This document shows, one piece after another, positions 1 to 64,000 of a stretch of 64,000 nucleotides of DNA. The stretch comes from Conexibacter sp. SYSU D00693 (lineage in GTDB: Bacteria > Actinomycetota > Thermoleophilia > Solirubrobacterales > Solirubrobacteraceae). The position numbers were made by a program, and so were the translations under genes. The stretch lies in contig NZ_CP070950.1 in the NCBI RefSeq assembly GCF_017084525.1, positions 1,240,001-1,304,000 of the forward strand. The letters are read 5' to 3'. The first letter of the stretch is position 1; every line of letters starts with the position of its first letter. The notes beneath the pieces are model-generated. The model was not told the DNA's origin and ran no database searches. It saw nothing but the letters and a program-made list of their open reading frames with translations.

Positions 1-334
1 GCTCGAGGTGGCCGTCCGCCGCGACGGCGAGGCGCGGCCGCTGCCGGCGGGCGTCGAGCTGTCGGCCTACCGCATCGTGCAGGAGGCGTTGACCAACACG
101 CTGCGCCACGCCGGAGCCACCCGCGCCGACGTCAGACTGCACTACGCGCCCGAGGCGCTCGAGCTCGAGGTCGTCGACGACGGCCGGGGCGCGGCGGCGG
201 CCACCAGGACCGGGCGTGGGATCTCGGGCATGCGCGAGCGCGCCGCCCTCGTGACCGGGACGCTCGAGGCGGGTCCACATCCGGACGGCGGCTTCCGCGT
301 CCACGCCCGCCTGCCGGTGGAGGCGGCGCGATGA
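1..334 (+). CDS. Sensor histidine kinase, C-terminal part (5' end outside window)
   Basis: Only the last ~110 residues are present; the reading frame is open to the left edge. They form the HATPase_c ATP-binding domain of a NarL/LiaS-type (HisKA_3) kinase: an N-box (QEALTNTLRHA), a G1 box (DDGRG) and a G2 box (GRGISGMRERA) appear in the expected order. Such kinases autophosphorylate on an upstream His and pass phosphate to a NarL-type regulator. The stop codon overlaps the ATG of the next gene (ATGA), so the kinase and response regulator are translationally coupled. The signal sensed cannot be judged because the sensor region is missing. Confidence 0.9.
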   Translation, partial: LEVAVRRDGEARPLPAGVELSAYRIVQEALTNTLRHAGATRADVRLHYAPEALELEVVDDGRGAAAATRTGRGISGMRERAALVTGTLEAGPHPDGGFRVHARLPVEAAR

Positions 335-999
335 CGGTGCGCGTCGTGCTCGCCGACGACCAGGCGCTCGTGCGCGGCGGCTTCCGGATGATCCTCGACG
401 CGCGCGAGGACCTCGAGGTGGTCGGCGAGGCGGCGACCGGCGCCGAGGCCCTCGGGATCGTGGAGGAGCTCGACCCGGACGTCGTGCTGATGGACGTGCG
501 GATGCCCGAGCTCGACGGGATCGAGGCGACCCGCCGGCTCGTCGCGAGCGGCGCCCGGGCGCGCGTCGTCGTCCTCACGACCTACGACGCCGACGACCAC
601 GTCCTCGCGGCGCTGCGGGCGGGCGCGAGCGGGTTCCTGCTCAAGGACGTGCGGCCGGCCGAGCTCGTCGACGCGGTTCGCGTGGTCGCGCGCGGCGACG
701 CCCTCGTGGACCCCTCGGTGACGCGGCGCCTGCTGGACCGCTTCGCCGACCGCCTGCCCGACCCGGCCGCCGCCCCACCGCCGGCCCTCGACGAGCTGAC
801 CGACCGCGAGGTCGAGGTCCTGCGGCTGGTCGCCCAGGCCCTGACCAACGCCGAGATCGCCGAGCGGCTCGTGCTCACCGAGGCGACGGTGAAGACCCAC
901 GTCTCGGCGGTGCTGCGCAAGCTCGGGCTCCGCGATCGCGTCCAGGCGGTGGTGGTGGCCTACGAGGTCGGCCTCGTGCGCCCCGGCGTCTCCCCCTAG
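331..999 (+). CDS. NarL/LuxR-family response regulator
   Basis: A 222-residue protein. An N-terminal receiver domain (about residues 3-120) has the acidic pair D9/D10, the phospho-acceptor D55 (in LMDVRMP) and the conserved Lys in LLKDV. A C-terminal LuxR-type helix-turn-helix (about 155-215) has the recognition helix near TEATVKTHVSAVLRKLG. It overlaps the kinase gene by 4 bp, so it is the cognate regulator. The ABC exporter genes that follow 66 bp downstream are the likely target, an arrangement common for antibiotic-sensing or envelope-stress systems; the target is inferred from position only. Confidence 0.93.
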   Translation: MTVRVVLADDQALVRGGFRMILDAREDLEVVGEAATGAEALGIVEELDPDVVLMDVRMPELDGIEATRRLVASGARARVVVLTTYDADDHVLAALRAGASGFLLKDVRPAELVDAVRVVARGDALVDPSVTRRLLDRFADRLPDPAAAPPPALDELTDREVEVLRLVAQALTNAEIAERLVLTEATVKTHVSAVLRKLGLRDRVQAVVVAYEVGLVRPGVSP

Positions 1000-1065
1000 A
1001 GACGGACCCCAAGACCGTCCCGCAGACCGATGTGCGATCGGCGACGCCGCCGTACCGTCGGCGCC

Positions 1066-1980
1066 GTGATCGAGGTCCGCGAGCTCGTCAAGCGCTTCGG
1101 CGACACGCCCGCGGTCGACCGCCTGTCGTTCACGGTCGTCCCCGGTGCCGTGACGGGCTTCCTCGGCCCCAACGGCGCCGGCAAGTCGACGACCATGCGG
1201 ATGGTGCTGGGCCTCGACGCGCCGACCTCCGGCGTCGCCCTCGTCGACGGCCGGCCCTACCGCGAGCTGCCCGCACCGCAGCGGGCGGTCGGCGCGCTGC
1301 TCGACGCCCGCGCGGTCAACCCGCGGCGCCGCGCGCGCGACCACCTGCGCTGGCTGTGCGACGCCGGGGACCTCCCGCGCTCGCGCGCCGATGAGACGCT
1401 CGAGCTCGTCGGGCTCACCGCGGCCGCGGGCCGCCGCGCCGGTGACTTCTCGCTGGGCATGCTCCAGCGCCTCGGCGTCGCGGCCGCCCTGCTCGGCGAC
1501 CCACGGACCCTCGTCCTCGACGAGCCGATCAACGGCCTCGACGCCGAGGGCATCCGCTTCGTGCGCGGCCTGCTGCGGCGGCTGGCCGACGACGGGCGCG
1601 CCGTCCTGGTGTCGAGCCACGTCCTGCGCGAGATGGAGCAGACCGCCGACCGCGTGCTCGTCATCGGCCGCGGCCGGCTCATCGCCGACGCGACGGTCGA
1701 GGAGGTCACCCGCCGCGCGGCGGGGACCTTCGTCCGCGTCGTCTCGCCCGACGCCGCGCGGCTGCGCGCCGCGGTCCAGCGTGCCGGCGGCAGTGCCGCA
1801 GCCGTGGACGGCACGCTCGAGGTCACCGGGCTCGACGCACCGGCGATCGGCGACCTCGCCGCGGAGCTGGGCCTGCGCCTGCACGAGCTCGCGCCGCAGC
1901 GCGCCAGCCTCGAGGAGGCGTTCCTCGAGCTCACCGACGACAGCGTGGAGCACCGCGCCCACGCGGAGGCCGCCGCATGA
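1066..1980 (+). CDS. ABC transporter ATP-binding protein (ABC-2 exporter type)
   Basis: A 304-residue nucleotide-binding subunit of a DrrA/BcrA-like exporter. Walker A is GPNGAGKST at residues 34-42, the signature region FSLGMLQRL is near 128-136, Walker B with catalytic Glu is LVLDE at 149-153, and an SSH switch histidine follows. The C-terminal ~90 residues are the extra domain usual in this family. I chose the GTG at 1066 because the family begins with I-E-V-x-x-L; an ATG at 1030 would add a short Arg-rich leader. The last codon overlaps the permease start (ATGA). It powers the permease encoded next. Confidence 0.92.
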   Translation: MIEVRELVKRFGDTPAVDRLSFTVVPGAVTGFLGPNGAGKSTTMRMVLGLDAPTSGVALVDGRPYRELPAPQRAVGALLDARAVNPRRRARDHLRWLCDAGDLPRSRADETLELVGLTAAAGRRAGDFSLGMLQRLGVAAALLGDPRTLVLDEPINGLDAEGIRFVRGLLRRLADDGRAVLVSSHVLREMEQTADRVLVIGRGRLIADATVEEVTRRAAGTFVRVVSPDAARLRAAVQRAGGSAAAVDGTLEVTGLDAPAIGDLAAELGLRLHELAPQRASLEEAFLELTDDSVEHRAHAEAAA

Positions 1981-2777
1981 CCGGCGCCCCCGTCCCGTTC
2001 GTGGCGACCGTGCGCGCCGAGTGGACCAAGGCCGCGACGCTGCGCTCGACAGCGGTCGTCGCGACCGTCGCGGTCCTCGGGTCGATCGCGCTGACGGTCC
2101 TGCTCTCCGTGGTCGTCGGCGCCACCCACGACGACTGGTCGGCGGCCGATCGCGCCGACTACGACCCGCTGCTGTACAGCCTCACGGGCGGGCTGGTCAG
2201 CGGCGTCGCGCTCACCGTGTTCGGCGTGAGCGTGATGGCCGGGGAGTTCGCCACCGGCAACATCCGCGCGACGCTCGTGGCCACGCCCGACCGCCGGCGT
2301 GTGCTGGTCGCCAAGGGCCTCGTCGTCGCGGCCTTCACCGGCGCGGTGGGCACGGTCGCCGCGGTCGCGATGGTCGTCGTCGGCCAGCTCGTGCTCGGCG
2401 CCTACGACCTCGAGACCGCCGACCTCCTCACCGCCGGCGCGCTGCGCGCCACCCTGCTCAGCGGCCTGCTGACCTTCGTCTTCCCGGTGCTCGGCGTCGC
2501 GGCCGCGGCGGTCACCCGCTCGACGGCCGGTGGCGTCGGCGTCCTGCTCGCGCTGCTGTTCGGACCGCTCGTCCTCGGCAGCGTCGGCGCGATCCCCTCG
2601 TCGCTGGAGGACGTCCTGGACCTCCTCCCGGCTCCCGCAGGCGACGCGATCGCCATCGGCCACCTCGACGAGGGGGGCGACCACCTCGCCGCCGGGCTCG
2701 CCGTCCCGGTGCTCGCGGGCTGGCTCGTCCTGGCCTTCGCCCTAGCGGCGGTCGTCCTCGAGCGGCGCGACGTCTGA
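1977..2777 (+). CDS. ABC-2 type permease
   Basis: A 266-residue integral membrane protein with about six hydrophobic segments, including an N-terminal helix around residues 23-45, and the layout of ABC-2 permeases: a short cytosolic N-terminus reading VRAEWTKAATLRST, then alternating helices. It is translationally coupled to the ATPase (ATGA overlap) and completes a two-gene exporter downstream of the two-component system. Its last 36 bp overlap the 3' end of the convergent pucR-like gene. The substrate is unknown; peptide antibiotics or lipids are typical. Confidence 0.88.
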   Translation: MTGAPVPFVATVRAEWTKAATLRSTAVVATVAVLGSIALTVLLSVVVGATHDDWSAADRADYDPLLYSLTGGLVSGVALTVFGVSVMAGEFATGNIRATLVATPDRRRVLVAKGLVVAAFTGAVGTVAAVAMVVVGQLVLGAYDLETADLLTAGALRATLLSGLLTFVFPVLGVAAAAVTRSTAGGVGVLLALLFGPLVLGSVGAIPSSLEDVLDLLPAPAGDAIAIGHLDEGGDHLAAGLAVPVLAGWLVLAFALAAVVLERRDV

Positions 2778-4025
2778 GGCGCCCGAAGCCAGCCAGTGGT
2801 CGAGCTCCAGCGCCAGCGCGACGGGCAGCAGGCGGTCGACGACCGGGCGCGGCAGCAGCGCCTGGGCGCGAGCGACCCGGTTGAGGACCGTGTTGCGGTG
2901 GGTGAACAGCCGCGTCGCGGCGCGGGTGGCGCTGCCCTGCTCCTGCAGGTGGACGCGCAGCGTCTCGCGCAGCTCCGGCTTGGCGCCGAGCAGCGGCCCG
3001 AGGGTCCGCTCCACGAAGCGCTGCGCGCGCTCGGCGTGCGCGCCGGCGAGGACCGCGACCTCCACCTCCTCGTAGGTCGTCACGCGCGCGCAGCCGGGGC
3101 GGCGGCGCGCCAGGCGCTGGACGTCGAGCGCCTCCTCGTGGCTGCGACGGAAGCCCGCGATGCCGGTCGCCGGGGAGCCGACGGCGACGTGGACGTCGCG
3201 CAGGCCGGCCTGCGTCAGCGCTGTGCGCAGCGCCTCGCCGTCGGGGTCCCCCGACGCGGGCGCCCACGCCCACATCGCCGTCGTCCCGAGAGGCACGGTG
3301 AGTGGCCGGACCGCGCCCAGCGCGCGGGTGACGACCTCGGCGGTGCGCTCGAGGACGCCGTGGCCGGCCTCGGCCTCGGTCGTCCACAGCACGACGGCCA
3401 CGTGGTCGCGCCGCAGCTCGTAGCCGAGCCGGGCGCTCGCCCGCTGCTCGGTGATCGGCGCGCCCTCGAGGACGAGCTGGACGGTCTCGACCCGCTGGGC
3501 CAGGCCGCCGCCGAGGAGCTGGTCGCGCTCCCGGCCGACCTGCGCGTCGACGTTCACCAGGACGTCGTCGATGAAGTCGAAGAGCGAGCGGGCCGTCGCC
3601 TCGAGGGCCTCGGCCAGGACCGCTGACCACGGCGGCCGTGCCGCGGCCTGCGCCGTCAGCTCGCGCATCCACGCCCGCCACAGGGCGTTCTGCCCCAGCC
3701 GGTAGCCCGTCCACAGCACCTCGCGGTCCAGCCCTCGGCGCACCACGTCGCGGGCGATCTCCAGCGCCTCGGGCGTCACGTCGGGCCCGACCGTCCCGCC
3801 CGGGCGCTGGGCCATCGCCGTCAGCCACCGGGTGATGTTGGCGTGGTCGGTGGCGCGCACCTCGGCGGTCAGCTCGTCGTCGGCGGCGATCACCGGCAGG
3901 GCGCCGAGCACCGCGGCGTCGACCTCCGTGAACACCCGGGCCGGCTCGGCGACCAGCGCCTGCGCCGCGGCGCGGACGAGGTCGGCGGCGGCGGGCGACA
4001 GCGGTTCGACGGCGGTGACGGCCAT
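2742..4025 (-). CDS. PucR/CdaR-family transcriptional regulator
   Basis: A 427-residue protein. The N-terminal ~150 residues are an all-helical sensory segment, the middle resembles the GGDEF-like region of the CdaR family, and the C-terminus (about 355-415) is the PucR-type helix-turn-helix with the family hallmark LFTHRNTVLNRV. Members usually activate neighbouring catabolic genes in response to a metabolite. The gene diverges from the flavin monooxygenase/esterase pair starting at 4145 across a 119-bp intergenic region, so that pair is the likely target (inference). Its 3' end overlaps the convergent permease gene. Confidence 0.88.
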   Translation of the reverse strand: MAVTAVEPLSPAAADLVRAAAQALVAEPARVFTEVDAAVLGALPVIAADDELTAEVRATDHANITRWLTAMAQRPGGTVGPDVTPEALEIARDVVRRGLDREVLWTGYRLGQNALWRAWMRELTAQAAARPPWSAVLAEALEATARSLFDFIDDVLVNVDAQVGRERDQLLGGGLAQRVETVQLVLEGAPITEQRASARLGYELRRDHVAVVLWTTEAEAGHGVLERTAEVVTRALGAVRPLTVPLGTTAMWAWAPASGDPDGEALRTALTQAGLRDVHVAVGSPATGIAGFRRSHEEALDVQRLARRRPGCARVTTYEEVEVAVLAGAHAERAQRFVERTLGPLLGAKPELRETLRVHLQEQGSATRAATRLFTHRNTVLNRVARAQALLPRPVVDRLLPVALALELDHWLASGASDVAPLEDDRR

Positions 4026-4144
4026 GCCCGACGACGCTAGGCGCCCAGCACAACCGCATCCCGTCTTCGGGGCACAACGCCCAAGCGCGGCGTTGGCCTG
4101 CGGGGCTAGCGTCGGCCCACGTCATCTACGGGAGGAGCGGACGG

Positions 4145-5662
4145 GTGAGCACCCAGACGGAAGGGCGCGTGACGACCACGCGCGTGGCGATCATCGGCGC
4201 GGGCCTGAGCGGCATCGCTGCCGCGGTGAACCTGAAGGACGCCGGCATCGACGACTTCGTGCTGCTCGAGCGCGCCGGCGACGTCGGCGGCGTCTGGCGC
4301 GACAACACGTACCCCGGGGCGGCGTGCGACACCCCGTCCCACCTGTACTCCTTCTCGTTCGCGACGAACCCCGGGTGGCGGCGCTCGTACGGGCGCCAGG
4401 CGCAGATCCACCAGTACACCCGGGAGGTCGTCGACCGCCACGGGCTGCGCGCCCACCTGCGCCTCGACCACGAGGTGCTCGACGCCTCGTGGGACGACGA
4501 CGCCCAGCAGTGGGTCGTCACGACGCCCGGTGAGACGGTCCGCGCCCGGGTCCTGCTCGACTGCGCCGGCCCGCTCGTCGAGCCTTCGCTCCCCGCGATC
4601 GAGGGCCTCGAGAGCTTCGACGGGCCGATGTTCCACTCGGCCCGCTGGGACCACGACGTCGCGCTCGCCGGCAAGCGCGTCGCCGTGATCGGCACGGGCG
4701 CCTCGGCCGTCCAGTTCGTCCCCGAGCTGCAGCCCAACGTCGAGCGGCTGCTCGTCTTCCAGCGCACGGCCCCCTGGGTCTCGCCGAAGGTCGACCGCCA
4801 CATCGGCCCCGTCGAGCGCCGGGTCCTCTCCGCCGTCCCGGCGATCGCCAAGGCGCTGCGCGCCAACCAGTTCGCCTACCGCGAGGCCGCGCACTACCCC
4901 GTGATGCGCCGCAAGCGCGCCGTGGCCAAGACCGTCGAGGCGCTCACTCGGGCGATCATGTGCATTCAGGTCCGCGACCCCGAGCTGCGCCGCCGGCTGC
5001 AGCCCGACTTCGAGGTCGGCTGCAAGCGGATCCTGATGTCCAACACCTGGTACTCGACGCTGGCCAAGCCCAACGTCGACGTCGTCACGGAGCGCATCGA
5101 GCGCATCACCCCCACGGGCCTGCGCACCGCCGACGGCGTCGACCACCACGTCGACGCGATCGTGCTGGGCACCGGCTTCCACATCTTCGACGCGGAGATC
5201 GCCCACCGCGTGCACGGCCGCGACGGGCGGTCGCTGGCCGAGGCGTGGGGCGACCAGCCGCGGGTCTTCCGCGGCACGACGGTCGCCGGCTTCCCCAACA
5301 TGTTCCGCTTCGCCAGCGTCGGCAGCGGCCTGGGCCACGGCTCGATGGTCTGGCAGATGGAGGCCCAGGCGGCCTACGTCGTCGACGCCCTGCGCACGCT
5401 CGACGAGCGCGGGATGGCCAGCGCGGAGGTCCGCGCCGACGCGGTCGACGCGTACTTCGACGACGTGCTGGAGGGCCTGCGGACCTCGGTGTGGATGGGC
5501 GGCGGCTGTCGCTCCTGGTACCAGGACGCCTCCGGCGCGCCGACGGTCCTGTGGCCGAAGTCGATGACGGAGTACCGGCGCATGACGCGCCGCTTCGACG
5601 CCGAGAGCTACGAGCTGCGACCGGCCGCCGTCGGCGCGCAGCGCGAGGCGGTGACGGCGTGA
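4145..5662 (+). CDS. Flavin-dependent monooxygenase (Baeyer-Villiger/FMO type)
   Basis: A 505-residue FAD/NADPH enzyme. The FAD dinucleotide fold GAGLSG is at 18-23. The family segment GVWRDNTYPGAACDTPSHLYSFSF follows in overlapping form (GVWRDNTYPG, then DTPSHLYSF). The BVMO-like fingerprint F-x-G-x3-H-x3-W is at 158-168 and a second nucleotide motif is GTGAS. Family members insert oxygen next to a ketone to give an ester or lactone. The start is GTG, preceded by GGGAGGAG. The next gene overlaps it by 4 bp and encodes an esterase, giving a ketone-to-ester-to-alcohol plus acid logic. Control by the divergent PucR-type gene is likely. Confidence 0.9.
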   Translation: MSTQTEGRVTTTRVAIIGAGLSGIAAAVNLKDAGIDDFVLLERAGDVGGVWRDNTYPGAACDTPSHLYSFSFATNPGWRRSYGRQAQIHQYTREVVDRHGLRAHLRLDHEVLDASWDDDAQQWVVTTPGETVRARVLLDCAGPLVEPSLPAIEGLESFDGPMFHSARWDHDVALAGKRVAVIGTGASAVQFVPELQPNVERLLVFQRTAPWVSPKVDRHIGPVERRVLSAVPAIAKALRANQFAYREAAHYPVMRRKRAVAKTVEALTRAIMCIQVRDPELRRRLQPDFEVGCKRILMSNTWYSTLAKPNVDVVTERIERITPTGLRTADGVDHHVDAIVLGTGFHIFDAEIAHRVHGRDGRSLAEAWGDQPRVFRGTTVAGFPNMFRFASVGSGLGHGSMVWQMEAQAAYVVDALRTLDERGMASAEVRADAVDAYFDDVLEGLRTSVWMGGGCRSWYQDASGAPTVLWPKSMTEYRRMTRRFDAESYELRPAAVGAQREAVTA

Positions 5663-6672
5663 GCTCGTCGTCCTGGAGCGGGCGCAAGCGCGTCGACGGC
5701 CAGCGCCTCGGGCCGCTGCTCGCCGCGCTCAGCGGCCCGACGACCCCGGTCCTGCACGCCGCGTCCAAGCACCCGCTGGCGCCGGTGCGCGCGCTGCTGG
5801 ACCGGACGTTCGCGCTGGTGGGCGGGCCGCGTGGCCACGGCGTCGACGAGACCGACCTCGAGGTCTCCGGCGGGGGCGGGGCGCGCATCCCGGCGCGGCT
5901 CTACACCCCGGTGGGCATCGGCGCGAGCGCCCCGCTGCTCGTCTTCACCCACGGCGGCGGGTTCGTCGTCGGCTCGATCGACTCCCACGGGCGCGGCTGC
6001 CGGCTGACCGCCCGCGAGGCGCGCTGCAAGGTGCTGTCCGTCGGCTACCGCAAGGCGCCCGAGAACCCCTTCCCCGGACCGCTGGACGACGCGGTCGCGG
6101 CCTTCCGCTGGGCGGTGATGAACGCCCACGCGCTCGGGGTCGACCGGCAGCGCATCGCCGTCGGCGGCGACAGCGCCGGCGGCAACCTCGCCGCGGGCGT
6201 CTGCGTCGCGACGGCCGGCGACGACGTGCGCCCCGCAGCGGCGTGGCTCGTCTACCCCTTCGTCGACGCCGACATCCGGAGCTTCGCGTCGGGCCGGACG
6301 TTCGCCGAGGGCCCGTTGCTCAGCACCGCCTGCGCGGAGACGATGCTCGGCCAGTACGCCCCGGACCCGAGCGCCTACGCCGACCCGCGGCTGTCGGTCC
6401 TGCGCACCCAGGACCTCGACGGCTTCCCGCCGACCTACGTGGCCACGGCGGGCATGGACCCTCTGCGCGACCAGGGCGAGGCCTTCGCCGCCAAGCTGCG
6501 CGACGCGGGCGTCGACGTGGAGGTCCAGCGCTTCGGCGACCTCCCCCACGGCTTCGCGCTCCTGCTCGTCGACCGCCACGCCCGCGGCGCGACGGTGACG
6601 GCCGCCCGCGCGCTGCGCACGCTGCTCGAACCCCGCGTGGTCACTGCCCGCGAGGAGGCGACGACGGCCTAG
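5659..6672 (+). CDS. Alpha/beta hydrolase (HSL-family esterase)
   Basis: A 337-residue hormone-sensitive-lipase-type esterase. The oxyanion motif HGGG begins at H98 and the nucleophile motif GDSAGG has Ser172. The acid and base lie in GMDPLRDQ and DLPHGF near the C-terminus. The start is the GTG whose last two bases form the stop codon of the monooxygenase gene (GTGA). It probably hydrolyses the ester made by the upstream monooxygenase. A perfect hairpin (stem CCCCCG/CGGGGG, 6708-6723) follows the gene. Confidence 0.9.
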   Translation: MSSSSWSGRKRVDGQRLGPLLAALSGPTTPVLHAASKHPLAPVRALLDRTFALVGGPRGHGVDETDLEVSGGGGARIPARLYTPVGIGASAPLLVFTHGGGFVVGSIDSHGRGCRLTAREARCKVLSVGYRKAPENPFPGPLDDAVAAFRWAVMNAHALGVDRQRIAVGGDSAGGNLAAGVCVATAGDDVRPAAAWLVYPFVDADIRSFASGRTFAEGPLLSTACAETMLGQYAPDPSAYADPRLSVLRTQDLDGFPPTYVATAGMDPLRDQGEAFAAKLRDAGVDVEVQRFGDLPHGFALLLVDRHARGATVTAARALRTLLEPRVVTAREEATTA

Positions 6673-6707
6673 GGCGCACCCGGGTCCAGCGGACCGGCGG
6701 GTCCCCG

Positions 6708-6723
6708 CCCCCGCAGTCGGGGG
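6708..6723 (+). terminator. Possible hairpin terminator after the esterase gene
   Basis: CCCCCG (6708-6713), loop CAGT, CGGGGG (6718-6723): a perfect 6-bp GC stem with a tetraloop in the 95-bp gap between two same-strand genes. There is no T-run after it, so a classical intrinsic terminator is uncertain; GC-rich actinobacterial terminators often lack one. Confidence 0.3.
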
Positions 6724-6767
6724 ACCGCCCCATCGCCGGGCGTGGCGGTGCAGGCCACCGTGGGTCC

Positions 6768-7667
6768 ATGCCGACCTCCGCCCTGGCGATGACCGACGGC
6801 GGGCTCGAGACGAGCCTGCTCTTCCACGACGGGATCGACCTCCCGTGCTTCGCGGCGTTCCCGCTGCTGGAGGACGAGGCGGGACGCGCCGCCCTGCGCC
6901 GCTGGTTCGCGCCGTTCCTCCAGACCGCCCGCGAGCGCGGCGTCGGCATGGTCCTCGACACGCCGACCTGGCGGGCCAACCCGGACTGGGGCCGCGAGCT
7001 CGGCTACGACCGGGACCGCCTCGCCGCCGTCAACCGCGACGCCGTGCACTTCGCCCGCGAGCTGGCCGACGGCCTGCCGGGCGTCGTCGTCAACGGCGTC
7101 CTGGGCCCGCGCGGCGACGGCTACGTGGTCGGCGAGGTGATGAGCGCCGACGCGGCGGCGGAGTACCACGGCTGGCAGGTCGGCGTGCTCGCCCGCGCCG
7201 GGGCCGACCGCATCACCGCACTCACGCTCACCTACCCGGCCGAGGCGATCGGCGTCGTGCGCGCCGCGGTGCGCCACGGCATCGAGGTCGTCCCGTCGTT
7301 CACCGTCGAGACCGACGGCCGGCTCCCCGACGGCACCTCCGTCGCCGAGGCCATCGCGCAGGTCGACGAGGCCACCGACGGCGCCGCCGCGTGCTTCTTC
7401 CTCAACTGCGCCCACCCGACCCACATCGCGGCGGGCCTCGACGGGGAGCCCGAGCTCGCCCGCCTCGCCGGCGTGCGGGTCAACGCCTCGACGATGAGCC
7501 ACGCCGAGCTCGACGAGGCGCAGGAGCTCGACGAGGGCGATCCCGAGACGCTCGGCCACGAGACCGCGGCGCTGGCCGACCTCCTCCCCGCCCTGGCCAC
7601 CGTCGGCGGCTGCTGCGGCACCGACCACCGCCACGTGAGCCGGATCGTCGCCGCCTGCAGTTCTTGA
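6768..7667 (+). CDS. Homocysteine S-methyltransferase family protein
   Basis: A 299-residue TIM-barrel methyltransferase of the betaine/S-methylmethionine-homocysteine type (PF02574). It carries the N-terminal D-G-G-x-E-T motif (TDGGLETSL) and all three zinc-binding cysteines: C214 in LNCAHPTH and C282/C283 in VGGCCGTD. These enzymes move a methyl group to homocysteine to make methionine. The methyl donor cannot be told from sequence. The ATG at 6768 is used; an in-frame ATG at 6789 is also possible. It may be a single-gene unit. Confidence 0.88.
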   Translation: MPTSALAMTDGGLETSLLFHDGIDLPCFAAFPLLEDEAGRAALRRWFAPFLQTARERGVGMVLDTPTWRANPDWGRELGYDRDRLAAVNRDAVHFARELADGLPGVVVNGVLGPRGDGYVVGEVMSADAAAEYHGWQVGVLARAGADRITALTLTYPAEAIGVVRAAVRHGIEVVPSFTVETDGRLPDGTSVAEAIAQVDEATDGAAACFFLNCAHPTHIAAGLDGEPELARLAGVRVNASTMSHAELDEAQELDEGDPETLGHETAALADLLPALATVGGCCGTDHRHVSRIVAACSS

Positions 7668-7700
7668 CGGCACCGTATGGAACCAGGTAGGACTCCGCAC

Positions 7701-8489
7701 GTGACCGACGTGCGGATGACCTACGTGGGCGGCCCGACCGCGCTGATCGAGGTCGGCGGGTGGCGCCTGCTGACCGACCCGACCTTCGACCCGGCCGGCG
7801 GGCGCTACTTCTTCGGCGCCGGGACCTACTCGCGCAAGCTCCAGAGCCCGGCCCTCGGGTTCGAGCAGCTCGCGCCCGTCGACGCCGTCCTGCTCAGCCA
7901 CGACCACCACGAGGACAACCTCGACGCCAAGGGCCGGGAGCTGCTGCCCCGGATGGGCACGGTCGTCACGACCGCGCCGGGCGCCACGCGCCTGGGCGGC
8001 GAGGCGCGCGGCCTGAAGCCGTGGGAGACGACGGTCCTCGAGGCGCCGGGCAAGGTCCCCATCGAGGTGACCGCGACGCCGTGCCGCCACGGGCCGCCCG
8101 GCTCCAAGCCGCTGGTCGGCGACGTCATCGGCTTCGCCCTGCGCTGGGAGGGCCAGGAGCACGGCGCCTTCTGGATCAGCGGCGACACCGTCCTCTACGA
8201 CGGCGTGCGCGAGGTCGCCCAGCGCTTCGACGTCGGCACCGCCGTCGTCCACCTCGGGGGCGTGCGGTTCTGGTGGATCTCGGGACCGCTGCGCTACACG
8301 ATGACCGCGCAGGACGCCGTCGAGCTCTGCGGCCTGCTCAACCCGCGCACGATCCTCCCGATCCACGCCGAGGGCTGGCGCCACTTCGTCCAGCGCCGTC
8401 CCACGGCCGAGGCGGTCCTCGCCGGCTCCCCGCTGGCCGACCGCGTGCGCTGGCTGCCGTCCGGCGAGCCCACGACCCTGGAGGTGTGA
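7701..8489 (+). CDS. MBL-fold metal-dependent hydrolase (UlaG/RomA-like)
   Basis: A ~262-residue metallo-beta-lactamase-fold protein. The metal site SHDHHEDNLD begins at S66, with H67, H69, D72 and N73 placed as in the UlaG/NAPE-PLD-like branch. Further ligands are in TPCRHGPPG, WISGDTVLYDG and ILPIHAEGW. I prefer the GTG at 7701 because AGGTAGGA lies 9 bases upstream; an ATG at 7677 would add 8 residues. The stop overlaps the tetR start (GTGA), so the hydrolase and regulator are coupled. The substrate is unknown. Confidence 0.85.
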   Translation: MTDVRMTYVGGPTALIEVGGWRLLTDPTFDPAGGRYFFGAGTYSRKLQSPALGFEQLAPVDAVLLSHDHHEDNLDAKGRELLPRMGTVVTTAPGATRLGGEARGLKPWETTVLEAPGKVPIEVTATPCRHGPPGSKPLVGDVIGFALRWEGQEHGAFWISGDTVLYDGVREVAQRFDVGTAVVHLGGVRFWWISGPLRYTMTAQDAVELCGLLNPRTILPIHAEGWRHFVQRRPTAEAVLAGSPLADRVRWLPSGEPTTLEV

Positions 8490-9058
8490 GCCCCGGCGGC
8501 CGCCCCGCGACGACGCCCCCCGACGCCTGGGCGCAGGCGGCCCTCGACGAGGTCGAGGCTGCCGGCGTCAAGGCGCTGAGCGTCGAGGCCGTCGCCCGCC
8601 GCCTCGGCGTCAGCAAGGGCGGCGCCTACCACCACTTCCGCGACCGCCGCGACCTGCTGCGCGCGGCGCTGGCGTTGTGGGAGCGCCGCCAGGTCACCGA
8701 GCTCAACGCGCAGTTCGCGGCGGTGGCCGACCCGCGCGAGCGCCTCCATGTCGCGCTGGTCGAGGCGTTCGTGGCCCTCGAACCGACCGTCATCGTGCAG
8801 TTCATGGCGGCCTCCGACGACCCGGACGTCGCCGCCGCGCTCGAGCGCTCGACCGCCGCACGCCTCGCCCTGCTGCGCCGGACCTTCCGCCAGCTCGGTG
8901 CGACGCGCGCGCAGGCCGAGCACCGGGCGATCCTCGCCTACGGCCACTACCTCGGCTTCGCGCAGCTGCGCCGCCACGCGCCGGACCTCCTCGCCACACC
9001 GGCGCGGCTGCGCGCGCACCTCGCCCAGCTCGAGCGCAGCCTGCTCGAGGGCCTTTAG
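8486..9058 (+). CDS. TetR-family transcriptional regulator
   Basis: A 190-residue regulator. The N-terminal helix-turn-helix is at about residues 18-56 (ALSVEAVARRLGVSKGGAYHHF) and is followed by an all-helical ligand domain. GTG start overlapping the stop of the hydrolase gene. It probably controls the hydrolase operon; no AACG-NN-CGTT operator is visible nearby, so it seems separate from the large regulon further right. Its last 132 bp (8927-9058) are repeated at 10259-10390. Confidence 0.88.
   Translation: MSPGGRPATTPPDAWAQAALDEVEAAGVKALSVEAVARRLGVSKGGAYHHFRDRRDLLRAALALWERRQVTELNAQFAAVADPRERLHVALVEAFVALEPTVIVQFMAASDDPDVAAALERSTAARLALLRRTFRQLGATRAQAEHRAILAYGHYLGFAQLRRHAPDLLATPARLRAHLAQLERSLLEGL
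8927..9058 (+). repeat. Direct repeat copy 1 (3' end of tetR)
   Basis: 132 bp matching 10259-10390. The first 56 bp are identical and the remaining 76 bp differ at 14 positions (hand alignment). The two copies are separated by a single gene on the other strand. Confidence 0.9.
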
Positions 9059-9105
9059 TGGGGGCGGACGGCTGCGAACCGTGCCGCGCCAGGCCGGCCC
9101 GCCCG

Positions 9106-10101
9106 TCAGCCCGCCCGCATCTCGGCAAGCGAGCTGCGCTGGAAGCGGGGGGCTCGTCGCTCGGTCACGCTGCAGAGACGCTGCGTGCTGCAGGTCGTGC
9201 CGCGAGGGACCGACAGCGTGTACCAGCTCGACCTGCCGACGGCGAAGGAGGACATGGCTCGAGGCGCTCGGGCGGTGCTCACACGGCCAGAGCTCGGGGC
9301 GTAGCGCCACCAGCGAACAGCATCCCCGGCGCGTCGGGCGAAGACGAGACTGCTCCCGTCCCAAGCCGGTCCCAAGAGGGAGTGCGAAGAGTCCTCGAGG
9401 GTCACAAGCGTCCTCGTCCGGTGACGTCGAAGGTCGTGGATGCGCAAGCTGAACCGCACCGCCCGCGGTCTGGGGTTCCACCTCCACACGTAGGCGAGCC
9501 TCGGGCCGCGAAGCGCCAGGCCCGTTGGACCGGCTTGCCCGACCCCTGCCGGACCACCCGGTACGCGTCCGAGGGGTCTTGTCTCGGTCGGCCGGTGCAT
9601 GAGCACCGCCGGTGCGGTGCCCACCCCGAACCGCGCGAACGCCACGGCTCCGCCGTAGATCGCGGGCAGACGGTCCTCAGCGAGTTCCGGCGTCTGCGTG
9701 ACGAGTGCCGGAACGGGTTGCTCGCGGCCAGCGCGGACGGTGAAGATGGAACAGCCCGGCTGGTCCCGTACGACCTGCACGGGGCAGCGCGAGAAGGCGA
9801 CCGAGGGGTCTGCCACGGACGTGGGGTCGGCGCTGACGTCGAACGGACGCGAGCTGAAGCCGAGAGCCTCGATCCGGGCTGCCCCACCCCCGGACCGCGC
9901 GAGGAACCCGAAGAACGGCTCGCCGTTAGGACCCGCGCTTGGGTTGAAGCCCGTCACGAGTACCGCGCGCGCGGCACCCGGCATCACGGCCAGCGGACTG
10001 GCGAGCGGGACGCGGGCGACGGTCTGCGCTGAAGCCGAACCGCTCAGGACGACGAGCGCCATCAGCGAGGTCGCGATCGAGACTCCTTTGACGACGGGCA
10101 T
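9106..10101 (-). CDS. Secreted protein of unknown function
   Basis: 331 residues. A Sec signal peptide is clear: a short positively charged start (MPVVKG), a hydrophobic core and an A-x-A site at SGSASA-Q near residue 25. The mature part is rich in short W/Y/V-containing strands (LAYVWRWN, VRFSLRIHDL, VRWWRYAP) and has paired cysteines (RCPVQ..GCSIF; TTCSTQRLCSVT), suggesting an extracytoplasmic beta-propeller-like repeat protein; that fold is a guess. It lies alone, reversed, between the two copies of a tetR 3' end, and its base composition looks less GC-rich than its neighbours, so it may have been inserted. No function is assigned. Confidence 0.65.
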   Translation of the reverse strand: MPVVKGVSIATSLMALVVLSGSASAQTVARVPLASPLAVMPGAARAVLVTGFNPSAGPNGEPFFGFLARSGGGAARIEALGFSSRPFDVSADPTSVADPSVAFSRCPVQVVRDQPGCSIFTVRAGREQPVPALVTQTPELAEDRLPAIYGGAVAFARFGVGTAPAVLMHRPTETRPLGRVPGGPAGVGQAGPTGLALRGPRLAYVWRWNPRPRAVRFSLRIHDLRRHRTRTLVTLEDSSHSLLGPAWDGSSLVFARRAGDAVRWWRYAPSSGRVSTARAPRAMSSFAVGRSSWYTLSVPRGTTCSTQRLCSVTERRAPRFQRSSLAEMRAG

Positions 10102-10258
10102 GCTCAGGAAACGCTCGGCAACGAGTCAAGTCGCTCAGAGACGCCCGGGATAGTTGCGCCACACGTCCGTCCACGCCTGCCTAGGCGAGAGGTTGAGATT
10201 CACTAGGCCAGTGTCGTAGGTGGGGTGAGTGATGAGCAGGTAGTTGGTCACCATCTCA

Positions 10259-10390
10259 GCGATCCTCGCCTACGGCCACTACCTCGGCTTCGCGCAGCTG
10301 CGCCGCCACGCGCCCGAGCTGCTCGCAACGCCCGCGCGGTTGCGCGCGCACCTCGCCCAGCTCGAGGCGAGCCTCCTCGCCGGCCTGTAG
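10259..10390 (+). pseudogene. tetR remnant (C-terminal 43 codons only)
   Basis: The sequence reads in frame as the C-terminal 43 residues of a TetR protein (AILAYGHYLGFAQLRRHAPE onwards) and ends at a TAG in the same place as the intact gene at 8486-9058. Against that gene the protein differs at only three residues (D/E, R/A, E/A) while the DNA differs at 14 of 132 sites, so the copy evolved under protein-level constraint before it was cut. No helix-turn-helix lies upstream; a stop codon precedes it at 10241. The stretch 10102-10258 holds nothing else I can recognise. Confidence 0.8.
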
Positions 10391-10409
10391 CCGCGTGCGG
10401 CAGCGTCGC

Positions 10410-12506
10410 TCACACCGCGTGGCGCACCCGCGGCAGGCGCCGGTCCAGCCACCCCGGCATCCACCAGTTCCAGCGACCGGCGACGCGCATGAAGGCCGGC
10501 ACCATCGCAGCTCGGATGACGGTCGCGTCGATGAGCACCGCCGCTGCAAGTCCGAAGCCCATCTGCTTCATCTCCGGCGCCCGGGCCAGCATGAACGACC
10601 CGAACACCACCACCATGATGAGTGCCGCGCTCGTCACGACCACGCCCGTGCGCTCGAGCCCGAGCGCGACGGCCTCGGTGGTGTCCCGGGTGCGTGCGTG
10701 CTCCTCGCGCATGCGGCTGACCATGAACACCTCGTAGTCCATGGACAGGCCGAAGACGATCATGAAGAGCGTCAGCGGCATCCAGGACTGCAGGTAGCCC
10801 GGTGAGGTGAAGTCCAGGACCTCCTCCCCCAGGCCCTCCTGGAAGACCAGCACCACCAGCCCGAACGCGGCGGCGAGGCTCAGCAGGTTGAGGACGATCG
10901 CCTTGAGCGCCAGGAGCGGGCTGCGGAAGACGGTGAGCAGCACCAGGAAGCAGAGCGCGAGCGCCAGGCCGATGACCAGCGGCGTCCCGGCGTGCATCTC
11001 GGACGTGAAGTCCAGGCTCTCGGCGCTGTAGCCGCCGACGAGCGTCCGCGTCGCCGCGCCGTCCCGGGCCAGGTCTTCGCGCAGCCGCTCGACCGTGGCG
11101 GTGGCCTGCGCGGAGTCGACGGCCGCGGCCGGCGTCGCCAGCACCAGGTGGACGCCGCCCGAGAGCGTCAGCTCCTCGGTGGCGCGCAGGCCGGGATGCC
11201 CGTCCAGCACGCGCCGGGCGGCGTCGGCCGCGGTGCGGTCGGGCGAGACCAGCAACACCGAGGAGGCCGCCACCTCCGGGAAGTGTCGCTCGAGCACCAG
11301 TGCACCGGCCCCCGAGGCGTCCGCGTGGAGGGCCCGCACGTTGAGGTCGTTGCCCTCCTCCAGCGAGGCCGCCGGCGCCGCGCAGGCCAGCAGGACGGCC
11401 AGCCCCACGGACATCACCACGAGCGGCCGGCGCATCACCAGCCGCGCCCACGCCGCCCAGCGGCCGCCTGCCGCCGGCCTGCGCCGGGCACGCACCCGGC
11501 CGCGGTCGATCCGGCTGCCGAGCACCAACAGCAGCGCGGGGAGCACCGTCAGGGCGGCAGCGGACACCGCGATGAGCACCGCCACCGCGCCGATCGCCGT
11601 CTCCGCGAAGAACGGCAGGCCGGTGATCGAGAGCGGCAGCAGGCACACGACGACCGCTGCTGCCGAGAACGCGACGGTCCGCCCGGCGGTGGCCATCGTC
11701 CGAGCCAGCGCCTCGGCGTCGGAGGTCCCGTCGCGCCCTCGCTCTTCCTGGTAGCGGCGCACGACGAGCATCGCGTAGTCGATGCCGACACCGAGGCCGA
11801 TCATCGCCGCGACGCTCTCCACGAAGACGTTGAACGGCGACCACAGCGACAGGGCACCCAGCACTCCGAGGGTCACGACCAGGCCGAAGACCGCAACGAC
11901 GATCGGCAGCGCGGCCGCCACGACCGAGCCCATGACGAGCAGCAGCACGACGAAGGCCAGGGGAAGCCCGACGGCATCGGCCTTGACGATGTCGACCTCC
12001 TCCTGGTGCAGCAGGTCGGCGAACAGCGGCGAGACACCGGTGACGTCGAGCTCGACGGCACCCGTGTCGAGGGCGTCGATGCGGCGCTGGAGCGATCGGG
12101 CGTCGTCCTGGCGTTCGCCGCTCGTGCCCGACAGCCCCAGCGGCGCGTACGCGGCCCGCCCGTCGCGCGAGAGGCGTGCCGGCCCGACGGCGACGACGGT
12201 GCCGGCGGACTCCAGCCGCGGGCGGGCGGCGTCGATGGCCCGCCGCAACGCCGTGCCGTCGCCGCCCGTGGCGACGACGGCCGCGAACTCCGCCGGACCG
12301 CCGGCCTCCTGGACGACCTCGAGCGCGGCGGCCGACTCGGTCCCGGCTGCCTCGTAGCCGATGCCCTCCAGCGAGCCGCGGAACTGCGGCACGAACGCGG
12401 CCGCGACGACGAGGACGACGCCGGCGACCAGGAGCACCGCCCGCGGGCGGCGGGCGATGAACGCCCCGAGCGCGCGGGAGCCGCGCGCCTCCTCGTCGGC
12501 CGCCAT
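10410..12506 (-). CDS. MMPL/RND-family transporter
   Basis: A 698-residue RND protein of the actinobacterial MMPL type, with about 12 membrane helices. One helix near the N-terminus is followed by a large outside loop, five clustered helices, a second loop and a second helix cluster. The transmembrane acidic motif G-x-x-x-D-Y is present twice (GLGVGIDYAMLVVRR and FGLSMDYEVFMVSRM), which marks the proton-relay halves. Such proteins export lipids or hydrophobic compounds. It lies 12 bp after the polytopic membrane gene at 12519-13271 and so is probably driven by the operator at 13319. Confidence 0.92.
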   Translation of the reverse strand: MAADEEARGSRALGAFIARRPRAVLLVAGVVLVVAAAFVPQFRGSLEGIGYEAAGTESAAALEVVQEAGGPAEFAAVVATGGDGTALRRAIDAARPRLESAGTVVAVGPARLSRDGRAAYAPLGLSGTSGERQDDARSLQRRIDALDTGAVELDVTGVSPLFADLLHQEEVDIVKADAVGLPLAFVVLLLVMGSVVAAALPIVVAVFGLVVTLGVLGALSLWSPFNVFVESVAAMIGLGVGIDYAMLVVRRYQEERGRDGTSDAEALARTMATAGRTVAFSAAAVVVCLLPLSITGLPFFAETAIGAVAVLIAVSAAALTVLPALLLVLGSRIDRGRVRARRRPAAGGRWAAWARLVMRRPLVVMSVGLAVLLACAAPAASLEEGNDLNVRALHADASGAGALVLERHFPEVAASSVLLVSPDRTAADAARRVLDGHPGLRATEELTLSGGVHLVLATPAAAVDSAQATATVERLREDLARDGAATRTLVGGYSAESLDFTSEMHAGTPLVIGLALALCFLVLLTVFRSPLLALKAIVLNLLSLAAAFGLVVLVFQEGLGEEVLDFTSPGYLQSWMPLTLFMIVFGLSMDYEVFMVSRMREEHARTRDTTEAVALGLERTGVVVTSAALIMVVVFGSFMLARAPEMKQMGFGLAAAVLIDATVIRAAMVPAFMRVAGRWNWWMPGWLDRRLPRVRHAV

Positions 12507-12518
12507 CGACCGTCCCGG

Positions 12519-13271
12519 TCAGGCCAGCGTCGGCTGCGCCGCGGCGGGGACGTCCGCCACCGGCTGCGGCTGCTCCTGCTCCTCGAGGCGCTGCGCCTTG
12601 AGCGAGCGCAGCAGGAGCCACGACTGCACGCCGATCCAGAGCCCGAACAGCGTCAGCGGCGACCAGAACACGAACAGGCCGTTCCAGGCGAAGGCGCCCG
12701 TTCGCGGCAGGAACGCGATGGCTCCCGCCTCGAACATCAGCGCCGTCCAGATCGTCAGGTAGCCGAACCAGCGCGGGAACGGCGAGTGGCGCACCGTAGT
12801 GGGCGTGAGGCAGATGACCGCGATGGCCACCCACATGAAGATGTAGTACTGGTCGGTCGTCACGAGCGTCAGGAGCCCGAGCTCGTGCATGAGCGCCGTG
12901 ACCTCGGGCGAGCGGTCGGGGCTGAAGGCGGCGACGCCGAAGAACAGCGGCGGCAGCACCAGGAAGATCGACATCATCGCTCCCCCGCAGATGGTGAGCA
13001 GCGACCAGATCGGTCGCCCGCGCTCCTGACGGCGCATCTGCAGCGCGATGACCGCGGCCAGCGGGAGCATGAACGCGCCGGTCCAGGCGGCGATCACCGC
13101 GCCGACGCGGACCTGCGTGTGGCGGTCGTCGTACCAGGCGTCGATCGCCTGCGCGTCCATCACCGCGTCGGGCGGCGGGATCATGTCGAGCAGGAGGCCC
13201 AGGGCGATCCCGTAGATGGCGGTGAACGCCAGCGCCCACCACACGACGACGATCTGACTGCGTTCGGACAT
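12519..13271 (-). CDS. Polytopic membrane protein of unknown function
   Basis: 250 residues with about six or seven hydrophobic helices (for example VVVWWALAFTAIYGIALGLL at the N-terminus), a charged hydrophilic C-terminal tail ending in Q/P/A-rich sequence, and polar in-membrane residues (WYDDRHTQVR, TTDQYYIFMW). The ATG at 13271 is preceded by GAGGAGGAA. A perfect-core operator lies 48 bp upstream. I do not recognise the family with confidence. Regulation, and position next to NorE/NorF-like subunits, suggest it belongs to the same membrane system. The MMPL gene follows in the same operon. Confidence 0.75.
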   Translation of the reverse strand: MSERSQIVVVWWALAFTAIYGIALGLLLDMIPPPDAVMDAQAIDAWYDDRHTQVRVGAVIAAWTGAFMLPLAAVIALQMRRQERGRPIWSLLTICGGAMMSIFLVLPPLFFGVAAFSPDRSPEVTALMHELGLLTLVTTDQYYIFMWVAIAVICLTPTTVRHSPFPRWFGYLTIWTALMFEAGAIAFLPRTGAFAWNGLFVFWSPLTLFGLWIGVQSWLLLRSLKAQRLEEQEQPQPVADVPAAAQPTLA

Positions 13272-13318
13272 GGGTTCCTCCTCGTGACCTCGACAGCCGC
13301 TGGCGCGGCGTCGCGACT

Positions 13319-13334
13319 GTAAACGATCGTTTGC
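13319..13334. promoter_or_regulatory. Regulon operator, GTAAACGATCGTTTGC
   Basis: Perfect AACG-NN-CGTT core, placed between the NorF-like gene (stop at 13358) and the start (13271) of the membrane protein/MMPL operon. Proposed TetR-type binding site. Confidence 0.75.
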
Positions 13335-13357
13335 TACCGAGGCAAGCGCATCGCCCG

Positions 13358-13645
13358 TCAACCGGCGTCGCCGGTGACGAGCAAGGCCACCACGGCGATG
13401 CCTACGAGGACCACCCAGGCCTCGAAGGCGACGCGCAGGGCGAGCGGCGCGTGGCGCAGCTCCATGAAGTCGAGACCGATCCAGCGGATCTTCAGGAAGG
13501 CGACGGCGAGTGCGACGGCGGCGCCGGCGGTGTGCCCGTCGGATCCCGAGAACCCGTGGTCTGTCCCGACCCAGAGCGAGACGAAGGTCGCCAGCAGCAG
13601 GGCCCCGAAGACGACGACAGGACGGCTGAGACGCTGCACGGCCAT
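13358..13645 (-). CDS. Cytochrome c oxidase subunit IV-family small membrane protein (NorF-like)
   Basis: 95 residues with three hydrophobic helices, matching the prokaryotic COX subunit IV family (PF03626), which includes NorF. Its conserved core (AVALAVAFLKIRWIGLDFME) has the family pattern of a helix ending in a charged K-x-x-x-x-x-x-x-FME turn. The ATG at 13645 lies 5 bases after the stop of the COX III-like gene. No catalytic subunit I or NorB is present anywhere in the window, so this subunit serves an unidentified membrane enzyme or one encoded elsewhere. Confidence 0.8.
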   Translation of the reverse strand: MAVQRLSRPVVVFGALLLATFVSLWVGTDHGFSGSDGHTAGAAVALAVAFLKIRWIGLDFMELRHAPLALRVAFEAWVVLVGIAVVALLVTGDAG

Positions 13646-13650
13646 GGTCG

Positions 13651-14289
13651 TCACGAGGCCAGGTAGAGCAGCGGGAACAGCACGACCCACAGCAGGTCGA
13701 CCATGTGCCAGAAGGTCGCCCCGACCTCGACCGCGCGCTGGTCACCCGGCTTGGCCGTCGCTCGAAGCGCGATGCGCCAGAGCACGACCAGCGCGACCAT
13801 CCCCAGCACCACGTGCGCCGCGTGGATGCCGGTGAGGATGAAGAAGTACATGAAGAAGTCGTTGGTCCCCGGGTCGTGCCCGCCCGCGACCTTGTCGGCG
13901 TACTCGATGCCCTTGATGGTCAGGAACACCGCGGCGCAGGCGGCCGCGCCGACGAACATGCGGGCGGCAGGCGCACGGGCCCCCCGCCGCATCGAGCGGA
14001 CCGCGAGGGCGACCAGCAGCGAGCTCGTCAGCAGGACGACGACGTTGACCGCGCCGAAGCCCTGCGTGAGCTCCTCTCTCGAGGCGGCGAAGACCGCCGG
14101 GTCCTCAGAGCGCGCGACCAGGAAGACGCCGAAGAGGACGGCGAAGACGAGCATGTCGCCCAGGACGAGGATCCAGACCCCGATCTCGCCGGGGACGTGG
14201 CCCCGGGTCCAGCGCGAAGGGGCGGCCGCTGCCGGTCCGGCCTCCTCGCGGTCGTCGCCGATGACCTCGGAGGGGATCGTGGCCGTCAT
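13651..14289 (-). CDS. Heme-copper oxidase subunit III-family protein (NorE-like)
   Basis: 212 residues, five predicted helices: the short five-helix form typical of NorE and quinol-oxidase subunit III. Family marks are GEIGVWILVLGDM, IKGIEYADK, FFILTGIHAAHVVLG and the final E-V-G-x-x-F-W-H-M-V-D-L-L-W. The ATG at 14289 is favoured; an in-frame ATG at 14343 would overlap the aldehyde dehydrogenase gene. It forms an operon with the aldehyde dehydrogenase upstream (13-bp gap) and the NorF-like gene downstream. NorE and NorF accompany nitric oxide reductase in denitrifiers, yet no reductase is encoded here. Confidence 0.88.
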   Translation of the reverse strand: MTATIPSEVIGDDREEAGPAAAAPSRWTRGHVPGEIGVWILVLGDMLVFAVLFGVFLVARSEDPAVFAASREELTQGFGAVNVVVLLTSSLLVALAVRSMRRGARAPAARMFVGAAACAAVFLTIKGIEYADKVAGGHDPGTNDFFMYFFILTGIHAAHVVLGMVALVVLWRIALRATAKPGDQRAVEVGATFWHMVDLLWVVLFPLLYLAS

Positions 14290-14302
14290 GGGCGCGGCGA
14301 CC

Positions 14303-15862
14303 TCAGCTCCGGGCCTTGAGCCCGAGGCGCCGGCGCCAGTCACGGGCCGCGATGAGCGGCAGCATCACGGCGGTCAGCCGCCCCTTGCGCCGGGTGTGGG
14401 GGTACCAGTGCATCTCGGTCTTCGGCTCCACGCGTGCCGTGACGTAGACCTGCGGGTGCGTGTACTTGCGGATGCCGCCCGCCCCGCCGAAGCGCGACCC
14501 CACGCCCGACGAGCGCCAGCCCCCATGCGGGACCGGGAACTGGAAGACGTTCATCATCGCGTCGTTGTGGTTGACCGCTCCGGCCTGCAGGCGATCGGCC
14601 ACCCACTCGGCCTTCGCCGCGTCCTTGGTCCACACGCTCGCCGACAGGCCGTAGTCGGTCTCGTTGGCACGGTCGACCGCCTCATCCACGTCGGCCACCC
14701 GCATGATCGGCAGCGTCGGCCCGAAGGTCTCCTCCTGCATGCAGGCCATGCCGGTGTCCACGTCGAGCAGCACGGTCGCGGGGTAGTTGCAGTGCTCGCC
14801 CCGCCGGCCGCCGGTGACGGCGCGAGCGCCCCGGGCGACGGCCTCCTGCACGTGCCGGTCGATGAGCTGCACCTGCTTCTCGTTGGCGATCGCACCGAAG
14901 TCGGTCGCGTAGGACCCGGGCGTGTCCATCCCCTGGCGCAGCGCCCGGGCCTTCTCCACGACAAGCGCCACGAACCGGTCGTAGACCGGGGCTTCGACGA
15001 AGACCCGCTCGACGGCGGTGCACGACTGGCCACCGTTGAAGAACCCGCCCCAGATGGCCCCGTTGGCCGCCCGCTCGAGGTCGGCGTCGGCCAGCACGAT
15101 CATCGGGTCCTTGCCGCCGAGCTCCAGACTCGCCGGGATGAGGCGCTCGCCGCAGCGCGCGCCGATCTTGCGGCCCGTCGCCGTGGAGCCCGTGAACTGC
15201 ACCATGTCCACCGTGTCGACCACCGATGCGCCCGTCGGGCCCAGGCCGGTCGTGCACGCCAGGACGTTGGGCGCACCGAGGTCCTCCTGCCAGCCCCGGA
15301 CGGCCTCCTGCCACGCCAGCGGCGTCTCCTCGGAGGGCTTCGAGAGCACGGCGCAGCCCGCCAGCAGCGCCTGCGGCACGTCCATGAACGGCATCGCCAG
15401 CGGGTAGTTCCACGGCGTGATCACGCCCACCAGCTGGTGCGGGTGGTGGCGGACGCGCAGCCGCTTGACCTGGTTGGCCAGGCCAGCGGGCCGCGGGTGC
15501 TCGTCGGCGAGGAAGTCCTTGCCGTGGCCCACGTAGTAGTTGATGACCTCGACGGCGGCGAGGATCTCGATGCTCGCGTCCCCGTAGGACTTGCCGGCCT
15601 CCTGCTGCAGGAGCTCGAGCAACCGCTCCTGGTGGTCGAGCACCCAGTCGCGCCAGCGCCCCAGCCACCGCGCTCGCTCGTCGAACCCCGACGCCGCCCA
15701 GGCCGGCTGGGCGAGGCGCAGCTCCTGGGCGATGGCCCCGACCTCGTCGGGCGTGTGGTCCTTGACCTCGGCCACGACCCGGCCGTCGGCGGGGCACCGG
15801 ACGGTGATGGTGCGACCGGCCCGCTCCTGCGTCGCGACCTCCACGGGCTTCTGCGTGCTCAT
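14303..15862 (-). CDS. NAD(P)-dependent aldehyde dehydrogenase
   Basis: 519 residues, full length for the family. Catalytic C281 sits in GGQSCTAVERVF and the general base E247 in LELGGKDP. The cofactor segment is VGVITPWNYPLAMP and the Rossmann turn is QFTGSTATGRKIG. It oxidises an aldehyde to the acid and, in this setting, would take an alcohol/aldehyde product of an oxygenase towards acyl-CoA ligation. It is the first gene of the operon with the NorE- and NorF-like genes. Two operator-like sites lie 20-60 bp upstream, shared with the divergent SnoaL-like gene. Confidence 0.93.
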   Translation of the reverse strand: MSTQKPVEVATQERAGRTITVRCPADGRVVAEVKDHTPDEVGAIAQELRLAQPAWAASGFDERARWLGRWRDWVLDHQERLLELLQQEAGKSYGDASIEILAAVEVINYYVGHGKDFLADEHPRPAGLANQVKRLRVRHHPHQLVGVITPWNYPLAMPFMDVPQALLAGCAVLSKPSEETPLAWQEAVRGWQEDLGAPNVLACTTGLGPTGASVVDTVDMVQFTGSTATGRKIGARCGERLIPASLELGGKDPMIVLADADLERAANGAIWGGFFNGGQSCTAVERVFVEAPVYDRFVALVVEKARALRQGMDTPGSYATDFGAIANEKQVQLIDRHVQEAVARGARAVTGGRRGEHCNYPATVLLDVDTGMACMQEETFGPTLPIMRVADVDEAVDRANETDYGLSASVWTKDAAKAEWVADRLQAGAVNHNDAMMNVFQFPVPHGGWRSSGVGSRFGGAGGIRKYTHPQVYVTARVEPKTEMHWYPHTRRKGRLTAVMLPLIAARDWRRRLGLKARS

Positions 15863-15881
15863 GGCCAGAGCCTACACGGAT

Positions 15882-15897
15882 GTGAGCGATCGTTCGC
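15882..15897. promoter_or_regulatory. Regulon operator, GTGAGCGATCGTTCGC
   Basis: One mismatch in the core (AGCG for AACG). It lies 20 bp upstream of the aldehyde dehydrogenase start in the divergent promoter region. Confidence 0.65.
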
Positions 15898-15904
15898 AAC
15901 CTGC

Positions 15905-15920
15905 GTGAACGAGCGTGTAC
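15905..15920. promoter_or_regulatory. Second operator-like site, GTGAACGAGCGTGTAC
   Basis: Good left half and one mismatch in the right core (CGTG). It lies 10 bp before the ATG of the SnoaL-like gene; centre-to-centre spacing from the previous site is 23 bp. Confidence 0.5.
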
Positions 15921-15930
15921 GGTCGTCGCC

Positions 15931-16347
15931 ATGACCACCTCCACCGATGCGCACCGCGCGGCCGTCGACGTCGTCGGCGACTTCCTGGACGCCGTCGCCG
16001 GCGCGAACCTGGAGCGCGCGCTGGCCCTGCTGGCCGGCGACGTCACGGTGCACGAACCCGAGAGCCTCCCCTACGGCGGCGACCACCGCGGGCCCGACGC
16101 CTTCGCCGCCATGCTCGGCCAGATCGCGGGCGCGTATCGCGTGCGACTCGACGGCCACGAGCTCCACGACGCGGGGGACGTGGTCGTCGCCCACGTGCGG
16201 TGCCGCATGACCTCGCGGACCACGGGCCGGGAGCTCGACGTGCCGATCATCGAGCTCTACCGCGTTCGCGACGGCCGGATCCTCGCCCTCGACGCCTTCC
16301 CGAAGGACACCGCGGCGATGCTGGCGCTCCACACCGCCGCAGGCTGA
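15931..16347 (+). CDS. SnoaL/NTF2-like small protein
   Basis: 138 residues with the cone-shaped NTF2/SnoaL fold pattern: an N-terminal helix pair (FLDAVAGANLERALALLAGD), V-T-V-H-E-P after the first strand, then GGDHRGPDAFAAML and a C-terminal strand ending ELYRVRDGRILALDAF. Members act as small cyclases, isomerases (ketosteroid-isomerase like), limonene-epoxide hydrolases, or ligand binders. It diverges from the aldehyde dehydrogenase operon and shares its operators, so a step in the same catabolic route is likely. Catalytic residues are not certain. Confidence 0.8.
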   Translation: MTTSTDAHRAAVDVVGDFLDAVAGANLERALALLAGDVTVHEPESLPYGGDHRGPDAFAAMLGQIAGAYRVRLDGHELHDAGDVVVAHVRCRMTSRTTGRELDVPIIELYRVRDGRILALDAFPKDTAAMLALHTAAG

Positions 16348-16497
16348 AAGCGCCCCGACGAACGGGACCAGGACGCCGGCGGCTCGCGTGTCTCAGCGGT
16401 CCACCGGCGTCCTGGAGGAGAGCGCCGCGCGGTGCGTGCCAGTGCGGGTCGGATGCCCACGCGACCGCCGCACCGTACCGCAGAGCGTCGTCTTCAA

Positions 16498-16513
16498 GCA
16501 AACGGTCGTTCAC
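16498..16513. promoter_or_regulatory. Regulon operator, GCAAACGGTCGTTCAC
   Basis: Perfect AACG-NN-CGTT core inside the 295-bp non-coding stretch 16348-16642, 129 bp before the start of the unknown gene at 16643. I see nothing else in that stretch. Confidence 0.65.
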
Positions 16514-16642
16514 GAGGGCGTCGGGTCGAGTCCTTTCGTGCGCCCCGGATGAGCGGCGGCGGTTTCGGCCTCGTTAACGCCGGTGTGCGCCAATGCGCTC
16601 AGCACCGGGCGGGCTGCCCGGACCACGGAGGAGGAGAGCCTC

Positions 16643-17086
16643 ATGTCCCAAGTCGTGCCGGTCATCGACGACCGCATCGCCGTCGACGTCGAACGGGCCT
16701 CGGGAGGCCACGTGCGTCTGCACCCCCAGGAGACGCGGATGCTGCGGCTGCTGCACCTGTGCGGCCCGCAGGCGGCACTGGACCTCGCGGGCGACGCACC
16801 GGTGACGGTCGTCGCCGGCCTGCCGCCGTCGGTCGTCACGGCCGTCGGTCGCGAGGCCGGCTGCGTGCCGATCTGCGACGCCCCCGCGCACCTCGACCGC
16901 CTCGCTGCACGCGGCCTGGTGCGGCTCTCGCGCCGCGCCCTCGACCCCGGCCGCTACCTCGTCCTCGAGGACGAGCACGGCCATGAGGGCGCGCGGCGCT
17001 GCAGCGTGCAGCTCACCGCCGCCGGCCGGGCCTTCTGCACGGCCGGGGCGGGCACCGCGACGGAGGCGAGCGTCCTGCGCGCCTGA
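16643..17086 (+). CDS. Hypothetical protein, possibly a winged-helix-like regulator
   Basis: 147 residues. The ATG at 16643 follows the strong ribosome binding site GGAGGAGGAGA. The protein is soluble and acidic, with an L/R-rich middle (RLLHLCGPQAALDLAG) and a C-terminal half (HLDRLAARGLVRLSRRALDP then RYLVLEDE and VQLTAAGRAFC) that looks like the helix-wing end of a winged-helix domain, ending in a typical L-T-x-x-G-R-A. The family is not recognised. An operator precedes it, and the giant MalT/BTAD regulator converges from the other side 4 bp away. Confidence 0.6.
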   Translation: MSQVVPVIDDRIAVDVERASGGHVRLHPQETRMLRLLHLCGPQAALDLAGDAPVTVVAGLPPSVVTAVGREAGCVPICDAPAHLDRLAARGLVRLSRRALDPGRYLVLEDEHGHEGARRCSVQLTAAGRAFCTAGAGTATEASVLRA

Positions 17087-17090
17087 CCCG

Positions 17091-20000
17091 CTAGCGCCGC
17101 AGCGCCTCGAGCAACCGGCGGGTGCTGCTGGACGGGGCCGCCCCGAACTCGGCGAGCGCCTGCTCGCATGCGTGGAACGCGCGCAGGACCGCGTCGTCGT
17201 CGCCGAGGGCCTCGAGGACGCGCATGCGCAGCCGCCACGCGGCCTCCCGGAAGGGCTCGTGCCCAAGGACCTCCTCGACGAGGTCGGCGGCCCGGTCGTA
17301 CCGGCCGAGGTCGAAGGCGACCGTGGCGGTCTCGTAGCGGTGCTCCGTGGCGGTGGAGCGCAGCTGCTCCCGTCGCTCGAGCGCCCAGGGTCCGCGCGGA
17401 CCCGGCAGGTACTCACCTTCGAGGGCCTCGAGGGCCGGCAGCGCCGCGTCCAGGCGCTCCTGGCCACGCAACCGCGCCGCCTCGAGCAGCCGGACCTCGA
17501 CGTCCTGGGACTGCGCGCGGACCCCCACGTCGGGGCGCAGGTGCGCGACGCCGTCCTGGACGCTGATCGCCTCAGGGGGCAGCGTCTTGCGCAGCCAGTG
17601 CAGTGCCTGGCGCAGGTAGGCCTTGGCGCCGTCGTCGCGACGCTCGCCGAAGAGCGCCTCGAGCAGCGCCTCGCGCGGTGCCCGCCGGCCGGGCGCCGTG
17701 CTCAGGTAGGCCAGCGCCTCGTAGCTCTTGGCGATCCGCGGGCGCTGGTCCTCCCCGTCCACTCGCAGGACGGCCTGGCCGAGGTCGAGCAGCTCCACCC
17801 GGGCCCGGACGCCGGCGACCTCCACCGCCGCGGCCGACAGCGAGCGCGCGACCTGGTGCCAGGCCGAGTCGCGGTCGCGCTCGGCATCCAGCCGGCGGGA
17901 GGCCACGGACGGGAACCGGCCCAAGGCCTGGAGGAGCAGGTGGTTGGAGCCCTGCGCGCCGGCGGCGGCCAGTGCCGTGTCGGCCGCCCGGTCGGCGGCC
18001 TCCTCGTTGCCGGCGCGCCACTCCGCCTCCGCCAGCCAGACCGCCGCGCACGGCAGCTCGAGCAGACGCTTGTTGTGCTGCATGGAGCTCGCGACGCGTC
18101 GCAGACGGGTGAGGGCCTCGTCGTCGCGGTCCTCGAGCAGGAGCGCGAGCCCGTACCAGGTGTCGGCCAGCTCGGCGATGAACGTCATCTGCTCTGCGGC
18201 GCGCACGCACTCGGGAGCCTCCAGCGCTGCGCGGGCGCGCTCGGGGTCGCGGTCCACCCGCAGCGCGTACTTGGCCTCGGCCAGCCGGGCGCCGGCCTGC
18301 CATGGCGGGCCGCCGCCCGCGAAGGCGAGCCGGCGGCCCTCTTCGATCACCGCCGCCGCCTCGTCGTGGCGACCGGCGTCGAGGAAGACCTCGGGCGCCG
18401 CCCAGGTCAGCAGTGGCTGGCGGTTGAGCGGCCGCTCGAGCGCCGGCAGCAGGAGCTCCAGCGCTTCGCTGGTCTTGCCCAGCGCGCGGAGGGCGGCGAT
18501 CTGCCACGGGCCCTCCATCACCGAGAGCCAGCGAGTGGCCCGTGCCTCGGTGAGGGCCGTGAGCTGCCCGCGGCAGAACAGCGCCACGTGCGCCATGGCG
18601 TGCAGCGGGCCGAGGTCGCCGACGACGACGTCGGTCGGTGCGTCCGGCAGGTCCATCACCGCGCCCATCGTCATCCGCACGACGTCCTGCTCGGCCCCGG
18701 CGTCCACGTGCTCCAGCAGGGCTTCGGCCTCGTCGAAGCGCGCCATGAAGAGCAGGCACCAGATGACCAGCCACGGCGCCCGTTCGTCGGCCCGTGCCAG
18801 GGCGTCGCGCTGGCCGGCCTCGCCGAGTCGATCGATCAGGGCGCTGGCCCGCGCCGGTTGGTCGTGGGCCACGCCGATCATGAGCTCGGCGACGTCCAGC
18901 CGCGAGGCCACGAGGCGCCGAACCGGCGCCAGCGTCGCCAGCCACCGCTCCGCGACCTCGACGTCGAGGCGCTCGACGACCGGGATGATCGCCCGCTCCG
19001 CCGGCCGCAGCGCCGCCTCGAGCTCGCCGAGGGCGAGCAGCTCCTCGGTGGCCAGCTCGTCGTGGCGCTCGCGTTCGAGGCGCTGGGCGTGGGCCAGGCG
19101 CAGCCGATGGACCTCCGCCTCGTCGCGGTCCTGGAGCTCCGCGCGCAGGAAGTCGCGCAGGTAGGAGTGCAGGCGCAAGGTGCGTCCGTCGGCGCTCCAC
19201 GTGGCCGGCAGGTGCACGGCGCGCAGCTCCCGCAGGCGCTGGGCCGCGTCGGGCAGGGCCAGCGCCGAGGCGCGGGCCGCCGTCACCTCGTCGAGCAGCG
19301 ACGTCACCACGAGGAACTCGCGCTGGTGCGGCTGGAGCTCGGCGAGGATCTGCGAGGCCAGGTAGCCGTAGAGCGGGTCCGTCTCGCCGCCCAGCCCCTC
19401 CAGCGCGCCGCCGGAACGCCAGGCCTCGAAGAGCACGCCGGTCACCCACCCGTCGGTCGTGCGCACCGCGTGCTCGGCATCGGCCCCGCTCTTGCCGCAG
19501 CGTTCGAGCGCGCGGCCGGCCTCCTCGGCGGTGAACGCGAGGTCGCGATCGCCGAGGACCGCGATGTCCGCCGCCCGGACGGCGCGCAGCGACGACGGCA
19601 GGGCCCGCCGGCTGACCAGGACGAAGCGCACGGCCGGCGGCGCGTAGCGCAGGACGGCATCGACGATCGCCCAAGGCTCGTCGGCGTCGCCGAGCTGCTC
19701 CAGCTCGTCGAAGACCACAGTGAGGGGCCGGTCGCCGACCGCCTCGGCGGCCAGGCCCGCCGCTTCCGGCTGCGGGATCGCCGCCGCCATCGCGTCGGTC
19801 GCGACGCCCTCCACCTCCGGGACCACGCGCGCCAGCGCGGCCTCCACGTAGGTGACCAGGCGCCCTGGCGCGGCGTCGGAGCGGTCCACCGTCAACCACG
19901 CCACCTCGGTGTCGGCCGACGCCAGCGCCTCGACCAGGGCGGTGGTCTTGCCCGAGCCTGCGGTGGCCGCCAGCAGCACGAGGCGCTTGCTCTGCAGCAG

Positions 20001-20120
20001 GGCGACCAGTCGCTCCCGCAGGCGCGGGCGCTCCGCGAAGTGGTCCGGCAGCGGGGGGACCGCCAGCTTGGCCTGGATCACGGATCGGCGCGGGGGCTGG
20101 CGGGCTGTCGTCTCGACCAC
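17091..20120 (-). CDS. MalT-like STAND ATPase regulator with C-terminal winged helix and BTAD domain
   Basis: 1009 residues. The N-terminus is a MalT-type NTPase: SVIQAKLAVPPLP, Walker A ATAGSGKT at 52-59, Walker B-like LTVVFDELEQLGD, and the RFVLVSRR sensor. A long helical TPR-like middle (about 400-770) follows. Instead of the LuxR helix-turn-helix usual in MalT/LAL proteins, the C-terminus has an OmpR-type winged helix (about 775-850) followed by a bacterial transcriptional activation domain (BTAD, about 860-1000; LEGEYLPGP and RYDRAADLVEEVL). This is a SARP-like output on a MalT-like core. Candidate activator of the neighbouring ferredoxin/NorQ/oxygenase genes; no ligand can be named. Confidence 0.85.
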   Translation of the reverse strand: MVETTARQPPRRSVIQAKLAVPPLPDHFAERPRLRERLVALLQSKRLVLLAATAGSGKTTALVEALASADTEVAWLTVDRSDAAPGRLVTYVEAALARVVPEVEGVATDAMAAAIPQPEAAGLAAEAVGDRPLTVVFDELEQLGDADEPWAIVDAVLRYAPPAVRFVLVSRRALPSSLRAVRAADIAVLGDRDLAFTAEEAGRALERCGKSGADAEHAVRTTDGWVTGVLFEAWRSGGALEGLGGETDPLYGYLASQILAELQPHQREFLVVTSLLDEVTAARASALALPDAAQRLRELRAVHLPATWSADGRTLRLHSYLRDFLRAELQDRDEAEVHRLRLAHAQRLERERHDELATEELLALGELEAALRPAERAIIPVVERLDVEVAERWLATLAPVRRLVASRLDVAELMIGVAHDQPARASALIDRLGEAGQRDALARADERAPWLVIWCLLFMARFDEAEALLEHVDAGAEQDVVRMTMGAVMDLPDAPTDVVVGDLGPLHAMAHVALFCRGQLTALTEARATRWLSVMEGPWQIAALRALGKTSEALELLLPALERPLNRQPLLTWAAPEVFLDAGRHDEAAAVIEEGRRLAFAGGGPPWQAGARLAEAKYALRVDRDPERARAALEAPECVRAAEQMTFIAELADTWYGLALLLEDRDDEALTRLRRVASSMQHNKRLLELPCAAVWLAEAEWRAGNEEAADRAADTALAAAGAQGSNHLLLQALGRFPSVASRRLDAERDRDSAWHQVARSLSAAAVEVAGVRARVELLDLGQAVLRVDGEDQRPRIAKSYEALAYLSTAPGRRAPREALLEALFGERRDDGAKAYLRQALHWLRKTLPPEAISVQDGVAHLRPDVGVRAQSQDVEVRLLEAARLRGQERLDAALPALEALEGEYLPGPRGPWALERREQLRSTATEHRYETATVAFDLGRYDRAADLVEEVLGHEPFREAAWRLRMRVLEALGDDDAVLRAFHACEQALAEFGAAPSSSTRRLLEALRR

Positions 20121-20189
20121 GGTGGACCTGTCCTTCGGGGGCCTCCGCGATCTTCCCCTAGCGGCGAAGCCCCGTGCGTCGCCAGCCGG

Positions 20190-20381
20190 TCAGTCGTCGA
20201 TGGAGATCGCCTGGACCGGACAGCGCCGAACGGCGTCCTCGACGCACGATCGCTGCTCCTCACCGGGCGTCGGGTCGAGCAGCAGGACGACGTGGTCCTC
20301 GTCCAGGGCGAAGACGTCGGGCGCCGCCATGACGCAGTCGCCGTGGGCGTCGCACCTCGAGCTGTCGACGATGACCTTCAC
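20190..20381 (-). CDS. 3Fe-4S ferredoxin (P450-type)
   Basis: 63 residues. Cluster ligands C10, C16 (C-D-A-H-G-D-C) and C54 (R-C-P) fit the single [3Fe-4S] ferredoxins that feed actinobacterial P450s; an additional C46 is present. It transfers electrons from a ferredoxin reductase (candidate at 38404-39591) to an oxygenase (P450 at 55155-56390 or the membrane system). It is a single-gene unit with an operator-like site 57 bp upstream. A paralogue lies at 21324-21518. Confidence 0.93.
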   Translation of the reverse strand: MKVIVDSSRCDAHGDCVMAAPDVFALDEDHVVLLLDPTPGEEQRSCVEDAVRRCPVQAISIDD

Positions 20382-20437
20382 TGCGTGGACCCCTCCCGCG
20401 TCGCGCCGGCGAGGTCCGCCGCGCGCTTCGACCCTAC

Positions 20438-20453
20438 GCTAACTCTCGTTCAC
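20438..20453. promoter_or_regulatory. Operator-like site, GCTAACTCTCGTTCAC
   Basis: One mismatch from the core (AACT for AACG). It lies 57 bp upstream of the ferredoxin start at 20381, in the gap after the norQ-like gene. Confidence 0.55.
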
Positions 20454-20508
20454 TGGGTTGCGCAAGTCCAGGCACGGAGCGCGTACCTGGGGGGCGCTGA
20501 ACGACCCC

Positions 20509-21321
20509 TCACGCCGAACCGTAGGACTCCACCATGGCCAGCAACCCCTGGCGCAGCTGCGGGTCGTCGGTCAGCGGGCCCGCGACCGCCACGGTCGCCG
20601 CCTCGGTGAACGACAGGCCCTCGGCGATGAGCTGCCCCGCGGCGATGAGCGTGCGCGTCGAAGCGGCTTCCCTCAAGCCCGCGTCCTTGACTCGGCGGAT
20701 GGCCTGGGCCAGGGCCACGAGGTCGTCGGCCACCCCCTCGTCCACGCCCGCCTCCCGACGGAGGACCTCGCGCTCGACCTCCGCGGTCGGGAAGTCGAGC
20801 TCGATGGCCACCATCCGCTGGCGGGTGGAGGTCTTGAGGTCCTTGAGGACACTCTGGTAGCCCGGGTTGTAGGAGACGACGAGGCAGAAGCCCTCGGCCG
20901 CCTTCAGCGTCATGCCGCCGCGGCGCTCGAGATGGAGCTCGCGCCGGTGGTCGGTGAGCGAGTGGATGGCCACGGTGGCGTCCTGACGGGCCTCGACGAC
21001 CTCGTCGAGGTAGCAGATGCCGCCCTCGCGAACGGCACGGGTGAGCGGACCGTCGATCCACTCGGTGTCGCCGCCCTGCAGGACGTAGCGGCCGAGCAGG
21101 TCGCTGGCGGTCATGTCCTCGTGGCAGCTCACCGTGTGCAGCGAGACGCCGAGACGGTGGGCGACGTGCTCGACCAGCCGCGTCTTGCCACAGCCGGTCG
21201 GGCCCTTGAGCATCACCGGCAGGCCGCGCCGCGCGGCCGCTTCGAAGACCTCCACCTCGCGGCCGACGGGCGCGTAGAACGGGGCCGCGGACCGGCGCTC
21301 GTCGACCATCTGGGAGGCCAC
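20509..21321 (-). CDS. MoxR-type AAA+ ATPase of the NorQ/CbbQ family (copy 1)
   Basis: About 270 residues. Walker A is GPTGCGKT at 40-47, Walker B GICYLDEV, and the family segments SCHEDMTASDLLGRYVL, VSYNPGYQ and LKTSTRQRM are all present. NorQ/CbbQ proteins pair with a VWA protein (NorD/CbbO) to activate or insert metal into an enzyme by ATP-driven remodelling. GTG at 21321 overlaps the end of the ferredoxin gene and has GAGGGC upstream; ATG at 21309 is an alternative. It is the last gene of the carotenoid-oxygenase/ferredoxin operon. Its likely VWA partner, at 35487-37196, is about 14 kb away. Confidence 0.9.
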   Translation of the reverse strand: MASQMVDERRSAAPFYAPVGREVEVFEAAARRGLPVMLKGPTGCGKTRLVEHVAHRLGVSLHTVSCHEDMTASDLLGRYVLQGGDTEWIDGPLTRAVREGGICYLDEVVEARQDATVAIHSLTDHRRELHLERRGGMTLKAAEGFCLVVSYNPGYQSVLKDLKTSTRQRMVAIELDFPTAEVEREVLRREAGVDEGVADDLVALAQAIRRVKDAGLREAASTRTLIAAGQLIAEGLSFTEAATVAVAGPLTDDPQLRQGLLAMVESYGSA

Positions 21322-21323
21322 GA

Positions 21324-21518
21324 TCAGCCCTCGAGGCGGATCGCGGCCACCGGGCAGTCGTCGGCCGCCTGCCGGACCTGCTCGCGCAGCGCCTCGGGCG
21401 GGTCGGCCATGAGCAGGACCGCGACGTTGTCCTCCTCGTCGAGGTCGAAGACGTCGGGCGCGGCCATGACGCAGTCGCCATGGGCCTCGCACCGGGCCGT
21501 GTCGATGAGCACCCGCAT
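21324..21518 (-). CDS. 3Fe-4S ferredoxin (second copy)
   Basis: 64 residues, with C10, C16 and C55 as cluster ligands and about 60 % identity by eye to the ferredoxin at 20190-20381 over the N-terminal half (identical CVMAAPDVF). It sits between the carotenoid-oxygenase gene (1-bp overlap, TGATG) and the norQ-like gene, so all three are co-translated. Electron donor to an oxygenase; which of the two ferredoxins serves the P450 cannot be told. Confidence 0.92.
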   Translation of the reverse strand: MRVLIDTARCEAHGDCVMAAPDVFDLDEEDNVAVLLMADPPEALREQVRQAADDCPVAAIRLEG

Positions 21519-23089
21519 CAGCGCACCCCGGCCAGCGGCCGGCCCGCCGTGGCCTCGCCGCGGGCGTGGCCGTTGCCCGAACCCGGGCCGCCGCCGCGGA
21601 AGTCCATCCAGTGGCCGTGTGGGGTCCACCCCATGAGGAACGGGATGTCGATCGTGCAGACCGGGCCGGCGGCGATGTCGTCGGTGTCGAAGACCATGAA
21701 CTGGCCGAGGTTCTCGGCCCAGCGCGAGACGGGGACGATGAGGTAGCCGTCGCCCTCCGGCGCGTCGGGGGTGCGCGGCGCGAACGTCGGCTCGAGCACC
21801 GCCAGCGGCTGGTCGTTGCGGATGCGGAACTCCCGCTCCTCGCCGGTCACCACGTCGTAGTGGATGACGCTCTTCATCGACATCCCGTTGCGCTTGGCGT
21901 CCCCGCCGACGAGGAAGCCGTTGCGGTAGCCCTTGCCGTAGAAGCGCTCGTCGACCTTCGGCAGCTCGGACGGGCGGTCGCTGAGGCGCTCGGAGGTGAG
22001 CTTGCCCGTCTCGAGGTCCAGCGTCCACCGCCCGAGCGTGCTCTTGGCGATCGAGAAGAACAGCGCGACGTCGTCGCCCTCGCGGAAGTCGAACTCGAAG
22101 GGGAACGGCGGCCGGTCGAAGATCGGCGCGTCGAACGTGAGCGTCGTGCCGTCGCTGTTGGCCTGCAGCGTGTGCATGACGTACTCGGGCTCGATGTCCG
22201 CCTCGATCCAGCGGATCTCGCCGTCGGCGAAGTCGTGGCGCGGGATGAGCCCGAGGACGATGGGCAGGTCGGTGTCCCAGCCGAAGACGCCGAGCCCCTG
22301 CTCGATGCGCTTCGTCGACGCGATGAACGGCTGGAAGGGCAGGACGACGTAGTCCGTCGTGAGCCAGATGTCGTGGGCCACCGAGTTGTAGGGGGCGTCC
22401 CACAGCTCGCGGGTGAAGACCGCCCCGTCCGGGAGGATCTTGTGGATCGTCACGTACGGGCGCTCGTCCCGGTAGGCCCAGCCGTAGAGCTCGCCGGTCT
22501 CGTGGTCCCACTTCGGGTGCGCGGTGAACGCGGCGTCGCCGTAGGCGGCGGGCTCGTGCAGGCCCGGAGACAGCTTGGTGGACCAGCGCACGAAGCCCTT
22601 GGTCTCGAGGGTGAACGGGTCGATGGCGATGGGCGGGCCACCCTGCTCGCTGGCGGCCAGCACCTCGCCAGCGAACGGGAAGACGTTGATGTTGGCGGTC
22701 CCCTGCGAGACGCCCAGCGTGTGCTCGTCGCGCTTCACCGTGCCGTAGCCGAAGTTGCGCCAGTCGTTCCACTGGCCGTCGGACCACTCGAACATCCCCT
22801 TGCCGTGCTGGTCCTCCAGCAGGTACTTCGGGGTGCGCACCCAGCGGTTGCGGAAGTCGGCGCGCCCGTCGGCGATCACCAGCCCCTGGACCATGCCGTC
22901 CATCGAGAGCAGGCCGTTGGTGCCCTGCTTGGTCGGCCGCTTCCACGTGGGACCCGTGCGGTAGAAGCCGCCGGCGAGGTCCTCGGGGATCTCGCCCTGC
23001 GACACGATGCAGTCCTCGACGGTCGCCTCGAAGCGCATCGGCTTGAACGGGCCCTTGAGCCGCGCGTCGTTGGGAACTGGGGCGCCCAT
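21518..23089 (-). CDS. Carotenoid-cleavage-oxygenase family protein
   Basis: 523 residues of the RPE65/apocarotenoid oxygenase family (PF03055): a seven-bladed propeller with Fe(II) held by four histidines. Candidate ligands are in HPKWDHETGELYG, NSVAHDIWLTTD, YVMHTLQ and the C-terminal TPHGHWMDF. The N-terminal substrate-entry motif GGFYRTGPTW is typical. Relatives cleave C=C bonds of carotenoids, stilbenes or other conjugated chains using O2 without an electron donor. The ATG at 23089 follows GAGGACTGCTG; longer in-frame openings upstream cross the operators. First gene of an operon with a ferredoxin and a NorQ-like ATPase. Confidence 0.9.
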   Translation of the reverse strand: MGAPVPNDARLKGPFKPMRFEATVEDCIVSQGEIPEDLAGGFYRTGPTWKRPTKQGTNGLLSMDGMVQGLVIADGRADFRNRWVRTPKYLLEDQHGKGMFEWSDGQWNDWRNFGYGTVKRDEHTLGVSQGTANINVFPFAGEVLAASEQGGPPIAIDPFTLETKGFVRWSTKLSPGLHEPAAYGDAAFTAHPKWDHETGELYGWAYRDERPYVTIHKILPDGAVFTRELWDAPYNSVAHDIWLTTDYVVLPFQPFIASTKRIEQGLGVFGWDTDLPIVLGLIPRHDFADGEIRWIEADIEPEYVMHTLQANSDGTTLTFDAPIFDRPPFPFEFDFREGDDVALFFSIAKSTLGRWTLDLETGKLTSERLSDRPSELPKVDERFYGKGYRNGFLVGGDAKRNGMSMKSVIHYDVVTGEEREFRIRNDQPLAVLEPTFAPRTPDAPEGDGYLIVPVSRWAENLGQFMVFDTDDIAAGPVCTIDIPFLMGWTPHGHWMDFRGGGPGSGNGHARGEATAGRPLAGVR

Positions 23090-23141
23090 CAGCAGTCCTC
23101 GCTCTCGGTGGTCGGCATCTCGCGATGGAGGATAGCGCAGT

Positions 23142-23157
23142 GTGAACGGTCGTTGAC
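23142..23157. promoter_or_regulatory. Regulon operator, GTGAACGGTCGTTGAC
   Basis: Perfect core, 53 bp upstream of the carotenoid-oxygenase start. First of two sites in tandem (centres 14 bp apart), which would place two dimers close together on the DNA. Confidence 0.75.
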
Positions 23158-23171
23158 AAACGATCGTTCCC
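23156..23171. promoter_or_regulatory. Regulon operator, ACAAACGATCGTTCCC
   Basis: Perfect core, overlapping the previous site by 2 bp, in the divergent region between the carotenoid-oxygenase operon and the crotonase gene. Confidence 0.72.
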
Positions 23172-23213
23172 GGTCGGGCCACCCGGCGGGTTGGTGGACG
23201 TCCAGGTGATTCA

Positions 23214-23229
23214 GTTAACGTTCGTTCAG
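23214..23229. promoter_or_regulatory. Regulon operator, GTTAACGTTCGTTCAG
   Basis: Perfect core, ending 14 bp before the ATG of the crotonase gene, so it would cover the promoter or start of transcription of that operon. Confidence 0.75.
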
Positions 23230-23243
23230 TACGATGCAGGGCC

Positions 23244-24035
23244 ATGGACATCTCCCACCCCGTCGTCCCTGCAGGCCTGCGGCACGAGACGACCGCCGGC
23301 GGCATCGCCGTGCTGACCATCGACCGGCCCGAGCGGCGCAACGCGATCGACAAGGCCACCGCCCAGGCGATCTCCGACGCCCTCGACGCCGTCGACGCCG
23401 ACGACGCGGTGCGCGTCGCCGTCATCACCGGGGCGGGCGGGACGTTCTCCGCGGGGATGGACCTCAAGGCGCTCGACGCCACAGGCGAGCGGCCGATCGT
23501 GGAAGGGCGCGGGCAGTTCGGGATCTGCCGGCGCCCGCCCGAGAAGCCGCTGATCGCCGCAGTGGAGGGCGCGGCGCTGGGAGGCGGCACCGAGATCGCG
23601 CTCGCGGCGGACGTCATCGTCGCCGCTGAGGACGCGGTCTTCGGCCTGCCCGAGGTCAAGCTCGGCCTCGCCGCCGCGGCGGGCGGTGCGATCCGGCTGC
23701 CGCGACGGATCCCCTACGGGCTGGCGGTCGAGCACGTGCTCACCGGGCGCCCGCTGCCCGCCCCGCGCGCCCACGAGCTCGGGCTCGTCAACCACCTCAC
23801 CGCGTCCGGCGGTGCCCTCGAGGTCGCCATGCGCATCGCGAAGGAGATCGCCGGCAACGCGCCGCTGGGCGTGCGGCTCTCCAAGCAGGTGATGCTCCAG
23901 GCCCAGGACGTCAGCGTCGAGGAGGCCTTCCGCCTCCAGGAGCCGCTCATGCAGGTCATCCGCAGCTCGCAGGACGCCGCCGAGGGCGCCCGAGCGTTCG
24001 TCGAGAAGCGCCCGGCGGTCTGGCAGGGGCGATGA
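23244..24035 (+). CDS. Enoyl-CoA hydratase/isomerase (crotonase) family protein
   Basis: 263 residues. The first oxyanion segment is GTFSAGMDLKAL and the second EGAALGGGTEIALAADV; an E in FGLPEVKLGL aligns with one catalytic-glutamate position of enoyl-CoA hydratases. It hydrates or isomerises unsaturated acyl-CoA in beta-oxidation. ATG at 23244, with an operator just upstream. The stop overlaps the thioesterase ATG (ATGA). Confidence 0.9.
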   Translation: MDISHPVVPAGLRHETTAGGIAVLTIDRPERRNAIDKATAQAISDALDAVDADDAVRVAVITGAGGTFSAGMDLKALDATGERPIVEGRGQFGICRRPPEKPLIAAVEGAALGGGTEIALAADVIVAAEDAVFGLPEVKLGLAAAAGGAIRLPRRIPYGLAVEHVLTGRPLPAPRAHELGLVNHLTASGGALEVAMRIAKEIAGNAPLGVRLSKQVMLQAQDVSVEEAFRLQEPLMQVIRSSQDAAEGARAFVEKRPAVWQGR

Positions 24036-24472
24036 GCCGCGAGACCTGGTTCGCGCCGCAGGGCGGCACGTCGGACGAGTGGCTGGCGTGGGCCAACCGC
24101 CTGCCGCTGGCCGACGACCTGGGCATGACCTGCGGCCGGCTCGGCGACGGCGAGGGGGTCTTCCACCTCGCCCGCGCACCGCTCACCCCCAACCCCAACG
24201 GCGGGGTCAACGGGGGCCTGGTCGCCGCGGCCGCCGATCAGGTCATGGGGGCGCTCGGGATGATGGAGGCGCCCGACGGCCATGCGATCGCCACCGCGAG
24301 CCTCACCGTCCAGTTCCAGCGCCCCGCACTGGCGCCCCTCACGTTCCACGGCCGTACGACCAAGCGCGGCCGCACGCTGGTCTTCATCGACGTCGATGTG
24401 CTCGACGGCGACGGCCGGCTGTGCAGCAGCGCGAAGGGCACGATGATGGTCGTGCCCTTCGCCCAGCCCTGA
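24032..24472 (+). CDS. PaaI-type hotdog-fold acyl-CoA thioesterase
   Basis: 146 residues with the hotdog pattern of the PaaI/4HBT family: N-P-N-G-G-V-N-G-G-L-V-A-A-A-A-D at the central helix, with a D in the usual catalytic region, followed by TASLTVQFQRPA and the last strands TLVFIDVDVLD. It would release CoA from stalled or end-product acyl-CoAs. Coupled to the crotonase gene by ATGA. It ends 1 bp before the convergent SDR gene. Confidence 0.85.
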   Translation: MSRETWFAPQGGTSDEWLAWANRLPLADDLGMTCGRLGDGEGVFHLARAPLTPNPNGGVNGGLVAAAADQVMGALGMMEAPDGHAIATASLTVQFQRPALAPLTFHGRTTKRGRTLVFIDVDVLDGDGRLCSSAKGTMMVVPFAQP

Positions 24473-24473
24473 C

Positions 24474-25394
24474 TCAGGCGGCCGCCCGCTCCTTGGGCGC
24501 CTTGCCGTTGCCCTGCGGCGCCGCCGGCGCCGGCCCCTGCGCGGCGCCGCCCAGGACCGCCGCCTCGTAGCGCTCGCGCGCGGCGGTGTCGACGTTGAGC
24601 AGCAGCTTGTCCGAGCCGGTCACCCGCGCCAGGAAGCCGCGCACGCGGTAGGGCAGGACCGAGTACGTCAGGGCCATCACGCCCATCGCCTTGGGCACGA
24701 AGATCGCGAAGCGCGGCTGCTTGAGCCCCTCGACGATGGCGGCCGCGACCTCGTCGGGCGAGCTGGCTTTGAGGCCCTTGACCTCGCCGATGCCGGTCGA
24801 CATCTGGCTCTTGATCACGGCCGGCGCGACCACCGACACGTCCACGCCGCTGCCGTGGAGCTCGAGCGCGAGGGCCTCGGTGAGGCCCACCACGCCGAAC
24901 TTCGTCGCTGAGTACGTGGCGCCGCCGGCGCCCGGGACCCACCCGGCACCCGACGCGACGTTCACGACGTGGCCGTGGCCGCGAGGCTTGAAGCGCCTGA
25001 GCGCCTCCTTCGTGCCGTGCAGCACCGCGTGGAGGTTGACGTCGACCTGCTTGGCCGCCGTCGCCTCGGGCTCCTGCTCGAACGGCCCCACGGGCATGAT
25101 GCCGGCGTTGTTGACCAGGACGTCCAGGGCCCCGAGCTGCTCCTCGGTCCACTCGATGAACGCCGTGTAAGCCGCGCGGTCGGCGAGGTCGAGCGCGCGC
25201 CCGATGATGCGGCCGGCTCCGGCGCCCGAGGAGACCTCCTGCACCTTGGCCGCCACGGCGTCGGCGTTGATGTCGCAGATCGAGACGTGGGCGCCCTCCT
25301 GGTAGAGCTGGCGCGCCAACGCGCCGCCGACGCCGCCGGCCGCGCCGGTGACGATGACGACCTTGCCGGCGAGCGTGCGAGGGGTCTTGGCCAT
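24474..25394 (-). CDS. Short-chain dehydrogenase/reductase
   Basis: 306 residues. The cofactor motif TGAAGGVGG is near residues 15-23, NNAG appears as VNNAGIMPVG, catalytic Ser lies in NVASGAGWV and the active-site Y-S-A-T-K is present. A C-terminal extension of ~50 residues (membrane-proximal YSVLPYRVRGFL, then A/P/K-rich tail) resembles the SDRs that act on lipid or sterol substrates. ATG at 25394 follows CAGGAGGACC. A degenerate half-operator lies 44 bp upstream. It oxidises or reduces an alcohol/ketone; direction unknown. Confidence 0.88.
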   Translation of the reverse strand: MAKTPRTLAGKVVIVTGAAGGVGGALARQLYQEGAHVSICDINADAVAAKVQEVSSGAGAGRIIGRALDLADRAAYTAFIEWTEEQLGALDVLVNNAGIMPVGPFEQEPEATAAKQVDVNLHAVLHGTKEALRRFKPRGHGHVVNVASGAGWVPGAGGATYSATKFGVVGLTEALALELHGSGVDVSVVAPAVIKSQMSTGIGEVKGLKASSPDEVAAAIVEGLKQPRFAIFVPKAMGVMALTYSVLPYRVRGFLARVTGSDKLLLNVDTAARERYEAAVLGGAAQGPAPAAPQGNGKAPKERAAA

Positions 25395-25437
25395 CTGGTC
25401 CTCCTGCTCAGGGGCACGCCAGCGGCGCACCCAGTTA

Positions 25438-25453
25438 GTGAACGTTTCCTAGC
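25438..25453. promoter_or_regulatory. Degenerate operator half-site, GTGAACGTTTCCTAGC
   Basis: A perfect left half (GTGAACG) but a poor right half. Its position between the SDR start (25394) and the end of the acyl-CoA dehydrogenase gene (25476) fits a promoter of the SDR gene. Confidence 0.35.
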
Positions 25454-25475
25454 CTAGCGGGCGACCGGCCCTGCG

Positions 25476-26573
25476 TCACCCACCGAGCAGGCCCACCGCC
25501 ACCTCGTCGCGCAGCCGCTGGGTGCTGCCGCCGTGCAGGCGCAGGAAGCGGGCGTCGGCGAAGGCGCGGGCGATGGGGTACTCGAGCATGTAGCCGTAGC
25601 CGCCGTGCAGCTGCACGCCGGCATCGACGACGCGGCCGAGGACCTCGGCGGCATGGAGCTTGACCGCCGCCGCGTCGGCCCCGTCGGCGGCCGCCGCGCC
25701 GGTGCGGCGCGCCAGGCAGCGCTCGACGTGCGCCTCGGCCGCCTCGAGCTCCGCCGCCGCCTGGCCGAGCAGCTGGCGCGTGTTCTGGAAGCCGGAGATC
25801 GGCGTGCCGAAGGCCCGGCGGTCGGTCACGTAGGCCACGGTCGTCGCCAGCGCCGCACGGCCCGCCGCGACGGACGCGACGGCCAGCAGCAGCCGCTCGT
25901 CGGCGACCAGCGCCTCGACGTCGGCGCCCTCGAGCACCGTGGCGCGGGCGCCGTCGAGCTCGACCTCGGCCAGACCAGCCGCCGCGAGGCCGACCGGCGC
26001 AGCGCCGGTCCCGCGCCGCACCGCCGGGTCGTCGGTCGCGACGGCGACGAGCACCTGCCCGGCGTCGCGCCGGACGGCGAGGACGAGCAGGTCGGCGTCG
26101 GCACCGCCCACGACCGCGGGCTGACGCCCGTGCACCGCCCCGCCGTCGTCGAGGCGCAGATCGGGTGTGTCCAGCGCCGTCGCCGCGCGCAGCTCACCGT
26201 CGACGATCGCACGCAGCCACAACATCGCCTCGCCAGGCGCTGCGCGCAGCGCGCGCGCCGGCAGGTCCCCGTGGCCCAGCAGCACCAGGCCGAGGGCGGT
26301 CAGCCCGGCCCGGGCCGCCTCCTGCAGGACGATGGCCGAGAAGCGCAGGTCGTCGACGCCCAGCCCGCCCGCCTCCTCGGGCGCCGCCATCGCCGTGAAG
26401 CCGTGAGCGGCGGCGGCCGTGAGCACGTCGCCAGGGACGCTGCCCTGCGCCGCCCAGCGCTCCCGCTGGGGCACGGCGACGCGCTCGAGGTGGGTGCGCA
26501 GGCTCTCGCGGAAGGACTCGTGCTCCTCGGCGAGGTCCCCGAGCCCGGCCTCCCGCGCGGAGGCGGTGGTCAC
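25476..26573 (-). CDS. Acyl-CoA dehydrogenase-like protein lacking the standard flavin motif
   Basis: 365 residues with the overall acyl-CoA dehydrogenase layout: helical N-domain ([10 protein letters not shown]), beta-domain, and C-terminal helices with [32 protein letters not shown] and [12 protein letters not shown]. The T/S-E-P-x-A-G-S-D loop that contacts FAD is missing ([12 protein letters not shown] in its place), and the beta-domain is short. It may be the inactive partner of a heteromeric dehydrogenase, as in actinobacterial steroid-degrading FadE pairs, with the active one at 28575-29705. It overlaps the next SDR gene by 4 bp (ATGA). Confidence 0.8.
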
Positions 26574-27334
26574 CGCGGCGCCATCCGGATCGCGCCGTCG
26601 AGCCGGATGGTCTCCCCGTTGAGCATCGGGTTGTCGACGATGTGCAGCGCCAGGCGCGCATACTCGTCGGGATCGCCGAGCCGGCTGGGGTGCGGCACCG
26701 ACGTGGCCAACGACGCCTTGACGTCCTCCGGCAGGCGCGCCAGCAGCGGCGTGTCGAACGTCCCGGGCGCGATCGTGCAGACCCGGATGAGCCTGCCGGC
26801 CAGGTCACGCGCCGCCACGAGCGTCATCCCGTGGATGCCGGCCTTCGCCGAGGCGTACGGGATCTGGCCGATCTGGCCTTCGAACGCCGCCACCGACGCC
26901 GTGAGCACGCAGACGCCGCGCTCGCCGTCGACGGGCTCGCTGCGCGCCATCCGCGCGGCGGCGAGGCGCAGCACGTTGAACGTGCCGATGAGGTTGATCC
27001 CGACGACCTCGCTGTAGGTCTCCAGCGACCCCGGCTCGCCGTCCCGGCCCACGAGCCGCACCGCGCCGCCGCGCCCGGCGCAGTGCACCAGCACGCGCAG
27101 CGGGCCGAGCTCCTCGGCGGCCGCGAACGCCGCGTCGACCGCCTCGGCGTCGCGGACGTCCGCGGGCGCGAAGGTCACGGCGTCGCCGAGCCCGGCGGCG
27201 ACCTGCTCGCCCGCCGACGACTCGAGGTCGACGAGCACGACCTGCGCGCCCGCCTCCACCAGCCGCTCGACCGTCGCCCGGCCCAGGCCTGACGCCCCGC
27301 CGGTGACGACGGCGGAGATCCCGTTGCAGTCCAT
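26570..27334 (-). CDS. SDR, 3-hydroxyacyl-CoA dehydrogenase type II-like
   Basis: 254 residues. [15 protein letters not shown] binds NAD at residues 11-25, followed by the acidic VLVDLES that selects NAD over NADP. Catalytic Ser is in [14 protein letters not shown] and Tyr/Lys in [11 protein letters not shown]. The G-Q-I-G-Q-x-x-Y-A-S-A-K segment and the C-terminal [15 protein letters not shown] are typical of HSD10/3-hydroxy-2-methylbutyryl-CoA dehydrogenases. It would perform the third beta-oxidation step before the thiolase encoded just upstream. Part of the operon thiolase, SDR, dehydrogenase. Confidence 0.9.
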
Positions 27335-27345
27335 GCCTCAGCCCC

Positions 27346-28545
27346 CTAGAGCCGCTCGATGATCGTCGCGTTGGCCATGCCCCCGGCCTCGCACATGGTC
27401 TGGAGGCCCCAGCGCCCGCCGGTCTCCTCGAGCCCGTGGAGCATCGTCGTCATCAGCCGCGCGCCCGACGCCCCGAGCGGGTGGCCCAGCGCGATCGCGC
27501 CCCCGCGCGGGTTGAGCTTCTCGAGGTCGGCGCCGAAGTGGCGCTGCCAGGCCAGCGGGACGGGCGCGAAGGCCTCGTTGACCTCGACGTGGTCGAAGTC
27601 GTCGATCGCCATGCCGGTGCGCTCGAGCACCTTCTCGGTGGCCGGGATCGGGCCGGTCAGCATGAGGATCGGGTCCGCGGAGGCGACGGCCATCGCATGG
27701 ATGCGCGCGCGGGCGCGGAGGCCCAACTGCGAGGCGCGCTCCTCGCTCATGAGCAGCAGCGCCGCGGCACCGTCGCTGAGCTGCGAGGAGTTGCCCGCCG
27801 TCGTGTGCCAGCCCAGGTCCGGGAAGCGCTCGCGCCACTCGGGCTGGTCGAAGGCCGAAGGCAGCTCGCCGAGCGCCTCGACCGTCGTCTGCGGACGGAT
27901 CGTCTCGTCGGCGTCGACGACCCGCCCGGGCACGCCGTTGGCGGGAACGGAGATCGGTACGAGCTCAGCGCGCAGGTCAGCCGTGGCAGCGGCCTGGTGC
28001 GAGCGGGCGGCGAACACGTCGAGCTCGTGGCGGTCGATCCCCCACCGCTGGCTGATGAGCTCGGAGGAGATGCCCTGCGGCACGAGCCCCGGCGCATAGC
28101 GGGCGTTCACCGACGGACCGTAGGGGTCGCGGCCCTGGCGCGCGGTGAACATCGGCACGCGGCTCATCGACTCGACGCCGCCGGCCACGACCACGTCGTA
28201 GACCCCGGTCATGATCCCCATCGCCGCGAAGTCGACGGCCTGCTGGCTGGAGCCACAGCGCCGATCGATCGTGGTGGAGGGCACGTGCTCGGGCAGCCCC
28301 GCGCCCAGCCACGCCCAGCGGCCGACGGGGCCGGCCTGCTCGGCGACCTGGCTGACGCAGCCGACGATGACGTCGTCGACCTCGCCCGGGTCGACGTCGT
28401 TGCGGTCGACCAGCGCTCGGAGCGTCTGGCCCAGCAGCTCGGCCGGGTGCAGGGTGCTGAACGCCCCACCCGGCCTGTCGGCCCTGGGCGCCCTGCCCTT
28501 GGCCATGGGGGACCGGACGGCGTCGACGATGACGGCGCTGCGCAT
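27346..28545 (-). CDS. Thiolase (acetyl-CoA C-acyltransferase)
   Basis: 399 residues. The acyl-accepting Cys is in DRRCGSSQQAV (near residue 94), with HTTAGNSSQLSDGAAA, NEAFAPV, GGAIALGHPLGASGARL and the C-terminal Cys in MCEAGGMANA. It cleaves 3-ketoacyl-CoA to acetyl- or propionyl-CoA. The ATG at 28545 has GAAGGAGCTCC upstream; an ATG at 28569 would add eight residues. It lies 29 bp after the acyl-CoA dehydrogenase at 28575 and 11 bp before the SDR, giving a beta-oxidation operon. Confidence 0.93.
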   Translation of the reverse strand: MRSAVIVDAVRSPMAKGRAPRADRPGGAFSTLHPAELLGQTLRALVDRNDVDPGEVDDVIVGCVSQVAEQAGPVGRWAWLGAGLPEHVPSTTIDRRCGSSQQAVDFAAMGIMTGVYDVVVAGGVESMSRVPMFTARQGRDPYGPSVNARYAPGLVPQGISSELISQRWGIDRHELDVFAARSHQAAATADLRAELVPISVPANGVPGRVVDADETIRPQTTVEALGELPSAFDQPEWRERFPDLGWHTTAGNSSQLSDGAAALLLMSEERASQLGLRARARIHAMAVASADPILMLTGPIPATEKVLERTGMAIDDFDHVEVNEAFAPVPLAWQRHFGADLEKLNPRGGAIALGHPLGASGARLMTTMLHGLEETGGRWGLQTMCEAGGMANATIIERL

Positions 28546-28574
28546 GGAGCTCCTTCGGTTGGTCGCCATCGCCG

Positions 28575-29705
28575 TCAGAGACCCAGGGCCTTGGCGACGA
28601 TGACCTTCATGATCTCGCTGGACCCGCCGTAGATCCGGCTCACGCGGGCATCCGCGAACGCCCGGCCGACGGGGTGGCGACGGTCGTAGGCGGCGGCACC
28701 CAGCACCTGCAGGCAGCGGTCGGCGACGTCGCTCTGCAGCTCGGTGCAGAAGAGCTTGACGGCGGCGGCGCCTGCGGCGTCCAGGCGTCCCGCGCAGTGG
28801 TCGTCCAGGGCCTGGTCGGCGAGGGCGTGACCGGCGCGCACGGAGGCGGCACAGGCGGCCAGCTCGAACTTGGCCGCCTGGTCGGGGCCGGTCCCGCGCA
28901 CCGCGTCGAGCGTGCGCTCGAGGCACGCTGAGGCGGCCGCCTGGCTGTTGAGCGCGATGGACAGGCGCTCCTGCGCGAGGTTGCTGCTGAGGTACTCGAA
29001 GCCACGGCCCTCCTCCCCCAGGCGGTCCGTGGCGGGGACCCGCACGTCGGTGAGGAAGAGCTCCGCGAGGTCCTGGGTGCGCAGGCCGACCTTCTCGAGC
29101 TTGCGCCCCCGCTCGAACCCGGGCGTGGCGGCGTCGACGACGAAGAGGCTGATGCCACGGCGCCCGGCCCCGGGATCGGTCTTGGCTGCCAGCACCACGA
29201 CGTCGGCGCTCAGGCCGTTGGTGATGAACGTCTTGGCGCCGTTGACGACGTAGTGGTCGCCTTCGCGCCGGGCTGTCGTGGCCATCGCCTTCATGTCGCT
29301 GCCGGCGGCCGGCTCGGACATCGCCAGCGCGCAGACCGCCTCACCGGAGGTCAGCCGTGGCACCCAGCGGCGCTGCTGCTCGCGGGAGGCGTGCTCGAGG
29401 AAGTACGGCATGCAGATGTCGGTCTGGACCCGCAGGCCCCCGAGGGTCAGCCCGGCGCGCTGGGCCTCGTCGGTCACCACCGCGGAGTGGCGGAACGTCG
29501 AGCCGGGCAGGCCGCCCAGGTCCTCGGGCACACCGACGCCCAGCAGCCCCCGCTCGGCCGCGCGCTGCCAGAACGACCGCGGGGGACGGCCGGCCTGCTC
29601 CCAGGCGTCGCGCTCGGGCACCAGCTCGTCCTCGAAGAAGCGCCGGACGCCCGAGCGGAAGGCCGCGAGGTCGGTGCTGAGGCCCTGACGGAGCACGCGT
29701 CGCAT
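28575..29705 (-). CDS. Acyl-CoA dehydrogenase
   Basis: 376 residues with a full motif set: ALAMSEPAAGSDMKAM for FAD contact, GAKTFITNGLSAD, LGEEGRGFEYL, and C-terminal RIYGGSSEIMK. The last motif is like that of long-chain and isovaleryl-type enzymes, where the catalytic Glu sits elsewhere. It introduces the alpha-beta double bond in an acyl-CoA. The ATG at 29705 has an operator touching it on the upstream side (29706-29721), so the transcript is either leaderless or starts within a few bases of the operator. First gene of the operon leading to thiolase, SDR and the atypical dehydrogenase. Confidence 0.92.
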   Translation of the reverse strand: MRRVLRQGLSTDLAAFRSGVRRFFEDELVPERDAWEQAGRPPRSFWQRAAERGLLGVGVPEDLGGLPGSTFRHSAVVTDEAQRAGLTLGGLRVQTDICMPYFLEHASREQQRRWVPRLTSGEAVCALAMSEPAAGSDMKAMATTARREGDHYVVNGAKTFITNGLSADVVVLAAKTDPGAGRRGISLFVVDAATPGFERGRKLEKVGLRTQDLAELFLTDVRVPATDRLGEEGRGFEYLSSNLAQERLSIALNSQAAASACLERTLDAVRGTGPDQAAKFELAACAASVRAGHALADQALDDHCAGRLDAAGAAAVKLFCTELQSDVADRCLQVLGAAAYDRRHPVGRAFADARVSRIYGGSSEIMKVIVAKALGL

Positions 29706-29721
29706 GATAACGAACGTTCAC
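29706..29721. promoter_or_regulatory. Regulon operator, GATAACGAACGTTCAC
   Basis: Perfect core. It abuts the ATG of the acyl-CoA dehydrogenase gene and overlaps the stop codon (29718-29720) of the alpha/beta hydrolase gene. Confidence 0.72.
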
Positions 29722-30512
29722 GGAAGGGCGTCGAGCAACGCCGCGTCGAAGGCGTCTGGCACCTCGAACATCGGGTAGTGGCCGCAGCCCTCGAGGACGA
29801 CCAGCCGCCCGTCGGCCAGGCGTTCCTGCAGCCACGCGGCGCCGCGCAGCGGCATCACCGGGTCGTCGGCGCCCATCACCTGCACGACCGGCACGCGCAC
29901 CTCGTCGAGCAGGTGGCTGAGGTCGCTGCGCAGGTAGGAGCGGTAGGAGGCCACGGCCGCCCAGGAAGGCATCGCCAGCTGGACCTGCACGAGGTGGTCG
30001 ACGACGTGCGCGGGCGCCGGGGGACGGAAGCCCGAGGCCACCGTCGCCCGGCGGGCCGCCAGCCGGTCGGCGTGCTCGGCCTCGACCAAGCGCGGCTCCA
30101 CGGCGTCGGCGGGCGCCCCGAACGGGAAGGCCTCAGAGCGCGAGGCGCGCACGCCGTTGGACGTCACCAGCACCAGTCGCTCGACGCGGCCGGCCGCCGC
30201 AAGGCGGAAGCCGACCTGGCCGCCGAAGGACCAGCCCACCAGCGCGACGCGATCGAGCCCGAGGGCGTCCAGCACGGCCTCGACGTCGGCGGCGAGGCGC
30301 TCGACCCCGTAGCCCCCCAGGGGCTTGTCGGAGCCCCCCGTGCCCCGGAGGTCCACGCAGACGGCGCGGCGGCCCGCCCCGGTGAGGACGCGGACCTGCC
30401 GGTCCCAGACGGTGTGGCTGAGGCCGAAGCCGGCGAGCAGGACGACCGGCGACCCGCCTCCCAGGTCCTGCACGTGAAGGCGGACCCCGGGTTCGGCCTC
30501 GACGAGGTTCAT
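29718..30512 (-). CDS. Alpha/beta hydrolase
   Basis: 264 residues. The oxyanion region is LLAGFGLSHTVWD, the nucleophile elbow GWSFGGQVG (Ser near 97), the acid in VMGADDPVMP and the base in EGCGHYPMFE. The VDLRGTGGSDKP segment places it in the esterase/C-C hydrolase/haloperoxidase group; sequence alone does not choose between ester and meta-cleavage-type substrates. The ATG at 30512 forms a CATG with the ATG at 30511 of the divergent tetR gene. The operator at 30533 is 21 bp upstream, so both genes are likely controlled by the TetR protein. Confidence 0.88.
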   Translation of the reverse strand: MNLVEAEPGVRLHVQDLGGGSPVVLLAGFGLSHTVWDRQVRVLTGAGRRAVCVDLRGTGGSDKPLGGYGVERLAADVEAVLDALGLDRVALVGWSFGGQVGFRLAAAGRVERLVLVTSNGVRASRSEAFPFGAPADAVEPRLVEAEHADRLAARRATVASGFRPPAPAHVVDHLVQVQLAMPSWAAVASYRSYLRSDLSHLLDEVRVPVVQVMGADDPVMPLRGAAWLQERLADGRLVVLEGCGHYPMFEVPDAFDAALLDALP

Positions 30513-31176
30513 GGCCGCCAGACTACGCGTTCGTGAGCGATCGTTCACGCGCGGCCAGAGGTCGGGCCCTCGGGTACCATGCCCGCCCATCGCTGCTGCA
30601 CGGGACAGGAAGATCCTCGCCGCCGCCCAACGGCTGTTCTTCGAGCGTGGCTTCCACGCCGTCGCGATCGACGAGATCGGCACGAAGGCCGGCATCACCG
30701 GGCCGGCCATCTACCGCCACTTCAAGGGCAAGGACGAGATCCTCGGCACGCTCTTCGACGAGGCGCTGGACGCCCTGCTCGCGCGCGTCGGCCGCGAGTT
30801 CGACGACGACGAGCCGCTGGCCGAGCTCGAGTTCCTCGCGCAGGCCCACGCCTCCTTCGTGGTCGAGCACCGCGAGCTGTCGACCATCCTCGTGCGCGAC
30901 GACTCCTCGCTGGCGCCGGAGTACCGCCGACGCCACAGCCGGCGTGAGCGCCCGTACATCGCTCGCTGGATCGACTGCGTGCGCCGGGCCTACCCGGAGC
31001 GCAGCGAGCAGGAGGCCACGACGGCGGTCTTCGCCGCCCTGACCCTGCTCAACGCCGTCGGCATGTGGCCCGCATCGGCCCGCAAGGCCGAGGACCTCGC
31101 GGGCCTCCTCGCGCAGCTCGCCCTCGGCGCGCTGGCGGCCCTCGCGGAGCGCCCGGCCGCCCGCGCCGGGCACTGA
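30511..31176 (+). CDS. TetR-family regulator, candidate master repressor of the regulon
   Basis: The helix-turn-helix reads AVAIDEIGTKAGITGPAIYRHFKGKDEIL and is followed by a helical ligand domain rich in aromatic and charged residues (VEHRELSTILVRDD, RPYIARWIDCVRRAYP). The only ATG/GTG/TTG in frame before the domain is at 30511, which would put the operator 30533-30548 inside the gene and add ~26 unusual Arg/Pro-rich residues. The natural start may be an ATC near 30589. It shares the recognition helix (TGPxIYRHF) with the TetR protein at 61367-61981. Autoregulation at the adjacent site is likely. Confidence 0.85.
   Translation: MAARLRVRERSFTRGQRSGPRVPCPPIAAARDRKILAAAQRLFFERGFHAVAIDEIGTKAGITGPAIYRHFKGKDEILGTLFDEALDALLARVGREFDDDEPLAELEFLAQAHASFVVEHRELSTILVRDDSSLAPEYRRRHSRRERPYIARWIDCVRRAYPERSEQEATTAVFAALTLLNAVGMWPASARKAEDLAGLLAQLALGALAALAERPAARAGH
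30533..30548. promoter_or_regulatory. Regulon operator, GTGAGCGATCGTTCAC
   Basis: Perfect arms with one core mismatch on the left (AGCG). It lies between the divergent hydrolase and tetR genes, as expected for an autoregulated TetR site. Confidence 0.75.
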
Positions 31177-31215
31177 CGCCGGCGCCTCGGCGCCCGCCGA
31201 GAGCGTTCCACCGAC

Positions 31216-31231
31216 GCTAACGATCGTTTGC
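31216..31231. promoter_or_regulatory. Regulon operator, GCTAACGATCGTTTGC
   Basis: Perfect core, ending 21 bp before the ATG (31253) of the acyl-CoA dehydrogenase gene. Confidence 0.75.
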
Positions 31232-31252
31232 AGTCGCGTGTATGCTCGGCCC

Positions 31253-32401
31253 ATGAGGCTCTCTGACGAGCAGCAGGCCTTCGCCGAGGCGATCCGCGAC
31301 TTCTGCGAGCGCGAGTGCGGCAGCCGCGAGCAGCGCGACGCCCTCACCGACGGGGGCCTCGAGGCCCACAGCCGCGAGCTCTACGCCAAGGTCGCAGCGC
31401 TCGGCTGGCTGGGCGTGTCGATCCCGGAGGCCTACGGCGGCAGCGGCGGGACGCTCGTCGACCAGTGCCTGTTCTTCGAGGAGGTCTACCGGGGCATGGC
31501 GCCGATCGCCGGCGCCGGCTCGTCCTCCACGGTCGCCGGGGTCTACAAGCGCTTCGGCGACGAGGAGCAGCGCGCGCGCGTCCTCGGCGCGATCGTCGAC
31601 GGCGACGTGATGTCGATCAGCATCTCCGAGCCGGGCGCGGGTTCGGACGTCGGCGCGGTGGCCTGCCGCGCGGCGCGCGACGGCGACCGCTTCGTCATCA
31701 ACGGCCAGAAGACCTGGTGCTCCTACGCCCAGTACGCCACCCACGTCCTGCTGCTGGCGCGGACCTCGCGCGACGGCCGCCCCCAGGACGGCCTCACGCT
31801 CTTCGAGGTCCCTGCGGACGCCGAGGGCCTCGAGGTCCGGCCGATCGACACCATGGGCGGGCGCGAGGTCAACGACCTCTTCCTCACCGACGTCGAGGTC
31901 CCCGCGAACGCCGTGGTCGGCGAGGAGGGCGCGGGCTTCAAGCAGATCATGGCCGGGCTCGACGGCGAGCGCCTCGTCGCGGCCGCCCAGGGGCTCGGCA
32001 TGGCCGAGCGCGCGCTGTCGGACCTGCTGTCCTACGTCCAGGAGCGCCGCCAGTTCGGCAAGCCGATCGGCACCTTCCAGGCGCTGCGCCACCGGATTGC
32101 CGACCTCGCGACGGAGATCGAGTGCTGCCGGCTGCTGACCTACGAGGTCGCTCAGGCCGTCGACCAGCAGCGCGGCGCGCCGCTCGAGCGCACGAAGCTC
32201 ACGTCGATGGCCAAGCTCAAGGTCACCGAGACCGCGAAGCACGTCGCGCTCGAGGGCATGCAGATGATGGGCGGCTACGGCTACGCCACCGAGTACGACA
32301 TGGAGCGCCACGTGCGCAACACGCTCGCGCCGCCGATCTACGCCGGCACGAACGAGATCCAGCGCGAGATCATCTCGGGCAGCCTCGGCCTGCGGGCCTG
32401 A
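31253..32401 (+). CDS. Acyl-CoA dehydrogenase
   Basis: 382 residues with a full motif set: SISISEPGAGSDVGAV, GQKTWCSYAQYATH, VGEEGAGFKQIM, RRQFGKPIGTFQALRHRIAD, MMGGYGYATEYDMERH and the C-terminal IYAGTNEIQREI. It resembles butyryl/short-branched-chain enzymes. The ATG at 31253 begins M-R-L-S-D-E-Q-Q, the usual family start. Single gene with its own operator; it converges on the acyl-CoA ligase gene across 13 bp. Confidence 0.92.
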   Translation: MRLSDEQQAFAEAIRDFCERECGSREQRDALTDGGLEAHSRELYAKVAALGWLGVSIPEAYGGSGGTLVDQCLFFEEVYRGMAPIAGAGSSSTVAGVYKRFGDEEQRARVLGAIVDGDVMSISISEPGAGSDVGAVACRAARDGDRFVINGQKTWCSYAQYATHVLLLARTSRDGRPQDGLTLFEVPADAEGLEVRPIDTMGGREVNDLFLTDVEVPANAVVGEEGAGFKQIMAGLDGERLVAAAQGLGMAERALSDLLSYVQERRQFGKPIGTFQALRHRIADLATEIECCRLLTYEVAQAVDQQRGAPLERTKLTSMAKLKVTETAKHVALEGMQMMGGYGYATEYDMERHVRNTLAPPIYAGTNEIQREIISGSLGLRA

Positions 32402-32414
32402 GCGCCCGGGCCGC

Positions 32415-34223
32415 CTACTCGGCGTACATCGCCTCGATCTGCTCGGCGTAGCGGGCGTCGACGGCGCGGCGCTTGAGCTTGGCCGTCGGGGTCAGGACCT
32501 CGGTGTCGGGCAGCCAGACGTCGGCCAACAGCGTGAACTTGCGCACCGACTCGACCGTCGACAGCCGCGCGTTGCCGCGCCCGACCGCCCGCTCGACCTC
32601 CGCCCGGACCTCGGGATGGCCGACGAGCTCCTCGAACGCCCCGGCCTCGAGGCCCAGGCGCGCACCGTGGACCTGCGCGGCCTCGGGGTCCAGCGTGATG
32701 AGCGCCGTGTTGTAGCGCCGGCCGTCGCCGATGCAGACGACCTGCCCGATGAGCGAGCTCTCGGCCTTGATGGCCTGCTCGATGTTCGCCGGCGACATGT
32801 TCTTGCCCGCGGCGCTGATGATGATCTCCTTCTTGCGGTCGACGACGGTGAGGTAGCCGTCCTCGTCCAGGCGGCCGATGTCGCCGGTGTGCAGCCAGCC
32901 GTCGGTGTCGAGCGTCTCGGCGGTCTTCTCCGGGTCGTTGCGGTAGCCGACGAAGTTCAGCGGACTGCGGACGAGGATCTCGCCGTCGGCGGCGAGGCGC
33001 AGCTCGACGTCGGGCAGCGGCAGGCCGGCCGTCCCGCCCTTGAACTCCTCGATGCGGTTGAAGACGTTCAGGCTGCCCTCGGTCAGGCCGTAGGCCTCGA
33101 GCAGCGGCACGCCGACCGCCCGGAAGAACTGCGACAGCTCGGGGGCGCTCGGGGCGCCGCCCACGAACGCCGAGCGGATGCGGTCGAGCCCGAGCCGGGC
33201 GAGCACCGGGCGCAGCACGGTCAGCCGCTCCGCGCGGGAGGTCCGCGCGACCCCGTCCTCGCGCACGACGCCCCCGGCTTCTTGCGCGCGGGCCTCCTCG
33301 AGTCCCTCGGCGATGGCGCGCTGGGCCGCCTCACGCTGGTCGTCGGGCAGGGCCTGCACCATCCCCTCGATCGCCACCTGGAACTTCTCCCAGAGACGCG
33401 GGACGGAGAACAGCGTGTCGGGATGCACCTGCGCGAGGTAGGTCGGCAGCTCGCGCATGTCGGGGCAGACGGTGATCGTGGCGCCGTGCACGAGGGCCAT
33501 GTAGTGGGACGTGATGCGGCCGCCCGCGTGGGCCATCGGCAGGAACGAGATGACGTCGTCCTGGGCGAGGGGCACCACGGCGCCCAAGGACCGCAGCTGC
33601 GACATCACCGTGCGGTGGGCCCACTGCGCGCCCTTCGGCGGACCGGTGGTGCCCGAGGTGTAGATCATCGTCACGAGGTCCTCGGGACCGACGGCACGCC
33701 ACGCCGCCTCGACGTCGACGTCGGCGCCGGCGGCCTCGACCTCCGCCAGCGTCGTCGTCCCGCCGTCTCCGTCGGTCACGATGACGTGGGCCAGAGCGGG
33801 CAGGTCCCGCCGGGCCTCCTCGACGCGCGGCAGGAACGATCGTTCGCACACCAGGACGGTGGCGTCGGCGTTGCGCAGCTGGTAGGCGACCTGCTCGGCC
33901 GACGAGGAGTTGTAGATCGTGAACGGCACGGCGCCGAGGTGGACGGCGGCGAGGTCGACCAGGTGGCACACCACCGAGTTGGGCAGCAGCATCGCCACGG
34001 TGTCCGCCTTGCCGACGCCCAGCCGGGAGAGGCCGCCAGCGACGGCACGAACCCGCTCGTCCAGCTGCGACCAGGTCAGGCGCTCGCGGTCGTCGAGCGT
34101 GCGCAGGGCGACACGATGAGGCTGCTGTGCCACGAGACGCTGGAAGGCCTCGCACACGGTGGGGGCCTCCACGGGCGCGCCCAGCGCCTCCGCCTCCGCC
34201 ACGTTGGACATCGCCTGCTCCAT
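32415..34223 (-). CDS. Long-chain fatty-acid/AMP-dependent acyl-CoA synthetase
   Basis: 602 residues of the FadD15/FAA1-like adenylate-forming branch. P-loop YTSGTTGPPKGAQWAH, A5 motif AYGLTEG, A8 GWLHTGDIG then DRKKEIIISAAGKN, and a C-terminal TPTAKLKRR with the catalytic Lys. It activates a carboxylic acid to acyl-CoA via acyl-AMP and so opens the beta-oxidation route. The ATG at 34223 follows GGAGGAGCGGACC. It diverges from the dehydrogenase at 34327, with the operator at 34267 in between. A second perfect operator core lies inside the gene at 33832. Confidence 0.93.
   Translation of the reverse strand: MEQAMSNVAEAEALGAPVEAPTVCEAFQRLVAQQPHRVALRTLDDRERLTWSQLDERVRAVAGGLSRLGVGKADTVAMLLPNSVVCHLVDLAAVHLGAVPFTIYNSSSAEQVAYQLRNADATVLVCERSFLPRVEEARRDLPALAHVIVTDGDGGTTTLAEVEAAGADVDVEAAWRAVGPEDLVTMIYTSGTTGPPKGAQWAHRTVMSQLRSLGAVVPLAQDDVISFLPMAHAGGRITSHYMALVHGATITVCPDMRELPTYLAQVHPDTLFSVPRLWEKFQVAIEGMVQALPDDQREAAQRAIAEGLEEARAQEAGGVVREDGVARTSRAERLTVLRPVLARLGLDRIRSAFVGGAPSAPELSQFFRAVGVPLLEAYGLTEGSLNVFNRIEEFKGGTAGLPLPDVELRLAADGEILVRSPLNFVGYRNDPEKTAETLDTDGWLHTGDIGRLDEDGYLTVVDRKKEIIISAAGKNMSPANIEQAIKAESSLIGQVVCIGDGRRYNTALITLDPEAAQVHGARLGLEAGAFEELVGHPEVRAEVERAVGRGNARLSTVESVRKFTLLADVWLPDTEVLTPTAKLKRRAVDARYAEQIEAMYAE
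33832..33847. promoter_or_regulatory. Intragenic perfect-core site, AGGAACGATCGTTCGC
   Basis: Full AACGATCGTT core inside the acyl-CoA synthetase gene, ~380 bp downstream of its start codon, encoding part of V-C-E-R-S-F-L-P. It is the only clearly intragenic perfect core I found. It could be a roadblock or looping site, or chance. Confidence 0.45.
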
Positions 34224-34266
34224 GGTCCGCTCCTCCGCTCGTGATCGCCAGCCGAGCGCATCCTAC

Positions 34267-34282
34267 GTGAACGATCGTTCCC
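34267..34282. promoter_or_regulatory. Regulon operator, GTGAACGATCGTTCCC
   Basis: Perfect core, midway between the divergent acyl-CoA synthetase (start 34223) and acyl-CoA dehydrogenase (start 34327) genes; it can control both. Confidence 0.78.
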
Positions 34283-34326
34283 AGGTCTAGTACCATCGTC
34301 CCTCCACTTCCCGAGGAGGACGACAG

Positions 34327-35505
34327 ATGACCCACCAGGCCGTGGCGCCCGGCGATCCAGCGCTGGACCACAGCACGAAGATGATGCTCGACACCGTGCG
34401 CGACGTGGCCGCGGGCCGGGTCGCTCCGGGGGTCATCGAGCGCGACCGCGAGGAGCGCTTCGACCGCGGCTTGGTGCGCGAGCTCGGCCAGCTCGACCTC
34501 CTCGGCGGCATCGTCCCCACCGAGTACGGCGGGACCGGCCTCAGCCACGTTGCGTTCTCCGCCCTGCTCCAGGAGATGTCGCGGACCGACCACCTCATGG
34601 GCCTGGTCATGTCGTTCCCCAGCGGCCTCGCCGGCGCCGGGCTGCTCCAGTACGGCAGCGAGGAGCAGAAGCAGGAGTTCCTGCCGCGCCTGTGCCGCGG
34701 CGAGCTCATCTTCTCGGCCGGCGTGACGGAGCCCGGCTCAGGCACCGGCGTCGCCGACATGCAGACGACCTGCCGGCGCGAGGGCGACCACTACGTGATC
34801 GACGGCGCGAAGACGTGGATCAGCCTCATCGACGTCTGCGACTACGTCCTGACCTTCGCCACGCTCGACAGGTCCGGCGGCCGCGGCGCCGTCTGCGCCT
34901 TCCTCGTCCCGCGCGACACCCCCGGCCTGACGCTGCGCCCGTTCAAGAACAAGCTCGGCTTCCGCGGGGTCGCCACCGGCGAGGTCTTCCTCGAAGGCGT
35001 CACGGTCCCCGCCGCGAACCGGGTCGGTGAGGAGGGCCAGGGCTACGGCGTCGCGATGGCGGCCGTCGAGACCGGCCGCCTGGGCGTCGCGTCGCGGGCG
35101 CTCGGCCTCGCCCAGGACTGCCTGGACCGCTCGACGGCCTACGCCCGCGAGCGGATCGTCCAGGGCCAGGAGATCGGCCGCTACCAGCTCGTGCAGTCGA
35201 TGGTCACCGACATGGTCGTCGGCATCGACGGCGCCCGGGCGATGACCTACGACTACGCCGCCAAGCGCGACGAGGGGCTGCGCGCCAGGCGCGAGGCCTC
35301 CCTGGCCAAGATGCACGCCAGCGACGTCGCGATGTCCGCCGCGACGGCCGCAGTGCAGATCCACGGCGCCTACGGCACGCACGAGGAGTACCACGTGGCC
35401 CGCCACTTCCGCGACGCGAAGGTGTTCCAGATCGTCGAGGGCCAGAACCAGCTGCACCGCTCGATGGTCGCCGAGTACGCGCTCGGCTACCGCGGGGCGG
35501 CCTGA
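34327..35505 (+). CDS. Acyl-CoA dehydrogenase
   Basis: 392 residues: FSAGVTEPGSGTGVADM for FAD contact, GAKTWISLIDVCDY, VGEEGQGYGVAM, QIHGAYGTHEEYHVARHFRDAK and IVEGQNQLHRSM, where the E of VEGQNQ occupies the catalytic-base position of short/medium-chain enzymes. The pattern is nearest to benzylsuccinyl- or cyclohexane-carboxyl-type CoA dehydrogenases, by eye. GAGGAGGACGAC precedes the ATG. Its last 19 bp overlap the 3' end of the convergent norD-like gene. Confidence 0.9.
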   Translation: MTHQAVAPGDPALDHSTKMMLDTVRDVAAGRVAPGVIERDREERFDRGLVRELGQLDLLGGIVPTEYGGTGLSHVAFSALLQEMSRTDHLMGLVMSFPSGLAGAGLLQYGSEEQKQEFLPRLCRGELIFSAGVTEPGSGTGVADMQTTCRREGDHYVIDGAKTWISLIDVCDYVLTFATLDRSGGRGAVCAFLVPRDTPGLTLRPFKNKLGFRGVATGEVFLEGVTVPAANRVGEEGQGYGVAMAAVETGRLGVASRALGLAQDCLDRSTAYARERIVQGQEIGRYQLVQSMVTDMVVGIDGARAMTYDYAAKRDEGLRARREASLAKMHASDVAMSAATAAVQIHGAYGTHEEYHVARHFRDAKVFQIVEGQNQLHRSMVAEYALGYRGAA

Positions 35506-37196
35506 GCGGCCAGCGGGCCCGCAGCCGCAAGCGGGCTCGAGCGGGTGACGTCGTCAGCCTGCTTGAGCCCGCGCCGAAGCAGGCCCAGCACGTGGCGTGC
35601 CAGGTCCTCGGAGCGCTCCAGGCGCAGGTACGGGACGTGCCCCCACACCCGCTCGAGGACGTCGTCCTCGGTGGCGGTGCGCACGCTGATGCACGCGCAG
35701 CCGACGCCGGCGCTGACCGCCTCCTCGAGTGCCCGTCGGCTGTCCTCCTGGGCGTAGCGGTGCTCGTAGCCGTCGTCGTAGGGCAGGCCGTCGCCGACCA
35801 CCACGACGAGCTGGTTCACCGTCCCGGCGCGTTCGGTGACCAGCGAGGTCCCATGGCGGATCGCGGCGCCAAGCCGCGTGAAGCCCGACGGTGCGAGCGT
35901 CCCCAGGCGCCGACGGGCGGCGTGGTCGTAGCGGTCGTCGAAGCCCTTGATGCGCAGGAAGCGCACGGCGCCGCGTCCGTAGGACTGGAAGGCGTAGCCG
36001 GCGACGCGGTCGCCCAGCTCGTCGAGGGACGCCAGGAGGTGAGCGGCGACCCGTCGCTGCTCGTCGAAGACCTTCTGGCCGTCCTCGCTGTCGCCGGTGG
36101 AGCCGGTGCTGTCCAGCAGGACGACGACGCCGAGGTCGTGGGCGGTGCGCAGCTTCGTCTCGTAGATGCGGTCGTCGCCCTGGCGGCCGGCGGCGCGATC
36201 CACGGCGAGGTCCACGACCGCGGTGAGGTCCAGCACGTCGCCCTGCTGCTGGCGGCGGTGGCGCTGTGGAGCCAGTCCCAGCCGTGCCAGCTGGCGCTCG
36301 ACCTGGCGGTCACGGCCAGGTGCCGGCTCGGCCTCGGGATCCAGCCGCGGGTCGTACTCGACGACCGTGCACCAGTCGGGCTTGTAGCGACCGGCCTGCC
36401 AGTCCCACTCCGGGTGGCGGGCGCCGGTGGGCGCCTGCAGCGCCTCGAGCGCCAGCTCGATCGACGGGGCAGCCGCGGCTGCTCTGGCCTGGTCGCCCAC
36501 CGGGCCGATGCGGTTGCCGCCGATCGGCACGTCCTCCCCGCCGGACCCGTCGTCGGACGGCGCGCGCCCAGCGCCGAGCAGGCCCTGGATGAGATCGGCG
36601 AACGGGTTGCGCAGGACCGGCGCCGAGAAGAGCTCCATGATGCGGCTGCGCTCGCTCTCCTCCTCGTCGTCGAGCTCGTCGAGCGGCCTGCCACGGCTCG
36701 TGCCGGCCTGGTCGTCCTCGGTCGGCGCGCTGGCGCCGGCCTGGACCCCTGCCAGCAGGACGCGTCCCGGCCTGATCGTGCCGCACCACGCGGGCGCCTC
36801 GGACACCTCCCGGGCGGAGAGCGCGCGCTCGAGCGACGCCTCCGCCGAGGCGGTCGGCGGCCCGTCGGCGAACTGCCCGACGCGCTCGGCGACCGTGCGC
36901 GGCACGACCGGTCCGAGCAGGGCGACGGCCCGCTGGACCTCCAGCGCCAGGTAGCGCCGGCGCAGGCGCCGGCGTCCCGCCGTGCGGGCGACGACGCGCG
37001 GCTCGAGGCTGCCGGCGGCCAGCAGCGCCGCCTGGACGACGAGGGTGTCGCGGACCTCCGCGAGCCCCTCGGGCAGGACGATGTCCTGCCCGTCGGAGTA
37101 CGCCTCGTCGGCGCCGACCGCGAGCCCGACGGGCCGGCCCGCCACGGCGCTCGCCAGGAGCGTCCAGCGGCCGTCCGCCGGGCTCGCGGGAGTCAC
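35487..37196 (-). CDS. VWA-domain protein of the NorD/CbbO type (copy 1)
   Basis: 569 residues. A variable N-terminal half has an acidic linker (DELDDEEESERSR) and a W-D-W-Q-A-G-R-Y-K-P-D-W-C segment. A C-terminal von Willebrand A domain has the metal-ion site D362-S-T-G-S366, the distal Thr in SGFTRLGAAIRHG, and NorD marks GDGLPYDDGYEHRYAQEDSRRALEEA. NorD works with NorQ (candidate at 20509-21321) to activate a metalloenzyme. It follows the AveC-family gene by 3 bp in the operon ferredoxin reductase, AveC, NorD. No NorB/NorC is encoded nearby. Confidence 0.88.
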   Translation of the reverse strand: MTPASPADGRWTLLASAVAGRPVGLAVGADEAYSDGQDIVLPEGLAEVRDTLVVQAALLAAGSLEPRVVARTAGRRRLRRRYLALEVQRAVALLGPVVPRTVAERVGQFADGPPTASAEASLERALSAREVSEAPAWCGTIRPGRVLLAGVQAGASAPTEDDQAGTSRGRPLDELDDEEESERSRIMELFSAPVLRNPFADLIQGLLGAGRAPSDDGSGGEDVPIGGNRIGPVGDQARAAAAAPSIELALEALQAPTGARHPEWDWQAGRYKPDWCTVVEYDPRLDPEAEPAPGRDRQVERQLARLGLAPQRHRRQQQGDVLDLTAVVDLAVDRAAGRQGDDRIYETKLRTAHDLGVVVLLDSTGSTGDSEDGQKVFDEQRRVAAHLLASLDELGDRVAGYAFQSYGRGAVRFLRIKGFDDRYDHAARRRLGTLAPSGFTRLGAAIRHGTSLVTERAGTVNQLVVVVGDGLPYDDGYEHRYAQEDSRRALEEAVSAGVGCACISVRTATEDDVLERVWGHVPYLRLERSEDLARHVLGLLRRGLKQADDVTRSSPLAAAGPLAAQAAPR

Positions 37197-37199
37197 CGG

Positions 37200-38372
37200 C
37201 TACTCGCTCCCGCCCGGGGCGCCCCGGTCGAACGGGATGATCGCGGGCAGGGGGTCGCCCTTGCTGCCGGGCGTCACCGTGCCCTCCGTGTTGGGGTAGG
37301 CCGACTGGTCGCGGATGTGCGGCACGCCCGGGCCCGGACACGGACGGTCGGTGCCCTCCCCGCAGAGGTTGTTCGTGAAGTACGACCGCTTCTGCAGGTC
37401 CTCGGGCCACGGCGTGGAGTTCATCCCGATGAACGTGTTGGGGACGTTGTAGGTCAGGAACATGCCGAGGTGCACCGCCGCGGTGACGGCCAGGGCGCGC
37501 ACGAGGACGCTGCGGCCCGGCCGCAGGCGCAGGTGGTCGACGCCCCGCTCGACGACGGTCCGGCCGCGGTCGTCGAGGAAGAAGCGCAGCGAGGCCATCA
37601 CGGTGAAGGTCGCCGACACCGTCAGCATCTCGTTGAGCGGGTACTTGTGGTAGCTGTCAGGGAAGATCGACCAATGGCCACCCGGGTACTCGAAGACCCC
37701 CAGCGGCAGCCAGATGATGCCCTCGAGGACGAGGTCGAAGAGGCACATCGCCAGGTAGCAGATGAAGATCAGCGACAGCGAGCCCAGCTGCGGCCAGCGC
37801 GCACGCGCGGCCTTCATCACCTTGCAGCCCAGGAAGGCGGCCAGGATCATGATGTAGACGTAGGCCGCCGGGGTGAAGAGGATCGGTTCGGAGGTCATCG
37901 CCCCGGGCTCGCCGTAGGCGGTCCACCACGGGATGCTGTTGGCCCAGCTCCCGAAGTTGAGCATCGACGTGTTGTAGACGAACCAGTGGCCGCCGCTGGA
38001 GCTCAGCACGTCCTGGAACCAGAGGCTCGAGAAGCCCAGCAGCAGCACGCCGTCGACGCCCACGGTGCGCTCGCGCCGCCACGGTCGCCAGACGAAGCGG
38101 TAGAGCAGGTAGGCCGCCGCGGGCAGGGAGACGACCTGCCACAGGATGAGCTCGACCTGCATCCAGGTCGGCGGGTCGCTGGGGCCCTGCTCGACGCGTT
38201 CGAAGTACGGCCCCGTGACCCAGCTGATGATCACGTAGGCGATGAAGGCCAGGATCACCGCGCCGAGCAGCGCCCAGAACTTCACCGGCGGGGTGCGGTT
38301 CTCGGCGACGTCGATGGTCGGCGGGCCTAGGGTGCCCGGGCTCGGGGCCGGGCGATCGACGGCTACTGCCAT
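37200..38372 (-). CDS. AveC-family (spirocyclase-like) membrane protein
   Basis: 390 residues, about seven to eight hydrophobic helices, for example FWALLGAVILAFIAYVIISW at the N-terminus. Conserved-looking polar residues sit in or next to membrane helices: SSLWFQDVLSSSGGHWF, YNTSMLNFGSWANSIPWW, FDLVLEGIIWLPLGVFEYPG. A C-terminal outside domain contains two Cys (NNLCGEG, DRPCPGPG). I place it in the AveC family, named after the avermectin spirocyclase; many members occur in non-producing actinobacteria with unknown roles. ATG at 38372 follows CAGGAGGAGACC. Its operon partners (ferredoxin reductase, NorD-like) suggest a metal- and electron-dependent membrane enzyme. Confidence 0.75.
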   Translation of the reverse strand: MAVAVDRPAPSPGTLGPPTIDVAENRTPPVKFWALLGAVILAFIAYVIISWVTGPYFERVEQGPSDPPTWMQVELILWQVVSLPAAAYLLYRFVWRPWRRERTVGVDGVLLLGFSSLWFQDVLSSSGGHWFVYNTSMLNFGSWANSIPWWTAYGEPGAMTSEPILFTPAAYVYIMILAAFLGCKVMKAARARWPQLGSLSLIFICYLAMCLFDLVLEGIIWLPLGVFEYPGGHWSIFPDSYHKYPLNEMLTVSATFTVMASLRFFLDDRGRTVVERGVDHLRLRPGRSVLVRALAVTAAVHLGMFLTYNVPNTFIGMNSTPWPEDLQKRSYFTNNLCGEGTDRPCPGPGVPHIRDQSAYPNTEGTVTPGSKGDPLPAIIPFDRGAPGGSE

Positions 38373-38403
38373 GGTCTCCTCCTGCTGGATGTCGTGCCGG
38401 CGC

Positions 38404-39591
38404 TCACGCCGCCACCTGCTCGACCAGCCGGGCCGCGAGGGCCCGCTGGTGCTCGATGACCTTCTTCGTCCGGTTCCAGGCGACGACGCCGACGAGCTCG
38501 TCGCCGCGCAGCGCCTCGACGACCAGCGCCCGGCGGTCCGGCTCCTCTTCGGTGACGACGAACCGGTCGGCGGCGGACAGCAGCCCGGCGGACTTGAGCT
38601 TGACGTCGTACTGGTCCGACCAGAACGTGGGGACCGGCGCGAACGACCTGCGCTCCTCGGCCGTGGCGAGCAGGTTGCGCGCCGCAACGGGGCCCATGTC
38701 CCGGGCGATGGCCCAGTGCTCGATGGACACCGGCGCCCCGCCCGCCAAGGGCTGGGGCCAGGCGGCGACGTCCCCAGCGGCGGCCACGTCCTCGACGCCG
38801 ACCGCCAAGCACGTCGCGTCACAGACCACGGCGCCACGGTCGTCGAGCTCGAGCGCCGAGCCCGCCAGCCAGTCGGTGTTGGGCACCGAGCCGAGCGCGA
38901 CGAGGACGACGTCGGAGGCGACCGTCGCGCCGTCGCTCAGGTGCGCGAGCTGTCCCGAGCCCGCCGGCTCGAGCTCGTCGACACTGGTGCTCAGGCGCAG
39001 GTCGACCCCGTGCGCGGCGTGCAGGGCGGCCGCACGGCGGCCGACCTCCGGCCCGGTGACCGGCATCGGCTGGGAGGCCAGCTCGACGACCGTGACCTCC
39101 TCGACGCCGAGGCCGCGCAGGGTCGCCGCGACCTCGCAGCCGATGAAGCCGGCGCCCACCACCAGCACGCGGCGCGCGCGGCGAACTGCGTGACGCAGCG
39201 CCAGGGCATCGTCGAGCCCGCGCAGCGTCAGCACACCGCCGACCTCGGCGGCGACGGACGACGTGCGCGGTCGCCGTCCCGTGGCCACCAGCAGCCGGTC
39301 GTAGGGCACGGCGGTCCCGTCGGCCAGGAGCACCTCGTGCGCGTCGGCGTCGAGCTCGACGGCCGGCGCGCCGGCCTGGTGGCGGACGCCGTCCAGCGGC
39401 GGGAAGACACAGGCCTCGGGCTCCATCGTGCCGGCGAGCACCTGCTTGGACAGCGGCGGACGGTCGTACGGCGCATGGCGCTCATCGCCGACGAGCACCA
39501 CCTCGCCCGCGAACCCGTCACGCAGCAGCACGGATGCCGCGCGGTGGCCGGCCAGACCACCGCCGACGATCACGACGCGCAGCGAGCCCAC
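38404..39591 (-). CDS. Ferredoxin--NAD(P)+ reductase (BphA4/rubredoxin-reductase type)
   Basis: 395 residues. FAD fold VGGGLAG at 9-15, HAPYDRPPLSK (FAD-isoalloxazine segment), second nucleotide fold VVGAGFIGCEVA near 144-155, and the C-terminal FAD motif EDVAAAGDVAAWP. It passes electrons from NAD(P)H to ferredoxin, the natural partner of the two 3Fe-4S ferredoxins here and hence of the P450 or the membrane system. GTG start; the operator 39597-39612 lies 5 bp upstream, so the message may be nearly leaderless. First gene of the operon with AveC-family and NorD-like genes. Confidence 0.92.
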   Translation of the reverse strand: MGSLRVVIVGGGLAGHRAASVLLRDGFAGEVVLVGDERHAPYDRPPLSKQVLAGTMEPEACVFPPLDGVRHQAGAPAVELDADAHEVLLADGTAVPYDRLLVATGRRPRTSSVAAEVGGVLTLRGLDDALALRHAVRRARRVLVVGAGFIGCEVAATLRGLGVEEVTVVELASQPMPVTGPEVGRRAAALHAAHGVDLRLSTSVDELEPAGSGQLAHLSDGATVASDVVLVALGSVPNTDWLAGSALELDDRGAVVCDATCLAVGVEDVAAAGDVAAWPQPLAGGAPVSIEHWAIARDMGPVAARNLLATAEERRSFAPVPTFWSDQYDVKLKSAGLLSAADRFVVTEEEPDRRALVVEALRGDELVGVVAWNRTKKVIEHQRALAARLVEQVAA

Positions 39592-39596
39592 CGCCT

Positions 39597-39612
39597 GTGA
39601 ACGATCGCTTGC
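39597..39612. promoter_or_regulatory. Regulon operator, GTGAACGATCGCTTGC
   Basis: One mismatch in the right half (CGCT). It sits 5 bp upstream of the ferredoxin reductase start. Confidence 0.68.
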
Positions 39613-39650
39613 ATCACTGCGGGCCAGCGTACCAGGGTGACGAGCAGCAT

Positions 39651-39666
39651 GTGAACGGGCGTTCAG
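39651..39666. promoter_or_regulatory. Regulon operator, GTGAACGGGCGTTCAG
   Basis: Perfect core, ending 11 bp before the GTG (39678) of the divergent acyl-CoA dehydrogenase gene; 54 bp centre to centre from the previous site. Confidence 0.74.
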
Positions 39667-39677
39667 TCGCTGCTACG

Positions 39678-40829
39678 GTGGCCGACGTGGAAGGCCACCA
39701 GGACGGCCTGCGCGCGGAGGTGGCCTCGTTCGCCGCGGACTTCGGCGCGACCTACCACGCGGACGTGCTCGCGGGCCGCGACAGCCCTGACCGCCTCTGG
39801 GAGGCGCTGGCCCGGCGCGGCTGGCTGGGACTCCACCTGCCCGCCAAGGTGGGCGGTGGCGGCCGCGGCCTGGCAGAGACGGCCGTCGTGGTCGAGGAGC
39901 TCGCGGCCGCCGGCTCTCCCGTCCTCGGCATGCTGTTCTCCCCCGGCGTCGTCGGGGCCGTGCTCGCGGCCCACGCGACGCCCGACCAGGCGCGCCGGTG
40001 GCTCGAGCCCGTCGCCAGGGGCCGCCTGCGGGCGGCCTTCGCGCTGACCGAGCTGGACGCCGGCAGCAACACGCACGCCATCGCCACACGTGCACGCCGC
40101 ACGGGCGGCGGCCACGTCCTCCGCGGCGAGAAGCACTGGGTCTCAGGCGCCGACCGCGCGGCGCTGCTCCTCGTCCTCGCCGTGACGGAGCCCGCCCGCG
40201 ACGACGCCCGGGCGCAGCTCACCCTCTTCGCGGTGGACCGCGAAGCGCCCGGCGTGCGGCTGTCGCCGATGCCCACCGCCATCGAGGTGCCCGAGCGTCA
40301 GTTCGCCGTCTCCCTCGACGAGGTCGCCATCAGCGACGACCGCCGCATCGGTGCTTCGGGCCAGGGGCTGCGCGTGGCCTTCAGCGGGATGAGCGTCGAG
40401 CGCGTCCTGACCGGCGCGCTGTGCGTCGGCATCGGCCGTCACGCCCTCGGGCTGGCAGCACGCCGGGTCACCGACCGCCAGGTGTGGGGCCGTCCCCTGG
40501 GCGGCCACCAGGGGGTCGCCCACCCGCTCGCGGACGCGTGGATCCGGCTGGAGGCGGCCGGGACGATGGTCGCCCGGGCGGCCGCCGAGCACGACGCGGG
40601 GCTCCCCGCGGCCCGCGCGGCGAACGTCGCGAAGTACCTCGGCGCCGAGGCCGGCGGCGAGGCGCTGGACCGCGCGATCCAGGTCCACGGCGGCCTCGGC
40701 GTCGCTCCGGAGACCGGGCTGACGCGCTACTGGTGGCTCGTGCGGACCCTGCGCATCGGGCCGGTCGCCCAGGAGCTCGTGCTCAACGACGTGGCCGAGC
40801 GGTGCCTGGGGCTGCCGCGTCCGGCATGA
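39678..40829 (+). CDS. Acyl-CoA dehydrogenase family protein (divergent)
   Basis: About 383 residues. Family signs: HLPAKVGGGGRGLAE, AFALTELDAGSNTHAI (a variant of the T-E-P-x-A-G-S-D loop, with L-D for P-x), GEKHWVSGADRAALL, GASGQGLRVAF, VWGRPLGGHQGVAHPLAD and QVHGGLGVAPETGL; the C-terminal end reads LRIGPVAQELV rather than Y-E/G-G-T/S-x-E-I. The GTG at 39678 is preferred over a GTG at 39687; longer frames upstream cross the operator. Together with the dehydrogenase at 25476 it is the least typical of the five. Its 3' end overlaps the SCP2-like gene by 47 bp. Confidence 0.85.
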   Translation: MADVEGHQDGLRAEVASFAADFGATYHADVLAGRDSPDRLWEALARRGWLGLHLPAKVGGGGRGLAETAVVVEELAAAGSPVLGMLFSPGVVGAVLAAHATPDQARRWLEPVARGRLRAAFALTELDAGSNTHAIATRARRTGGGHVLRGEKHWVSGADRAALLLVLAVTEPARDDARAQLTLFAVDREAPGVRLSPMPTAIEVPERQFAVSLDEVAISDDRRIGASGQGLRVAFSGMSVERVLTGALCVGIGRHALGLAARRVTDRQVWGRPLGGHQGVAHPLADAWIRLEAAGTMVARAAAEHDAGLPAARAANVAKYLGAEAGGEALDRAIQVHGGLGVAPETGLTRYWWLVRTLRIGPVAQELVLNDVAERCLGLPRPA

Positions 40830-41229
40830 CGCCCTCGTCGACGCGTCGCAGCAGCGCCCGCAGGATCGGGTCCCGCTGGAGGTAGCGGCGCACCGGCCCC
40901 GAGGAGACCACGCGTCCGCCGAGCAGCGCGTTGGCCATCTGCAGACGGCCGCGGGCGAAGAGGTCGACGTCGCCGGGCTCGAGCACGAGCGTCACCTCAG
41001 CGGGGGCGTCGTCGGGCGCGAGCACCGGTGGCTGGCGGTCCAGCAGGAGCGTGAGCAGCGGCTGGTCCCCGCCGCGGACGAGGAAGGCGACCGAGGTCTG
41101 CGCCGTGCCGAGCCGGTGGACGGGCCGGCCGCCGAGCGCGAGAGCCTGCAGGACGCGCTCCCGGACCTGACTGGGAGGCACGGCGCGCGGGAGGTCGTCG
41201 ACGGGCGTGGCGATGGCGGTCTGGTGCAT
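40783..41229 (-). CDS. SCP2-like sterol/lipid-binding domain protein
   Basis: 148 residues. The C-terminal two-thirds resemble the SCP2 sterol-carrier fold: V-H-R-L-G-T-A strand, LLTLLLDRQPPVL, AEVTLVLEPGDVDLFARGRL then NALLGGRVVSSG, matching the strand-helix order of SCP2 domains (V-x-L-x-L-x-x-x-D-x-x-x-L...G-R-L). It could hold the hydrophobic substrate delivered by the importer. It lies 11 bp downstream of the MceG-like ATPase gene, in the same operon, and overlaps the convergent dehydrogenase gene by 47 bp. Confidence 0.6.
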   Translation of the reverse strand: MHQTAIATPVDDLPRAVPPSQVRERVLQALALGGRPVHRLGTAQTSVAFLVRGGDQPLLTLLLDRQPPVLAPDDAPAEVTLVLEPGDVDLFARGRLQMANALLGGRVVSSGPVRRYLQRDPILRALLRRVDEGVMPDAAAPGTARPRR

Positions 41230-41240
41230 GGGGACAGGCG

Positions 41241-42056
41241 TCAGTCCATCCCGAGCGGGCCGGCGGTCTGCCCTGCCAGGAACTGCCGGGTGAACGGGTC
41301 GTCGGAGTTGAAGGCCTCCTCGGCGGGACCGCTCGAGACGATGCGGCCCTGCCACAGCAGGGAGACGTGCTCGGCGACCAGCTTGGCCAGCGCGATGTTG
41401 TGCGTGACGACGACGACCGTGCCGCCCAGCTCCTCGTGGCGCTCCCTGAGCAGCTCGCCCAGGAGCGCCGTGCGAACCGGGTCGAGCCCCGAATCGGGCT
41501 CGTCGCAGAGCAGGATGCCCGGGTCCAGCGCGAGCGCCCGCGCGAGGCCGGCTCGCTTCTTCATGCCACCCGACAGCTCGTTGGGCATGCGGTCGCGCGC
41601 GTTCCAGAGACCGACGGCCTGGAGGTGCTCGGCGGCGACCTCGCGGATCGTCGAGTCGGGCAGGTCGGTGTGCTGGCGCAGCGGGAAGGCGACGTTGTCG
41701 AACACCGTCATCGAGCTGAACAGGGCGCCGTCCTGGAACATGACGCCGATGTCCCGCCGCAGCCCCAACACCTCCGAGCTGCTCATGCGCGAGAGCGACC
41801 GGTCGTGCACGAGCACCTCGCCGCGGTCGGGCGCGAGGAGCCCGATCACGTGCTTGATGAGCACGCTCTTGCCCGTGCCGGACGGCCCGAGGACCACGGC
41901 GGTCGTGCCCTCCGGGATCCGGAGGTCCACCCCTCGCAGCACGCGATGGGGACCGAAGGCCTTGTGGACGTCGCGCGTCTCGATCGCGAGGCAGTCCGAC
42001 CCGGCGGTCGCCCCGGCGCCGTGACCCTCGACCTCTGTGCTAACGCTCGTTATCAT
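41241..42056 (-). CDS. ABC ATPase of the Mce lipid importer (MceG/MlaF type)
   Basis: 271 residues. Walker A GPSGTGKS at 57-64, signature NELSGGMKKRAGLARAL, Walker B GILLCDEPDSGLDPVR with intact Glu, H-loop VVVTHN. E-L-S-G-G-M-x-K-R is the hallmark of MlaF/MceG ATPases. It energises the YrbE permease pair at 51709-53379. The ATG is at 42056-42054; the operator 42039-42054 covers the first codons, so repressor binding would block the start itself. It is separated from the permease genes by the second ATPase and the mce genes. Confidence 0.93.
   Translation of the reverse strand: MITSVSTEVEGHGAGATAGSDCLAIETRDVHKAFGPHRVLRGVDLRIPEGTTAVVLGPSGTGKSVLIKHVIGLLAPDRGEVLVHDRSLSRMSSSEVLGLRRDIGVMFQDGALFSSMTVFDNVAFPLRQHTDLPDSTIREVAAEHLQAVGLWNARDRMPNELSGGMKKRAGLARALALDPGILLCDEPDSGLDPVRTALLGELLRERHEELGGTVVVVTHNIALAKLVAEHVSLLWQGRIVSSGPAEEAFNSDDPFTRQFLAGQTAGPLGMD
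42039..42054. promoter_or_regulatory. Regulon operator, GCTAACGCTCGTTATC
   Basis: Perfect core, overlapping the first codons of the MceG-like gene; 77 bp before the ATG of the divergent membrane protein gene. Confidence 0.72.
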
Positions 42057-42130
42057 CCTCTGCGGCGGCGACGGTACCAGGTTCCGGCATGGGGAGCGAG
42101 CACGATGCGCAGAGCACAGGTGCAGTGACG

Positions 42131-42727
42131 ATGAGCGGGCAACGACCCAGCCATGGACGCCCGGCCCAGCGACGGGCCCTCGCAGGTGGTGCCCTCGCCG
42201 CCGCGGGCCTGCTCGTCAGCCTCGTGTGGCCCCAGGCCTACGGCTACGGCATGGTCGCCGCCCTCCTGGGCGCCGCGGTCCTCGCCCGCGGTCGTGACCT
42301 CGTGCCGGGTGCGCCCGCCCGGCTGGCCGCGGCGGCCGCCGCGGCCCTGTGCGCCGTCGCCTTCGGCGCCGCCGTCGTCGCCTCGGTCGGCCTCAGCGAC
42401 GACGACGAGCCGGTCGCGGCCCAGGCCGGGGACGGCGGCGACGCCGCGCGTGCGGCGTTCTGCGCCTCGGGAGCCGCCGACGTGCTGGACCGCGTCACGG
42501 GGGCCGAGCTGCGCAGCGCCAAGGACCTGGAGGAGGCCACCGACCGGCTGCTCGACCAGACCGAGGGCGCCCCGCCCGGGGCCCCGTGCGCGGTCGTCGC
42601 GCTGGACGCGGTGGCCGACACGTGGAACCTCCGGGTCGGCGAGCGCGGCTTCGACGACGCACGCGAGCAGCTCGAGCGCATCCGCGACCACCAGCGCGTC
42701 CACGGTCTGGTGCTCGCCGCCTTCTAG
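42131..42727 (+). CDS. Membrane-anchored protein of unknown function
   Basis: 198 residues: three close hydrophobic segments at the N-terminus (LAGGALAAAGLLVSLVW, YGYGMVAALLGAAVLA, LAAAAAAALCAVAFGAAVVA) and then a soluble ~95-residue domain with two Cys (AFCASGAADV, GAPCAVVALD) and heptad-like acidic helices, probably outside the membrane. The ATG at 42131 or GTG at 42125 may start it. It overlaps the next ATPase gene by one base (TAGTG), so the two are coupled and the pair may form a small complex. The family is not recognised. Confidence 0.65.
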   Translation: MSGQRPSHGRPAQRRALAGGALAAAGLLVSLVWPQAYGYGMVAALLGAAVLARGRDLVPGAPARLAAAAAAALCAVAFGAAVVASVGLSDDDEPVAAQAGDGGDAARAAFCASGAADVLDRVTGAELRSAKDLEEATDRLLDQTEGAPPGAPCAVVALDAVADTWNLRVGERGFDDAREQLERIRDHQRVHGLVLAAF

Positions 42728-43611
42728 TGGAGCCGGCGCCGATCGAGGCCCGTGGTGTGCACCGCGCGCTGGCTGGCCGGCCGGTCCTGGCGGGCGTGGA
42801 CCTCGTCGTGCCGGCGGGCGCCACGGTCGCGCTGATGGGCCCGTCGGGTGCCGGCAAGACGACGCTGGTCCGCCACCTCCTCGGCCTGCAGGTGCCCGAG
42901 TCGGGCGAGGTGCTGCTGGCCGGCCGGCCCGTGAAGGCGATGAGCGACTCGGAGCTGCGCCGCGCGCTGCGCGACGTCGCCGCGGTGGTCCAGGGGCCGG
43001 GCGACGGGTTGATGGGCAGCTCGTCGGTGCGCGACAACGTGCTCTACGTCCTGGAGCACACCACCGGGCTGTCGCCCCGCGACCGTCGTCGGGAGGCCCA
43101 GCACTGGCTGCGGGTCCTCGGCCTCGAGGGCCGTGCCGGCGCGCTGGCCCAGGAGCTCTCCCGCGGCGAGCGCAAGCGGGCGGCGCTGGCCCGGGCGCTG
43201 GCGCCTGGGAAGCCGGTCCTCGTCCTGGACGACCTCGAGGGCGGCCTGGACCCCGTGCGCACCGCGCTGGTGTGCGACGTCGTGGCCGACCACCTGCGCG
43301 AGGGCAGGCGGACCTGCCTGCTGACCACCCACAGCACCGAGGTGGCGCAACGGCTGGCCGATCGCGTCGCCGTCCTGTCCGGCGGCCGGATCGCCCACGA
43401 GGGACCCGTCGGCGAGGTGCTGGCCCTCGCCGCGGCGCCGGCACCGGCGTCGGTGCTCGCGCCGGTCGGCCCGCCGCCGGTCGCCGCCACGCCGACGGGC
43501 AGGCCACGCCTCGTGCTCCTCCTCCTCGTCCTGCTCGTCGTCCTGGCGCTCATCGCCCAGCAGCTGCTCGACCAGCTCGGCAGCGGCCACCGGGTGCTAG
43601 CCCCGTTCTAG
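42727..43611 (+). CDS. ABC ATPase with C-terminal membrane anchor and altered Walker B
   Basis: 294 residues. Walker A GPSGAGKT at 38-45, Q-loop VVQGPGD, signature QELSRGERKRAALARAL, switch histidine LTTHSTEV. The catalytic carboxylate after Walker B is Asp, not Glu (LVLDD at 165-169), a change that slows hydrolysis in other ABC proteins. After a proline-rich linker a single helix (LVLLLLVLLVVLALIAQQLL) near the C-terminus would tie it to the membrane, which is rare for an importer ATPase. Co-translated with the preceding membrane protein; it converges on the last mce gene. It could be an accessory or regulatory ATPase of the mce system. Confidence 0.8.
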   Translation: MEPAPIEARGVHRALAGRPVLAGVDLVVPAGATVALMGPSGAGKTTLVRHLLGLQVPESGEVLLAGRPVKAMSDSELRRALRDVAAVVQGPGDGLMGSSSVRDNVLYVLEHTTGLSPRDRRREAQHWLRVLGLEGRAGALAQELSRGERKRAALARALAPGKPVLVLDDLEGGLDPVRTALVCDVVADHLREGRRTCLLTTHSTEVAQRLADRVAVLSGGRIAHEGPVGEVLALAAAPAPASVLAPVGPPPVAATPTGRPRLVLLLLVLLVVLALIAQQLLDQLGSGHRVLAPF

Positions 43612-43630
43612 GCGCCCGTCGCGGCGGGGC

Positions 43631-44962
43631 TCAGCACTCGGCGTGGATGCGCGGGTAGGGCTTGGTGACGTGCTTGGGGCCCGAGGGGTGCGAGCCGTCG
43701 GCCACCTCGTCGGAGCGGTCGGGCAGCGGGTTGTAGCCCACGTTGTAGACCCGGCTGACGACCTTGTTGCGCAGCAGGGTGTTGAGGAGCTTGCTGCTGC
43801 GCTCGTCGAAGATGCGCAGCTGCTGCTCGCCGAGGTTCACCGACAGGCGCGCCGCGTGGCCGTTGGCGTCGTAGTAGTTCGTCGTCGAGCCCATGCCCTG
43901 CAGCAGCCCGACGAGGTCGCGCTGGTACTTCACCAAGTAGGAGATCGCAGGGTTGATCTCGCACAGCGCCGCCCTGACCTGCGGGAGCGCCTTGAGGGTG
44001 GGCGCGGCCAGCGAGCGCACGTCACGCAGCGTCGGGCGCAGCCGCGGGGCCGTGCGGTCCAGCTCGTCGACGAGCCGGGCGCCCTCCGCGGCCACCGCCG
44101 GCAGGCGCCGGACGGTCGGGCGCACCTCGCGCACCGCGGTGGCCGCGGTGCTGAGCACCGGGGCCGCCTGGCGGCCCACGAGCTCTACGACGCCCGCCGT
44201 CGAGCGGGCCTGGCGCACGAGGGCGGGCAGCCGATCGATCGTCGCCTTGAGCTGCTGGTCGCGCGCGGCCACGGCGCGGAAGGTGCGCCGGGCCATCGTG
44301 GAGAGCTCGCGCACGGCGTCGCCGCGCTGGCCGACGGCCGCCGTGACCTGGCCGAGCTCGTCCACGAGCCGGCTGAGCTGCCGGCGCTTGCCGTGCAGGA
44401 TCCCGACGATCGGCGTCGCCTCTGCGACGAAGCCGCTCACGCCGCCGACCGTCCGGTTGAGCCGGCGCCCTTCGCCGTCCAACCCCTCCCCCAGGCCGCG
44501 CAGCATCGCGCGGGCACGGTCGCGCGTGGGACCCCGCAGGCTCTCGAGGATCTCGTCGACGTCGACGTAGCGCTGTGCCTGGGCCTTGGGCAGGACGCCG
44601 CCGTCGGGCAGCGGAGCGCCGCGACCCGGGAAGAGCTCGACGTAGTTCTCGCCCACCAGCGTGCGCAGGCGCAGGCCGAAGCGCGTGTCGGTCGTCACGG
44701 GGGCGTGGTCGGGGTCGAGCTCCAGCGTGACGCCGACCCCGTCGGGCGCGCGATCGACGTCGGCGACGCGGCCGACCCGCAGGCCCGCGATGGTCACGCC
44801 GGCGCCCTTGCCGAGCGTCGAGGACGACGGGAGCACCGCCTTCACGCGGTAGGGGTCGCCGCCGGTCGACACCGTCCCCGAGTGCACGAACCAGAACCCG
44901 ACCGTGAAGAGCCCGGGGATCGCGATGGCGATGATCGGCAGCAACCGGCGCAGGGTCGTCAT
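43631..44962 (-). CDS. Mce/MlaD family protein (sixth of six)
   Basis: 443 residues. One N-terminal helix (LLPIIAIAIPGLFTVGFWFV), then the MlaD/Mce domain at about 35-115 (YRVKAVLPSSSTLGKGAGVTIAGLRVGRV, LVGENYVELFPG), a long helical region (about 150-330) expected to build the periplasm-spanning channel, and a C-terminal tail with P-L-P-D-R-S. Mce proteins form a hetero-hexameric tube that takes lipids or steroids to the YrbE permease. Last gene of the operon; it starts with an ATGA overlap. Confidence 0.92.
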   Translation of the reverse strand: MTTLRRLLPIIAIAIPGLFTVGFWFVHSGTVSTGGDPYRVKAVLPSSSTLGKGAGVTIAGLRVGRVADVDRAPDGVGVTLELDPDHAPVTTDTRFGLRLRTLVGENYVELFPGRGAPLPDGGVLPKAQAQRYVDVDEILESLRGPTRDRARAMLRGLGEGLDGEGRRLNRTVGGVSGFVAEATPIVGILHGKRRQLSRLVDELGQVTAAVGQRGDAVRELSTMARRTFRAVAARDQQLKATIDRLPALVRQARSTAGVVELVGRQAAPVLSTAATAVREVRPTVRRLPAVAAEGARLVDELDRTAPRLRPTLRDVRSLAAPTLKALPQVRAALCEINPAISYLVKYQRDLVGLLQGMGSTTNYYDANGHAARLSVNLGEQQLRIFDERSSKLLNTLLRNKVVSRVYNVGYNPLPDRSDEVADGSHPSGPKHVTKPYPRIHAEC

Positions 44963-46281
44963 GGCCTCAGGTCACCTCCGGTGCCGGGCACGCCGCCGAT
45001 CGGTCGGCCCGGCGCGCAGCTCTTGGGCACGATGACGTTCGGGTCCTTCAGCACGCTCGTCGAGTCCAGCCCCACGTTGAGGTCGCCGCGTCCACCGGGC
45101 CCGCCACGGGCGTCGTCGTACTTGACCAGCGACGCGGTCCACTGGAAGAACCCCTGGAGGGCGACGCCGCAGCCGGCGACGGTCTTCGTCACGTGGTCGA
45201 TCGCGTCGGACTGCGGCCGCAGCGCGCGCACGGCCCGGCTCAGGCTCTCCGACGTCGGCGTCAGCACGCCAGCGAGCGGCACGAGGCGGCGCACGGGCGT
45301 TCGCAGCGCCCGGACGGCGGGCCGTGCCGCGTCGCTGAGCGACCGCACCGCCGACAGGCCGGCGGGCAGCTCGGCGGCGGCCGGCTTGAGCGCCCGGACG
45401 GCGCCGTCGACCTCCGGCAGGACCCCGCGCAAGGCGGCGAAGCTCGAGTCCACGCGCCCCAGCAGCCCAGGGAGCTCGGCCAGCGTGGCGTCGAGCCCGC
45501 CCGAGCTGCGCTCGAGGGCGCGGGCCGTCGTGGCCCCCTCGCGCACCAGCCGCCGCAGCATCGCGTCGCGGCGCGACAGCTCGCCCGTCAGCACGCCCGT
45601 GCTGCGCACGAGCGAACGTGTCAGTCGCCCACGGCGTGCGAGCTGGCCGGCGAGCCGCTCGGCCACCTGCACCAGCGGGACCGCCTCGACGAACGCCCGA
45701 CGCAGGTCGTCGCCGCGGCCCTCGAGCCCGCCGCCGAGGTTGCGCAGCATCGTCGCCATCCGGGTGCGCACGTCGGGGCTGAAGGCCGACAGGGCGTCCT
45801 CGACCTGCACCGAGACGTCGGTCTGGCCGATCGCCAGCGGCTCGTCGGGCGAGGCCTTGCCGGCGGCCGGCGTGCCGCGGTCCAGGACGTCGAGGTACAT
45901 GTCCTCCAGCGCCGAGTTCGGGCGCAGGATGGCGCGGGCGTCGCGGTACAAGGGCGCGAACTCCTCGTAGACCTCGGCGGTGATGACCGCGCGGCCGTCG
46001 ACCAGCTCGACGTCCTTGATGCTGCCGGCGTCGATGCCCTTGAAGCGCACCTCGTTGCGATCGCCGCCCTGCACCGCGTTGGCGTCGGCCACCGCGAAGC
46101 GCACCTCCTGGGTCGGGGTGTACACCGACTTGGACACGTTCTTGGCGACGTAGAACGCACAGACCAGCCCGAGCACGATGCCCAGCGCGACGACGATCGC
46201 CGGGCGCGACCCGCGCCGCAGCTCGAGCGCGATGCGCGTGCGGTTGATGCTCTCGCTGAGGTGCTCGCGGACGTCGATCAT
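44959..46281 (-). CDS. Mce/MlaD family protein (fifth of six)
   Basis: 440 residues. A cytosolic N-terminal stretch of ~25 residues (IDVREHLSESINRTRIALEL) precedes the single helix (AIVVALGIVLGLVCAFYVA). The Mce domain (VRFAVADANAVQGGDRNEVRFKGI written in parts: EVRFAVADAN, NEVRFKGIDAG) follows, then long helices with repeated R-x-L-x-x-V patterns. There is no clear lipobox, unlike mycobacterial MceE lipoproteins. ATG at 46281 overlaps the stop of the previous gene. Confidence 0.9.
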   Translation of the reverse strand: MIDVREHLSESINRTRIALELRRGSRPAIVVALGIVLGLVCAFYVAKNVSKSVYTPTQEVRFAVADANAVQGGDRNEVRFKGIDAGSIKDVELVDGRAVITAEVYEEFAPLYRDARAILRPNSALEDMYLDVLDRGTPAAGKASPDEPLAIGQTDVSVQVEDALSAFSPDVRTRMATMLRNLGGGLEGRGDDLRRAFVEAVPLVQVAERLAGQLARRGRLTRSLVRSTGVLTGELSRRDAMLRRLVREGATTARALERSSGGLDATLAELPGLLGRVDSSFAALRGVLPEVDGAVRALKPAAAELPAGLSAVRSLSDAARPAVRALRTPVRRLVPLAGVLTPTSESLSRAVRALRPQSDAIDHVTKTVAGCGVALQGFFQWTASLVKYDDARGGPGGRGDLNVGLDSTSVLKDPNVIVPKSCAPGRPIGGVPGTGGDLRP

Positions 46282-47621
46282 GGGCCCGGGATCGGGTTGT
46301 AGGTCAGGAGGTCGTTGAGGAACTTCGCGATCTCGCGGCACTCGGCGACCTTCCCGGCGCCCGCCGCGTCCGGGTCCAGGAAGTACGTGCGGCAGGGCAG
46401 CGTGTCGATGGCGCGCTCGCCGGCGCCCGCCGCCAGGCCGATCATGTGGGACCGGTTGTCGTAGCTGCCGGCGGCCGCCCCCAGCCCACCGAGGGTCGGG
46501 CCGATCATCGCCGACGTGGAGCGGCCGGTCACGGGGTCCTTCTTGGCGAGGTCCGGCAGGATCGTCTCGTCGAGTCGCCGGAGGCTCGGGTCGAGGTCGT
46601 CGAGCAGCGGGCCACCGTTCTGCGCGGTGGCGGCCAGCGACCGGGCGGCCGGTCGCAGCTCGCGCAGCAGCGGGCGGGCGCCGCGCAGGAGCCGGTCGGC
46701 GTCCACGACGGTCGGACGCAGGTCCGCCAGCGCGGGCGCGACCTGGGTGGCGGAGCGCCGCAGGCGGGCCAGCAGCGGGTCGGTGCCCCGCAGGGTCACG
46801 TCGACCAGCGCCATGGTGCGCCGCACCTCGGGCAGCGTGGTGGCAGCCCGCAGGATCGAGCTCTGGACGGCATCGCGGCGGCGCGCGACCACCTCGGTGA
46901 CCAGCGCACCGTCGCCGACGAGCCCGGTCAGCGAGCGGTCCTCGCGCCCGAGGTCAGACGTCAGGCGCGCGGTGTTGCGCACGAGCGCCCGCAGGTCGCC
47001 ATCGCGCTGCCCGCGCAACGTCGCCACGCCGCGGCGCAGCGTCGGGGCCGACCGCGTGAGCGTCGTCAGCGTGCGCTCGAGCTCGAGCTCGTCCTCGAGG
47101 GCCGTGGGGATCTCGCGCAGCATCGTCTTGAGGCCGCGCCGCTCACCGTCGCGCAGGTCGCTCAGGAGCGCGTCGACCTCCACGGGCCCGGTCGTGCGGG
47201 TCACCGGGATGCGCTGGCCGGGCAGCTCGCCGGCCGACGGGGTCCCGCGGTGCAGGTCGACGTAGTACGTGCCGCCCAGGACGTTGCGGGAGTCGACGGT
47301 CGCGCGGGCGTCGCGGTACAGCGGCAGGGACTCGTCGAAGACCTCGAGCGTCACCACGGCGCTGCGGCCGTCCTCCTGGAGCTCGACGTCGGCGACCCGG
47401 CCCTGGTCGACGCCGTCCACGCGCACGGGACTGCGCTTGGAGATCTGGCTCGCGTCGCGGAAGACGGCGGTCACCTCCGTGCCCTTGCGCTGCAGGGCGC
47501 GGTCCAGGAAGCCACCGAAGACGAACAGCGTCAGGACGGCGATCACTCCCACGGTGGCCGCTCCGATGCGCGAGTAGGAGCGCTCGGACAGCCCGCCTCC
47601 GACTCCGCCTCGGCGGATCAT
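46278..47621 (-). CDS. Mce/MlaD family protein (fourth of six)
   Basis: 447 residues. ATG at 47621 gives a short basic start (MIRRGGVGGG), a helix (IGAATVGVIAVLTLFVFGGF) and the Mce domain (TEVTAVFRDASQISKRSPV, VRVDGVDQGRVADVEL, NVLGGTYYVDLH). A long alpha-helical middle and a C-terminal segment with two Cys (LPCRTYFL, VAECREI) follow. ATGA overlaps on both sides mark strict operon coupling. Confidence 0.91.
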   Translation of the reverse strand: MIRRGGVGGGLSERSYSRIGAATVGVIAVLTLFVFGGFLDRALQRKGTEVTAVFRDASQISKRSPVRVDGVDQGRVADVELQEDGRSAVVTLEVFDESLPLYRDARATVDSRNVLGGTYYVDLHRGTPSAGELPGQRIPVTRTTGPVEVDALLSDLRDGERRGLKTMLREIPTALEDELELERTLTTLTRSAPTLRRGVATLRGQRDGDLRALVRNTARLTSDLGREDRSLTGLVGDGALVTEVVARRRDAVQSSILRAATTLPEVRRTMALVDVTLRGTDPLLARLRRSATQVAPALADLRPTVVDADRLLRGARPLLRELRPAARSLAATAQNGGPLLDDLDPSLRRLDETILPDLAKKDPVTGRSTSAMIGPTLGGLGAAAGSYDNRSHMIGLAAGAGERAIDTLPCRTYFLDPDAAGAGKVAECREIAKFLNDLLTYNPIPGP

Positions 47622-48961
47622 CGCGAGCCTCCCCGCGTCGGCGTCTCGATGTAGCGCTTGCCCGGCGAGTACTTGCACGGGCCGGGATGCACCTCGTCGA
47701 CGACCATCGGCGAGTCGCGCGTGATGCCCTGGATGCCGGCCGGGGTGAACGGCGGCAGGATCCGGAAGTAGTGCAGCGGCCCGATGAAGCCGTTGGGCAG
47801 CGGGTGGGTCTGGGCCCGGCCCTCGATGCCGTAGCCGAGGGCGCTGCGCCAGTTCTCGGCGAAGTTGTCCACGTCGCAGCCGTGGCGGCCCACGAGCTGC
47901 AGCGGATCGACGAGGTCGTCGAGCAGCCGCTCGCCCGGCTCGAGGACGGGGCGCAGCGAGCTCACCAGGCGCCGGGCGTCCGGGACGGCGGCCTGCGCGG
48001 TGGCCAGCAGGGCTGCGGTGCGGCGCAGCGGTCGGTCGCTGCGGTGCAGCAGCGCGGCGGTGGCGCGGAGGCCCTCCGGCGCGGCCGGCAGCGTGCGGTT
48101 GGCGGCGTCGGCCACCTCGCGGAGCGCATGCAGCAGCCGCGTGCCGGTGTCCAGGCCCGTGCGCACCCGGCCCAGCGCGGAGGGCGCCTCCTCGAGCGTC
48201 TCGCCCAGCGCCGACCGCCGCTGGACGATCGCGTCGAACGTCCTCGCGGCCGGTCCCATCGCCGCGACCTGGTCGTCCTTGCCGGACTCGAGGGCGTCGA
48301 TCGCGGAGGTGAGCGCCGGCACCAGACGCCGCGCGGCTCCCGGACGGTCGTCGACGACGCGCTCGACGACCTCGTTGAACTGCGGACCGGCGACGACGGC
48401 GTGGTCGGTCAGCCGGCTCAGCCCGCGTCCTCGGCCCAGCAGGCCGATGCCGGTCTCGTCCAGCGTCGAGGCGAGCGCGCGGCGGGTGCGCTCGTCGAAC
48501 GTGTTCAGCGCATCCGGGACGGAGTACGTCAGGGCACCCTCGTCGCCGTGGATCGTCGCGCGCTCCGGCAGCTGCTCGGTGCTGCGACCGGGCCGCAGCT
48601 CGACGTAGCGCTGGCCGAGGAGGCCAGCCGCCCGGACGAAGACCTGCGTGTCGGCGGGCAGGCGTTCGGTGTCCTCGGCGAGCTTGAGCTCGAGGTGCGC
48701 GCGCTGGTCGCGGGCCTCGACCTTCAGGACCTGGCCGACGCGCACGCCCGCGATGCGGACGTCGTTGTGGGGCTGGATGTTGCCGGGGTCGGGGACCGAG
48801 GCGAAGTACGTGTGCGACGGGACGCCCGGCACGCCGTTGGGCGCGCGCACGGCGATGATGCCGGCCAGCGCGAGGGCGCCCACCGTCACCAGACCGGCGA
48901 GCACCACGGCGTAGGGGCGCGGCCGTTCGCTTCGGCGGCTGTGGCGGCTGCGCTGGATCAT
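47618..48961 (-). CDS. Mce/MlaD family protein (third of six)
   Basis: 447 residues. A basic N-terminus (RSRHSRRSERPRP) precedes the helix (YAVVLAGLVTVGALALAGII). The Mce domain includes HTYFASVPDPGNIQPHNDV and VRIAGVRVGQVLKVEA. Long helices are followed by a C-terminal GCDVDNFAENWRSALGYG element that resembles mycobacterial Mce C-terminal segments. The helical region probably forms part of the lipid tunnel. Confidence 0.91.
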   Translation of the reverse strand: MIQRSRHSRRSERPRPYAVVLAGLVTVGALALAGIIAVRAPNGVPGVPSHTYFASVPDPGNIQPHNDVRIAGVRVGQVLKVEARDQRAHLELKLAEDTERLPADTQVFVRAAGLLGQRYVELRPGRSTEQLPERATIHGDEGALTYSVPDALNTFDERTRRALASTLDETGIGLLGRGRGLSRLTDHAVVAGPQFNEVVERVVDDRPGAARRLVPALTSAIDALESGKDDQVAAMGPAARTFDAIVQRRSALGETLEEAPSALGRVRTGLDTGTRLLHALREVADAANRTLPAAPEGLRATAALLHRSDRPLRRTAALLATAQAAVPDARRLVSSLRPVLEPGERLLDDLVDPLQLVGRHGCDVDNFAENWRSALGYGIEGRAQTHPLPNGFIGPLHYFRILPPFTPAGIQGITRDSPMVVDEVHPGPCKYSPGKRYIETPTRGGSR

Positions 48962-50409
48962 GGGCCGAGGAGGAGGTCGAGGAGGCGACGGGTGCCGTCG
49001 GTGCCCTCCGGCGCGCGCTGGCCCTGCGTGCCGCCGAGCGCGTCAGGCAGGAGGCCGCGGACGTCGTCGAGCAGCCGGTCGGCCGGCAGCAGGTCCTTGA
49101 GGGCGTCGGTGAGCCCGCGGACCGGGTCCTTCGGCGCCTCGGGACGCGCGGGCGCCGGCTCGGGCGCGGCCTCGGCCGGCGGCTCCGGGCGGCGGGGCTC
49201 CGGCTCCTCGCGGCGCGGCGCACGCGCGGCACGCTCGGCACGCCGCGTCCCGGGGTTGCCGAGCGAGTCGACGAGGGTGCGCAGCATCTCGGCGCTCAGC
49301 GTCGCTCGGCCGCGGAACACGTGGCCGAGGCCGTCGCGGCCCTGGATGGCGCGCGCCCAGCCCTCCACGAGGCCGAGGACGTCGTCGATGCTGACGTCGA
49401 GGGTCCTGGAGACGGGCGCGGCGGCCTCGACGGCGCGCACCAGCGAGCGCAACGTGGGGTCGGCCTGGCGCAGGACCGGCGTGGCGGCGCGCGCGAGCTG
49501 GGTGAGGGTCGGCGACACGGCGACCGCGCGGTCGAACGCGGGCCGGGCGGCGCGTTCGAACGGACGCAGCTGGGCCAGCGTTGCGGTGAGGGCGGGCGCG
49601 GTGTCGGCGAGCGCGCGCGCCGCGGGCTCCAGCGGGCGGGTCGTGCGCTCGAGGTCGGCCAGGAAGCGCTGCGCGCTGCGCAGGGCGCCTGGCGCCTGGC
49701 CGAGCGTCGCCTGCAGCTCCCGGCGCCGGCCGGCAGTGACCTCGACGGTGCGCCCGAGCCCGTCCAGCGCGTCCGTGAGCTGCCGGCGCTCGGCGGCCAG
49801 CGTCCCGACGTAGCTGCTGCTGCGCTGCACGAGGCGCTCGAGCGTCGCGTTGTCGTGCACCACCTCGTCGACGAGCCGGCGCGCGGAGCGCAGGTCGGTG
49901 GGCAGCAGCTGCAGCGTGCGGCTGAACTCGCGCTTGCGGCCGGCAACGGCCACCCCGAGCTCGTTGAGGACGACCTGCAGACGTGCGCGGGTGTCGCCGT
50001 CGAGCGCGGAGAGCACCTCGTCGAGGTCCGTGGGGGTCGTGACCCGCGAGGCGGGGATCCGGGCCCCGCCGCCCAGCTCGCGCCCGCGACGCCCGGGCTG
50101 CAGGACCATGTACTTCGAGCCCAGCAGGTTGGCGGTGACGATCTCGACGCGCGCGTCCTCGCGCACCGGTCCCGCCTTCTCGCGATCCAGCGACAGCGTC
50201 GCCTCCACGACGTCGCCCTCGCGCAGGCGGATCTCGTCGATCCGCCCCACGGGGACCCCGCCGACCTTGACCTCCGAGCCGGAGCGCAGGCCGTTGGCGC
50301 TGGGCAGGTCGACGCGCAGCTGGTGACGCTCATCGCCCGTCAGCGCCACGGCGACGAGCGCCACGGCGACCACGCCGGTGGCCACGGCGAGCATGCGACC
50401 GAGGCTCAT
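48958..50409 (-). CDS. Mce/MlaD family protein with Pro-rich C-terminus (second of six)
   Basis: 483 residues. Helix MLAVATGVVAVALVAVAL, Mce domain (HQLRVDLPSANGLRSGSEV, VKVGGVPVGRIDEI, NLLGSKYMVLQPG), helical region, then a ~70-residue low-complexity stretch rich in Pro, Glu, Arg and Ala (PEPPAEAAPEPAPARPEAP) and a short L/D-rich end. Such tails in MceC/MceD proteins may cross or bind the cell wall. ATG at 50409, overlapping the stop of the first mce gene. Confidence 0.9.
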   Translation of the reverse strand: MSLGRMLAVATGVVAVALVAVALTGDERHQLRVDLPSANGLRSGSEVKVGGVPVGRIDEIRLREGDVVEATLSLDREKAGPVREDARVEIVTANLLGSKYMVLQPGRRGRELGGGARIPASRVTTPTDLDEVLSALDGDTRARLQVVLNELGVAVAGRKREFSRTLQLLPTDLRSARRLVDEVVHDNATLERLVQRSSSYVGTLAAERRQLTDALDGLGRTVEVTAGRRRELQATLGQAPGALRSAQRFLADLERTTRPLEPAARALADTAPALTATLAQLRPFERAARPAFDRAVAVSPTLTQLARAATPVLRQADPTLRSLVRAVEAAAPVSRTLDVSIDDVLGLVEGWARAIQGRDGLGHVFRGRATLSAEMLRTLVDSLGNPGTRRAERAARAPRREEPEPRRPEPPAEAAPEPAPARPEAPKDPVRGLTDALKDLLPADRLLDDVRGLLPDALGGTQGQRAPEGTDGTRRLLDLLLGP

Positions 50410-51707
50410 CGCGCCTCCGGGTCCTTCGACGGGTCGAGCGTCTCCGGGCCCAGCCCGCACTGCGGCTGGAACCACGGCTGGCCGGAGGAGATGCCCGGCG
50501 GACGCGGGAAGGCGTAGTCCAGCTGCGGGAAGGAGGTGAGCAGCTCGGCCGAGTTCTGCGGCGTGGTCAGCCCGTAGGGGTAGACGATGAAGTTGCCGCG
50601 GAACATCTTGTCGTGGCCGTCCCCCAGCCGGTTCATGCTCGTCCAGGTCGAGGCGAACCCGGCGATCTCGGGGGCGAACGGCCGCACGCACTGGCCCTGC
50701 TCGTCGAGCTCCCGGCCGATGCGCTCGATGCGCGGCATGGTCCTCGTCGCCTTCTCGAGCAGCGGGTCGAGGTCCGGAGCAGCCCGGCGGAGGGTCGCCA
50801 GCGTCGTGCGAGTGTCAGGCCCGACGTCCTGGACGGTGGCCAGCGTGCGGTTGAGCGGCGAGGCGATGCGCCGCAGCTCCGCCACGCCGGGCGCGAGCCG
50901 CTTGGCCAGGTCGTTGGCCGACAGGAGCGTCGCGTCGGCGTGGGCGAGCGTGCGCGTCGTGCGGTCCAGCGTCGACGGCAGGTGCCCGAGCGTGTCGCGC
51001 AGGCGGCCGGCGTGGCGGCCGAAGGCGTCGAGCGTCCCGGCCGCGCCGCTCACCAGCCGGCCGATCCCCGGGTTGGCGCGCTGGATGGCGTGCACCGCGC
51101 GGTCGGTCTGGCCGAGCAGGACGTCGAGGGCCTGCTCGTCGGCGCCGAGCTCGTCGAGCACGGCGTTGACCTCGTCGAGGGTGGGCGGCGCCGCCTCGAG
51201 CGCGGGCGCCAGGTCGTCGGAGGCCCGCTCGACGGTCGGACCGCTCTCGTCGAGGAAGCGCTTGAGGTCGCGGCGCGTCCGTGGGTCGAAGTCGCCGAGC
51301 ACCTCGTCGACCTCGACGTTGGTGGTCACGTCGTCGACCGGGATCGTCGCGCCGTCGACCAGCGGCGCGCCCGCGCGGGCGGGGGCGACGAGGTCGACGC
51401 GCCGGTTCGTGTAGGCGATCGTGCTGCCCCAGCGCAGGCGCGCCTCGGTCCCGCGTGGGAGCGGCCACACGCGGTCGTCGTCGATCCGCAGCTCGACGCG
51501 GGCGCGGCCGGCGGGCGTCGGCTCGGCCTCGACGACCCTGCCGACGACCACGCCGGCGACCCGCACTTCGGCGCCCGCGGTGAGGAACCGCGCCTGTGGC
51601 GCCTCGAACACCAGCCGTCCGGCCCCGTCGGAACCCGACCCGGCGACGACCACGGCGGTCGCACCGGCGGCGACGAGGGTGAGGGCGAGGACTGCGACGC
51701 GCCGCAC
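50406..51707 (-). CDS. Mce/MlaD family protein (first of six)
   Basis: 433 residues. An N-terminal helix (VAVLALTLVAAGATAVVVAG) and the Mce domain (GRLVFEAPQARFLTAGAEV, VRVAGVVVGRVVEAEP) are followed by long helices and a C-terminal segment with aromatic residues and two Cys (GQCVRPFAPEI, WFQPQCGLGP). It starts 1 bp after the permease gene, so permeases and substrate-binding subunits form one transcription unit. Confidence 0.91.
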   Translation of the reverse strand: MRRVAVLALTLVAAGATAVVVAGSGSDGAGRLVFEAPQARFLTAGAEVRVAGVVVGRVVEAEPTPAGRARVELRIDDDRVWPLPRGTEARLRWGSTIAYTNRRVDLVAPARAGAPLVDGATIPVDDVTTNVEVDEVLGDFDPRTRRDLKRFLDESGPTVERASDDLAPALEAAPPTLDEVNAVLDELGADEQALDVLLGQTDRAVHAIQRANPGIGRLVSGAAGTLDAFGRHAGRLRDTLGHLPSTLDRTTRTLAHADATLLSANDLAKRLAPGVAELRRIASPLNRTLATVQDVGPDTRTTLATLRRAAPDLDPLLEKATRTMPRIERIGRELDEQGQCVRPFAPEIAGFASTWTSMNRLGDGHDKMFRGNFIVYPYGLTTPQNSAELLTSFPQLDYAFPRPPGISSGQPWFQPQCGLGPETLDPSKDPEAR

Positions 51708-51708
51708 G

Positions 51709-52533
51709 TCAGCCGCCGATCGGGAGCCCGAGGTCCTTGCCGTAGGCGCCGAACACCATCAGGCCGAGGACGATGTGGATGAGGACGAGGTTGACGACGA
51801 GCGATCGCGCGACCGCGACGCCCACCCCGGCGGGCCCGCCCTTGGCGCGCGTGCCGTAGTAGCAGGAGACCAGCGTGATGATCGTCCCGACGACCAGCAC
51901 CGAGATCAGGGCGAAGGCCTGGTCGAAGGGCGACTGGTTGCCCCAGTTGTAGCGGAAGAACGTCTCCGAGCTGACGGCCCGGACGATGACCACCGAGTTG
52001 ATGTAGGCGCCGATCGTCCCGCCCACGAGCGAGACCGCCGTCGCGATCGGCGCGAAGAGGATGGTCGCCGCCACGCGCGTCCCGACGACGTACTTCTGCA
52101 CCGAGACGCCCTCGGACTCGAAGCCGTCGAGCTCCTCGCTGACCTTCATGGCGCCGATCTCGCCCACGAGGCCGCAGCCGACCTTCGCCGCGAAGGCGTA
52201 GGCGAACATGAGCGCGGCGGTGAACCGCGCGTTCGTGACCCCCGGGACGAGGCCGATGTAGTCGGCCGCGCCGGCCGCCTTGAGGAAGTAGTAGCCGAAG
52301 CTCGTCGCGCTGAAGCCGATGGCCGCCGACATCAGCGCGATGAACCCGGTGCTGCCCCGCACGAGCAGCCCGGTCTGGCGCAGGACCTCCGAGAAGTAGC
52401 GCGCCGACTGCGGGACGGCGCGCAGCGCCCCCAGGGAGAAGACGACGAGCTCGCCGAACTCGGTGAAGGCCGTCTCGCGCGAGTGCTTGATCGGCGGTTC
52501 CGCGGGCGCGGTGTCGAGGGGACGGACGGCCAC
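51709..52533 (-). CDS. MlaE/YrbE permease, B-type
   Basis: 274 residues, about five to six helices. It has the MlaE signature region around KVGCGLVGEIGAMKVSEELD and FAPIATAVSLVGGTIGAY. It pairs with the A-type permease to form the membrane core of the Mce importer and is powered by the MceG-like ATPase (41241-42056). Three bp separate it from the A-type gene. Confidence 0.93.
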   Translation of the reverse strand: MAVRPLDTAPAEPPIKHSRETAFTEFGELVVFSLGALRAVPQSARYFSEVLRQTGLLVRGSTGFIALMSAAIGFSATSFGYYFLKAAGAADYIGLVPGVTNARFTAALMFAYAFAAKVGCGLVGEIGAMKVSEELDGFESEGVSVQKYVVGTRVAATILFAPIATAVSLVGGTIGAYINSVVIVRAVSSETFFRYNWGNQSPFDQAFALISVLVVGTIITLVSCYYGTRAKGGPAGVGVAVARSLVVNLVLIHIVLGLMVFGAYGKDLGLPIGG

Positions 52534-52536
52534 CGG

Positions 52537-53379
52537 TCAGCCTCGCAGGACGGTGACGTCCGGGAAGTTGGGCAGGAACACCGCGTTCCACAGGCAGTTG
52601 AGGATCCAGATGCCCAGGAACGTGATGAGCACGGCCTGGTTCACCGCCCGGCCGACGCCCTCGGCCCCGCCGCTGGCGTTCATGCCCTTGGCGCAGCAGA
52701 CGACGCCCACGAAGAGCCCGGTGACCATGAGACGCAAGACGAACGACGCCATGTCGGCGGGGTTGATCGTCGCCCGGGCGCTGTCGAGGTAGTCGGCCCA
52801 GCTCGCGTTCGGCAGCAGGGTCGGTGAGAGCAGGAAGATCGTGCCGATGCCGACGAAGAGCCCGAGGAGCCCGAGCAGCGGTGCCATGAGCGTCAGCGCC
52901 ACGATCCGCGGGACCACGAGCGTGCGCATCGAGTCGATGCCCAGCACGGTCAGCGCGTCGAGCTCCTCGCGGATCTTGCGGGCGCCGAGGTCGGCCGTCA
53001 TCGCGCTGCCGACGACGCCGGCGAACACCATCGCGCTCACCCAGTAGGCGGTCTCCCGCGGCCAGCCGACCACCATGCCGGCGCCCGTGCGGTCGATCGT
53101 CCCCAGCGTGCCGAGGATGCCGGCGATCAGCGTGATGACGCCGCCGACGGCGAAGAAGCCGATGGACAGCACCAGCGGTCCCGCGCAGCGCCGGGCGGTG
53201 ATGGAGCACTGGGTCAGCAGCTCCCCGCGCCAGGAGAACGGCGGCGTGCAAGCCACACGCGTGGCGCGCAGCAGGAGGGCGCCCATCTGGCCCGCGGCCT
53301 CCAGGCGGCCGTAGGCAGGCAGCCGGGGCAGGCGGTCCTCGAAGGACGCCGGCGCCGCCTTGGTGGGCAGGGACCCCAT
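52537..53379 (-). CDS. MlaE/YrbE permease, A-type
   Basis: 280 residues, helical membrane protein with MlaE motifs: GVVGSAMTADLGARKIREELDAL and PRIVALTLMAPLLGLLGLF. It is the first gene of the eight-gene permease/mce operon. The 79-bp upstream region, shared with the end of the luxR gene, holds a perfect inverted repeat (53432-53451) and an overlapping palindrome (53447-53462), both candidates for control of the importer. Confidence 0.93.
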   Translation of the reverse strand: MGSLPTKAAPASFEDRLPRLPAYGRLEAAGQMGALLLRATRVACTPPFSWRGELLTQCSITARRCAGPLVLSIGFFAVGGVITLIAGILGTLGTIDRTGAGMVVGWPRETAYWVSAMVFAGVVGSAMTADLGARKIREELDALTVLGIDSMRTLVVPRIVALTLMAPLLGLLGLFVGIGTIFLLSPTLLPNASWADYLDSARATINPADMASFVLRLMVTGLFVGVVCCAKGMNASGGAEGVGRAVNQAVLITFLGIWILNCLWNAVFLPNFPDVTVLRG

Positions 53380-53431
53380 GGGCCGAACCTCTCAACGCCG
53401 GTGTGTCGGGACAAGGCCCGGGCGGGGGAAC

Positions 53432-53451
53432 TTCACCCCCAATGGGGTGAA
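53432..53451. promoter_or_regulatory. Perfect inverted repeat before the mce operon
   Basis: TTCACCCC (53432-53439), spacer CAAT, GGGGTGAA (53444-53451). It lies 53-72 bp upstream of the first permease gene, in a place fit for an operator, for example of the adjacent GAF-LuxR regulator, or as a terminator of the luxR gene; no T-run follows. Confidence 0.5.
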
Positions 53452-53462
53452 CTTGCGTTCAC
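53447..53462. promoter_or_regulatory. Palindrome GTGAACTTGCGTTCAC before the mce operon
   Basis: Arms GTGAAC/GTTCAC are identical to the best regulon operators but the centre is TTGC instead of G-NN-C. It overlaps the right arm of the previous inverted repeat and the stop codon of the luxR gene. It may link the importer to the same TetR protein with weaker affinity. Confidence 0.5.
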
Positions 53463-54370
53463 GACACGTCGGCGCCCTGGAGCGCGGCGAGGTAGCGGCC
53501 CACCGCCTCGGCCCGGTTCGTAGCCCCCAGTTTGCGCAGCAACCGGGCCACGTGGCTCTTGACCGTCTCGGGCGAGAGGTGCAGCTCGGCGGCGATGACG
53601 CGGTTGGACCGCCCGAGCACCAGGAGCTCCATGATCTCCACCTCGCGGGAGGTCAGCTCGGCCGCCGGCCCGCCCGGCGCGGCGACGCCGGCGGGCCACG
53701 CCGCCGCCGGGGACCGCAGGTCCGAGCGCGGGAAGACCGCCCCCCACCCCAGGTCGGTCGACATCGTGACGGGCGACAGCAGCGCTTCCTGCCCCATGGC
53801 CATCGCCGACGTGGCCAGGTGGCGGAACTCCGCCGAGAGCTCGGCGAGACGCGCGCGGAGGACCGCGCGCTCGAGCGCCACGCCGATGAGGCCCGCGTAC
53901 ACCTCGACGCGCACGCGCTCCTCGAGGGCGACCTCGGGCTCGTGACGGTCGACGACCAACAAGGCGACCGTCCGGGTCTCGGGGACGATCGGCGCCAGCA
54001 CGAACTGCTCCAGGCCCAGAGCCTGCTGCAGGACGCTGGCGCCCCGGGTGCCGGTACGCCGGCCGTCGTCGGCCCGGCGCACGAGCTCGGCCTCGTCCGA
54101 GCCGGACTCGAGCGGTGTCGGGGTGGCCAGTGCCGTCCGGCGCAGCAGGTCGCACGCCTCATGGTCCACCGCGTTGCCGGCGGCGCGCAGCACGCCGTCC
54201 TCCACGGTGAGCACCACCGCGCGGTCGAAGCCGCAGAACGCGCACGCCTCGATGCTGGCCTGCGCCCGGAGCTCCGCGATGTCGCGACACGCCTGGAGCC
54301 GTCGCTGGGCCAGGACGGCCTCGGCCATGGCCCGGTTGGCGGCCTCGTCCTGCGGGCTGATCCGTGCCAC
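53459..54370 (-). CDS. GAF-domain LuxR-family transcriptional regulator
   Basis: 303 residues. A GAF-like sensory domain (about 25-180; ACAFCGFDRAVVLTVEDGVL with two Cys, then FVLAPIVPETRTVALLVVDR) and a C-terminal LuxR helix-turn-helix (about 235-297; AELTSREVEIMELLVLG then VIAAELHLSPETVKSHVARLL). It lies directly upstream of the mce operon on the same strand and is the likely activator of lipid import, sensing an unknown small molecule. Confidence 0.88.
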   Translation of the reverse strand: MARISPQDEAANRAMAEAVLAQRRLQACRDIAELRAQASIEACAFCGFDRAVVLTVEDGVLRAAGNAVDHEACDLLRRTALATPTPLESGSDEAELVRRADDGRRTGTRGASVLQQALGLEQFVLAPIVPETRTVALLVVDRHEPEVALEERVRVEVYAGLIGVALERAVLRARLAELSAEFRHLATSAMAMGQEALLSPVTMSTDLGWGAVFPRSDLRSPAAAWPAGVAAPGGPAAELTSREVEIMELLVLGRSNRVIAAELHLSPETVKSHVARLLRKLGATNRAEAVGRYLAALQGADVS

Positions 54371-54409
54371 GGCCCGACCCTACCCGGCGCGGACCGACCG
54401 TGCTGGTAG

Positions 54410-54425
54410 GTTCACGAACGTTCAC
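54410..54425. promoter_or_regulatory. Regulon operator, GTTCACGAACGTTCAC
   Basis: Right half perfect; one mismatch in the left core (CACG). It lies 25 bp before the ATG of the membrane protein at 54451 and 39 bp from the divergent luxR start. Confidence 0.62.
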
Positions 54426-54450
54426 GTCCGGTCCATCGGGAGGCCAGCTC

Positions 54451-55218
54451 ATGTACGACGCCGACCAGGTGCTGCAGCGCATCGACGACCACACCGTGAT
54501 CGTCCTGGCGCTCGGCGGCCTCGCGCTGGTGTGCAACTACGTGTTCTTCGGTGAGGCGGCAAGACTGGCCCGGCGCGACCGCTGCGTCCCCTTCCTGCTG
54601 CTGTGCTGCGCGTTCTGGTTCCCGCACGACGGCAACTACCTGCTCGACGCGCAGCTGTGGTTCGACGACTACGACCACTGGTTCCCCAAGCTCTTCTGGG
54701 TCGCCCTGGTGTTCACGTTCACGTTCGAGTGCGTGTACCTCTCCCAGACCCTGCGCTACGGACGCCGCGAGTGGGCCCCGGCGCTCACGCAGGCGCAGTT
54801 CCGGCTCTGGGTCGTGGCCACGGTCGCCCTCGGCGTGGTGCTGTGGAAGGTCGCCAAGGACGCGCTGGAGGACGACCTGTACCTCGCCGCGTTCATGGTC
54901 ACGGCGGTGTGGGCGCTGCTGTCGGGCTACCGGCTGGCGCTGCGCCGGGGCTCTCGCCGCGGGCAGTCCCCGCTGCAGTGGGGCGCCTACACGGGGATGG
55001 TCAGCTCGTACGGGGCGCTGTCGATCTTCGTCTTCGGCGGCAGCTTCGCCCGGTGGCCGTGGGTGGCGATGTGCGTCATGGCCGTCGTCGGCGGCGCCGG
55101 GCTGACGTGGTGGCTGGCGCGGGCGCCGGCGTGGGAGCCGGCGCCCGCCGCCGATCAGGCCTTCACGAGCTCGACAGGGAGCTCGTACACGCCGCGCGAG
55201 TACGCATCGCGCACGTAG
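54451..55218 (+). CDS. Polytopic membrane protein of unknown function, His/Asp-rich
   Basis: 255 residues with about six or seven helices. Between helices two and three lies a striking polar/aromatic stretch, FWFPHDGNYLLDAQLW then FDDYDHWFPKLFW, with H59, D60, D66, D72, D73, D75 and H76, and an acidic residue follows within the next helix (FTFECVYLSQ). Such clusters of His and Asp at the membrane surface could bind metal. A regulon operator precedes it. Its 3' end overlaps the P450 gene by 64 bp. The family is not recognised; the AveC-family protein at 37200 has a similarly placed aromatic/polar stretch. Confidence 0.75.
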   Translation: MYDADQVLQRIDDHTVIVLALGGLALVCNYVFFGEAARLARRDRCVPFLLLCCAFWFPHDGNYLLDAQLWFDDYDHWFPKLFWVALVFTFTFECVYLSQTLRYGRREWAPALTQAQFRLWVVATVALGVVLWKVAKDALEDDLYLAAFMVTAVWALLSGYRLALRRGSRRGQSPLQWGAYTGMVSSYGALSIFVFGGSFARWPWVAMCVMAVVGGAGLTWWLARAPAWEPAPAADQAFTSSTGSSYTPREYASRT

Positions 55219-56390
55219 CTGATCTCGCCCGCCGGCCGGATATCCTTCGTGCGCTGCAGCAGCTCCTCGAGCAGGATCTTGATCTCGAGGGCGGCGACGT
55301 GCTTGCCCAGGCAGGAATGCGGCCCGCGGCCGAAGCTCACGTGCGGGTTCGGATTGCGCGAGAGGTCGAGCTCCTCCGGCGCGTCGAAGGCCTCCGGGTC
55401 GAAGTTGCCCGCCGCGAAGAGCATGGCCACGTGATCGCCCTCGTGCAGCTCGACGCCGTGCAGCTCGACGCCGCGCGTGACCGTCCGGCACAGGTGGGTG
55501 AACGGGCTGGCGATCCGCACGAACTCCTGGGCGACCGTCATCGGCACGTCGTCGGCGCGCTCGCGCAGCCAGTCCATCTGGTCGGGCCGGCGCAGGAGCT
55601 CGTGCATCCCGTGGCCCAGCGACGTGCGGGTGCTCTCCGCGGCGCCGCTGGCCAGCAGCGCGACGTTGCCGCGCACCTCACCCTCGGGCATGCCGGCCTC
55701 CGCGATCTTCGACATGACGTTCTCGCCCGGCTCCCGACGGCGCAGGGACTCGAGCTCGAGGGCGTAGGCGTAGAGGTCGGTGATCGCCTTGCCGACCGCT
55801 TCGAAGCTCGGCGTGATCCGCGTGTCGAACGGCGCCGCGAACTGGTCGACCCAGTGGAAGAACTTGGGTCGGTCGTCCTCCGGGACGCCGAGCACGTCGC
55901 CCAGGGCCTGCATCGGCATCACGTGAGCGATCTCGTCGATGAAGTTGAAGGGCCCGTCGATCTGGAGCGCCTGCTCGACGACCTCCACGGCGTAGCGGCG
56001 GAACCGCCCCTCGAGGTCCTTGAGGACCTTCGGGGTGAACCCCTTGCTGACCACGCGGCGGTTCTCGCGGTGGCGATCGCCGTCCATCGTCAGCATCGCG
56101 GGCGCGCCGATGGCCTCGCCCAACGGGGCGAAGGCCCAGAAGTTCACGGGGCCGCGGTCGGCGGCGAAGGTCGCGGGGTCCTTGTCGATGCGCACGATGT
56201 CCTCGTGGCGACTGACCACCCAGACGCGGTCGAGCAGCAGCGGGTCCTCGAACTCGTGCAGGCACACGGGCTCGACCTCGCGCAGGTAGCGGTAGGCGTC
56301 GAGCGGCAGCCCGAACGTCGTCGGGTCGCCGTTGGCGTAGGTGTCGGGGTCCAGGACCCCGAGCTCTGCCTGGGACATCTTGGTGGCCAT
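55155..56390 (-). CDS. Cytochrome P450
   Basis: 411 residues. Heme ligand C360 in FGRGPHSCLGKH, K-helix E-F-V-R (EFVRIASPFTHLCR), and I-helix region SGAAESTRTS in which the usual acid-Thr pair is Glu-Ser-Thr. NFDPEAFDAPEELDLSRNPNPH fits the actinobacterial steroid/fatty-acid group (CYP124/125/142-like), by eye. It hydroxylates a hydrophobic compound using electrons from 3Fe-4S ferredoxin. An operator lies 54 bp upstream. It converges with a 64-bp overlap on the membrane protein gene. Confidence 0.94.
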   Translation of the reverse strand: MATKMSQAELGVLDPDTYANGDPTTFGLPLDAYRYLREVEPVCLHEFEDPLLLDRVWVVSRHEDIVRIDKDPATFAADRGPVNFWAFAPLGEAIGAPAMLTMDGDRHRENRRVVSKGFTPKVLKDLEGRFRRYAVEVVEQALQIDGPFNFIDEIAHVMPMQALGDVLGVPEDDRPKFFHWVDQFAAPFDTRITPSFEAVGKAITDLYAYALELESLRRREPGENVMSKIAEAGMPEGEVRGNVALLASGAAESTRTSLGHGMHELLRRPDQMDWLRERADDVPMTVAQEFVRIASPFTHLCRTVTRGVELHGVELHEGDHVAMLFAAGNFDPEAFDAPEELDLSRNPNPHVSFGRGPHSCLGKHVAALEIKILLEELLQRTKDIRPAGEISYVRDAYSRGVYELPVELVKA

Positions 56391-56443
56391 TGGCGGTGCG
56401 TCCTCCCTGTCGTGGGCTGCGGGAGGTCGATGCTAGCGCTTCT

Positions 56444-56459
56444 GTGAACGCTCGTTCGC
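56444..56459. promoter_or_regulatory. Regulon operator, GTGAACGCTCGTTCGC
   Basis: Perfect core, 54 bp upstream of the P450 start. Confidence 0.76.
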
Positions 56460-56492
56460 AGACCAGCAGGACGTCCCGTCCTTGCCCATCAG

Positions 56493-56508
56493 GCTAACGA
56501 TCGTTTAT
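56493..56508. promoter_or_regulatory. Regulon operator, GCTAACGATCGTTTAT
   Basis: Perfect core, 38 bp before the GTG of the first small membrane protein of the NorD2/NorQ2 operon. The centre is 49 bp from the P450 operator, so the divergent promoters are controlled separately. Confidence 0.76.
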
Positions 56509-56546
56509 CGTCGGCGCGACACCCCAGAGCGAAGGCGGAGGTCGAG

Positions 56547-56807
56547 GTGTTCGAGGAGCTGTCCCCCGATCGCGAGAAGGCGATCAAGGTCTACACCGCG
56601 CTGTCGGTGCTGTTCTTCGTCGTGATCATCGGCGCGGGGTTCGTCCTCGCCGCTGACCGCGGCTACGGCGCCGGCCCGTGGGACACCGACACGGTGCACA
56701 GCTGCTACACGCCGGGCGGGCCCCACTACGTGCCCGACAAGCCCGTCAGCGAGCAGCCGTGTCCGAGCCCGACGTCCGCCGGCCTCGTGGCCCGACAGAA
56801 GGACTGA
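56547..56807 (+). CDS. Small single-pass membrane protein with Cys pair
   Basis: 86 residues. A charged N-terminal helix (FEELSPDREKAIKVYTALS) is followed by one membrane helix (VLFFVVIIGAGFVLAA) and an outside tail containing D-R-G-Y-G-A-G-P-W-D-T-D, an H and two Cys (HSCYTPGG, EQPCPSPT) that may form a disulfide or bind metal. GTG start with GGCGGAGGTCGAG upstream. First gene of a tightly packed operon of four membrane proteins and the NorD/NorQ pair. No family recognised. Confidence 0.8.
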   Translation: MFEELSPDREKAIKVYTALSVLFFVVIIGAGFVLAADRGYGAGPWDTDTVHSCYTPGGPHYVPDKPVSEQPCPSPTSAGLVARQKD

Positions 56808-56809
56808 CG

Positions 56810-56950
56810 ATGCACCTGACGGACCTCACCGCGGCCGTGATGGCCGCGGGTGTGTGGCACGACACCTGGAAGATCGCGACCTCCGTGGCGGTCCTGTTCT
56901 TCCTGCTGTGGGCGTGGAACTGGATGATGAGCCACTTCGGGACGTTCTGA
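56810..56950 (+). CDS. 46-residue single-pass membrane protein
   Basis: 46 residues: a short N-terminus, one helix (IATSVAVLFFLLWAWNWMM) and H/W residues on both sides (GVWHDTWK, MSHFGTF). It starts 2 bp after the previous stop and its stop overlaps the next start (TGATG). The tight packing and a hydrophobic helix support a true gene despite its size. It resembles the tiny accessory subunits of respiratory or oxygenase complexes in general form only. Confidence 0.75.
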   Translation: MHLTDLTAAVMAAGVWHDTWKIATSVAVLFFLLWAWNWMMSHFGTF

Positions 56951-57159
56951 TGGCCGACGAGCACCTGCCGGCCGAGCCGCGCAACCCGATCGCCGTCGGG
57001 ACCCTGCGCCAGGAGATCCGCGAGATGCCGGTCATCCAGCGCTGGGTGGTCTACACGTCGGGCTTCTGCCTGACGTTCCTGCTCCTCCAGTGCTTCCTGG
57101 TGATGCCGATCATCCTCATCAAGTACGGCTGGGGCTACAACGTCGGAGACGGCTCCTGA
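56950..57159 (+). CDS. Small single-pass membrane protein
   Basis: 69 residues. A soluble N-terminus of ~30 residues (ADEHLPAEPRNPIAVGTLR, then QEIREMPVIQRW) precedes one long helix (FCLTFLLLQCFLVMPIILI) and a short outside end (KYGWGYNVGDGS). Coupled by TGATG to genes on both sides. Third of three consecutive one-helix proteins, pointing to a multi-subunit membrane complex with the next, larger protein. Confidence 0.78.
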   Translation: MADEHLPAEPRNPIAVGTLRQEIREMPVIQRWVVYTSGFCLTFLLLQCFLVMPIILIKYGWGYNVGDGS

Positions 57160-57872
57160 TGGCGATCGCGCTGCCTCGCCGCGAGACGCGCGTCACGTCG
57201 TCGCCCCCTCCGGGCTCCGGCGGCGAGAGCACGCTGATGAAGCGCGCTGACCGTCTGCTGTTCATCGGCATCGTGCTGGGCGGCTCGTGGATCCTGGGGC
57301 CGATCGCCATCCCGTTCCTCATCGGCGCCTGCGTGCTGATGAACCGTGCCCAGAAGCGCGGCGAGCTCTACCGGCCCTGGTCGGTGACCATCATCGGCAC
57401 GTTCGTGCTGATCGACGCGTCGGTGAACTACTTCGGCTGGGGCACCGACCTGCTCTGGTCGCACGGCACCGAGCCCATGAAGACGCTGTGGCCCGGCTAC
57501 GGCAAGCTCGTCGACGGGGCGTACTACATCGACTACAACGCGGGGCCCTACGGCGGGCTGTCCAACAACGGCGAGAAGACGCTGGAGTTCTACGGCGTCC
57601 TGGTCATGTACCCGATGCGGATCATGGCGGCCTGGGCCTTCCTGAAGATGAAGCGCTGGGGTCTGCAGATGATGATCGTGACGTCCTGGATGTACGTCGC
57701 GTTCTGGGTGGCCTACGCGTCCAACGTCTACGCCGACTTCGATGCCCGCGCCGGTGCGTCGGACTTCGGCAACCTCGGGCTCTGGTTCATCCTCGTGGTC
57801 TACGCCACGCCGTTCGTGATCATGCCGTTCCTCTACACGGTCAATCGCGAGCAGTTCGCCGACGTGCGATGA
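57159..57872 (+). CDS. Polytopic membrane protein of unknown function
   Basis: 237 residues with about five helices after a ~30-residue soluble start. Outside or interface segments are rich in aromatic and acidic residues: NYFGWGTDLLWSHGTEPMK, YGKLVDGAYYIDYNAGPYGG, NNGEKTLEFYG, SNVYADFDARAGASDFG. D/H/E residues in these loops could hold a metal or polar substrate. It is probably the main membrane subunit of the complex formed with the three small proteins before it. It overlaps the norD-like start (ATGA). I do not recognise the family; it has the size but not the visible ligand pattern of PmoC/AmoC. Confidence 0.75.
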   Translation: MAIALPRRETRVTSSPPPGSGGESTLMKRADRLLFIGIVLGGSWILGPIAIPFLIGACVLMNRAQKRGELYRPWSVTIIGTFVLIDASVNYFGWGTDLLWSHGTEPMKTLWPGYGKLVDGAYYIDYNAGPYGGLSNNGEKTLEFYGVLVMYPMRIMAAWAFLKMKRWGLQMMIVTSWMYVAFWVAYASNVYADFDARAGASDFGNLGLWFILVVYATPFVIMPFLYTVNREQFADVR

Positions 57873-59353
57873 CCGTCGCCCCGCGGGCGACCGCCGAGCG
57901 CTACGTCACGGTCCTGACGGCCGCCCTCTCGGGCGGTCGTCGCGCTCGTGGCGTGCTCGACACCGGCGTGGGCCGGACCTACCTGACGGACGGTCGCGTC
58001 GTCACCGTGCCGTTCCCGTTCGAGCTGCAGCGCCGGCCGCTCACCTGCGCCCTGGCGCTCCAGGCCTCGCCGACCAAGGAGGCCGTCGCGCAGCTGCCGT
58101 GGACCGCCTTCCGCGGCCGCCAGCAGCTCGCCCTGGCCTGGGTGGAGGGCGAGATGGCCGCTCGCTGGGCCGCCGACCGGTGGCCGGGCCTGCGGGCGCA
58201 GCTCGAGCAGGAGCTGCCCGGCCTCGACCTCGACGGCCCCGTCGTGCACGAGCCCGGCGAGCTCGCCGCGCTCGCGGCCGCGCGCGCACGCGACCTGCGG
58301 CTCGCCGACCCGCCCGCGATCCTGGGCCGGCTCCCCGCACCGCGGGTCCGCGTCGGCGGGCCGCTGCGGCGGACCTTCATCGCCACGCGGTGGTCCAGCC
58401 GCCACCGCGCCCGACGGCAGGGCTCCCTCCCGGTCCCGGTCTCGGGGCCCGGGACAGAGCCGGTGCTCGACCCCGGGGCGCCCGGCACGATCGAGGCCCT
58501 GGAGGGACGGTCGGGCCACGAGCTCGGCATCCCGTACCCCGAGTGGGACGCCACCGCGGGCCGCCACCGCCCCGACCACGTGCGGGTGCTCGAGCTCCCC
58601 TGGCCGGCCTCACGCGAGCGCCACGCCGTCGCGCCGCTGCGCGTCCGCGCCCGCCCGGCCCGCACCCTGCGGCGCGGCCAGGAGCAGGGCGACCTGGACA
58701 TCGACGCCGTCGTGCGCTGGCGCTGCGACCTGCTCGCCGGCACCGCCACCGGCGCGCCGCGCCTGCACCAGACCCTGCTCCCCGGCCGCGCCCCGATCGC
58801 GTGGGCACTGCTCGTCGACGCCTCGGCCTCGGCGAGCCTCGACGGCGGACGCCTGCTGGTCACCGCGCTCTCGCACGCCGAGTCGGTCGCCGCGGGCCTG
58901 ACCCAGGACGGCCACCACGTCGCGGTCTTCGCCTTCCGCAGCCGCGCGCGCGAGCGCGTCGAGGTGCACGTCCTCCAGCGCTTCGAGGACCGGCCGCGCC
59001 CGCTGACGCGGTCCCTGCGCCCCGGGGGCTACACGCGCATGGGCGGCGCGCTTCGCCATGTGGGTGGGCGCGTCGCCGCACAGCCGGGCACGGGCCACGT
59101 CCTGCTCTCCCTGGGCGACGCGGTGCCCTACGACGAGGGCTACGGCGGGCGCTACGCGCGAGAGGACGTCCGCCACGCCGTGCAGGAGCTGCGCGCCCGG
59201 GGCGTCACGGTCCGCCACGCGGCGCTTGCGCCGGGCGACGCGGCATCGCTCACCCAGATGTTCGGCGCTCGCGGCTGGGCCCCCGCGACGTCGCGCGACC
59301 AGATCCGGGCCCTCATCGAGGACACGATCAGCGACGTGGAGGCAGACCGTTGA
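57869..59353 (+). CDS. VWA-domain protein of the NorD/CbbO type (copy 2)
   Basis: 494 residues. The C-terminal VWA domain has a canonical metal site D317-A-S-A-S321, the Thr loop GGYTRMGGALRH, and the NorD mark GDAVPYDEGYGGRYAREDVRHAVQE. The middle has P-Y-P-E-W-D-A-T-A-G-R-H-R-P-D-H, equivalent to H-P-E-W-D-W-Q-A-G-R-Y-K-P-D-W in the NorD copy at 35487. It is shorter than copy 1 in the acidic linker. It overlaps the upstream membrane gene and the downstream norQ copy by 4 bp each, the classic NorD/NorQ pairing. Confidence 0.9.
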   Translation: MTVAPRATAERYVTVLTAALSGGRRARGVLDTGVGRTYLTDGRVVTVPFPFELQRRPLTCALALQASPTKEAVAQLPWTAFRGRQQLALAWVEGEMAARWAADRWPGLRAQLEQELPGLDLDGPVVHEPGELAALAAARARDLRLADPPAILGRLPAPRVRVGGPLRRTFIATRWSSRHRARRQGSLPVPVSGPGTEPVLDPGAPGTIEALEGRSGHELGIPYPEWDATAGRHRPDHVRVLELPWPASRERHAVAPLRVRARPARTLRRGQEQGDLDIDAVVRWRCDLLAGTATGAPRLHQTLLPGRAPIAWALLVDASASASLDGGRLLVTALSHAESVAAGLTQDGHHVAVFAFRSRARERVEVHVLQRFEDRPRPLTRSLRPGGYTRMGGALRHVGGRVAAQPGTGHVLLSLGDAVPYDEGYGGRYAREDVRHAVQELRARGVTVRHAALAPGDAASLTQMFGARGWAPATSRDQIRALIEDTISDVEADR

Positions 59354-60153
59354 CCGACATCACGACCGACGCCGCGGCCTACGTGGGCGCGGGCGGAGAG
59401 CTCGACCTGCTCACCGTCGCCGCCGAGCAGGGCGCCCCGGTGCTCCTGCTCGGACCGACCGGCTGCGGCAAGACCGTGCTCGTCGAGGCGCTGGCCCGCG
59501 ACCTCGGGCGCGAGCTCGTGACCGTCACCTGCCACGACGACCTCACGACCGCCGACCTCGTCGGCCGCCACCTCATCCGCGGCGGCGACGTCGTCTGGCA
59601 GGACGGGCCGCTCACCACCGCGATGCGCGACGGTGCGGTCTGCTATCTCGACGAGGTCATCGAGGCGCGGGCCGACACGCTGGCGGTGCTGCACTCGGTC
59701 GCCGACCACCGGCGCACGCTCTACGTCGACCGCCTCGACGCCGAGGTCGTCGCGCACCCGGACTTCCTGCTGGCGGCCTCCTACAACCCGCGCGGCCCCG
59801 GGGCGGCCAAGGAGCTCAAGACCGCCCTGCGCCAGCGCTTCGTCACCGTGTCGCTCGACTACCTGCCGGCCGACGAGGAGACGGGGGTGGTCGCCGACCG
59901 GGGCGGCGTGGACCGCGACGTGGCACGTCGCCTCGTGGCCGGCGCCGGGCTGCTGCGCGAGGCGGCCACGCGTGACCTCCACGAGCGCTTCGACCCACCG
60001 TCGACCCGGGCGCTCGTGACCGCCGCGCGCCTGGTGCGCGGTGGGGCGGCGTTCGACGTGGCCTTCGGCGCCTGCGTCCTCGGGACGCTCGAGGTCGATC
60101 CGGGTACGCGCCAGGCGCTGGCCGAGCTCGTGGACGCCCAGCAGGTCCGGTGA
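59350..60153 (+). CDS. MoxR-type AAA+ ATPase of the NorQ/CbbQ family (copy 2)
   Basis: 267 residues, TTG start overlapping the norD stop (TTGA). Walker A GPTGCGKT at 35-42, Walker B AVCYLDEV, TCHDDLTTADLVGRHLI, ASYNPRGPG, LKTALRQRF. About half of the positions match copy 1 (20509-21321) by eye. With the NorD partner it would form a hexameric motor that matures the membrane complex encoded just upstream. GTGA overlap with the next gene keeps the phosphotransferase in the same operon. Confidence 0.91.
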   Translation: MTDITTDAAAYVGAGGELDLLTVAAEQGAPVLLLGPTGCGKTVLVEALARDLGRELVTVTCHDDLTTADLVGRHLIRGGDVVWQDGPLTTAMRDGAVCYLDEVIEARADTLAVLHSVADHRRTLYVDRLDAEVVAHPDFLLAASYNPRGPGAAKELKTALRQRFVTVSLDYLPADEETGVVADRGGVDRDVARRLVAGAGLLREAATRDLHERFDPPSTRALVTAARLVRGGAAFDVAFGACVLGTLEVDPGTRQALAELVDAQQVR

Positions 60154-61370
60154 GCAGCGCCATGGACCCCCGTCTCGAGCTCGCGGCGCTCACCGGCCGC
60201 ATCGCCTTCCACGTGGCCCGTGAGCGGCACGCGCGGCCGCGACCCACCACGCTGCGCGAGGTCCCTCCCTCGCCCGAGCACCTCACCGAGCGATGGCTCA
60301 CGCAGGCGCTGTGCGACGGCGTGCCGGGCGCCGCGGTCGAGCGCTTCGACCTCGGTCCGCGCAACGACGGCACGTCGGCCCGGCGCAGCCTGCGGGTCCA
60401 CCTCAACGAGGCCGGTCGGGAGGCTGGCCTGGCCGAGCACCTCTTCACGAAGTCCAGCCCGAGCTTCACCACCCGCCTGGTCGCCGCGAGTGCTGGGCTC
60501 GGGCGCATCGAGTCGGCCTTCTACGCCCAGATGCGCCCCGAGCTGGACATCGAGGCGCCGGTGACCCGCTACTCGGCCTTCGACCCGGTGTCCTTCCGCC
60601 AGCTGCTCCTGGTCGACGACGTGACGGTGACCCGCGACGCGACCTTCGGCACGGTGCTGACGCGGACGCTCAGCCGCGAGCAGGCCGAGCAGGTCGTCGA
60701 CACGCTGGCGGCGCTGCACGCCCGCTACTGGGAAGGCCCCATCGTCCGGCGCTTCGGCACGTGGCTGGTCTCCTCGTACGAGTGGATGGCGCAGCTCAAC
60801 GTGACGATCAACGCGCCCAAGCGCATGCTCGTGGGCTTCGACCGCGGCCGCGAGGTCATCCCGCCAGAGCTGCACCGCCGCCGCCACGAGGTGCCGGCCG
60901 CCCTGATGCGCTCGCTGGAGATCAACGTCAGCGGTCCCCAGACCGTCCTGCACGGCGACGTCCATCCCGGCAACTGGTACGTCACCGGCGACGGACGCAT
61001 GGGTCTCTACGACTGGCAGTGCATGGTCCGCGGCGGCTGGGCACGCGACCTCGCCTACGCCCTGAGCTCGCACCTGACCGTCGAGCAACGACGCGACTGG
61101 GAGCGCGACCTCGTCGCGCGCCACGGCGAGCGCCTGGCGGAGGCGGGCGTCACCCCGCCCGACCCCGAAGCGGCCTTGCTGGCCTACCGCCAGCAGATGC
61201 TGCACGCGATGTTCATGTGGCTCGGGACCATCGGGCGCCACCGGCTCCAGCCCGACATGCAGCCGGCGGACATCACCCTGGAGACGGTCCGCCGCACCTG
61301 CCAGGCGGCGGCCGACCTCGAGGCGCTGGACGCCGTCGACCGGCAGCCCGCGCGGGCGGTGGCCGTCTAG
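60150..61370 (+). CDS. Aminoglycoside-phosphotransferase-like kinase
   Basis: 406 residues. Protein-kinase-like fold of the APH/choline-kinase group: catalytic loop H268-G-D-V-H-P-G-N and metal-binding D288 in LYDWQ, plus an N-terminal lobe with FTKSSPS where the ATP-binding Lys lies. Relatives in actinobacterial lipid clusters phosphorylate small alcohols or CoA-like substrates. GTG start in overlap with the norQ-like gene, so it is under the same operator (56493). Its stop and that of the convergent tetR gene share a CTAG. It could phosphorylate an alcohol made by the membrane enzyme; this is inference. Confidence 0.85.
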   Translation: MSSAMDPRLELAALTGRIAFHVARERHARPRPTTLREVPPSPEHLTERWLTQALCDGVPGAAVERFDLGPRNDGTSARRSLRVHLNEAGREAGLAEHLFTKSSPSFTTRLVAASAGLGRIESAFYAQMRPELDIEAPVTRYSAFDPVSFRQLLLVDDVTVTRDATFGTVLTRTLSREQAEQVVDTLAALHARYWEGPIVRRFGTWLVSSYEWMAQLNVTINAPKRMLVGFDRGREVIPPELHRRRHEVPAALMRSLEINVSGPQTVLHGDVHPGNWYVTGDGRMGLYDWQCMVRGGWARDLAYALSSHLTVEQRRDWERDLVARHGERLAEAGVTPPDPEAALLAYRQQMLHAMFMWLGTIGRHRLQPDMQPADITLETVRRTCQAAADLEALDAVDRQPARAVAV

Positions 61371-61981
61371 GCGGACGCGGGCGCGGGCGGCGCGAAGGAC
61401 CCGTCGCGCAGGCCGCGGACGAGGTCGACGACCGTGCCTGCCGTCGCGGCGGCCATGCGGCGCTCGCGCTCGGGCTCCGACGGGGGCCAGCCGACGACCG
61501 AGTTGAGGATGCCCAGCGCCATGTGGGTGACGCTGCGCACGTCCTCCTCCGACCAGCCGGGCAGGCAGCGCGACAGGCACCCGCGCACGGTGTCGACGTA
61601 GGCGGCCTGGCGCAGCCGGAGGCGGCGCCGGTAGGTCTGCGACAGCGAGCGCTGGTCGTAGATCCACACGCCGGCGAGGCGCCGTTCGGCCAGGAGGTAG
61701 CCCGTGTGGCCCTCGGCGATCCGTCGCAGGTCGACCCACGGGTCCTCGTCGCGCCCGCCGGTGGCCGAGACGATGCCGTCGAGCACCTGCTCGAGGAGGG
61801 TGGCGAGGATCTCGTCCTTGCCGGCGAAGTGCCGGTAGATCCCCGGTCCCGTCATGCCGGCCCGACGGCCGATCTCGTCCACGCCCACCGCGGCGTAGCC
61901 GCTCTGGCTGAACAGCTGCGCGGCGACCTCGAGGATCTTGCGCTGGCGCGCGAGCCCGCGCGCGGACGGCGCCGACGCCAT
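61367..61981 (-). CDS. TetR-family regulator, paralogue of the one at 30511
   Basis: 204 residues. Its helix-turn-helix AVGVDEIGRRAGMTGPGIYRHFAGKDEIL nearly matches that of the TetR protein at 30511-31176, and the ligand domain aligns too (ERRLAGVWIYDQRSLSQTYRRRLRLRQ vs a similar R-R-R-H-S-R-R region). Both may read the same AACG-NN-CGTT operator. ATG at 61981 is used; a GTG at 61990 overlaps the stop of the upstream monooxygenase gene (GTGA). It is co-transcribed with the Baeyer-Villiger monooxygenase and hence under the operators at 63931/63964. Confidence 0.88.
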   Translation of the reverse strand: MASAPSARGLARQRKILEVAAQLFSQSGYAAVGVDEIGRRAGMTGPGIYRHFAGKDEILATLLEQVLDGIVSATGGRDEDPWVDLRRIAEGHTGYLLAERRLAGVWIYDQRSLSQTYRRRLRLRQAAYVDTVRGCLSRCLPGWSEEDVRSVTHMALGILNSVVGWPPSEPERERRMAAATAGTVVDLVRGLRDGSFAPPAPASA

Positions 61982-61986
61982 GGCGG

Positions 61987-63927
61987 TCACCCGGCGCGTC
62001 GCAGGACGAAGTCCCGGTCCAGCGCGGGCCGGCGCGTCATGTGCCAGTACTGCGCGTTGGTCCACGGCATGTTGTAGACGATGCGCCCGCGGCTGTTGCG
62101 GTAGTAGGTGCTCATGCCGGGGTGCGTCCAGATCGTGCGCGACAGCGCGTCGTCCAGACGCTCGTTGTAGGCGTCGAACACCTCCTGACGGCACTCCACG
62201 GCCGTCGCCTCCCGCTCGGCCATCCCGGCGATGACCTGCATGACGTAGCGCACCTGGATCTCCACGCTGAGCACGTGGCTGCCGCCGTGACCGGCGTTCG
62301 TGTTGGGTCCCCAGAGGCAGAAGAGGTTGGGGAAGTCCGGGACCGTCATGCCGAGGTAGGCGCGCGCGTCGTCGGGCCCCCACAGGTCGCGCAGCGTGGT
62401 GCCTGACCGGCCGACGACGGTCATCGGCCCGAGCATGTTGAGGGCCTGGAAGCCGGTCGCGAGGACGAGCACGTCCAGCTCGTGCTCGACGTCGTCGGCG
62501 GTCACCACGGCGTGGGGCTTGACCGCCGTGACCCGCTCGGTCACCAGGCGGACGTCGTCGCGGCGCACCGTGCGGAACCAGCCGTTGTCCAGCAGCGGGC
62601 GCTTGCCGTAGGGCGGGTAGGTCGGCACGCACTGGTCGATGAGGTCGGTGCGGTCGCCGAGCTCGTCGAGGATGTACTCCGTCAGGAACCGGCGGTGGCG
62701 GTCGTTGGTCTCGTTGATCGAGCGCTCCAGGTGCGGCCAGTCGGGGTCGATCTGCAGCGACTCGTGGAGCCGGTCGCCGTTGTTCCACACCTGGCGCAGC
62801 CGGTACCAGCCCTGGTAGCGCGGCAGCTCGCGCATGAGCCGCTGCACGGCGGGCGTCACCTCGCGCTTGTAGTTGGGGTGCGGGATGCCCCACTGCGGCG
62901 AGCGCTGGAAGACGACGAGCTCCGACGGGACGCCGGCGATGGCCGGCACGAGCTGCATGCTGCTCGCGCCGGTGCCGAGGACGCCGACGCGCTTGCCCGC
63001 GAGGTCGACGTCGTCGCGCCAGCGGGCGGTGTGGAAGCACGGACCGGCGAAGTCCTCGAGGCCGGCGATCGCGGGGATCGCCGGACGGTTGAGCAGCCCG
63101 ACGGCGGAGATGACGATCCGCGCGGAGAACTCGGCGCGCCCGCCGGAGCCCTCTGCGACGACGTGCCAGCGGTGCGCTCCCTCGTCCCAGGTGGCGGTGG
63201 TCACCTCCAGCCCGAAGTGCACGTTGCGGGTGATCCCGTGCTCCTCGGCCACGCGTTCGAGGTAGGCGAAGAGCTCGTGGCGCTTGCCGAAGTACCGCGG
63301 CCACCCCGGATCCTGCGCGAAGGAGAAGGAGTAGAGGTGAGACGGGGTGTCCACGCCGCAGCCGGGGTAGGTGTTCTCGAGCCACGTGCCGCCCAGGGAG
63401 TCGTTCTTCTCGACCAGGCGGTAGGGCACGCCGGCGCGTTCGAGGGCGATCGCCGCGGCGATCCCGGAGTAGCCGGAGCCGACGATGAGCACGTCGAGCC
63501 CCTGCTCGGCGGCGGCGGGCGGCACCTCCACCCAGCGGTCCTCCAGGCCGAGCTCCTCCGCCAGCAGCGGGCCCGAGTCCAGGGCGACCTCGACGCCCAG
63601 GGACTTGCTCAGCCACCGCGTGACCGTCTCGGGCGACGGGTCCGGCGCCGGCGCGCGCTCGCCGCGCTGGATCGCGTGGACCACCTCCGCCACGGCATCG
63701 CGCACCTCCTGCTGTCGCTCGGGCGGCAGGCCCGCGGTGTCGTGGTCGCCCGGTCCTCGCTGCGCGGTCGGGCGATAGGGGGCGTCCAGCCACCGCTCCT
63801 CGCCCGTCAGGTGCGCGAGCACGAGCAGGAGCGTGGGGATGTTGGCCTCGGCGAGCGCCTCGTGCAGCTCGCTGGAGAGCGGCGGACCGGCGGACGTCAG
63901 TGATGCGCTGGACTCCATGAGGCTCAT
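61987..63927 (-). CDS. Baeyer-Villiger monooxygenase with N-terminal extension (HAPMO-like size)
   Basis: 646 residues. A ~140-residue helical N-terminal extension (IPTLLLVLAHLTGEERWLD) precedes the FAD fold GSGYSG at 150-155. NDSLGGTWLENTYPGCGVD, the BVMO-like fingerprint FAGPCFHTARW, GTGASSMQL for NADPH and LVLATGFQALNM follow. Extended BVMOs include 4-hydroxyacetophenone monooxygenase. It converts a ketone to an ester or lactone using NADPH and O2. It forms an operon with the tetR gene. Two operators lie within 60 bp upstream. Confidence 0.92.
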   Translation of the reverse strand: MSLMESSASLTSAGPPLSSELHEALAEANIPTLLLVLAHLTGEERWLDAPYRPTAQRGPGDHDTAGLPPERQQEVRDAVAEVVHAIQRGERAPAPDPSPETVTRWLSKSLGVEVALDSGPLLAEELGLEDRWVEVPPAAAEQGLDVLIVGSGYSGIAAAIALERAGVPYRLVEKNDSLGGTWLENTYPGCGVDTPSHLYSFSFAQDPGWPRYFGKRHELFAYLERVAEEHGITRNVHFGLEVTTATWDEGAHRWHVVAEGSGGRAEFSARIVISAVGLLNRPAIPAIAGLEDFAGPCFHTARWRDDVDLAGKRVGVLGTGASSMQLVPAIAGVPSELVVFQRSPQWGIPHPNYKREVTPAVQRLMRELPRYQGWYRLRQVWNNGDRLHESLQIDPDWPHLERSINETNDRHRRFLTEYILDELGDRTDLIDQCVPTYPPYGKRPLLDNGWFRTVRRDDVRLVTERVTAVKPHAVVTADDVEHELDVLVLATGFQALNMLGPMTVVGRSGTTLRDLWGPDDARAYLGMTVPDFPNLFCLWGPNTNAGHGGSHVLSVEIQVRYVMQVIAGMAEREATAVECRQEVFDAYNERLDDALSRTIWTHPGMSTYYRNSRGRIVYNMPWTNAQYWHMTRRPALDRDFVLRRAG

Positions 63928-63930
63928 GAC

Positions 63931-63946
63931 GTTACCGATCGTTCAC
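63931..63946. promoter_or_regulatory. Operator-like site, GTTACCGATCGTTCAC
   Basis: One core mismatch (ACCG). It lies 3 bp upstream of the ATG (63927) of the Baeyer-Villiger monooxygenase gene. Confidence 0.6.
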
Positions 63947-63963
63947 GATGCACGCCAGCGGTC

Positions 63964-63979
63964 GTGAACGATCGTTGAC
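63964..63979. promoter_or_regulatory. Regulon operator, GTGAACGATCGTTGAC
   Basis: Perfect core, 33 bp centre to centre from the previous site and close to the right edge; it may also serve a divergent gene outside the window. Confidence 0.74.
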
Positions 63980-64000
63980 GGCCGCCCGGCGGTCAGCCAT

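Follow-up and report, generated by a model that had tools for sequence, protein, structure and literature searches.

Partnerships between a MoxR ATPase and a VWA protein recur in several systems: CbbQ-CbbO and RavA-ViaA share this partnership with the locus reported here and differ from it in their clients, and GvpN likewise takes part in a MoxR/VWA partnership with another client. The closest described system is NorQ-NorD of Paracoccus denitrificans and Jhaorihella thermophila, for which passages of two papers describe FeB insertion into the nitric oxide reductase cNOR (PMC13036017, PMC9976466). Additionally, mycobacterial and nocardial proteins have been termed EBP-like or PF05241 in print (PMC4818103, PMC9903846), and these probably overlap the E family described below; the EBP passages of the two papers contain no NorQ/NorD, small subunits or AveC, and the main text of PMC4818103 holds no occurrence of MoxR or CbbQ. 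Among the open-access PMC matches listed, no report linked NorQ/NorD to E or to AveC-like proteins.

The present locus lies in a 64,000-nucleotide stretch of the genome of Conexibacter sp. SYSU D00693 (the window), in which an earlier note had recognised a single NorQ-NorD-NorE-NorF accessory set. Instead of one such set, two cognate NorQ-NorD pairs with distinct membrane partners were found, and the genes taken for NorE and NorF belong to another cassette. Our main reading, to which we assign a probability of about 0.6, is that the two pairs are dedicated, each serving its own membrane enzyme family within one catabolic regulon. The genes of the pairs, named hereafter by their lower coordinate, are the following.

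57869 to 59353, + strand: NorD-like VWA protein of pair 1; E-linked clade; profile and fold matches to NorD
59350 to 60153, + strand: NorQ-like MoxR AAA+ ATPase of pair 1; AAA_5 and CbbQ_C; E-linked clade
35487 to 37196, - strand: NorD-like VWA protein of pair 2; VWA_2; AveC-linked clade
20509 to 21321, - strand: NorQ-like AAA+ ATPase of pair 2; AAA_5 and CbbQ_C; AveC-linked clade; 14 kb from its NorD

The two NorQ-like genes proved real, both 20509 and 59350 exceeding the Pfam cut-offs for AAA_5 and CbbQ_C, and the Walker residues (G35-P-T-G-C-G-K-T42 and L100-D101-E102) were invariant in a 13-row NorQ alignment. When the Q profile was searched against PDB sequences, the top match was a solved NorQ (348 bits), with CbbQ-named chains at 314-322 bits and midasin at 327-339 bits over two stretches in this unrooted comparison by score. 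The two NorD-like genes were likewise verified, 35487 by VWA_2 (27.7 bits, barely above the Pfam cut-off of 27) and 57869, which alone had no Pfam match, by profile and fold. A 27-row profile headed by 57869 retrieved solved NorD from the PDB sequences with an E-value of 1.4e-52, CobT being next at 1e-4, and the match was restricted to the VWA half (profile positions 226-507 of 508); NorD chains were also the six best PDB matches of its predicted model in Foldseek. No CbbO structure was among the PDB matches of D, so that the NorD-nearest result holds versus the structures matched. The MIDAS residues D317, S319, S321, T389 and D417 were invariant in the 27 E-linked D rows, and the MIDAS of the AveC-linked 35487 reads DxTxS. 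The system resembles NorQ-NorD of NOR in joining a MoxR AAA+ ATPase with CbbQ_C to a VWA partner with a MIDAS, in gene adjacency, seen in the window for pair 1, and in having a proposed membrane client, and the NOR proteins are the nearest solved structures to the window Q and D. However, the host has no NorB, the proposed clients show no heme-copper link, the setting is a catabolic regulon rather than denitrification, and the match to NOR NorD spans the VWA half only.

Pair 1 shares an operon with a membrane protein, here called E, and three tiny membrane proteins.

56547 to 56807, + strand: single-TM protein of 86 aa, its tail rich in Cys and Pro by eye; candidate counterpart, by position, of a 39-43-aa subunit
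56810 to 56950, + strand: s1, 46-aa single-TM subunit ending in HFGTF; profile and phmmer matches, weak, supported by position
56950 to 57159, + strand: TM subunit of 69 aa that corresponds to mycobacterial p14 (about 110-148 aa); p14 profile and phmmer matches
57159 to 57872, + strand: E, membrane protein of 237 aa whose helical core is predicted to be EBP/sigma-2-receptor-like (EXPERA-like); putative client of pair 1

No PDB sequence matched E up to an E-value of 10, and the window protein scored 19.3 bits against PF05241 (EXPERA), below the gathering cut-off of 25.7; at an E-value of 0.01 or less, PF05241 was found in 1 of 40 E members. The predicted fold (pLDDT 78.2) looks nearest to EBP and the sigma-2 receptor, with modest scores: EBP came first in Foldseek (E-value 0.34, probability 1.00, TM 0.47/0.51; no match at 0.001), and in VIA the two proteins filled ranks 1-4 with Z of 10.0-10.6, an unrelated Fc-receptor chain reaching 9.7 and a Z under about 13 being able to reflect a mere common helical-bundle arrangement. 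Unlike EBP and the sigma-2 receptor, E has a predicted helix at 25-42 beyond the matched range, is accompanied by tiny subunits and NorQD, and remains below the PF05241 cut-off; its conserved polar residues also seem to differ from the EBP set. These residues include D86, N90, D97, D119 and E139, invariant in 40/40 members, and H102 (39/40), H226 (38/40) and H125 (36/40), of which the window protein has only H102; judged from the alignment, they would fit a metal site only loosely. The known enzymes of the EXPERA/EBP type perform acid-base chemistry and are not known to need a metal. Given this resemblance, the oxygenase that the earlier note had proposed, and even a metalloenzyme, is just one option for E.

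Regarding the small subunits, among the 436 ORFs of the window 56810 was the best match of the s1 profile (74 sequences, E-value 0.019) and 56950 that of the p14 profile (70 sequences, E-value 0.0092). By phmmer, 56810 matched a 42-aa protein of locus L041 (E-value 0.00055) and 56950 an 82-aa protein of locus L027 (E-value 3.1e-6). Since no similarity between 56547 and the 39-43-aa family could be detected, its role as counterpart is proposed from position only.

The E cassette recurs in Mycobacterium, Nocardia, Gordonia, Williamsia and Rhodococcus, and E was absent from the 60 nearest relatives. Of 331 relatives, the best 79 E loci were compared (L020-L025 fall outside the 79): s1 was found in 74, s2 in 75 and p14 in 73 by a motif rule or 74 by clustering; genes were called with a codon-model caller, with which starts are approximate and small ORFs may be missed. 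Nucleotide changes in the small ORFs were commonest at third codon positions in 4/4 sets tested. The expectation that the 57159 family would co-occur with NorQ/NorD in other genomes held: D was present in 61/79 loci, Q in 60/79 and an adjacent D-Q in 60/79. For the 18 D-less loci, 17 genomes were searched (L030 was left out; D and Q occur at L068, which comes from that assembly series). In 16/17, a D of the E type was encoded elsewhere, the best one per genome scoring at least 889 bits, some rows of the D model originating from these same genomes. The exception, G446 (locus L027), has E and a best D of just 161.7 bits. Additionally, an E locus on a Mycobacterium branderi plasmid had no NorQ/NorD nearby by annotation and similarity search.

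Pair 2 is associated with an AveC-like protein and with ferredoxin and ferredoxin reductase genes.

37200 to 38285, - strand: AveC-like membrane protein (PF17198); proposed client of pair 2
38404 to 39591, - strand: ferredoxin reductase upstream of the AveC-like gene; nearest HcaD/AndAa (NCBIfam), below cut-off
21324 to 21518, - strand: small ferredoxin in the 21518-20190 run, labelled by reading the sequence; L145 homologue
20190 to 20381, - strand: second small ferredoxin, labelled in the same way; L145 homologue

That an AveC-family membrane protein is present was upheld, 37200 scoring 176.9 bits against PF17198 (Pfam cut-off 26.6). By profile it is a member of the AveC-like family, which is named after a spirocyclase. 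Unlike avermectin AveC, the 37200 type is coupled in catabolic loci to NorD/NorQ, ferredoxin and ferredoxin reductase; to our knowledge, the avermectin aveC gene has no such coupling. At locus L145, ferredoxin, ferredoxin reductase, AveC, D, a hydrolase and Q follow in a row on the same strand: the homologue of the 38404 reductase is 52% identical and overlaps the AveC gene, that of the 21324 ferredoxin is 59% identical, and that of 20190, which had no NCBIfam match, was found with an E-value of 3.9e-22. The window P450 was not the best match of any gene in this 15.7-kb stretch. Elsewhere the orders AveC-Q-D, AveC-binding protein-Q-D and AveC-D-hydrolase-Q were observed. D92, D184, E188, E219, D238 and D239 were conserved in 13/13 AveC-like proteins of D/Q loci, in which no His was conserved at 90%, and D184 is A and E188 is N in 6/6 short lone copies. 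These short forms, with no adjoining Q/D, make up six of the 25 AveC-like proteins examined; for two of them, a D/Q pair flanking a different AveC lies about 8-10 kb away. For six further proteins no D or Q occurred within the stretch fetched. At locus L202, an AveC-clade D is accompanied by a NorQ remnant of only 53 aa, and gene calling over 20 kb gave no AveC-like gene. The 54451 family, for which linkage to NorQ/NorD had also been proposed, was dropped as a core member: its linkage to AveC stood in the host genome, where a homologue adjoins the second AveC, and failed for E, no relative being found in the 79 E loci; the other homologue is on a Diaphorobacter plasmid.

Among 396 genomes of the phylum, E was found in 8 and AveC-like proteins above cut-off in 10; with three D candidates scored per genome, D exceeded 200 bits in exactly these 10 (next best 191 bits), and all 8 E-bearing genomes were among them. 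Eight of the 10 belong to one family, so these are not 8 or 10 independent events. The proposed co-occurrence of AveC-like proteins with NorQ/NorD across actinobacteria was supported both by gene order and by these 10 genomes. The D and Q trees split E-linked from AveC-linked pairs: 59350 groups with E-linked Q (100/99) and 57869 with E-linked D (100/100), both as long branches, and 20509 and 35487 are sisters to the L145 Q (100/100, 70% identity) and D (100/99), respectively. In the D tree, L202 had been labelled AveC-linked beforehand. No homology between E and AveC-like proteins was detected in a shallow profile comparison of 13 versus 25 rows (probability 12% over 24 columns), which suggests that the two membrane targets are apparently unrelated.

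Both pairs are preceded by sites of one operator, as follows.

56496 to 56505, unstranded: operator AACGATCGTT, upstream of the E-NorD-NorQ operon; second site at 56447
39600 to 39609, unstranded: operator with 1 mismatch, upstream of the ferredoxin reductase-AveC-NorD run
23145 to 23168, unstranded: double operator, upstream of the 21518-ferredoxin-NorQ-ferredoxin run

The shared regulon already noted was substantiated: with at most one mismatch, the operator occurs at 17 sites in the window versus 0.50 expected, and 7 of the genome's 8 exact copies lie inside it. On the evidence of these predicted sites, one operator ties both NorQD pairs to a catabolic regulon.

In the mechanism that we propose, pair 1 (57869/59350) would serve a complex of 57159 with its three very small membrane subunits, and pair 2 (35487/20509) would serve 37200. 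If the published model of NorQD applies here, a hexamer of NorQ would turn the VWA domain of NorD, which would dock on the client and pull its membrane helices apart, allowing cofactor entry. Maturation of the E and AveC-like membrane enzymes is the most likely function of NorQD, and the linkage makes it highly probable that both are its direct clients. Whether the cofactor would be a metal, probably iron, inserted into an acidic pocket is an even bet. Once finished, the enzymes probably attack a hydrophobic molecule of terpenoid- or steroid-like type; acid or Lewis-acid isomerisation, hydration or cyclisation has a balanced chance of being their chemistry, and O2-dependent oxidation is a more tentative suggestion. 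The boldest version, which we consider rather unlikely, is that, beyond NOR, NorQD matures a whole class of membrane metalloenzymes that has gone unrecognised. EXPERA-like proteins with tiny subunits and AveC-like proteins would then hold carboxylate-bound iron (or copper), each type receiving it from a dedicated NorQ-NorD pair, and in actinobacteria they would attack hydrophobic substrates resembling terpenoids or steroids.

A minority explanation is that NorQD acts as an assembly or activation chaperone, similar to RavA-ViaA or CbbQO, which assembles the multi-subunit E complex or frees it of an inhibitor, E and AveC-like proteins being metal-free acid-base isomerases, hydratases or cyclases. 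The fold prediction for E, the spirocyclase name of the AveC family, the lack of a conserved His in AveC-like proteins and the presence of H102 alone in the window E agree with it, as does the resemblance of NorQD to CbbQO and to other MoxR/VWA systems with other tasks, as described in PMC13036017. However, Q and D are nearest in the PDB to NorQ/NorD, which insert FeB, with no CbbO structure among the matches, most E relatives keep three His, and the ferredoxin and ferredoxin reductase in the L145 AveC-NorD-NorQ run, lacking a P450 match, hint at AveC redox chemistry.

It is improbable that NorQ/NorD instead mature the P450, 21518 or COX3/COX4, with the E/AveC linkage reflecting shared catabolic islands. 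Everything has one operator in common and a P450 cluster occurs in 50/79 E loci, but the P450 is less constant than the small subunits (74-75/79), D/Q track E or AveC in gene order and trees, no relative of 21518 (carotenoid-oxygenase-like) was found in E or AveC neighbourhoods, and COX3/COX4 relatives occur there at one locus only, L094.

An ordinary NOR accessory set with NorCB lost or elsewhere is scarcely credible: NorQ/NorD homology and nearby COX3- and COX4-domain proteins recall one, but the COX1 of the genome is only CtaD-type, D and Q fall in E- or AveC-linked clades, and the COX3/COX4 cassette recurs in three plasmid stretches with no annotated NOR. The claim that NorQ/NorD occur here without NOR was therefore sustained. 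The whole genome, a single contig at 97.46% completeness, was searched with PF00115 in all six frames, and no NorB was found. The window itself gave no match; the two genes that matched lie 1.2 Mb away, at 23-32 kb, and both are CtaD_CoxA above cut-off, each with an adjoining CoxB above cut-off. A NOR remnant was thus ruled out. Additionally, no NorB-like gene was seen near 11 lower-scoring D-Q loci of other actinobacteria (L190-L200), where sequence starts were read. At locus L203 no D or Q was called. The remaining cassette is a separate module.

12519 to 14289, - strand: 12519/COX4-like/COX3-like cassette; Pfam domains; shared operator; separate module

An operator site at 15885 precedes the 14303-13651-13358 run, and another at 13322 precedes 12519; on sequence grounds, this cassette is co-regulated with the rest of the regulon. 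The names NorE and NorF could not be retained for its members in a genome with no NOR: 13651-14289 has a COX3 domain and comes closest to CtaE/CyoC models, though far below their cut-offs, and 13358-13654 is COX4_pro (Pfam). The cassette recurs on plasmids of Diaphorobacter, Pseudonocardia and Mycobacterium branderi (of 14 plasmid records, these three were examined), with no NorB, NorQ or NorD annotated nearby in the three stretches shown, whose gene table is incomplete. Considering these plasmids and the single L094 occurrence, it was dropped from the NorQD core.

NorQD has been studied as a NOR-specific iron loader, and here it is coupled twice, with matching phylogenies, to two membrane families that show no heme-copper ancestry. 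This suggests that there is a so far undescribed group of NorQD-dependent membrane enzymes. The two couplings offer a direct test of whether MoxR/VWA chaperones load metal or assemble mechanically. If the metalloenzyme class were true, E would be, as far as known, the first case of a catalytic metal in an EBP-like fold. Partners and small subunits can now be assigned to many 'hypothetical' genes of mycobacteria and nocardiae, and the link to NorQD may explain what AveC-like proteins require to work.

The two NorQ-like and the two NorD-like genes of the window are genuine, with intact Walker motifs in NorQ and with MIDAS residues that are invariant across 27 NorD proteins linked to E, a 237-aa membrane protein. 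The features concerned are:

12519-14289, membrane protein of the 12519 family with COX3-like and COX4-like genes
20509, NorQ-like gene of pair 2
35487, NorD-like gene of pair 2
37200-38285, AveC-like membrane protein (PF17198), the proposed partner of pair 2
57159, membrane protein E
57869, NorD-like gene of pair 1
59350, NorQ-like gene of pair 1

The host genome, a single contig of 4.43 Mb, was found to hold two COX1-family genes, both CtaD and each adjoined by CoxB, and no NorB was detected in the COX1-family search of the genome, which bears out the claim of an earlier note that NorQ and NorD occur here without nitric oxide reductase (NOR). That note had also proposed a single NorQ-NorD-NorE-NorF-type accessory set serving another membrane metalloenzyme, which proved half right: the association of NorQD with membrane families stood, and the single set gave way to two cognate pairs, since the trees are split. 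Indeed, trees of 36 NorQ and 36 NorD proteins, built without reference NorQD or CbbQO sequences, divided alike into E-linked and AveC-linked clades. The proteins of 59350 and 57869 grouped with the E-linked NorQ and NorD (100/99 and 100/100), both as long branches, and those of 20509 and 35487 grouped with the AveC-linked ones, as sisters of the NorQ and NorD of L145, a locus from the host's order (100/100 and 100/99). The two NorQ genes of the window therefore probably cannot stand in for each other, and the NorD at 35487 likely has its mate in the lone NorQ at 20509, despite the 14 kb between them. NorD-NorQ pairs of lower score with varied neighbours were also seen in other actinobacteria (L190-L200), with no NorB-like gene noticed there by eye, and these neighbours are possibly further MoxR/VWA clients.

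In the window, which spans bases 1240001-1304000 of this contig, a codon model called 62 genes, and G+C ranges from 68 to 77% in 2-kb steps. The surrounding genes, named partly by NCBIfam matches (mostly below cut-offs) and partly by reading of the sequences, include acyl-CoA dehydrogenases, SDRs, a thiolase, an acyl-CoA ligase and an Mce/YrbE set, together with relatives of carotenoid/lignostilbene oxygenases and flavin monooxygenases, a P450, ferredoxins and a ferredoxin reductase; the growth substrate would be hydrophobic and terpenoid- or steroid-like. Further runs of Mce- and YrbE-like genes, beyond the window's own set, lie downstream of the window (L108:1-19900). The regulon postulated by the earlier note was recovered as an operator: the palindrome AACGATCGTT is the 10-mer that recurs in more intergenic regions of the window than any other (5 of 21) and, with at most one mismatch, occurs at 17 sites against 0.50 expected from shuffles, 14 of them intergenic by our own gene calls. 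These sites stand upstream of the E operon, of the ferredoxin reductase-AveC-NorD run, of the 21518-ferredoxin-NorQ-ferredoxin run, of an aldehyde dehydrogenase-COX3-COX4 run and of several beta-oxidation genes. The genome contains eight exact copies: seven lie inside the 64-kb window (13322, 23159, 31219, 33835, 34270, 56496 and 63967), and the remaining one is at C1:3683491 (3.68 Mb). The sites form a compact operator regulon, for which a TetR-type regulator is suspected.

E was not found in 60 near relatives of the host; of 396 genomes from the phylum, 8 carry it, the host among them. A scan of genome contigs yielded 331 relatives, of which the best 79 loci, from Mycobacterium and allied genera, Nocardia, Gordonia, Williamsia, Rhodococcus and Aldersonia, define the neighbourhood counts. 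The recurrent order is [E]-s1-NorD-NorQ-s2-E-p14, in which s1, s2 and p14 are small membrane subunits (mostly 32-36 aa with a C-terminal GTF, 39-43 aa and 110-148 aa, respectively). Environmental carriers of this cassette include Mycolicibacterium aurum and M. frederiksbergense. In these loci s1 was observed in 74/79, s2 in 75/79 and p14 in 73/79 by a motif rule or 74/79 by clustering; NorD was present in 61, NorQ in 60 and an adjacent NorD-NorQ pair in 60, and two or more E genes occurred in 47. The tiny s1 and s2 ORFs behave as protein genes, because interspecies differences were commonest at codon position 3 in all four sets (positions 1, 2 and 3: 3376, 2685 and 4946 for s1 of 32 aa; 1240, 950 and 4325 for s1 of 34 aa; 2884, 945 and 4285 for s2 of 42 aa; 1611, 1002 and 2482 for s2 of 39 aa), with a weaker bias, and more amino-acid than silent changes, in the more diverse 32-aa s1 and 39-aa s2 sets. 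Counterpart small ORFs precede E in the window, where the best matches among 436 ORFs were 56810-56950 for the s1 profile (E-value 0.019) and 56950-57159 for the p14 profile (E-value 0.0092); for the 56547 protein no relative was detectable, with no match to the 39-43-aa family. By eye only, a Cys/Pro-rich look (e.g. CPWPYP, C.YPYP) is common to the AveC-like C-terminus, the p14 tails (L026-L104) and 56547-56807; the p14 profile scored 5.3 bits against the AveC ORF.

NorD was missing from 18 of the 79 loci. When 17 of the genomes concerned were searched, an E-type NorD was found elsewhere in 16, with best matches of at least 889 bits, some being the genes of other loci in the 79 (e.g. L059/L028 in one strain, L094/L026 in another) and some being rows of the search model itself. 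The exception is G446, the genome of locus L027, whose sole NorD match reached 161.7 bits; together with a locus on an M. branderi plasmid, L027 represents a divergent E subtype with different small partners. E would require a NorD in the genome, though not always an adjacent one.

Regarding pair 2, AveC-like genes above the Pfam cut-off were present in 10 of 396 genomes, with one further genome below it, and NorD matches above 200 bits occurred in exactly these ten; any NorD match was found in 38 genomes, the next best at 191 bits. The co-occurrence across actinobacteria that the earlier note anticipated was supported for this family as for E. The chance of such agreement is negligible under random placement, but eight of the ten genomes belong to one family, and truly independent events are therefore few. 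The order AveC-NorQ-NorD was observed in L137, L139, L141 and L149, and AveC-binding protein-NorQ-NorD in L138, L140, L143, L151, L153, L154 and L201. In L145, a single strand carries ferredoxin, ferredoxin reductase, AveC-like, NorD, hydrolase and NorQ genes, the reductase and ferredoxin being 52% and 59% identical to those of the window. The protein lying between AveC-like and NorQ genes in mycobacteria (L138:10840-11952, assigned to Peripla_BP_6 by a Pfam test of this copy, with equivalents in L140, L143, L151, L153 and L154) has, by eye, no signal peptide at its called start, and is possibly an intracellular substrate sensor.

Among 25 aligned AveC-like proteins, 13 lie in NorD/NorQ loci, six are short lone forms of about 260 aa (L140, L142, L150, L152, L154 and L155) and six lack NorD or NorQ in the fetched stretch. 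Each short form is preceded by a membrane peptide of 26-45 aa, these peptides being alike in sequence. L202 is the reverse case, with a NorD of the AveC-linked clade, a 53-aa NorQ remnant and no AveC-like gene among the calls there. Also noted by eye was an unrecognised D/H/E-rich polytopic protein, with two copies in the host (54451-55218 and L107:2850-3662); the latter adjoins a second AveC-like gene just beyond the window end, and a Diaphorobacter plasmid matches this family in two places.

The "NorE" and "NorF" genes are real COX3- and COX4-domain genes, and their NOR-specificity fell away. The trio at 12519-14289, an oxidase-subunit-III/IV module with no subunit I beside it, moves as a unit: it lies close to an E locus in M. 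aurum (L094) and on plasmids of Diaphorobacter, Pseudonocardia and M. branderi, and no NOR genes are annotated in these three plasmid stretches, examined out of 14 records matching 12519. The trio is a separate module, though under the same regulation here.

The E model, computed from a 40-sequence input, showed confident helices (mean pLDDT 78.2) and a weak loop at 120-134. Its top Foldseek match was human EBP (E-value 0.34, probability 1.00, TM 0.47/0.51), with no match below 0.001. A second aligner ranked EBP (Z 10.6 over 152 residues at 3.4 A, and 10.3) and the sigma-2 receptor (10.1 and 10.0) first to fourth among 558 chains, followed by an Fc-receptor chain (9.7) and three further sigma-2 entries (9.5-9.7). 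PF05241 matched below its cut-off, at E-value 0.01 in the window member only (1/40). The predicted fold can be read as EXPERA-like, short of proof of family membership. PF05241 has been noted in Mycobacterium, Mycolicibacterium, Microbacterium and Nocardia (PMC9903846), and a mycobacterial island has been reported to encode hypothetical proteins resembling EBP (PMC4818103); among the matches listed in the open-access literature, none linked such proteins to NorQ/NorD or AveC.

Residues conserved in all 40 E sequences include D86, N90, D97, D119, E139 and R154, with H102 in 39; H226 and H125 are present in 38 and 36, and the window protein carries Y and D at these positions. In the 13 AveC-like proteins of NorD/NorQ loci, D92, D184, E188, E219, D238, D239 and E246 are invariant and no His is conserved; the six short lone forms all have A in place of D184 and N in place of E188. 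These carboxylate-rich sets differ from the FeB site of NOR; they may form an iron site, and acid-base chemistry would fit them equally well. For the AveC-like protein, the ferredoxin-reductase-AveC run of L145 speaks in favour of redox chemistry; for E, the EBP-like fold speaks in favour of chemistry of the isomerase type.

It has been proposed that a NorQ ring turns NorD, which attaches to cNOR at two sites and opens the enzyme so that iron can enter (PMC13036017), and NorQD would act likewise on E and on AveC-like proteins, whose client identity, metal, substrate and reaction we infer. Homology, linkage, co-occurrence and the shared operator are matters of observation. Two cognate NorQD pairs would serve two apparently unrelated membrane families, which may, with a tentative probability of about 0.3, be membrane metalloenzymes of a new class that NorQD loads.

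Follow-up and report, generated by a model that had tools for sequence, protein, structure and literature searches.

A conserved four-part membrane protein module in actinobacteria and its probable NorQ/NorD chaperone pair

Chaperone pairs that combine a MoxR-class AAA+ ATPase with a VWA protein have few known clients. Two systems resemble the present one: the CbbQ/CbbO Rubisco activase, in which the enzyme client is encoded nearby, and the norCB-QD system, in which the client is a membrane complex encoded next to the chaperones. In Paracoccus, the membrane enzyme cNOR depends on both NorQ and NorD for insertion of its non-haem iron FeB; the VWA/MIDAS site of NorD is the proposed contact for acidic residues exposed by NorB on its cytoplasmic face, and specificity has been suggested to reside in the N-terminal region of NorD (PMC9976466). 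The module described here adds to these a conserved client that lends itself to testing and whose kind has not been studied before. It is found in many soil actinobacteria, mycobacteria, nocardiae and gordoniae among them, and is often duplicated with different partners.

The locus lies in a window of 64,000 nucleotides, the whole stretch of DNA that was analysed. Computed reading frames and overlaps place seven tightly packed genes at 56547-61370, with overlaps of 1-4 bases at the P2/P3, P3/P4, P4/NorD, NorD/NorQ and NorQ/kinase junctions. This is the packing given in the preliminary description, and its coordinates were reproduced. The features of the locus are listed below.

55155-56390, minus strand: cytochrome P450, divergent, with a common operator region; associated, outside the complex
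56446-56457, no strand: operator site GAACGCTCGTTC, in the promoter region between the divergent P450 and P1 genes
56495-56506, no strand: operator site TAACGATCGTTT, 41 bp before P1
56547-56807, plus strand: P1, 86 aa; GTG start with GGAGG upstream; one helix and a tail with two Cys
56810-56950, plus strand: P2, 46 aa; one helix; s1 counterpart, C-terminal ..NWMMSHFGTF
56950-57159, plus strand: P3, 69 aa, with one helix that corresponds to the helix of s3
57159-57872, plus strand: P4, polytopic membrane protein of 237 aa and core subunit, with a weak likeness to EBP/EXPERA
57869-59353, plus strand: NorD subtype, 494 aa; VWA domain with DASAS motif; distinctive N-terminal half
59350-60153, plus strand: NorQ, 267 aa, TTG start; MoxR-class AAA+ ATPase with GPTGCGKT and CbbQ_C
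60150-61370, plus strand: APH / ecdysteroid-kinase-like phosphotransferase, 406 aa; Pfam match
61370-61981, minus strand: candidate regulator of the TetR family, its gene convergent with that of the kinase

The first three genes had been described as encoding one-helix proteins of 86, 46 and 69 residues; their frames were confirmed, and one-helix partners recur in the relatives. NorD and NorQ directly follow P4 in overlapping frames, as had been claimed, and domain and sequence matches confirm both identities. P4 itself had been taken for a five-helix protein, whereas structural models give about six membrane-length helices. In a Pfam scan the kinase has an APH match and a marginal ecdysteroid-kinase-like (EcKL) match. 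A further gene at 54451-55218 (+), which overlaps the end of the P450 gene, encodes a membrane protein (about 255 aa) that contains a W/D/H-rich segment and has no Pfam match.

P4 belongs to a family without assigned function, and by sequence neither it nor the small proteins have a characterised relative in the libraries and literature searched, the coverage of which was partial. No paper on the four-part module was found in the literature searched. That none of the four membrane proteins could be recognised, as first reported, therefore holds as regards characterised relatives, although P4 is weakly EBP-like (EXPERA). P1-P3 have no match in Pfam, NCBIfam or PHROGs; P4 has no match among solved structures by sequence or among viral contigs. 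Relatives of P4 were found in 8 of 396 genomes of the phylum, the window genome included; the other seven are all members of a single family (f30), and P4 is duplicated in six of them, with the copies 3-4 kb apart. From 450 candidate stretches, a profile scan of a genome collection identified 312 P4 relatives. Of the best 80 of these, 79 loci were retained, a sample that leans to close relatives; all come from Mycobacterium (in the wide sense), Nocardia, Gordonia, Rhodococcus, Williamsia and Aldersonia, at about 37-43% identity to the window P4. Within the GTDB family of the mycobacterial matches, P4 is present in 13 of 151 sampled genomes. Among plasmids, P4 was found on one, from M. branderi. 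In the window's own class P4 occurs in only one of 399 genomes, that of the window, and it is absent from four other genomes of the genus, so that it was probably gained by transfer.

Three small partners of P4 are defined by profiles built from short frames beside P4 in mycobacterial, Nocardia and Gordonia loci. The first, s1, has about 33 aa and ends in WYWxxSNIGTF (85 of 86 P4 loci); s2 has about 41 aa and one helix (84 of 86); and s3 has about 140 aa, with a helix and a tail carrying two conserved Cys (84 of 86). The gene order is fixed, being TetR-P4-s1-NorD-NorQ-s2-P4-s3 in 41 of the 86 loci, with s1-s2-P4-s3 alone in 14, and NorD and NorQ are both present inside the s1-s2-P4-s3 gene set in 69. 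Since three one-helix proteins and P4, usually with NorD/NorQ, recur in fixed order across 86 loci, their grouping goes beyond chance. The small proteins are real, constant partners of P4, and the s1-s2-P4-s3 module of four parts is well supported. The order of structural genes followed by chaperones, emphasised in the preliminary description, is found in the window, but in the relatives NorD/NorQ are usually located between s1 and s2. In loci of Gordonia and Nocardia, a gene similar to the window kinase comes after s3. When the s1 profile is compared with 435 window ORFs and 3000 shuffles, P2 scores highest, aligning to the very C-terminus, and P3 is the best match to the s3 profile among the window ORFs, with one of 3000 shuffles scoring higher. 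P1 has no significant match to the s2 or s3 profile; its identification as the s2 counterpart was not upheld by the s2 profile, and it possibly occupies the place of s2 by elimination only.

In P4, some 30 residues of polar, acidic or aromatic character are invariant or nearly so, including D86, N90, D97, H102, D119, Y122, E139, R154, E231 and D235. Only one His is invariant in P4, and none in s1. The C-terminal acidic motif N-R-E-x-F-x-D is invariant in the family. In 27 loci with a P4 pair, position 143 is Glu in every upstream copy (27/27) and Val in 26 of the 27 downstream copies, and several further columns also separate the two sets of paralogues, so that the paired copies may form unequal dimers. 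The single P4 of the window has Glu at this position. A catalytic role for E143 was considered and rejected, because most single-copy clusters without local NorDQ lack this Glu, having mostly Ile or Val instead, and the residue is thus not essential to the P4 family.

The window NorQ is nearest to the NorQ of denitrification. It has AAA_5 and CbbQ_C domains in a Pfam scan, with Walker motifs present. Among solved structures of the NorQ/CbbQ type, NorQ matches it best (218 bits, against 187-190 bits for CbbQ), Midasin chains outscoring NorQ only through summed AAA domains. The window NorQ scores 52% to a NorCB-linked NorQ, and its closest plasmid relatives are members of NorCB-NorQ-NorD operons, which fits the comparison with norCB-QD made at the outset. 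NorD has a weak VWA match in the Pfam scan and, in its C-terminal half, shares 32% identity with an established NorD (272 residues). The alignment is confined to residues 220-471, such that the VWA half is shared, whereas the window protein is shorter and its N-terminal half is distinct and unaligned. The operon also differs from norCB-QD in that NorB and NorC are absent and P4 is not a haem-copper oxidase homologue, having no match to the COX1 domain PF00115 in the Pfam scan; two COX1-family genes (oxidase or NorB) are located far from the operon in the window genome. From CbbQ/CbbO it differs in that the client here is a set of membrane proteins and in that solved CbbQ structures match less well than NorQ.

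The tie between P4 and this chaperone pair was followed by searching one mycobacterial NorD against the same 396 genomes as P4. The NorD subtype, at full or nearly full length, was found in exactly the eight genomes that have P4, with an identity to the query of 38% in the window genome and 65-100% in the other seven. The remaining NorD matches cover approximately the C-terminal 200-300 residues at about 100 bits or less, and two genomes of the same family without P4 (G150 and G377) have generic NorD only. Moreover, all 13 of the tested genomes without NorDQ at the fetched P4 locus carry the full-length NorD subtype elsewhere. A dedicated client is what one would expect of a NorD subtype that has a distinct N-terminal half and follows P4 from genome to genome, and by these sequence comparisons the tie of P4 to NorQD is well supported. 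Together, the conserved gene order, the co-occurrence of NorD subtype and P4, and the 13 of 13 genomes lend strong support to the view that the four membrane proteins would form one complex that is a client of NorD/NorQ. This part of the original claim of a client enzyme stands, whereas an enzyme with a metal centre is something that we infer. The N-R-E-x-F-x-D end of P4 is a candidate NorD docking site. It is very improbable that the pair instead serves another co-regulated protein, such as the P450 or an RPE65-type oxygenase: P450s are indeed frequent neighbours of the module, and a second NorQ is found beside an RPE65-type oxygenase in the window, yet the NorD subtype tracks P4 exactly, and P450s vary in presence and place while NorDQ sits inside the s1-s2-P4-s3 set (69/86).

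The sole Pfam match of P4 is a weak one to EBP (PF05241; E=0.0015, 19.3 bits, the cut-off being 25.7), and it is found in one of 103 family members, below the curated cut-off. AlphaFold models of the window P4 (mean pLDDT 75.5) and of a Gordonia P4 (78.1) both have about six membrane-length helices, and in both the loop near residues 110-140 is uncertain. D119, Y122 and N127, all invariant, fall within this loop, and E139 comes after it. In second-look structural alignments (VIA), EBP entries rank third and fourth for the window model (Z 9.3, 157 aligned residues) and first and second for the Gordonia model (Z 10.2 and 10.1, with the next unrelated row at 8.8), values of about 10 being within the chance range for helical bundles. 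In addition, D86-x3-N90 in TM3 and D119-x2-Y122 resemble positions identified by EBP mutagenesis (PMC4263179), and one genome paper annotates mycobacterial proteins, possibly of the P4 family, as emopamil-binding (PMC4818103). The weak Pfam match, the structural ranks and the EBP-like placing of some acidic residues make it plausible, though not established, that P4 belongs to the EXPERA superfamily (sterol isomerase, TMEM97, TM6SF2).

From this resemblance comes the leading rival to a metal-dependent enzyme, namely that P4 is an EXPERA-type isomerase which, like EBP, mediates a metal-free double-bond shift in a sterol- or terpenoid-like substrate, with NorQD merely assembling the complex or removing inhibitors, as CbbQO does. 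The profile match, the structural ranks, the two motifs and the earlier annotation all speak for such an isomerase. We nevertheless regard it as unlikely, given the sub-threshold match in a single family member, Z scores in the chance range and the lack of any match at E<1 for either model with Foldseek alone. An hhalign comparison of P4 with two bacterial TMEM97-like EXPERA proteins, in itself a weak test, found no homology. EBP, moreover, requires neither chaperone nor small subunits, whereas P4 has constant small partners and NorQD, as well as an extra N-terminal helix pair. TMEM97-like EXPERA proteins above the Pfam cut-off do occur in actinobacteria (L107 1321-1842 and L108 1300-1839), and are rare in the phylum (3 of 296 genomes).

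The operon is embedded in a catabolic setting. The palindromic operator GAACGATCGTTC has 16 sites in the window, from 13321 to 63977; it is strongly enriched, a related 11-base pattern giving 32 strand-matches in this stretch where 2.2 would be expected. The exact 10-mer core of the palindrome, AACGATCGTT, has 8 copies in the 4.43 Mb genome, 7 of them inside the window. Operator sites precede genes for an aldehyde dehydrogenase, an RPE65-type oxygenase, several acyl-CoA dehydrogenases, an acyl-CoA ligase, a ferredoxin reductase and a flavin (Baeyer-Villiger-type) monooxygenase. The sharing of this motif by the operon and the catabolic genes is well supported, and, as judged from the motif's distribution, GAACGATCGTTC is the operator of a catabolic regulon nearly confined to a 50 kb island. 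The TetR protein is the candidate regulator. The island also carries an mce-type uptake operon (43631-53379, minus strand), which encodes two MlaE permeases and MlaD proteins of a lipid uptake system. In the relatives, recurrent genes near the module encode P450s, SDRs, diaminopentanoate-dehydrogenase-like proteins and amidohydrolases, while the M. branderi plasmid copy is located within a cluster for beta-oxidation and alcohol/aldehyde oxidation, its P4 locus adjoining GMC oxidoreductase, aldehyde dehydrogenase, Rieske and acyl-CoA genes. The operator-linked catabolic genes, the mce operon and the neighbours in relatives and in M. branderi point to hydrophobic-compound catabolism as the most likely role of the module. 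A link to mpdB/mpdC (MPD/tert-butanol), suggested by the M. branderi pair of GMC oxidoreductase and aldehyde dehydrogenase, was not retained, as the passages of the paper that were consulted do not mention the complex.

The same mce operon, together with the fact that every subunit is a membrane protein, would suit a transporter or channel for hydrophobic substrates, the gating or assembly of which is controlled by NorQD. Such a role seems distinctly improbable in view of the invariant acidic and aromatic residues in P4, the intimate tie to a metalloenzyme-type chaperone and the absence of transporter similarity in Pfam and NCBIfam.

The explanation that we prefer, with a probability of roughly one half, is a membrane enzyme complex that acts early in the catabolism of a terpenoid- or steroid-like compound and is matured by its dedicated NorQD. 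P4 and three one-helix proteins (P2 as s1, P3 as s3 and probably P1 as s2) would form the integral membrane complex. NorQ, as an AAA+ hexamer, and the dedicated NorD subtype would dock on the immature complex via the NorD VWA site, plausibly at the acidic C-terminal motif of P4, and would use ATP to open it, allowing a cofactor, most likely non-haem iron, to be inserted. The mature complex would then oxidise or isomerise, early in the pathway, a terpenoid- or steroid-like compound that is soluble in the membrane. The product would pass to enzymes under the same regulation, namely the P450, the Baeyer-Villiger-type monooxygenase, the aldehyde dehydrogenase, the acyl-CoA ligase and the acyl-CoA dehydrogenases. 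Consistent with this preferred explanation, the nearest NorQ relatives serve NorB, an iron-containing membrane enzyme, and a metal-dependent membrane enzyme is the best reading of the analysis, though unproven. Several points count against it. A histidine-rich iron site like that of FeB is not evident in P4 or s1, and with a single invariant His in P4 and none in s1 a carboxylate-rich site would be needed. MoxR/VWA pairs also act without metal insertion, as does CbbQO on Rubisco, and a genuine relationship to EBP would point to an isomerase that works without a cofactor. Finally, P1 has no detectable counterpart, and NorDQ is absent nearby in 14 loci, though not from the genome as a whole. A more specific proposal, which we advance tentatively, is that the module may be a new class of multi-subunit membrane oxidoreductase, with one or two small EXPERA-like polytopic subunits and three single-helix subunits, whose carboxylate-rich non-haem metal site is inserted by its own NorQ/NorD and which initiates the degradation of terpenoid- or steroid-like compounds in actinobacteria. 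If the module is a metalloenzyme, it would provide a new entry route into the degradation of hydrophobic natural products or pollutants.

Other chaperone genes of this type are present in the window. A second NorD-type VWA protein (35487-37196, minus strand) abuts an AveC-like (PF17198) membrane protein (37200-38837, minus strand). Generic NorD is found beside genes for AveC-like proteins of this spirocyclase family in G000, G038, G050, G055, G074 and G096, its matches lying within about 1-3 kb in the last five, and this recurrence in the window and five genomes suggests that AveC-like proteins are also NorD clients. AveC-like proteins are, like P4, polytopic membrane proteins in similar contexts, but the NorD subtype is different and homology to P4 is unsupported: P4 has no Pfam match to PF17198 at E up to 1, hhalign gives a probability of 6% over 20 columns, and a seemingly common D-x3-N motif disappeared in a clean alignment. 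With a dedicated NorD subtype for P4 and a generic one beside AveC-like genes, the client choice of NorD is directly testable. A second NorQ/CbbQ-type ATPase (20509-21492, minus strand; CbbQ_C 90 bits) is encoded 26 bp from the RPE65-type carotenoid oxygenase (21518-23617, minus strand), with operator sites of the GAACGATCGTTC regulon. RPE65-type carotenoid oxygenases are a family of non-haem iron enzymes, and the two proteins are possibly an iron-insertion pair. At 13651-14343 (minus strand) there is a COX3-like protein, perhaps NorE-like; the next gene (13358-13690) encodes a small membrane protein, and on a Thiothrix plasmid genes like these two adjoin NorQ and NorD.
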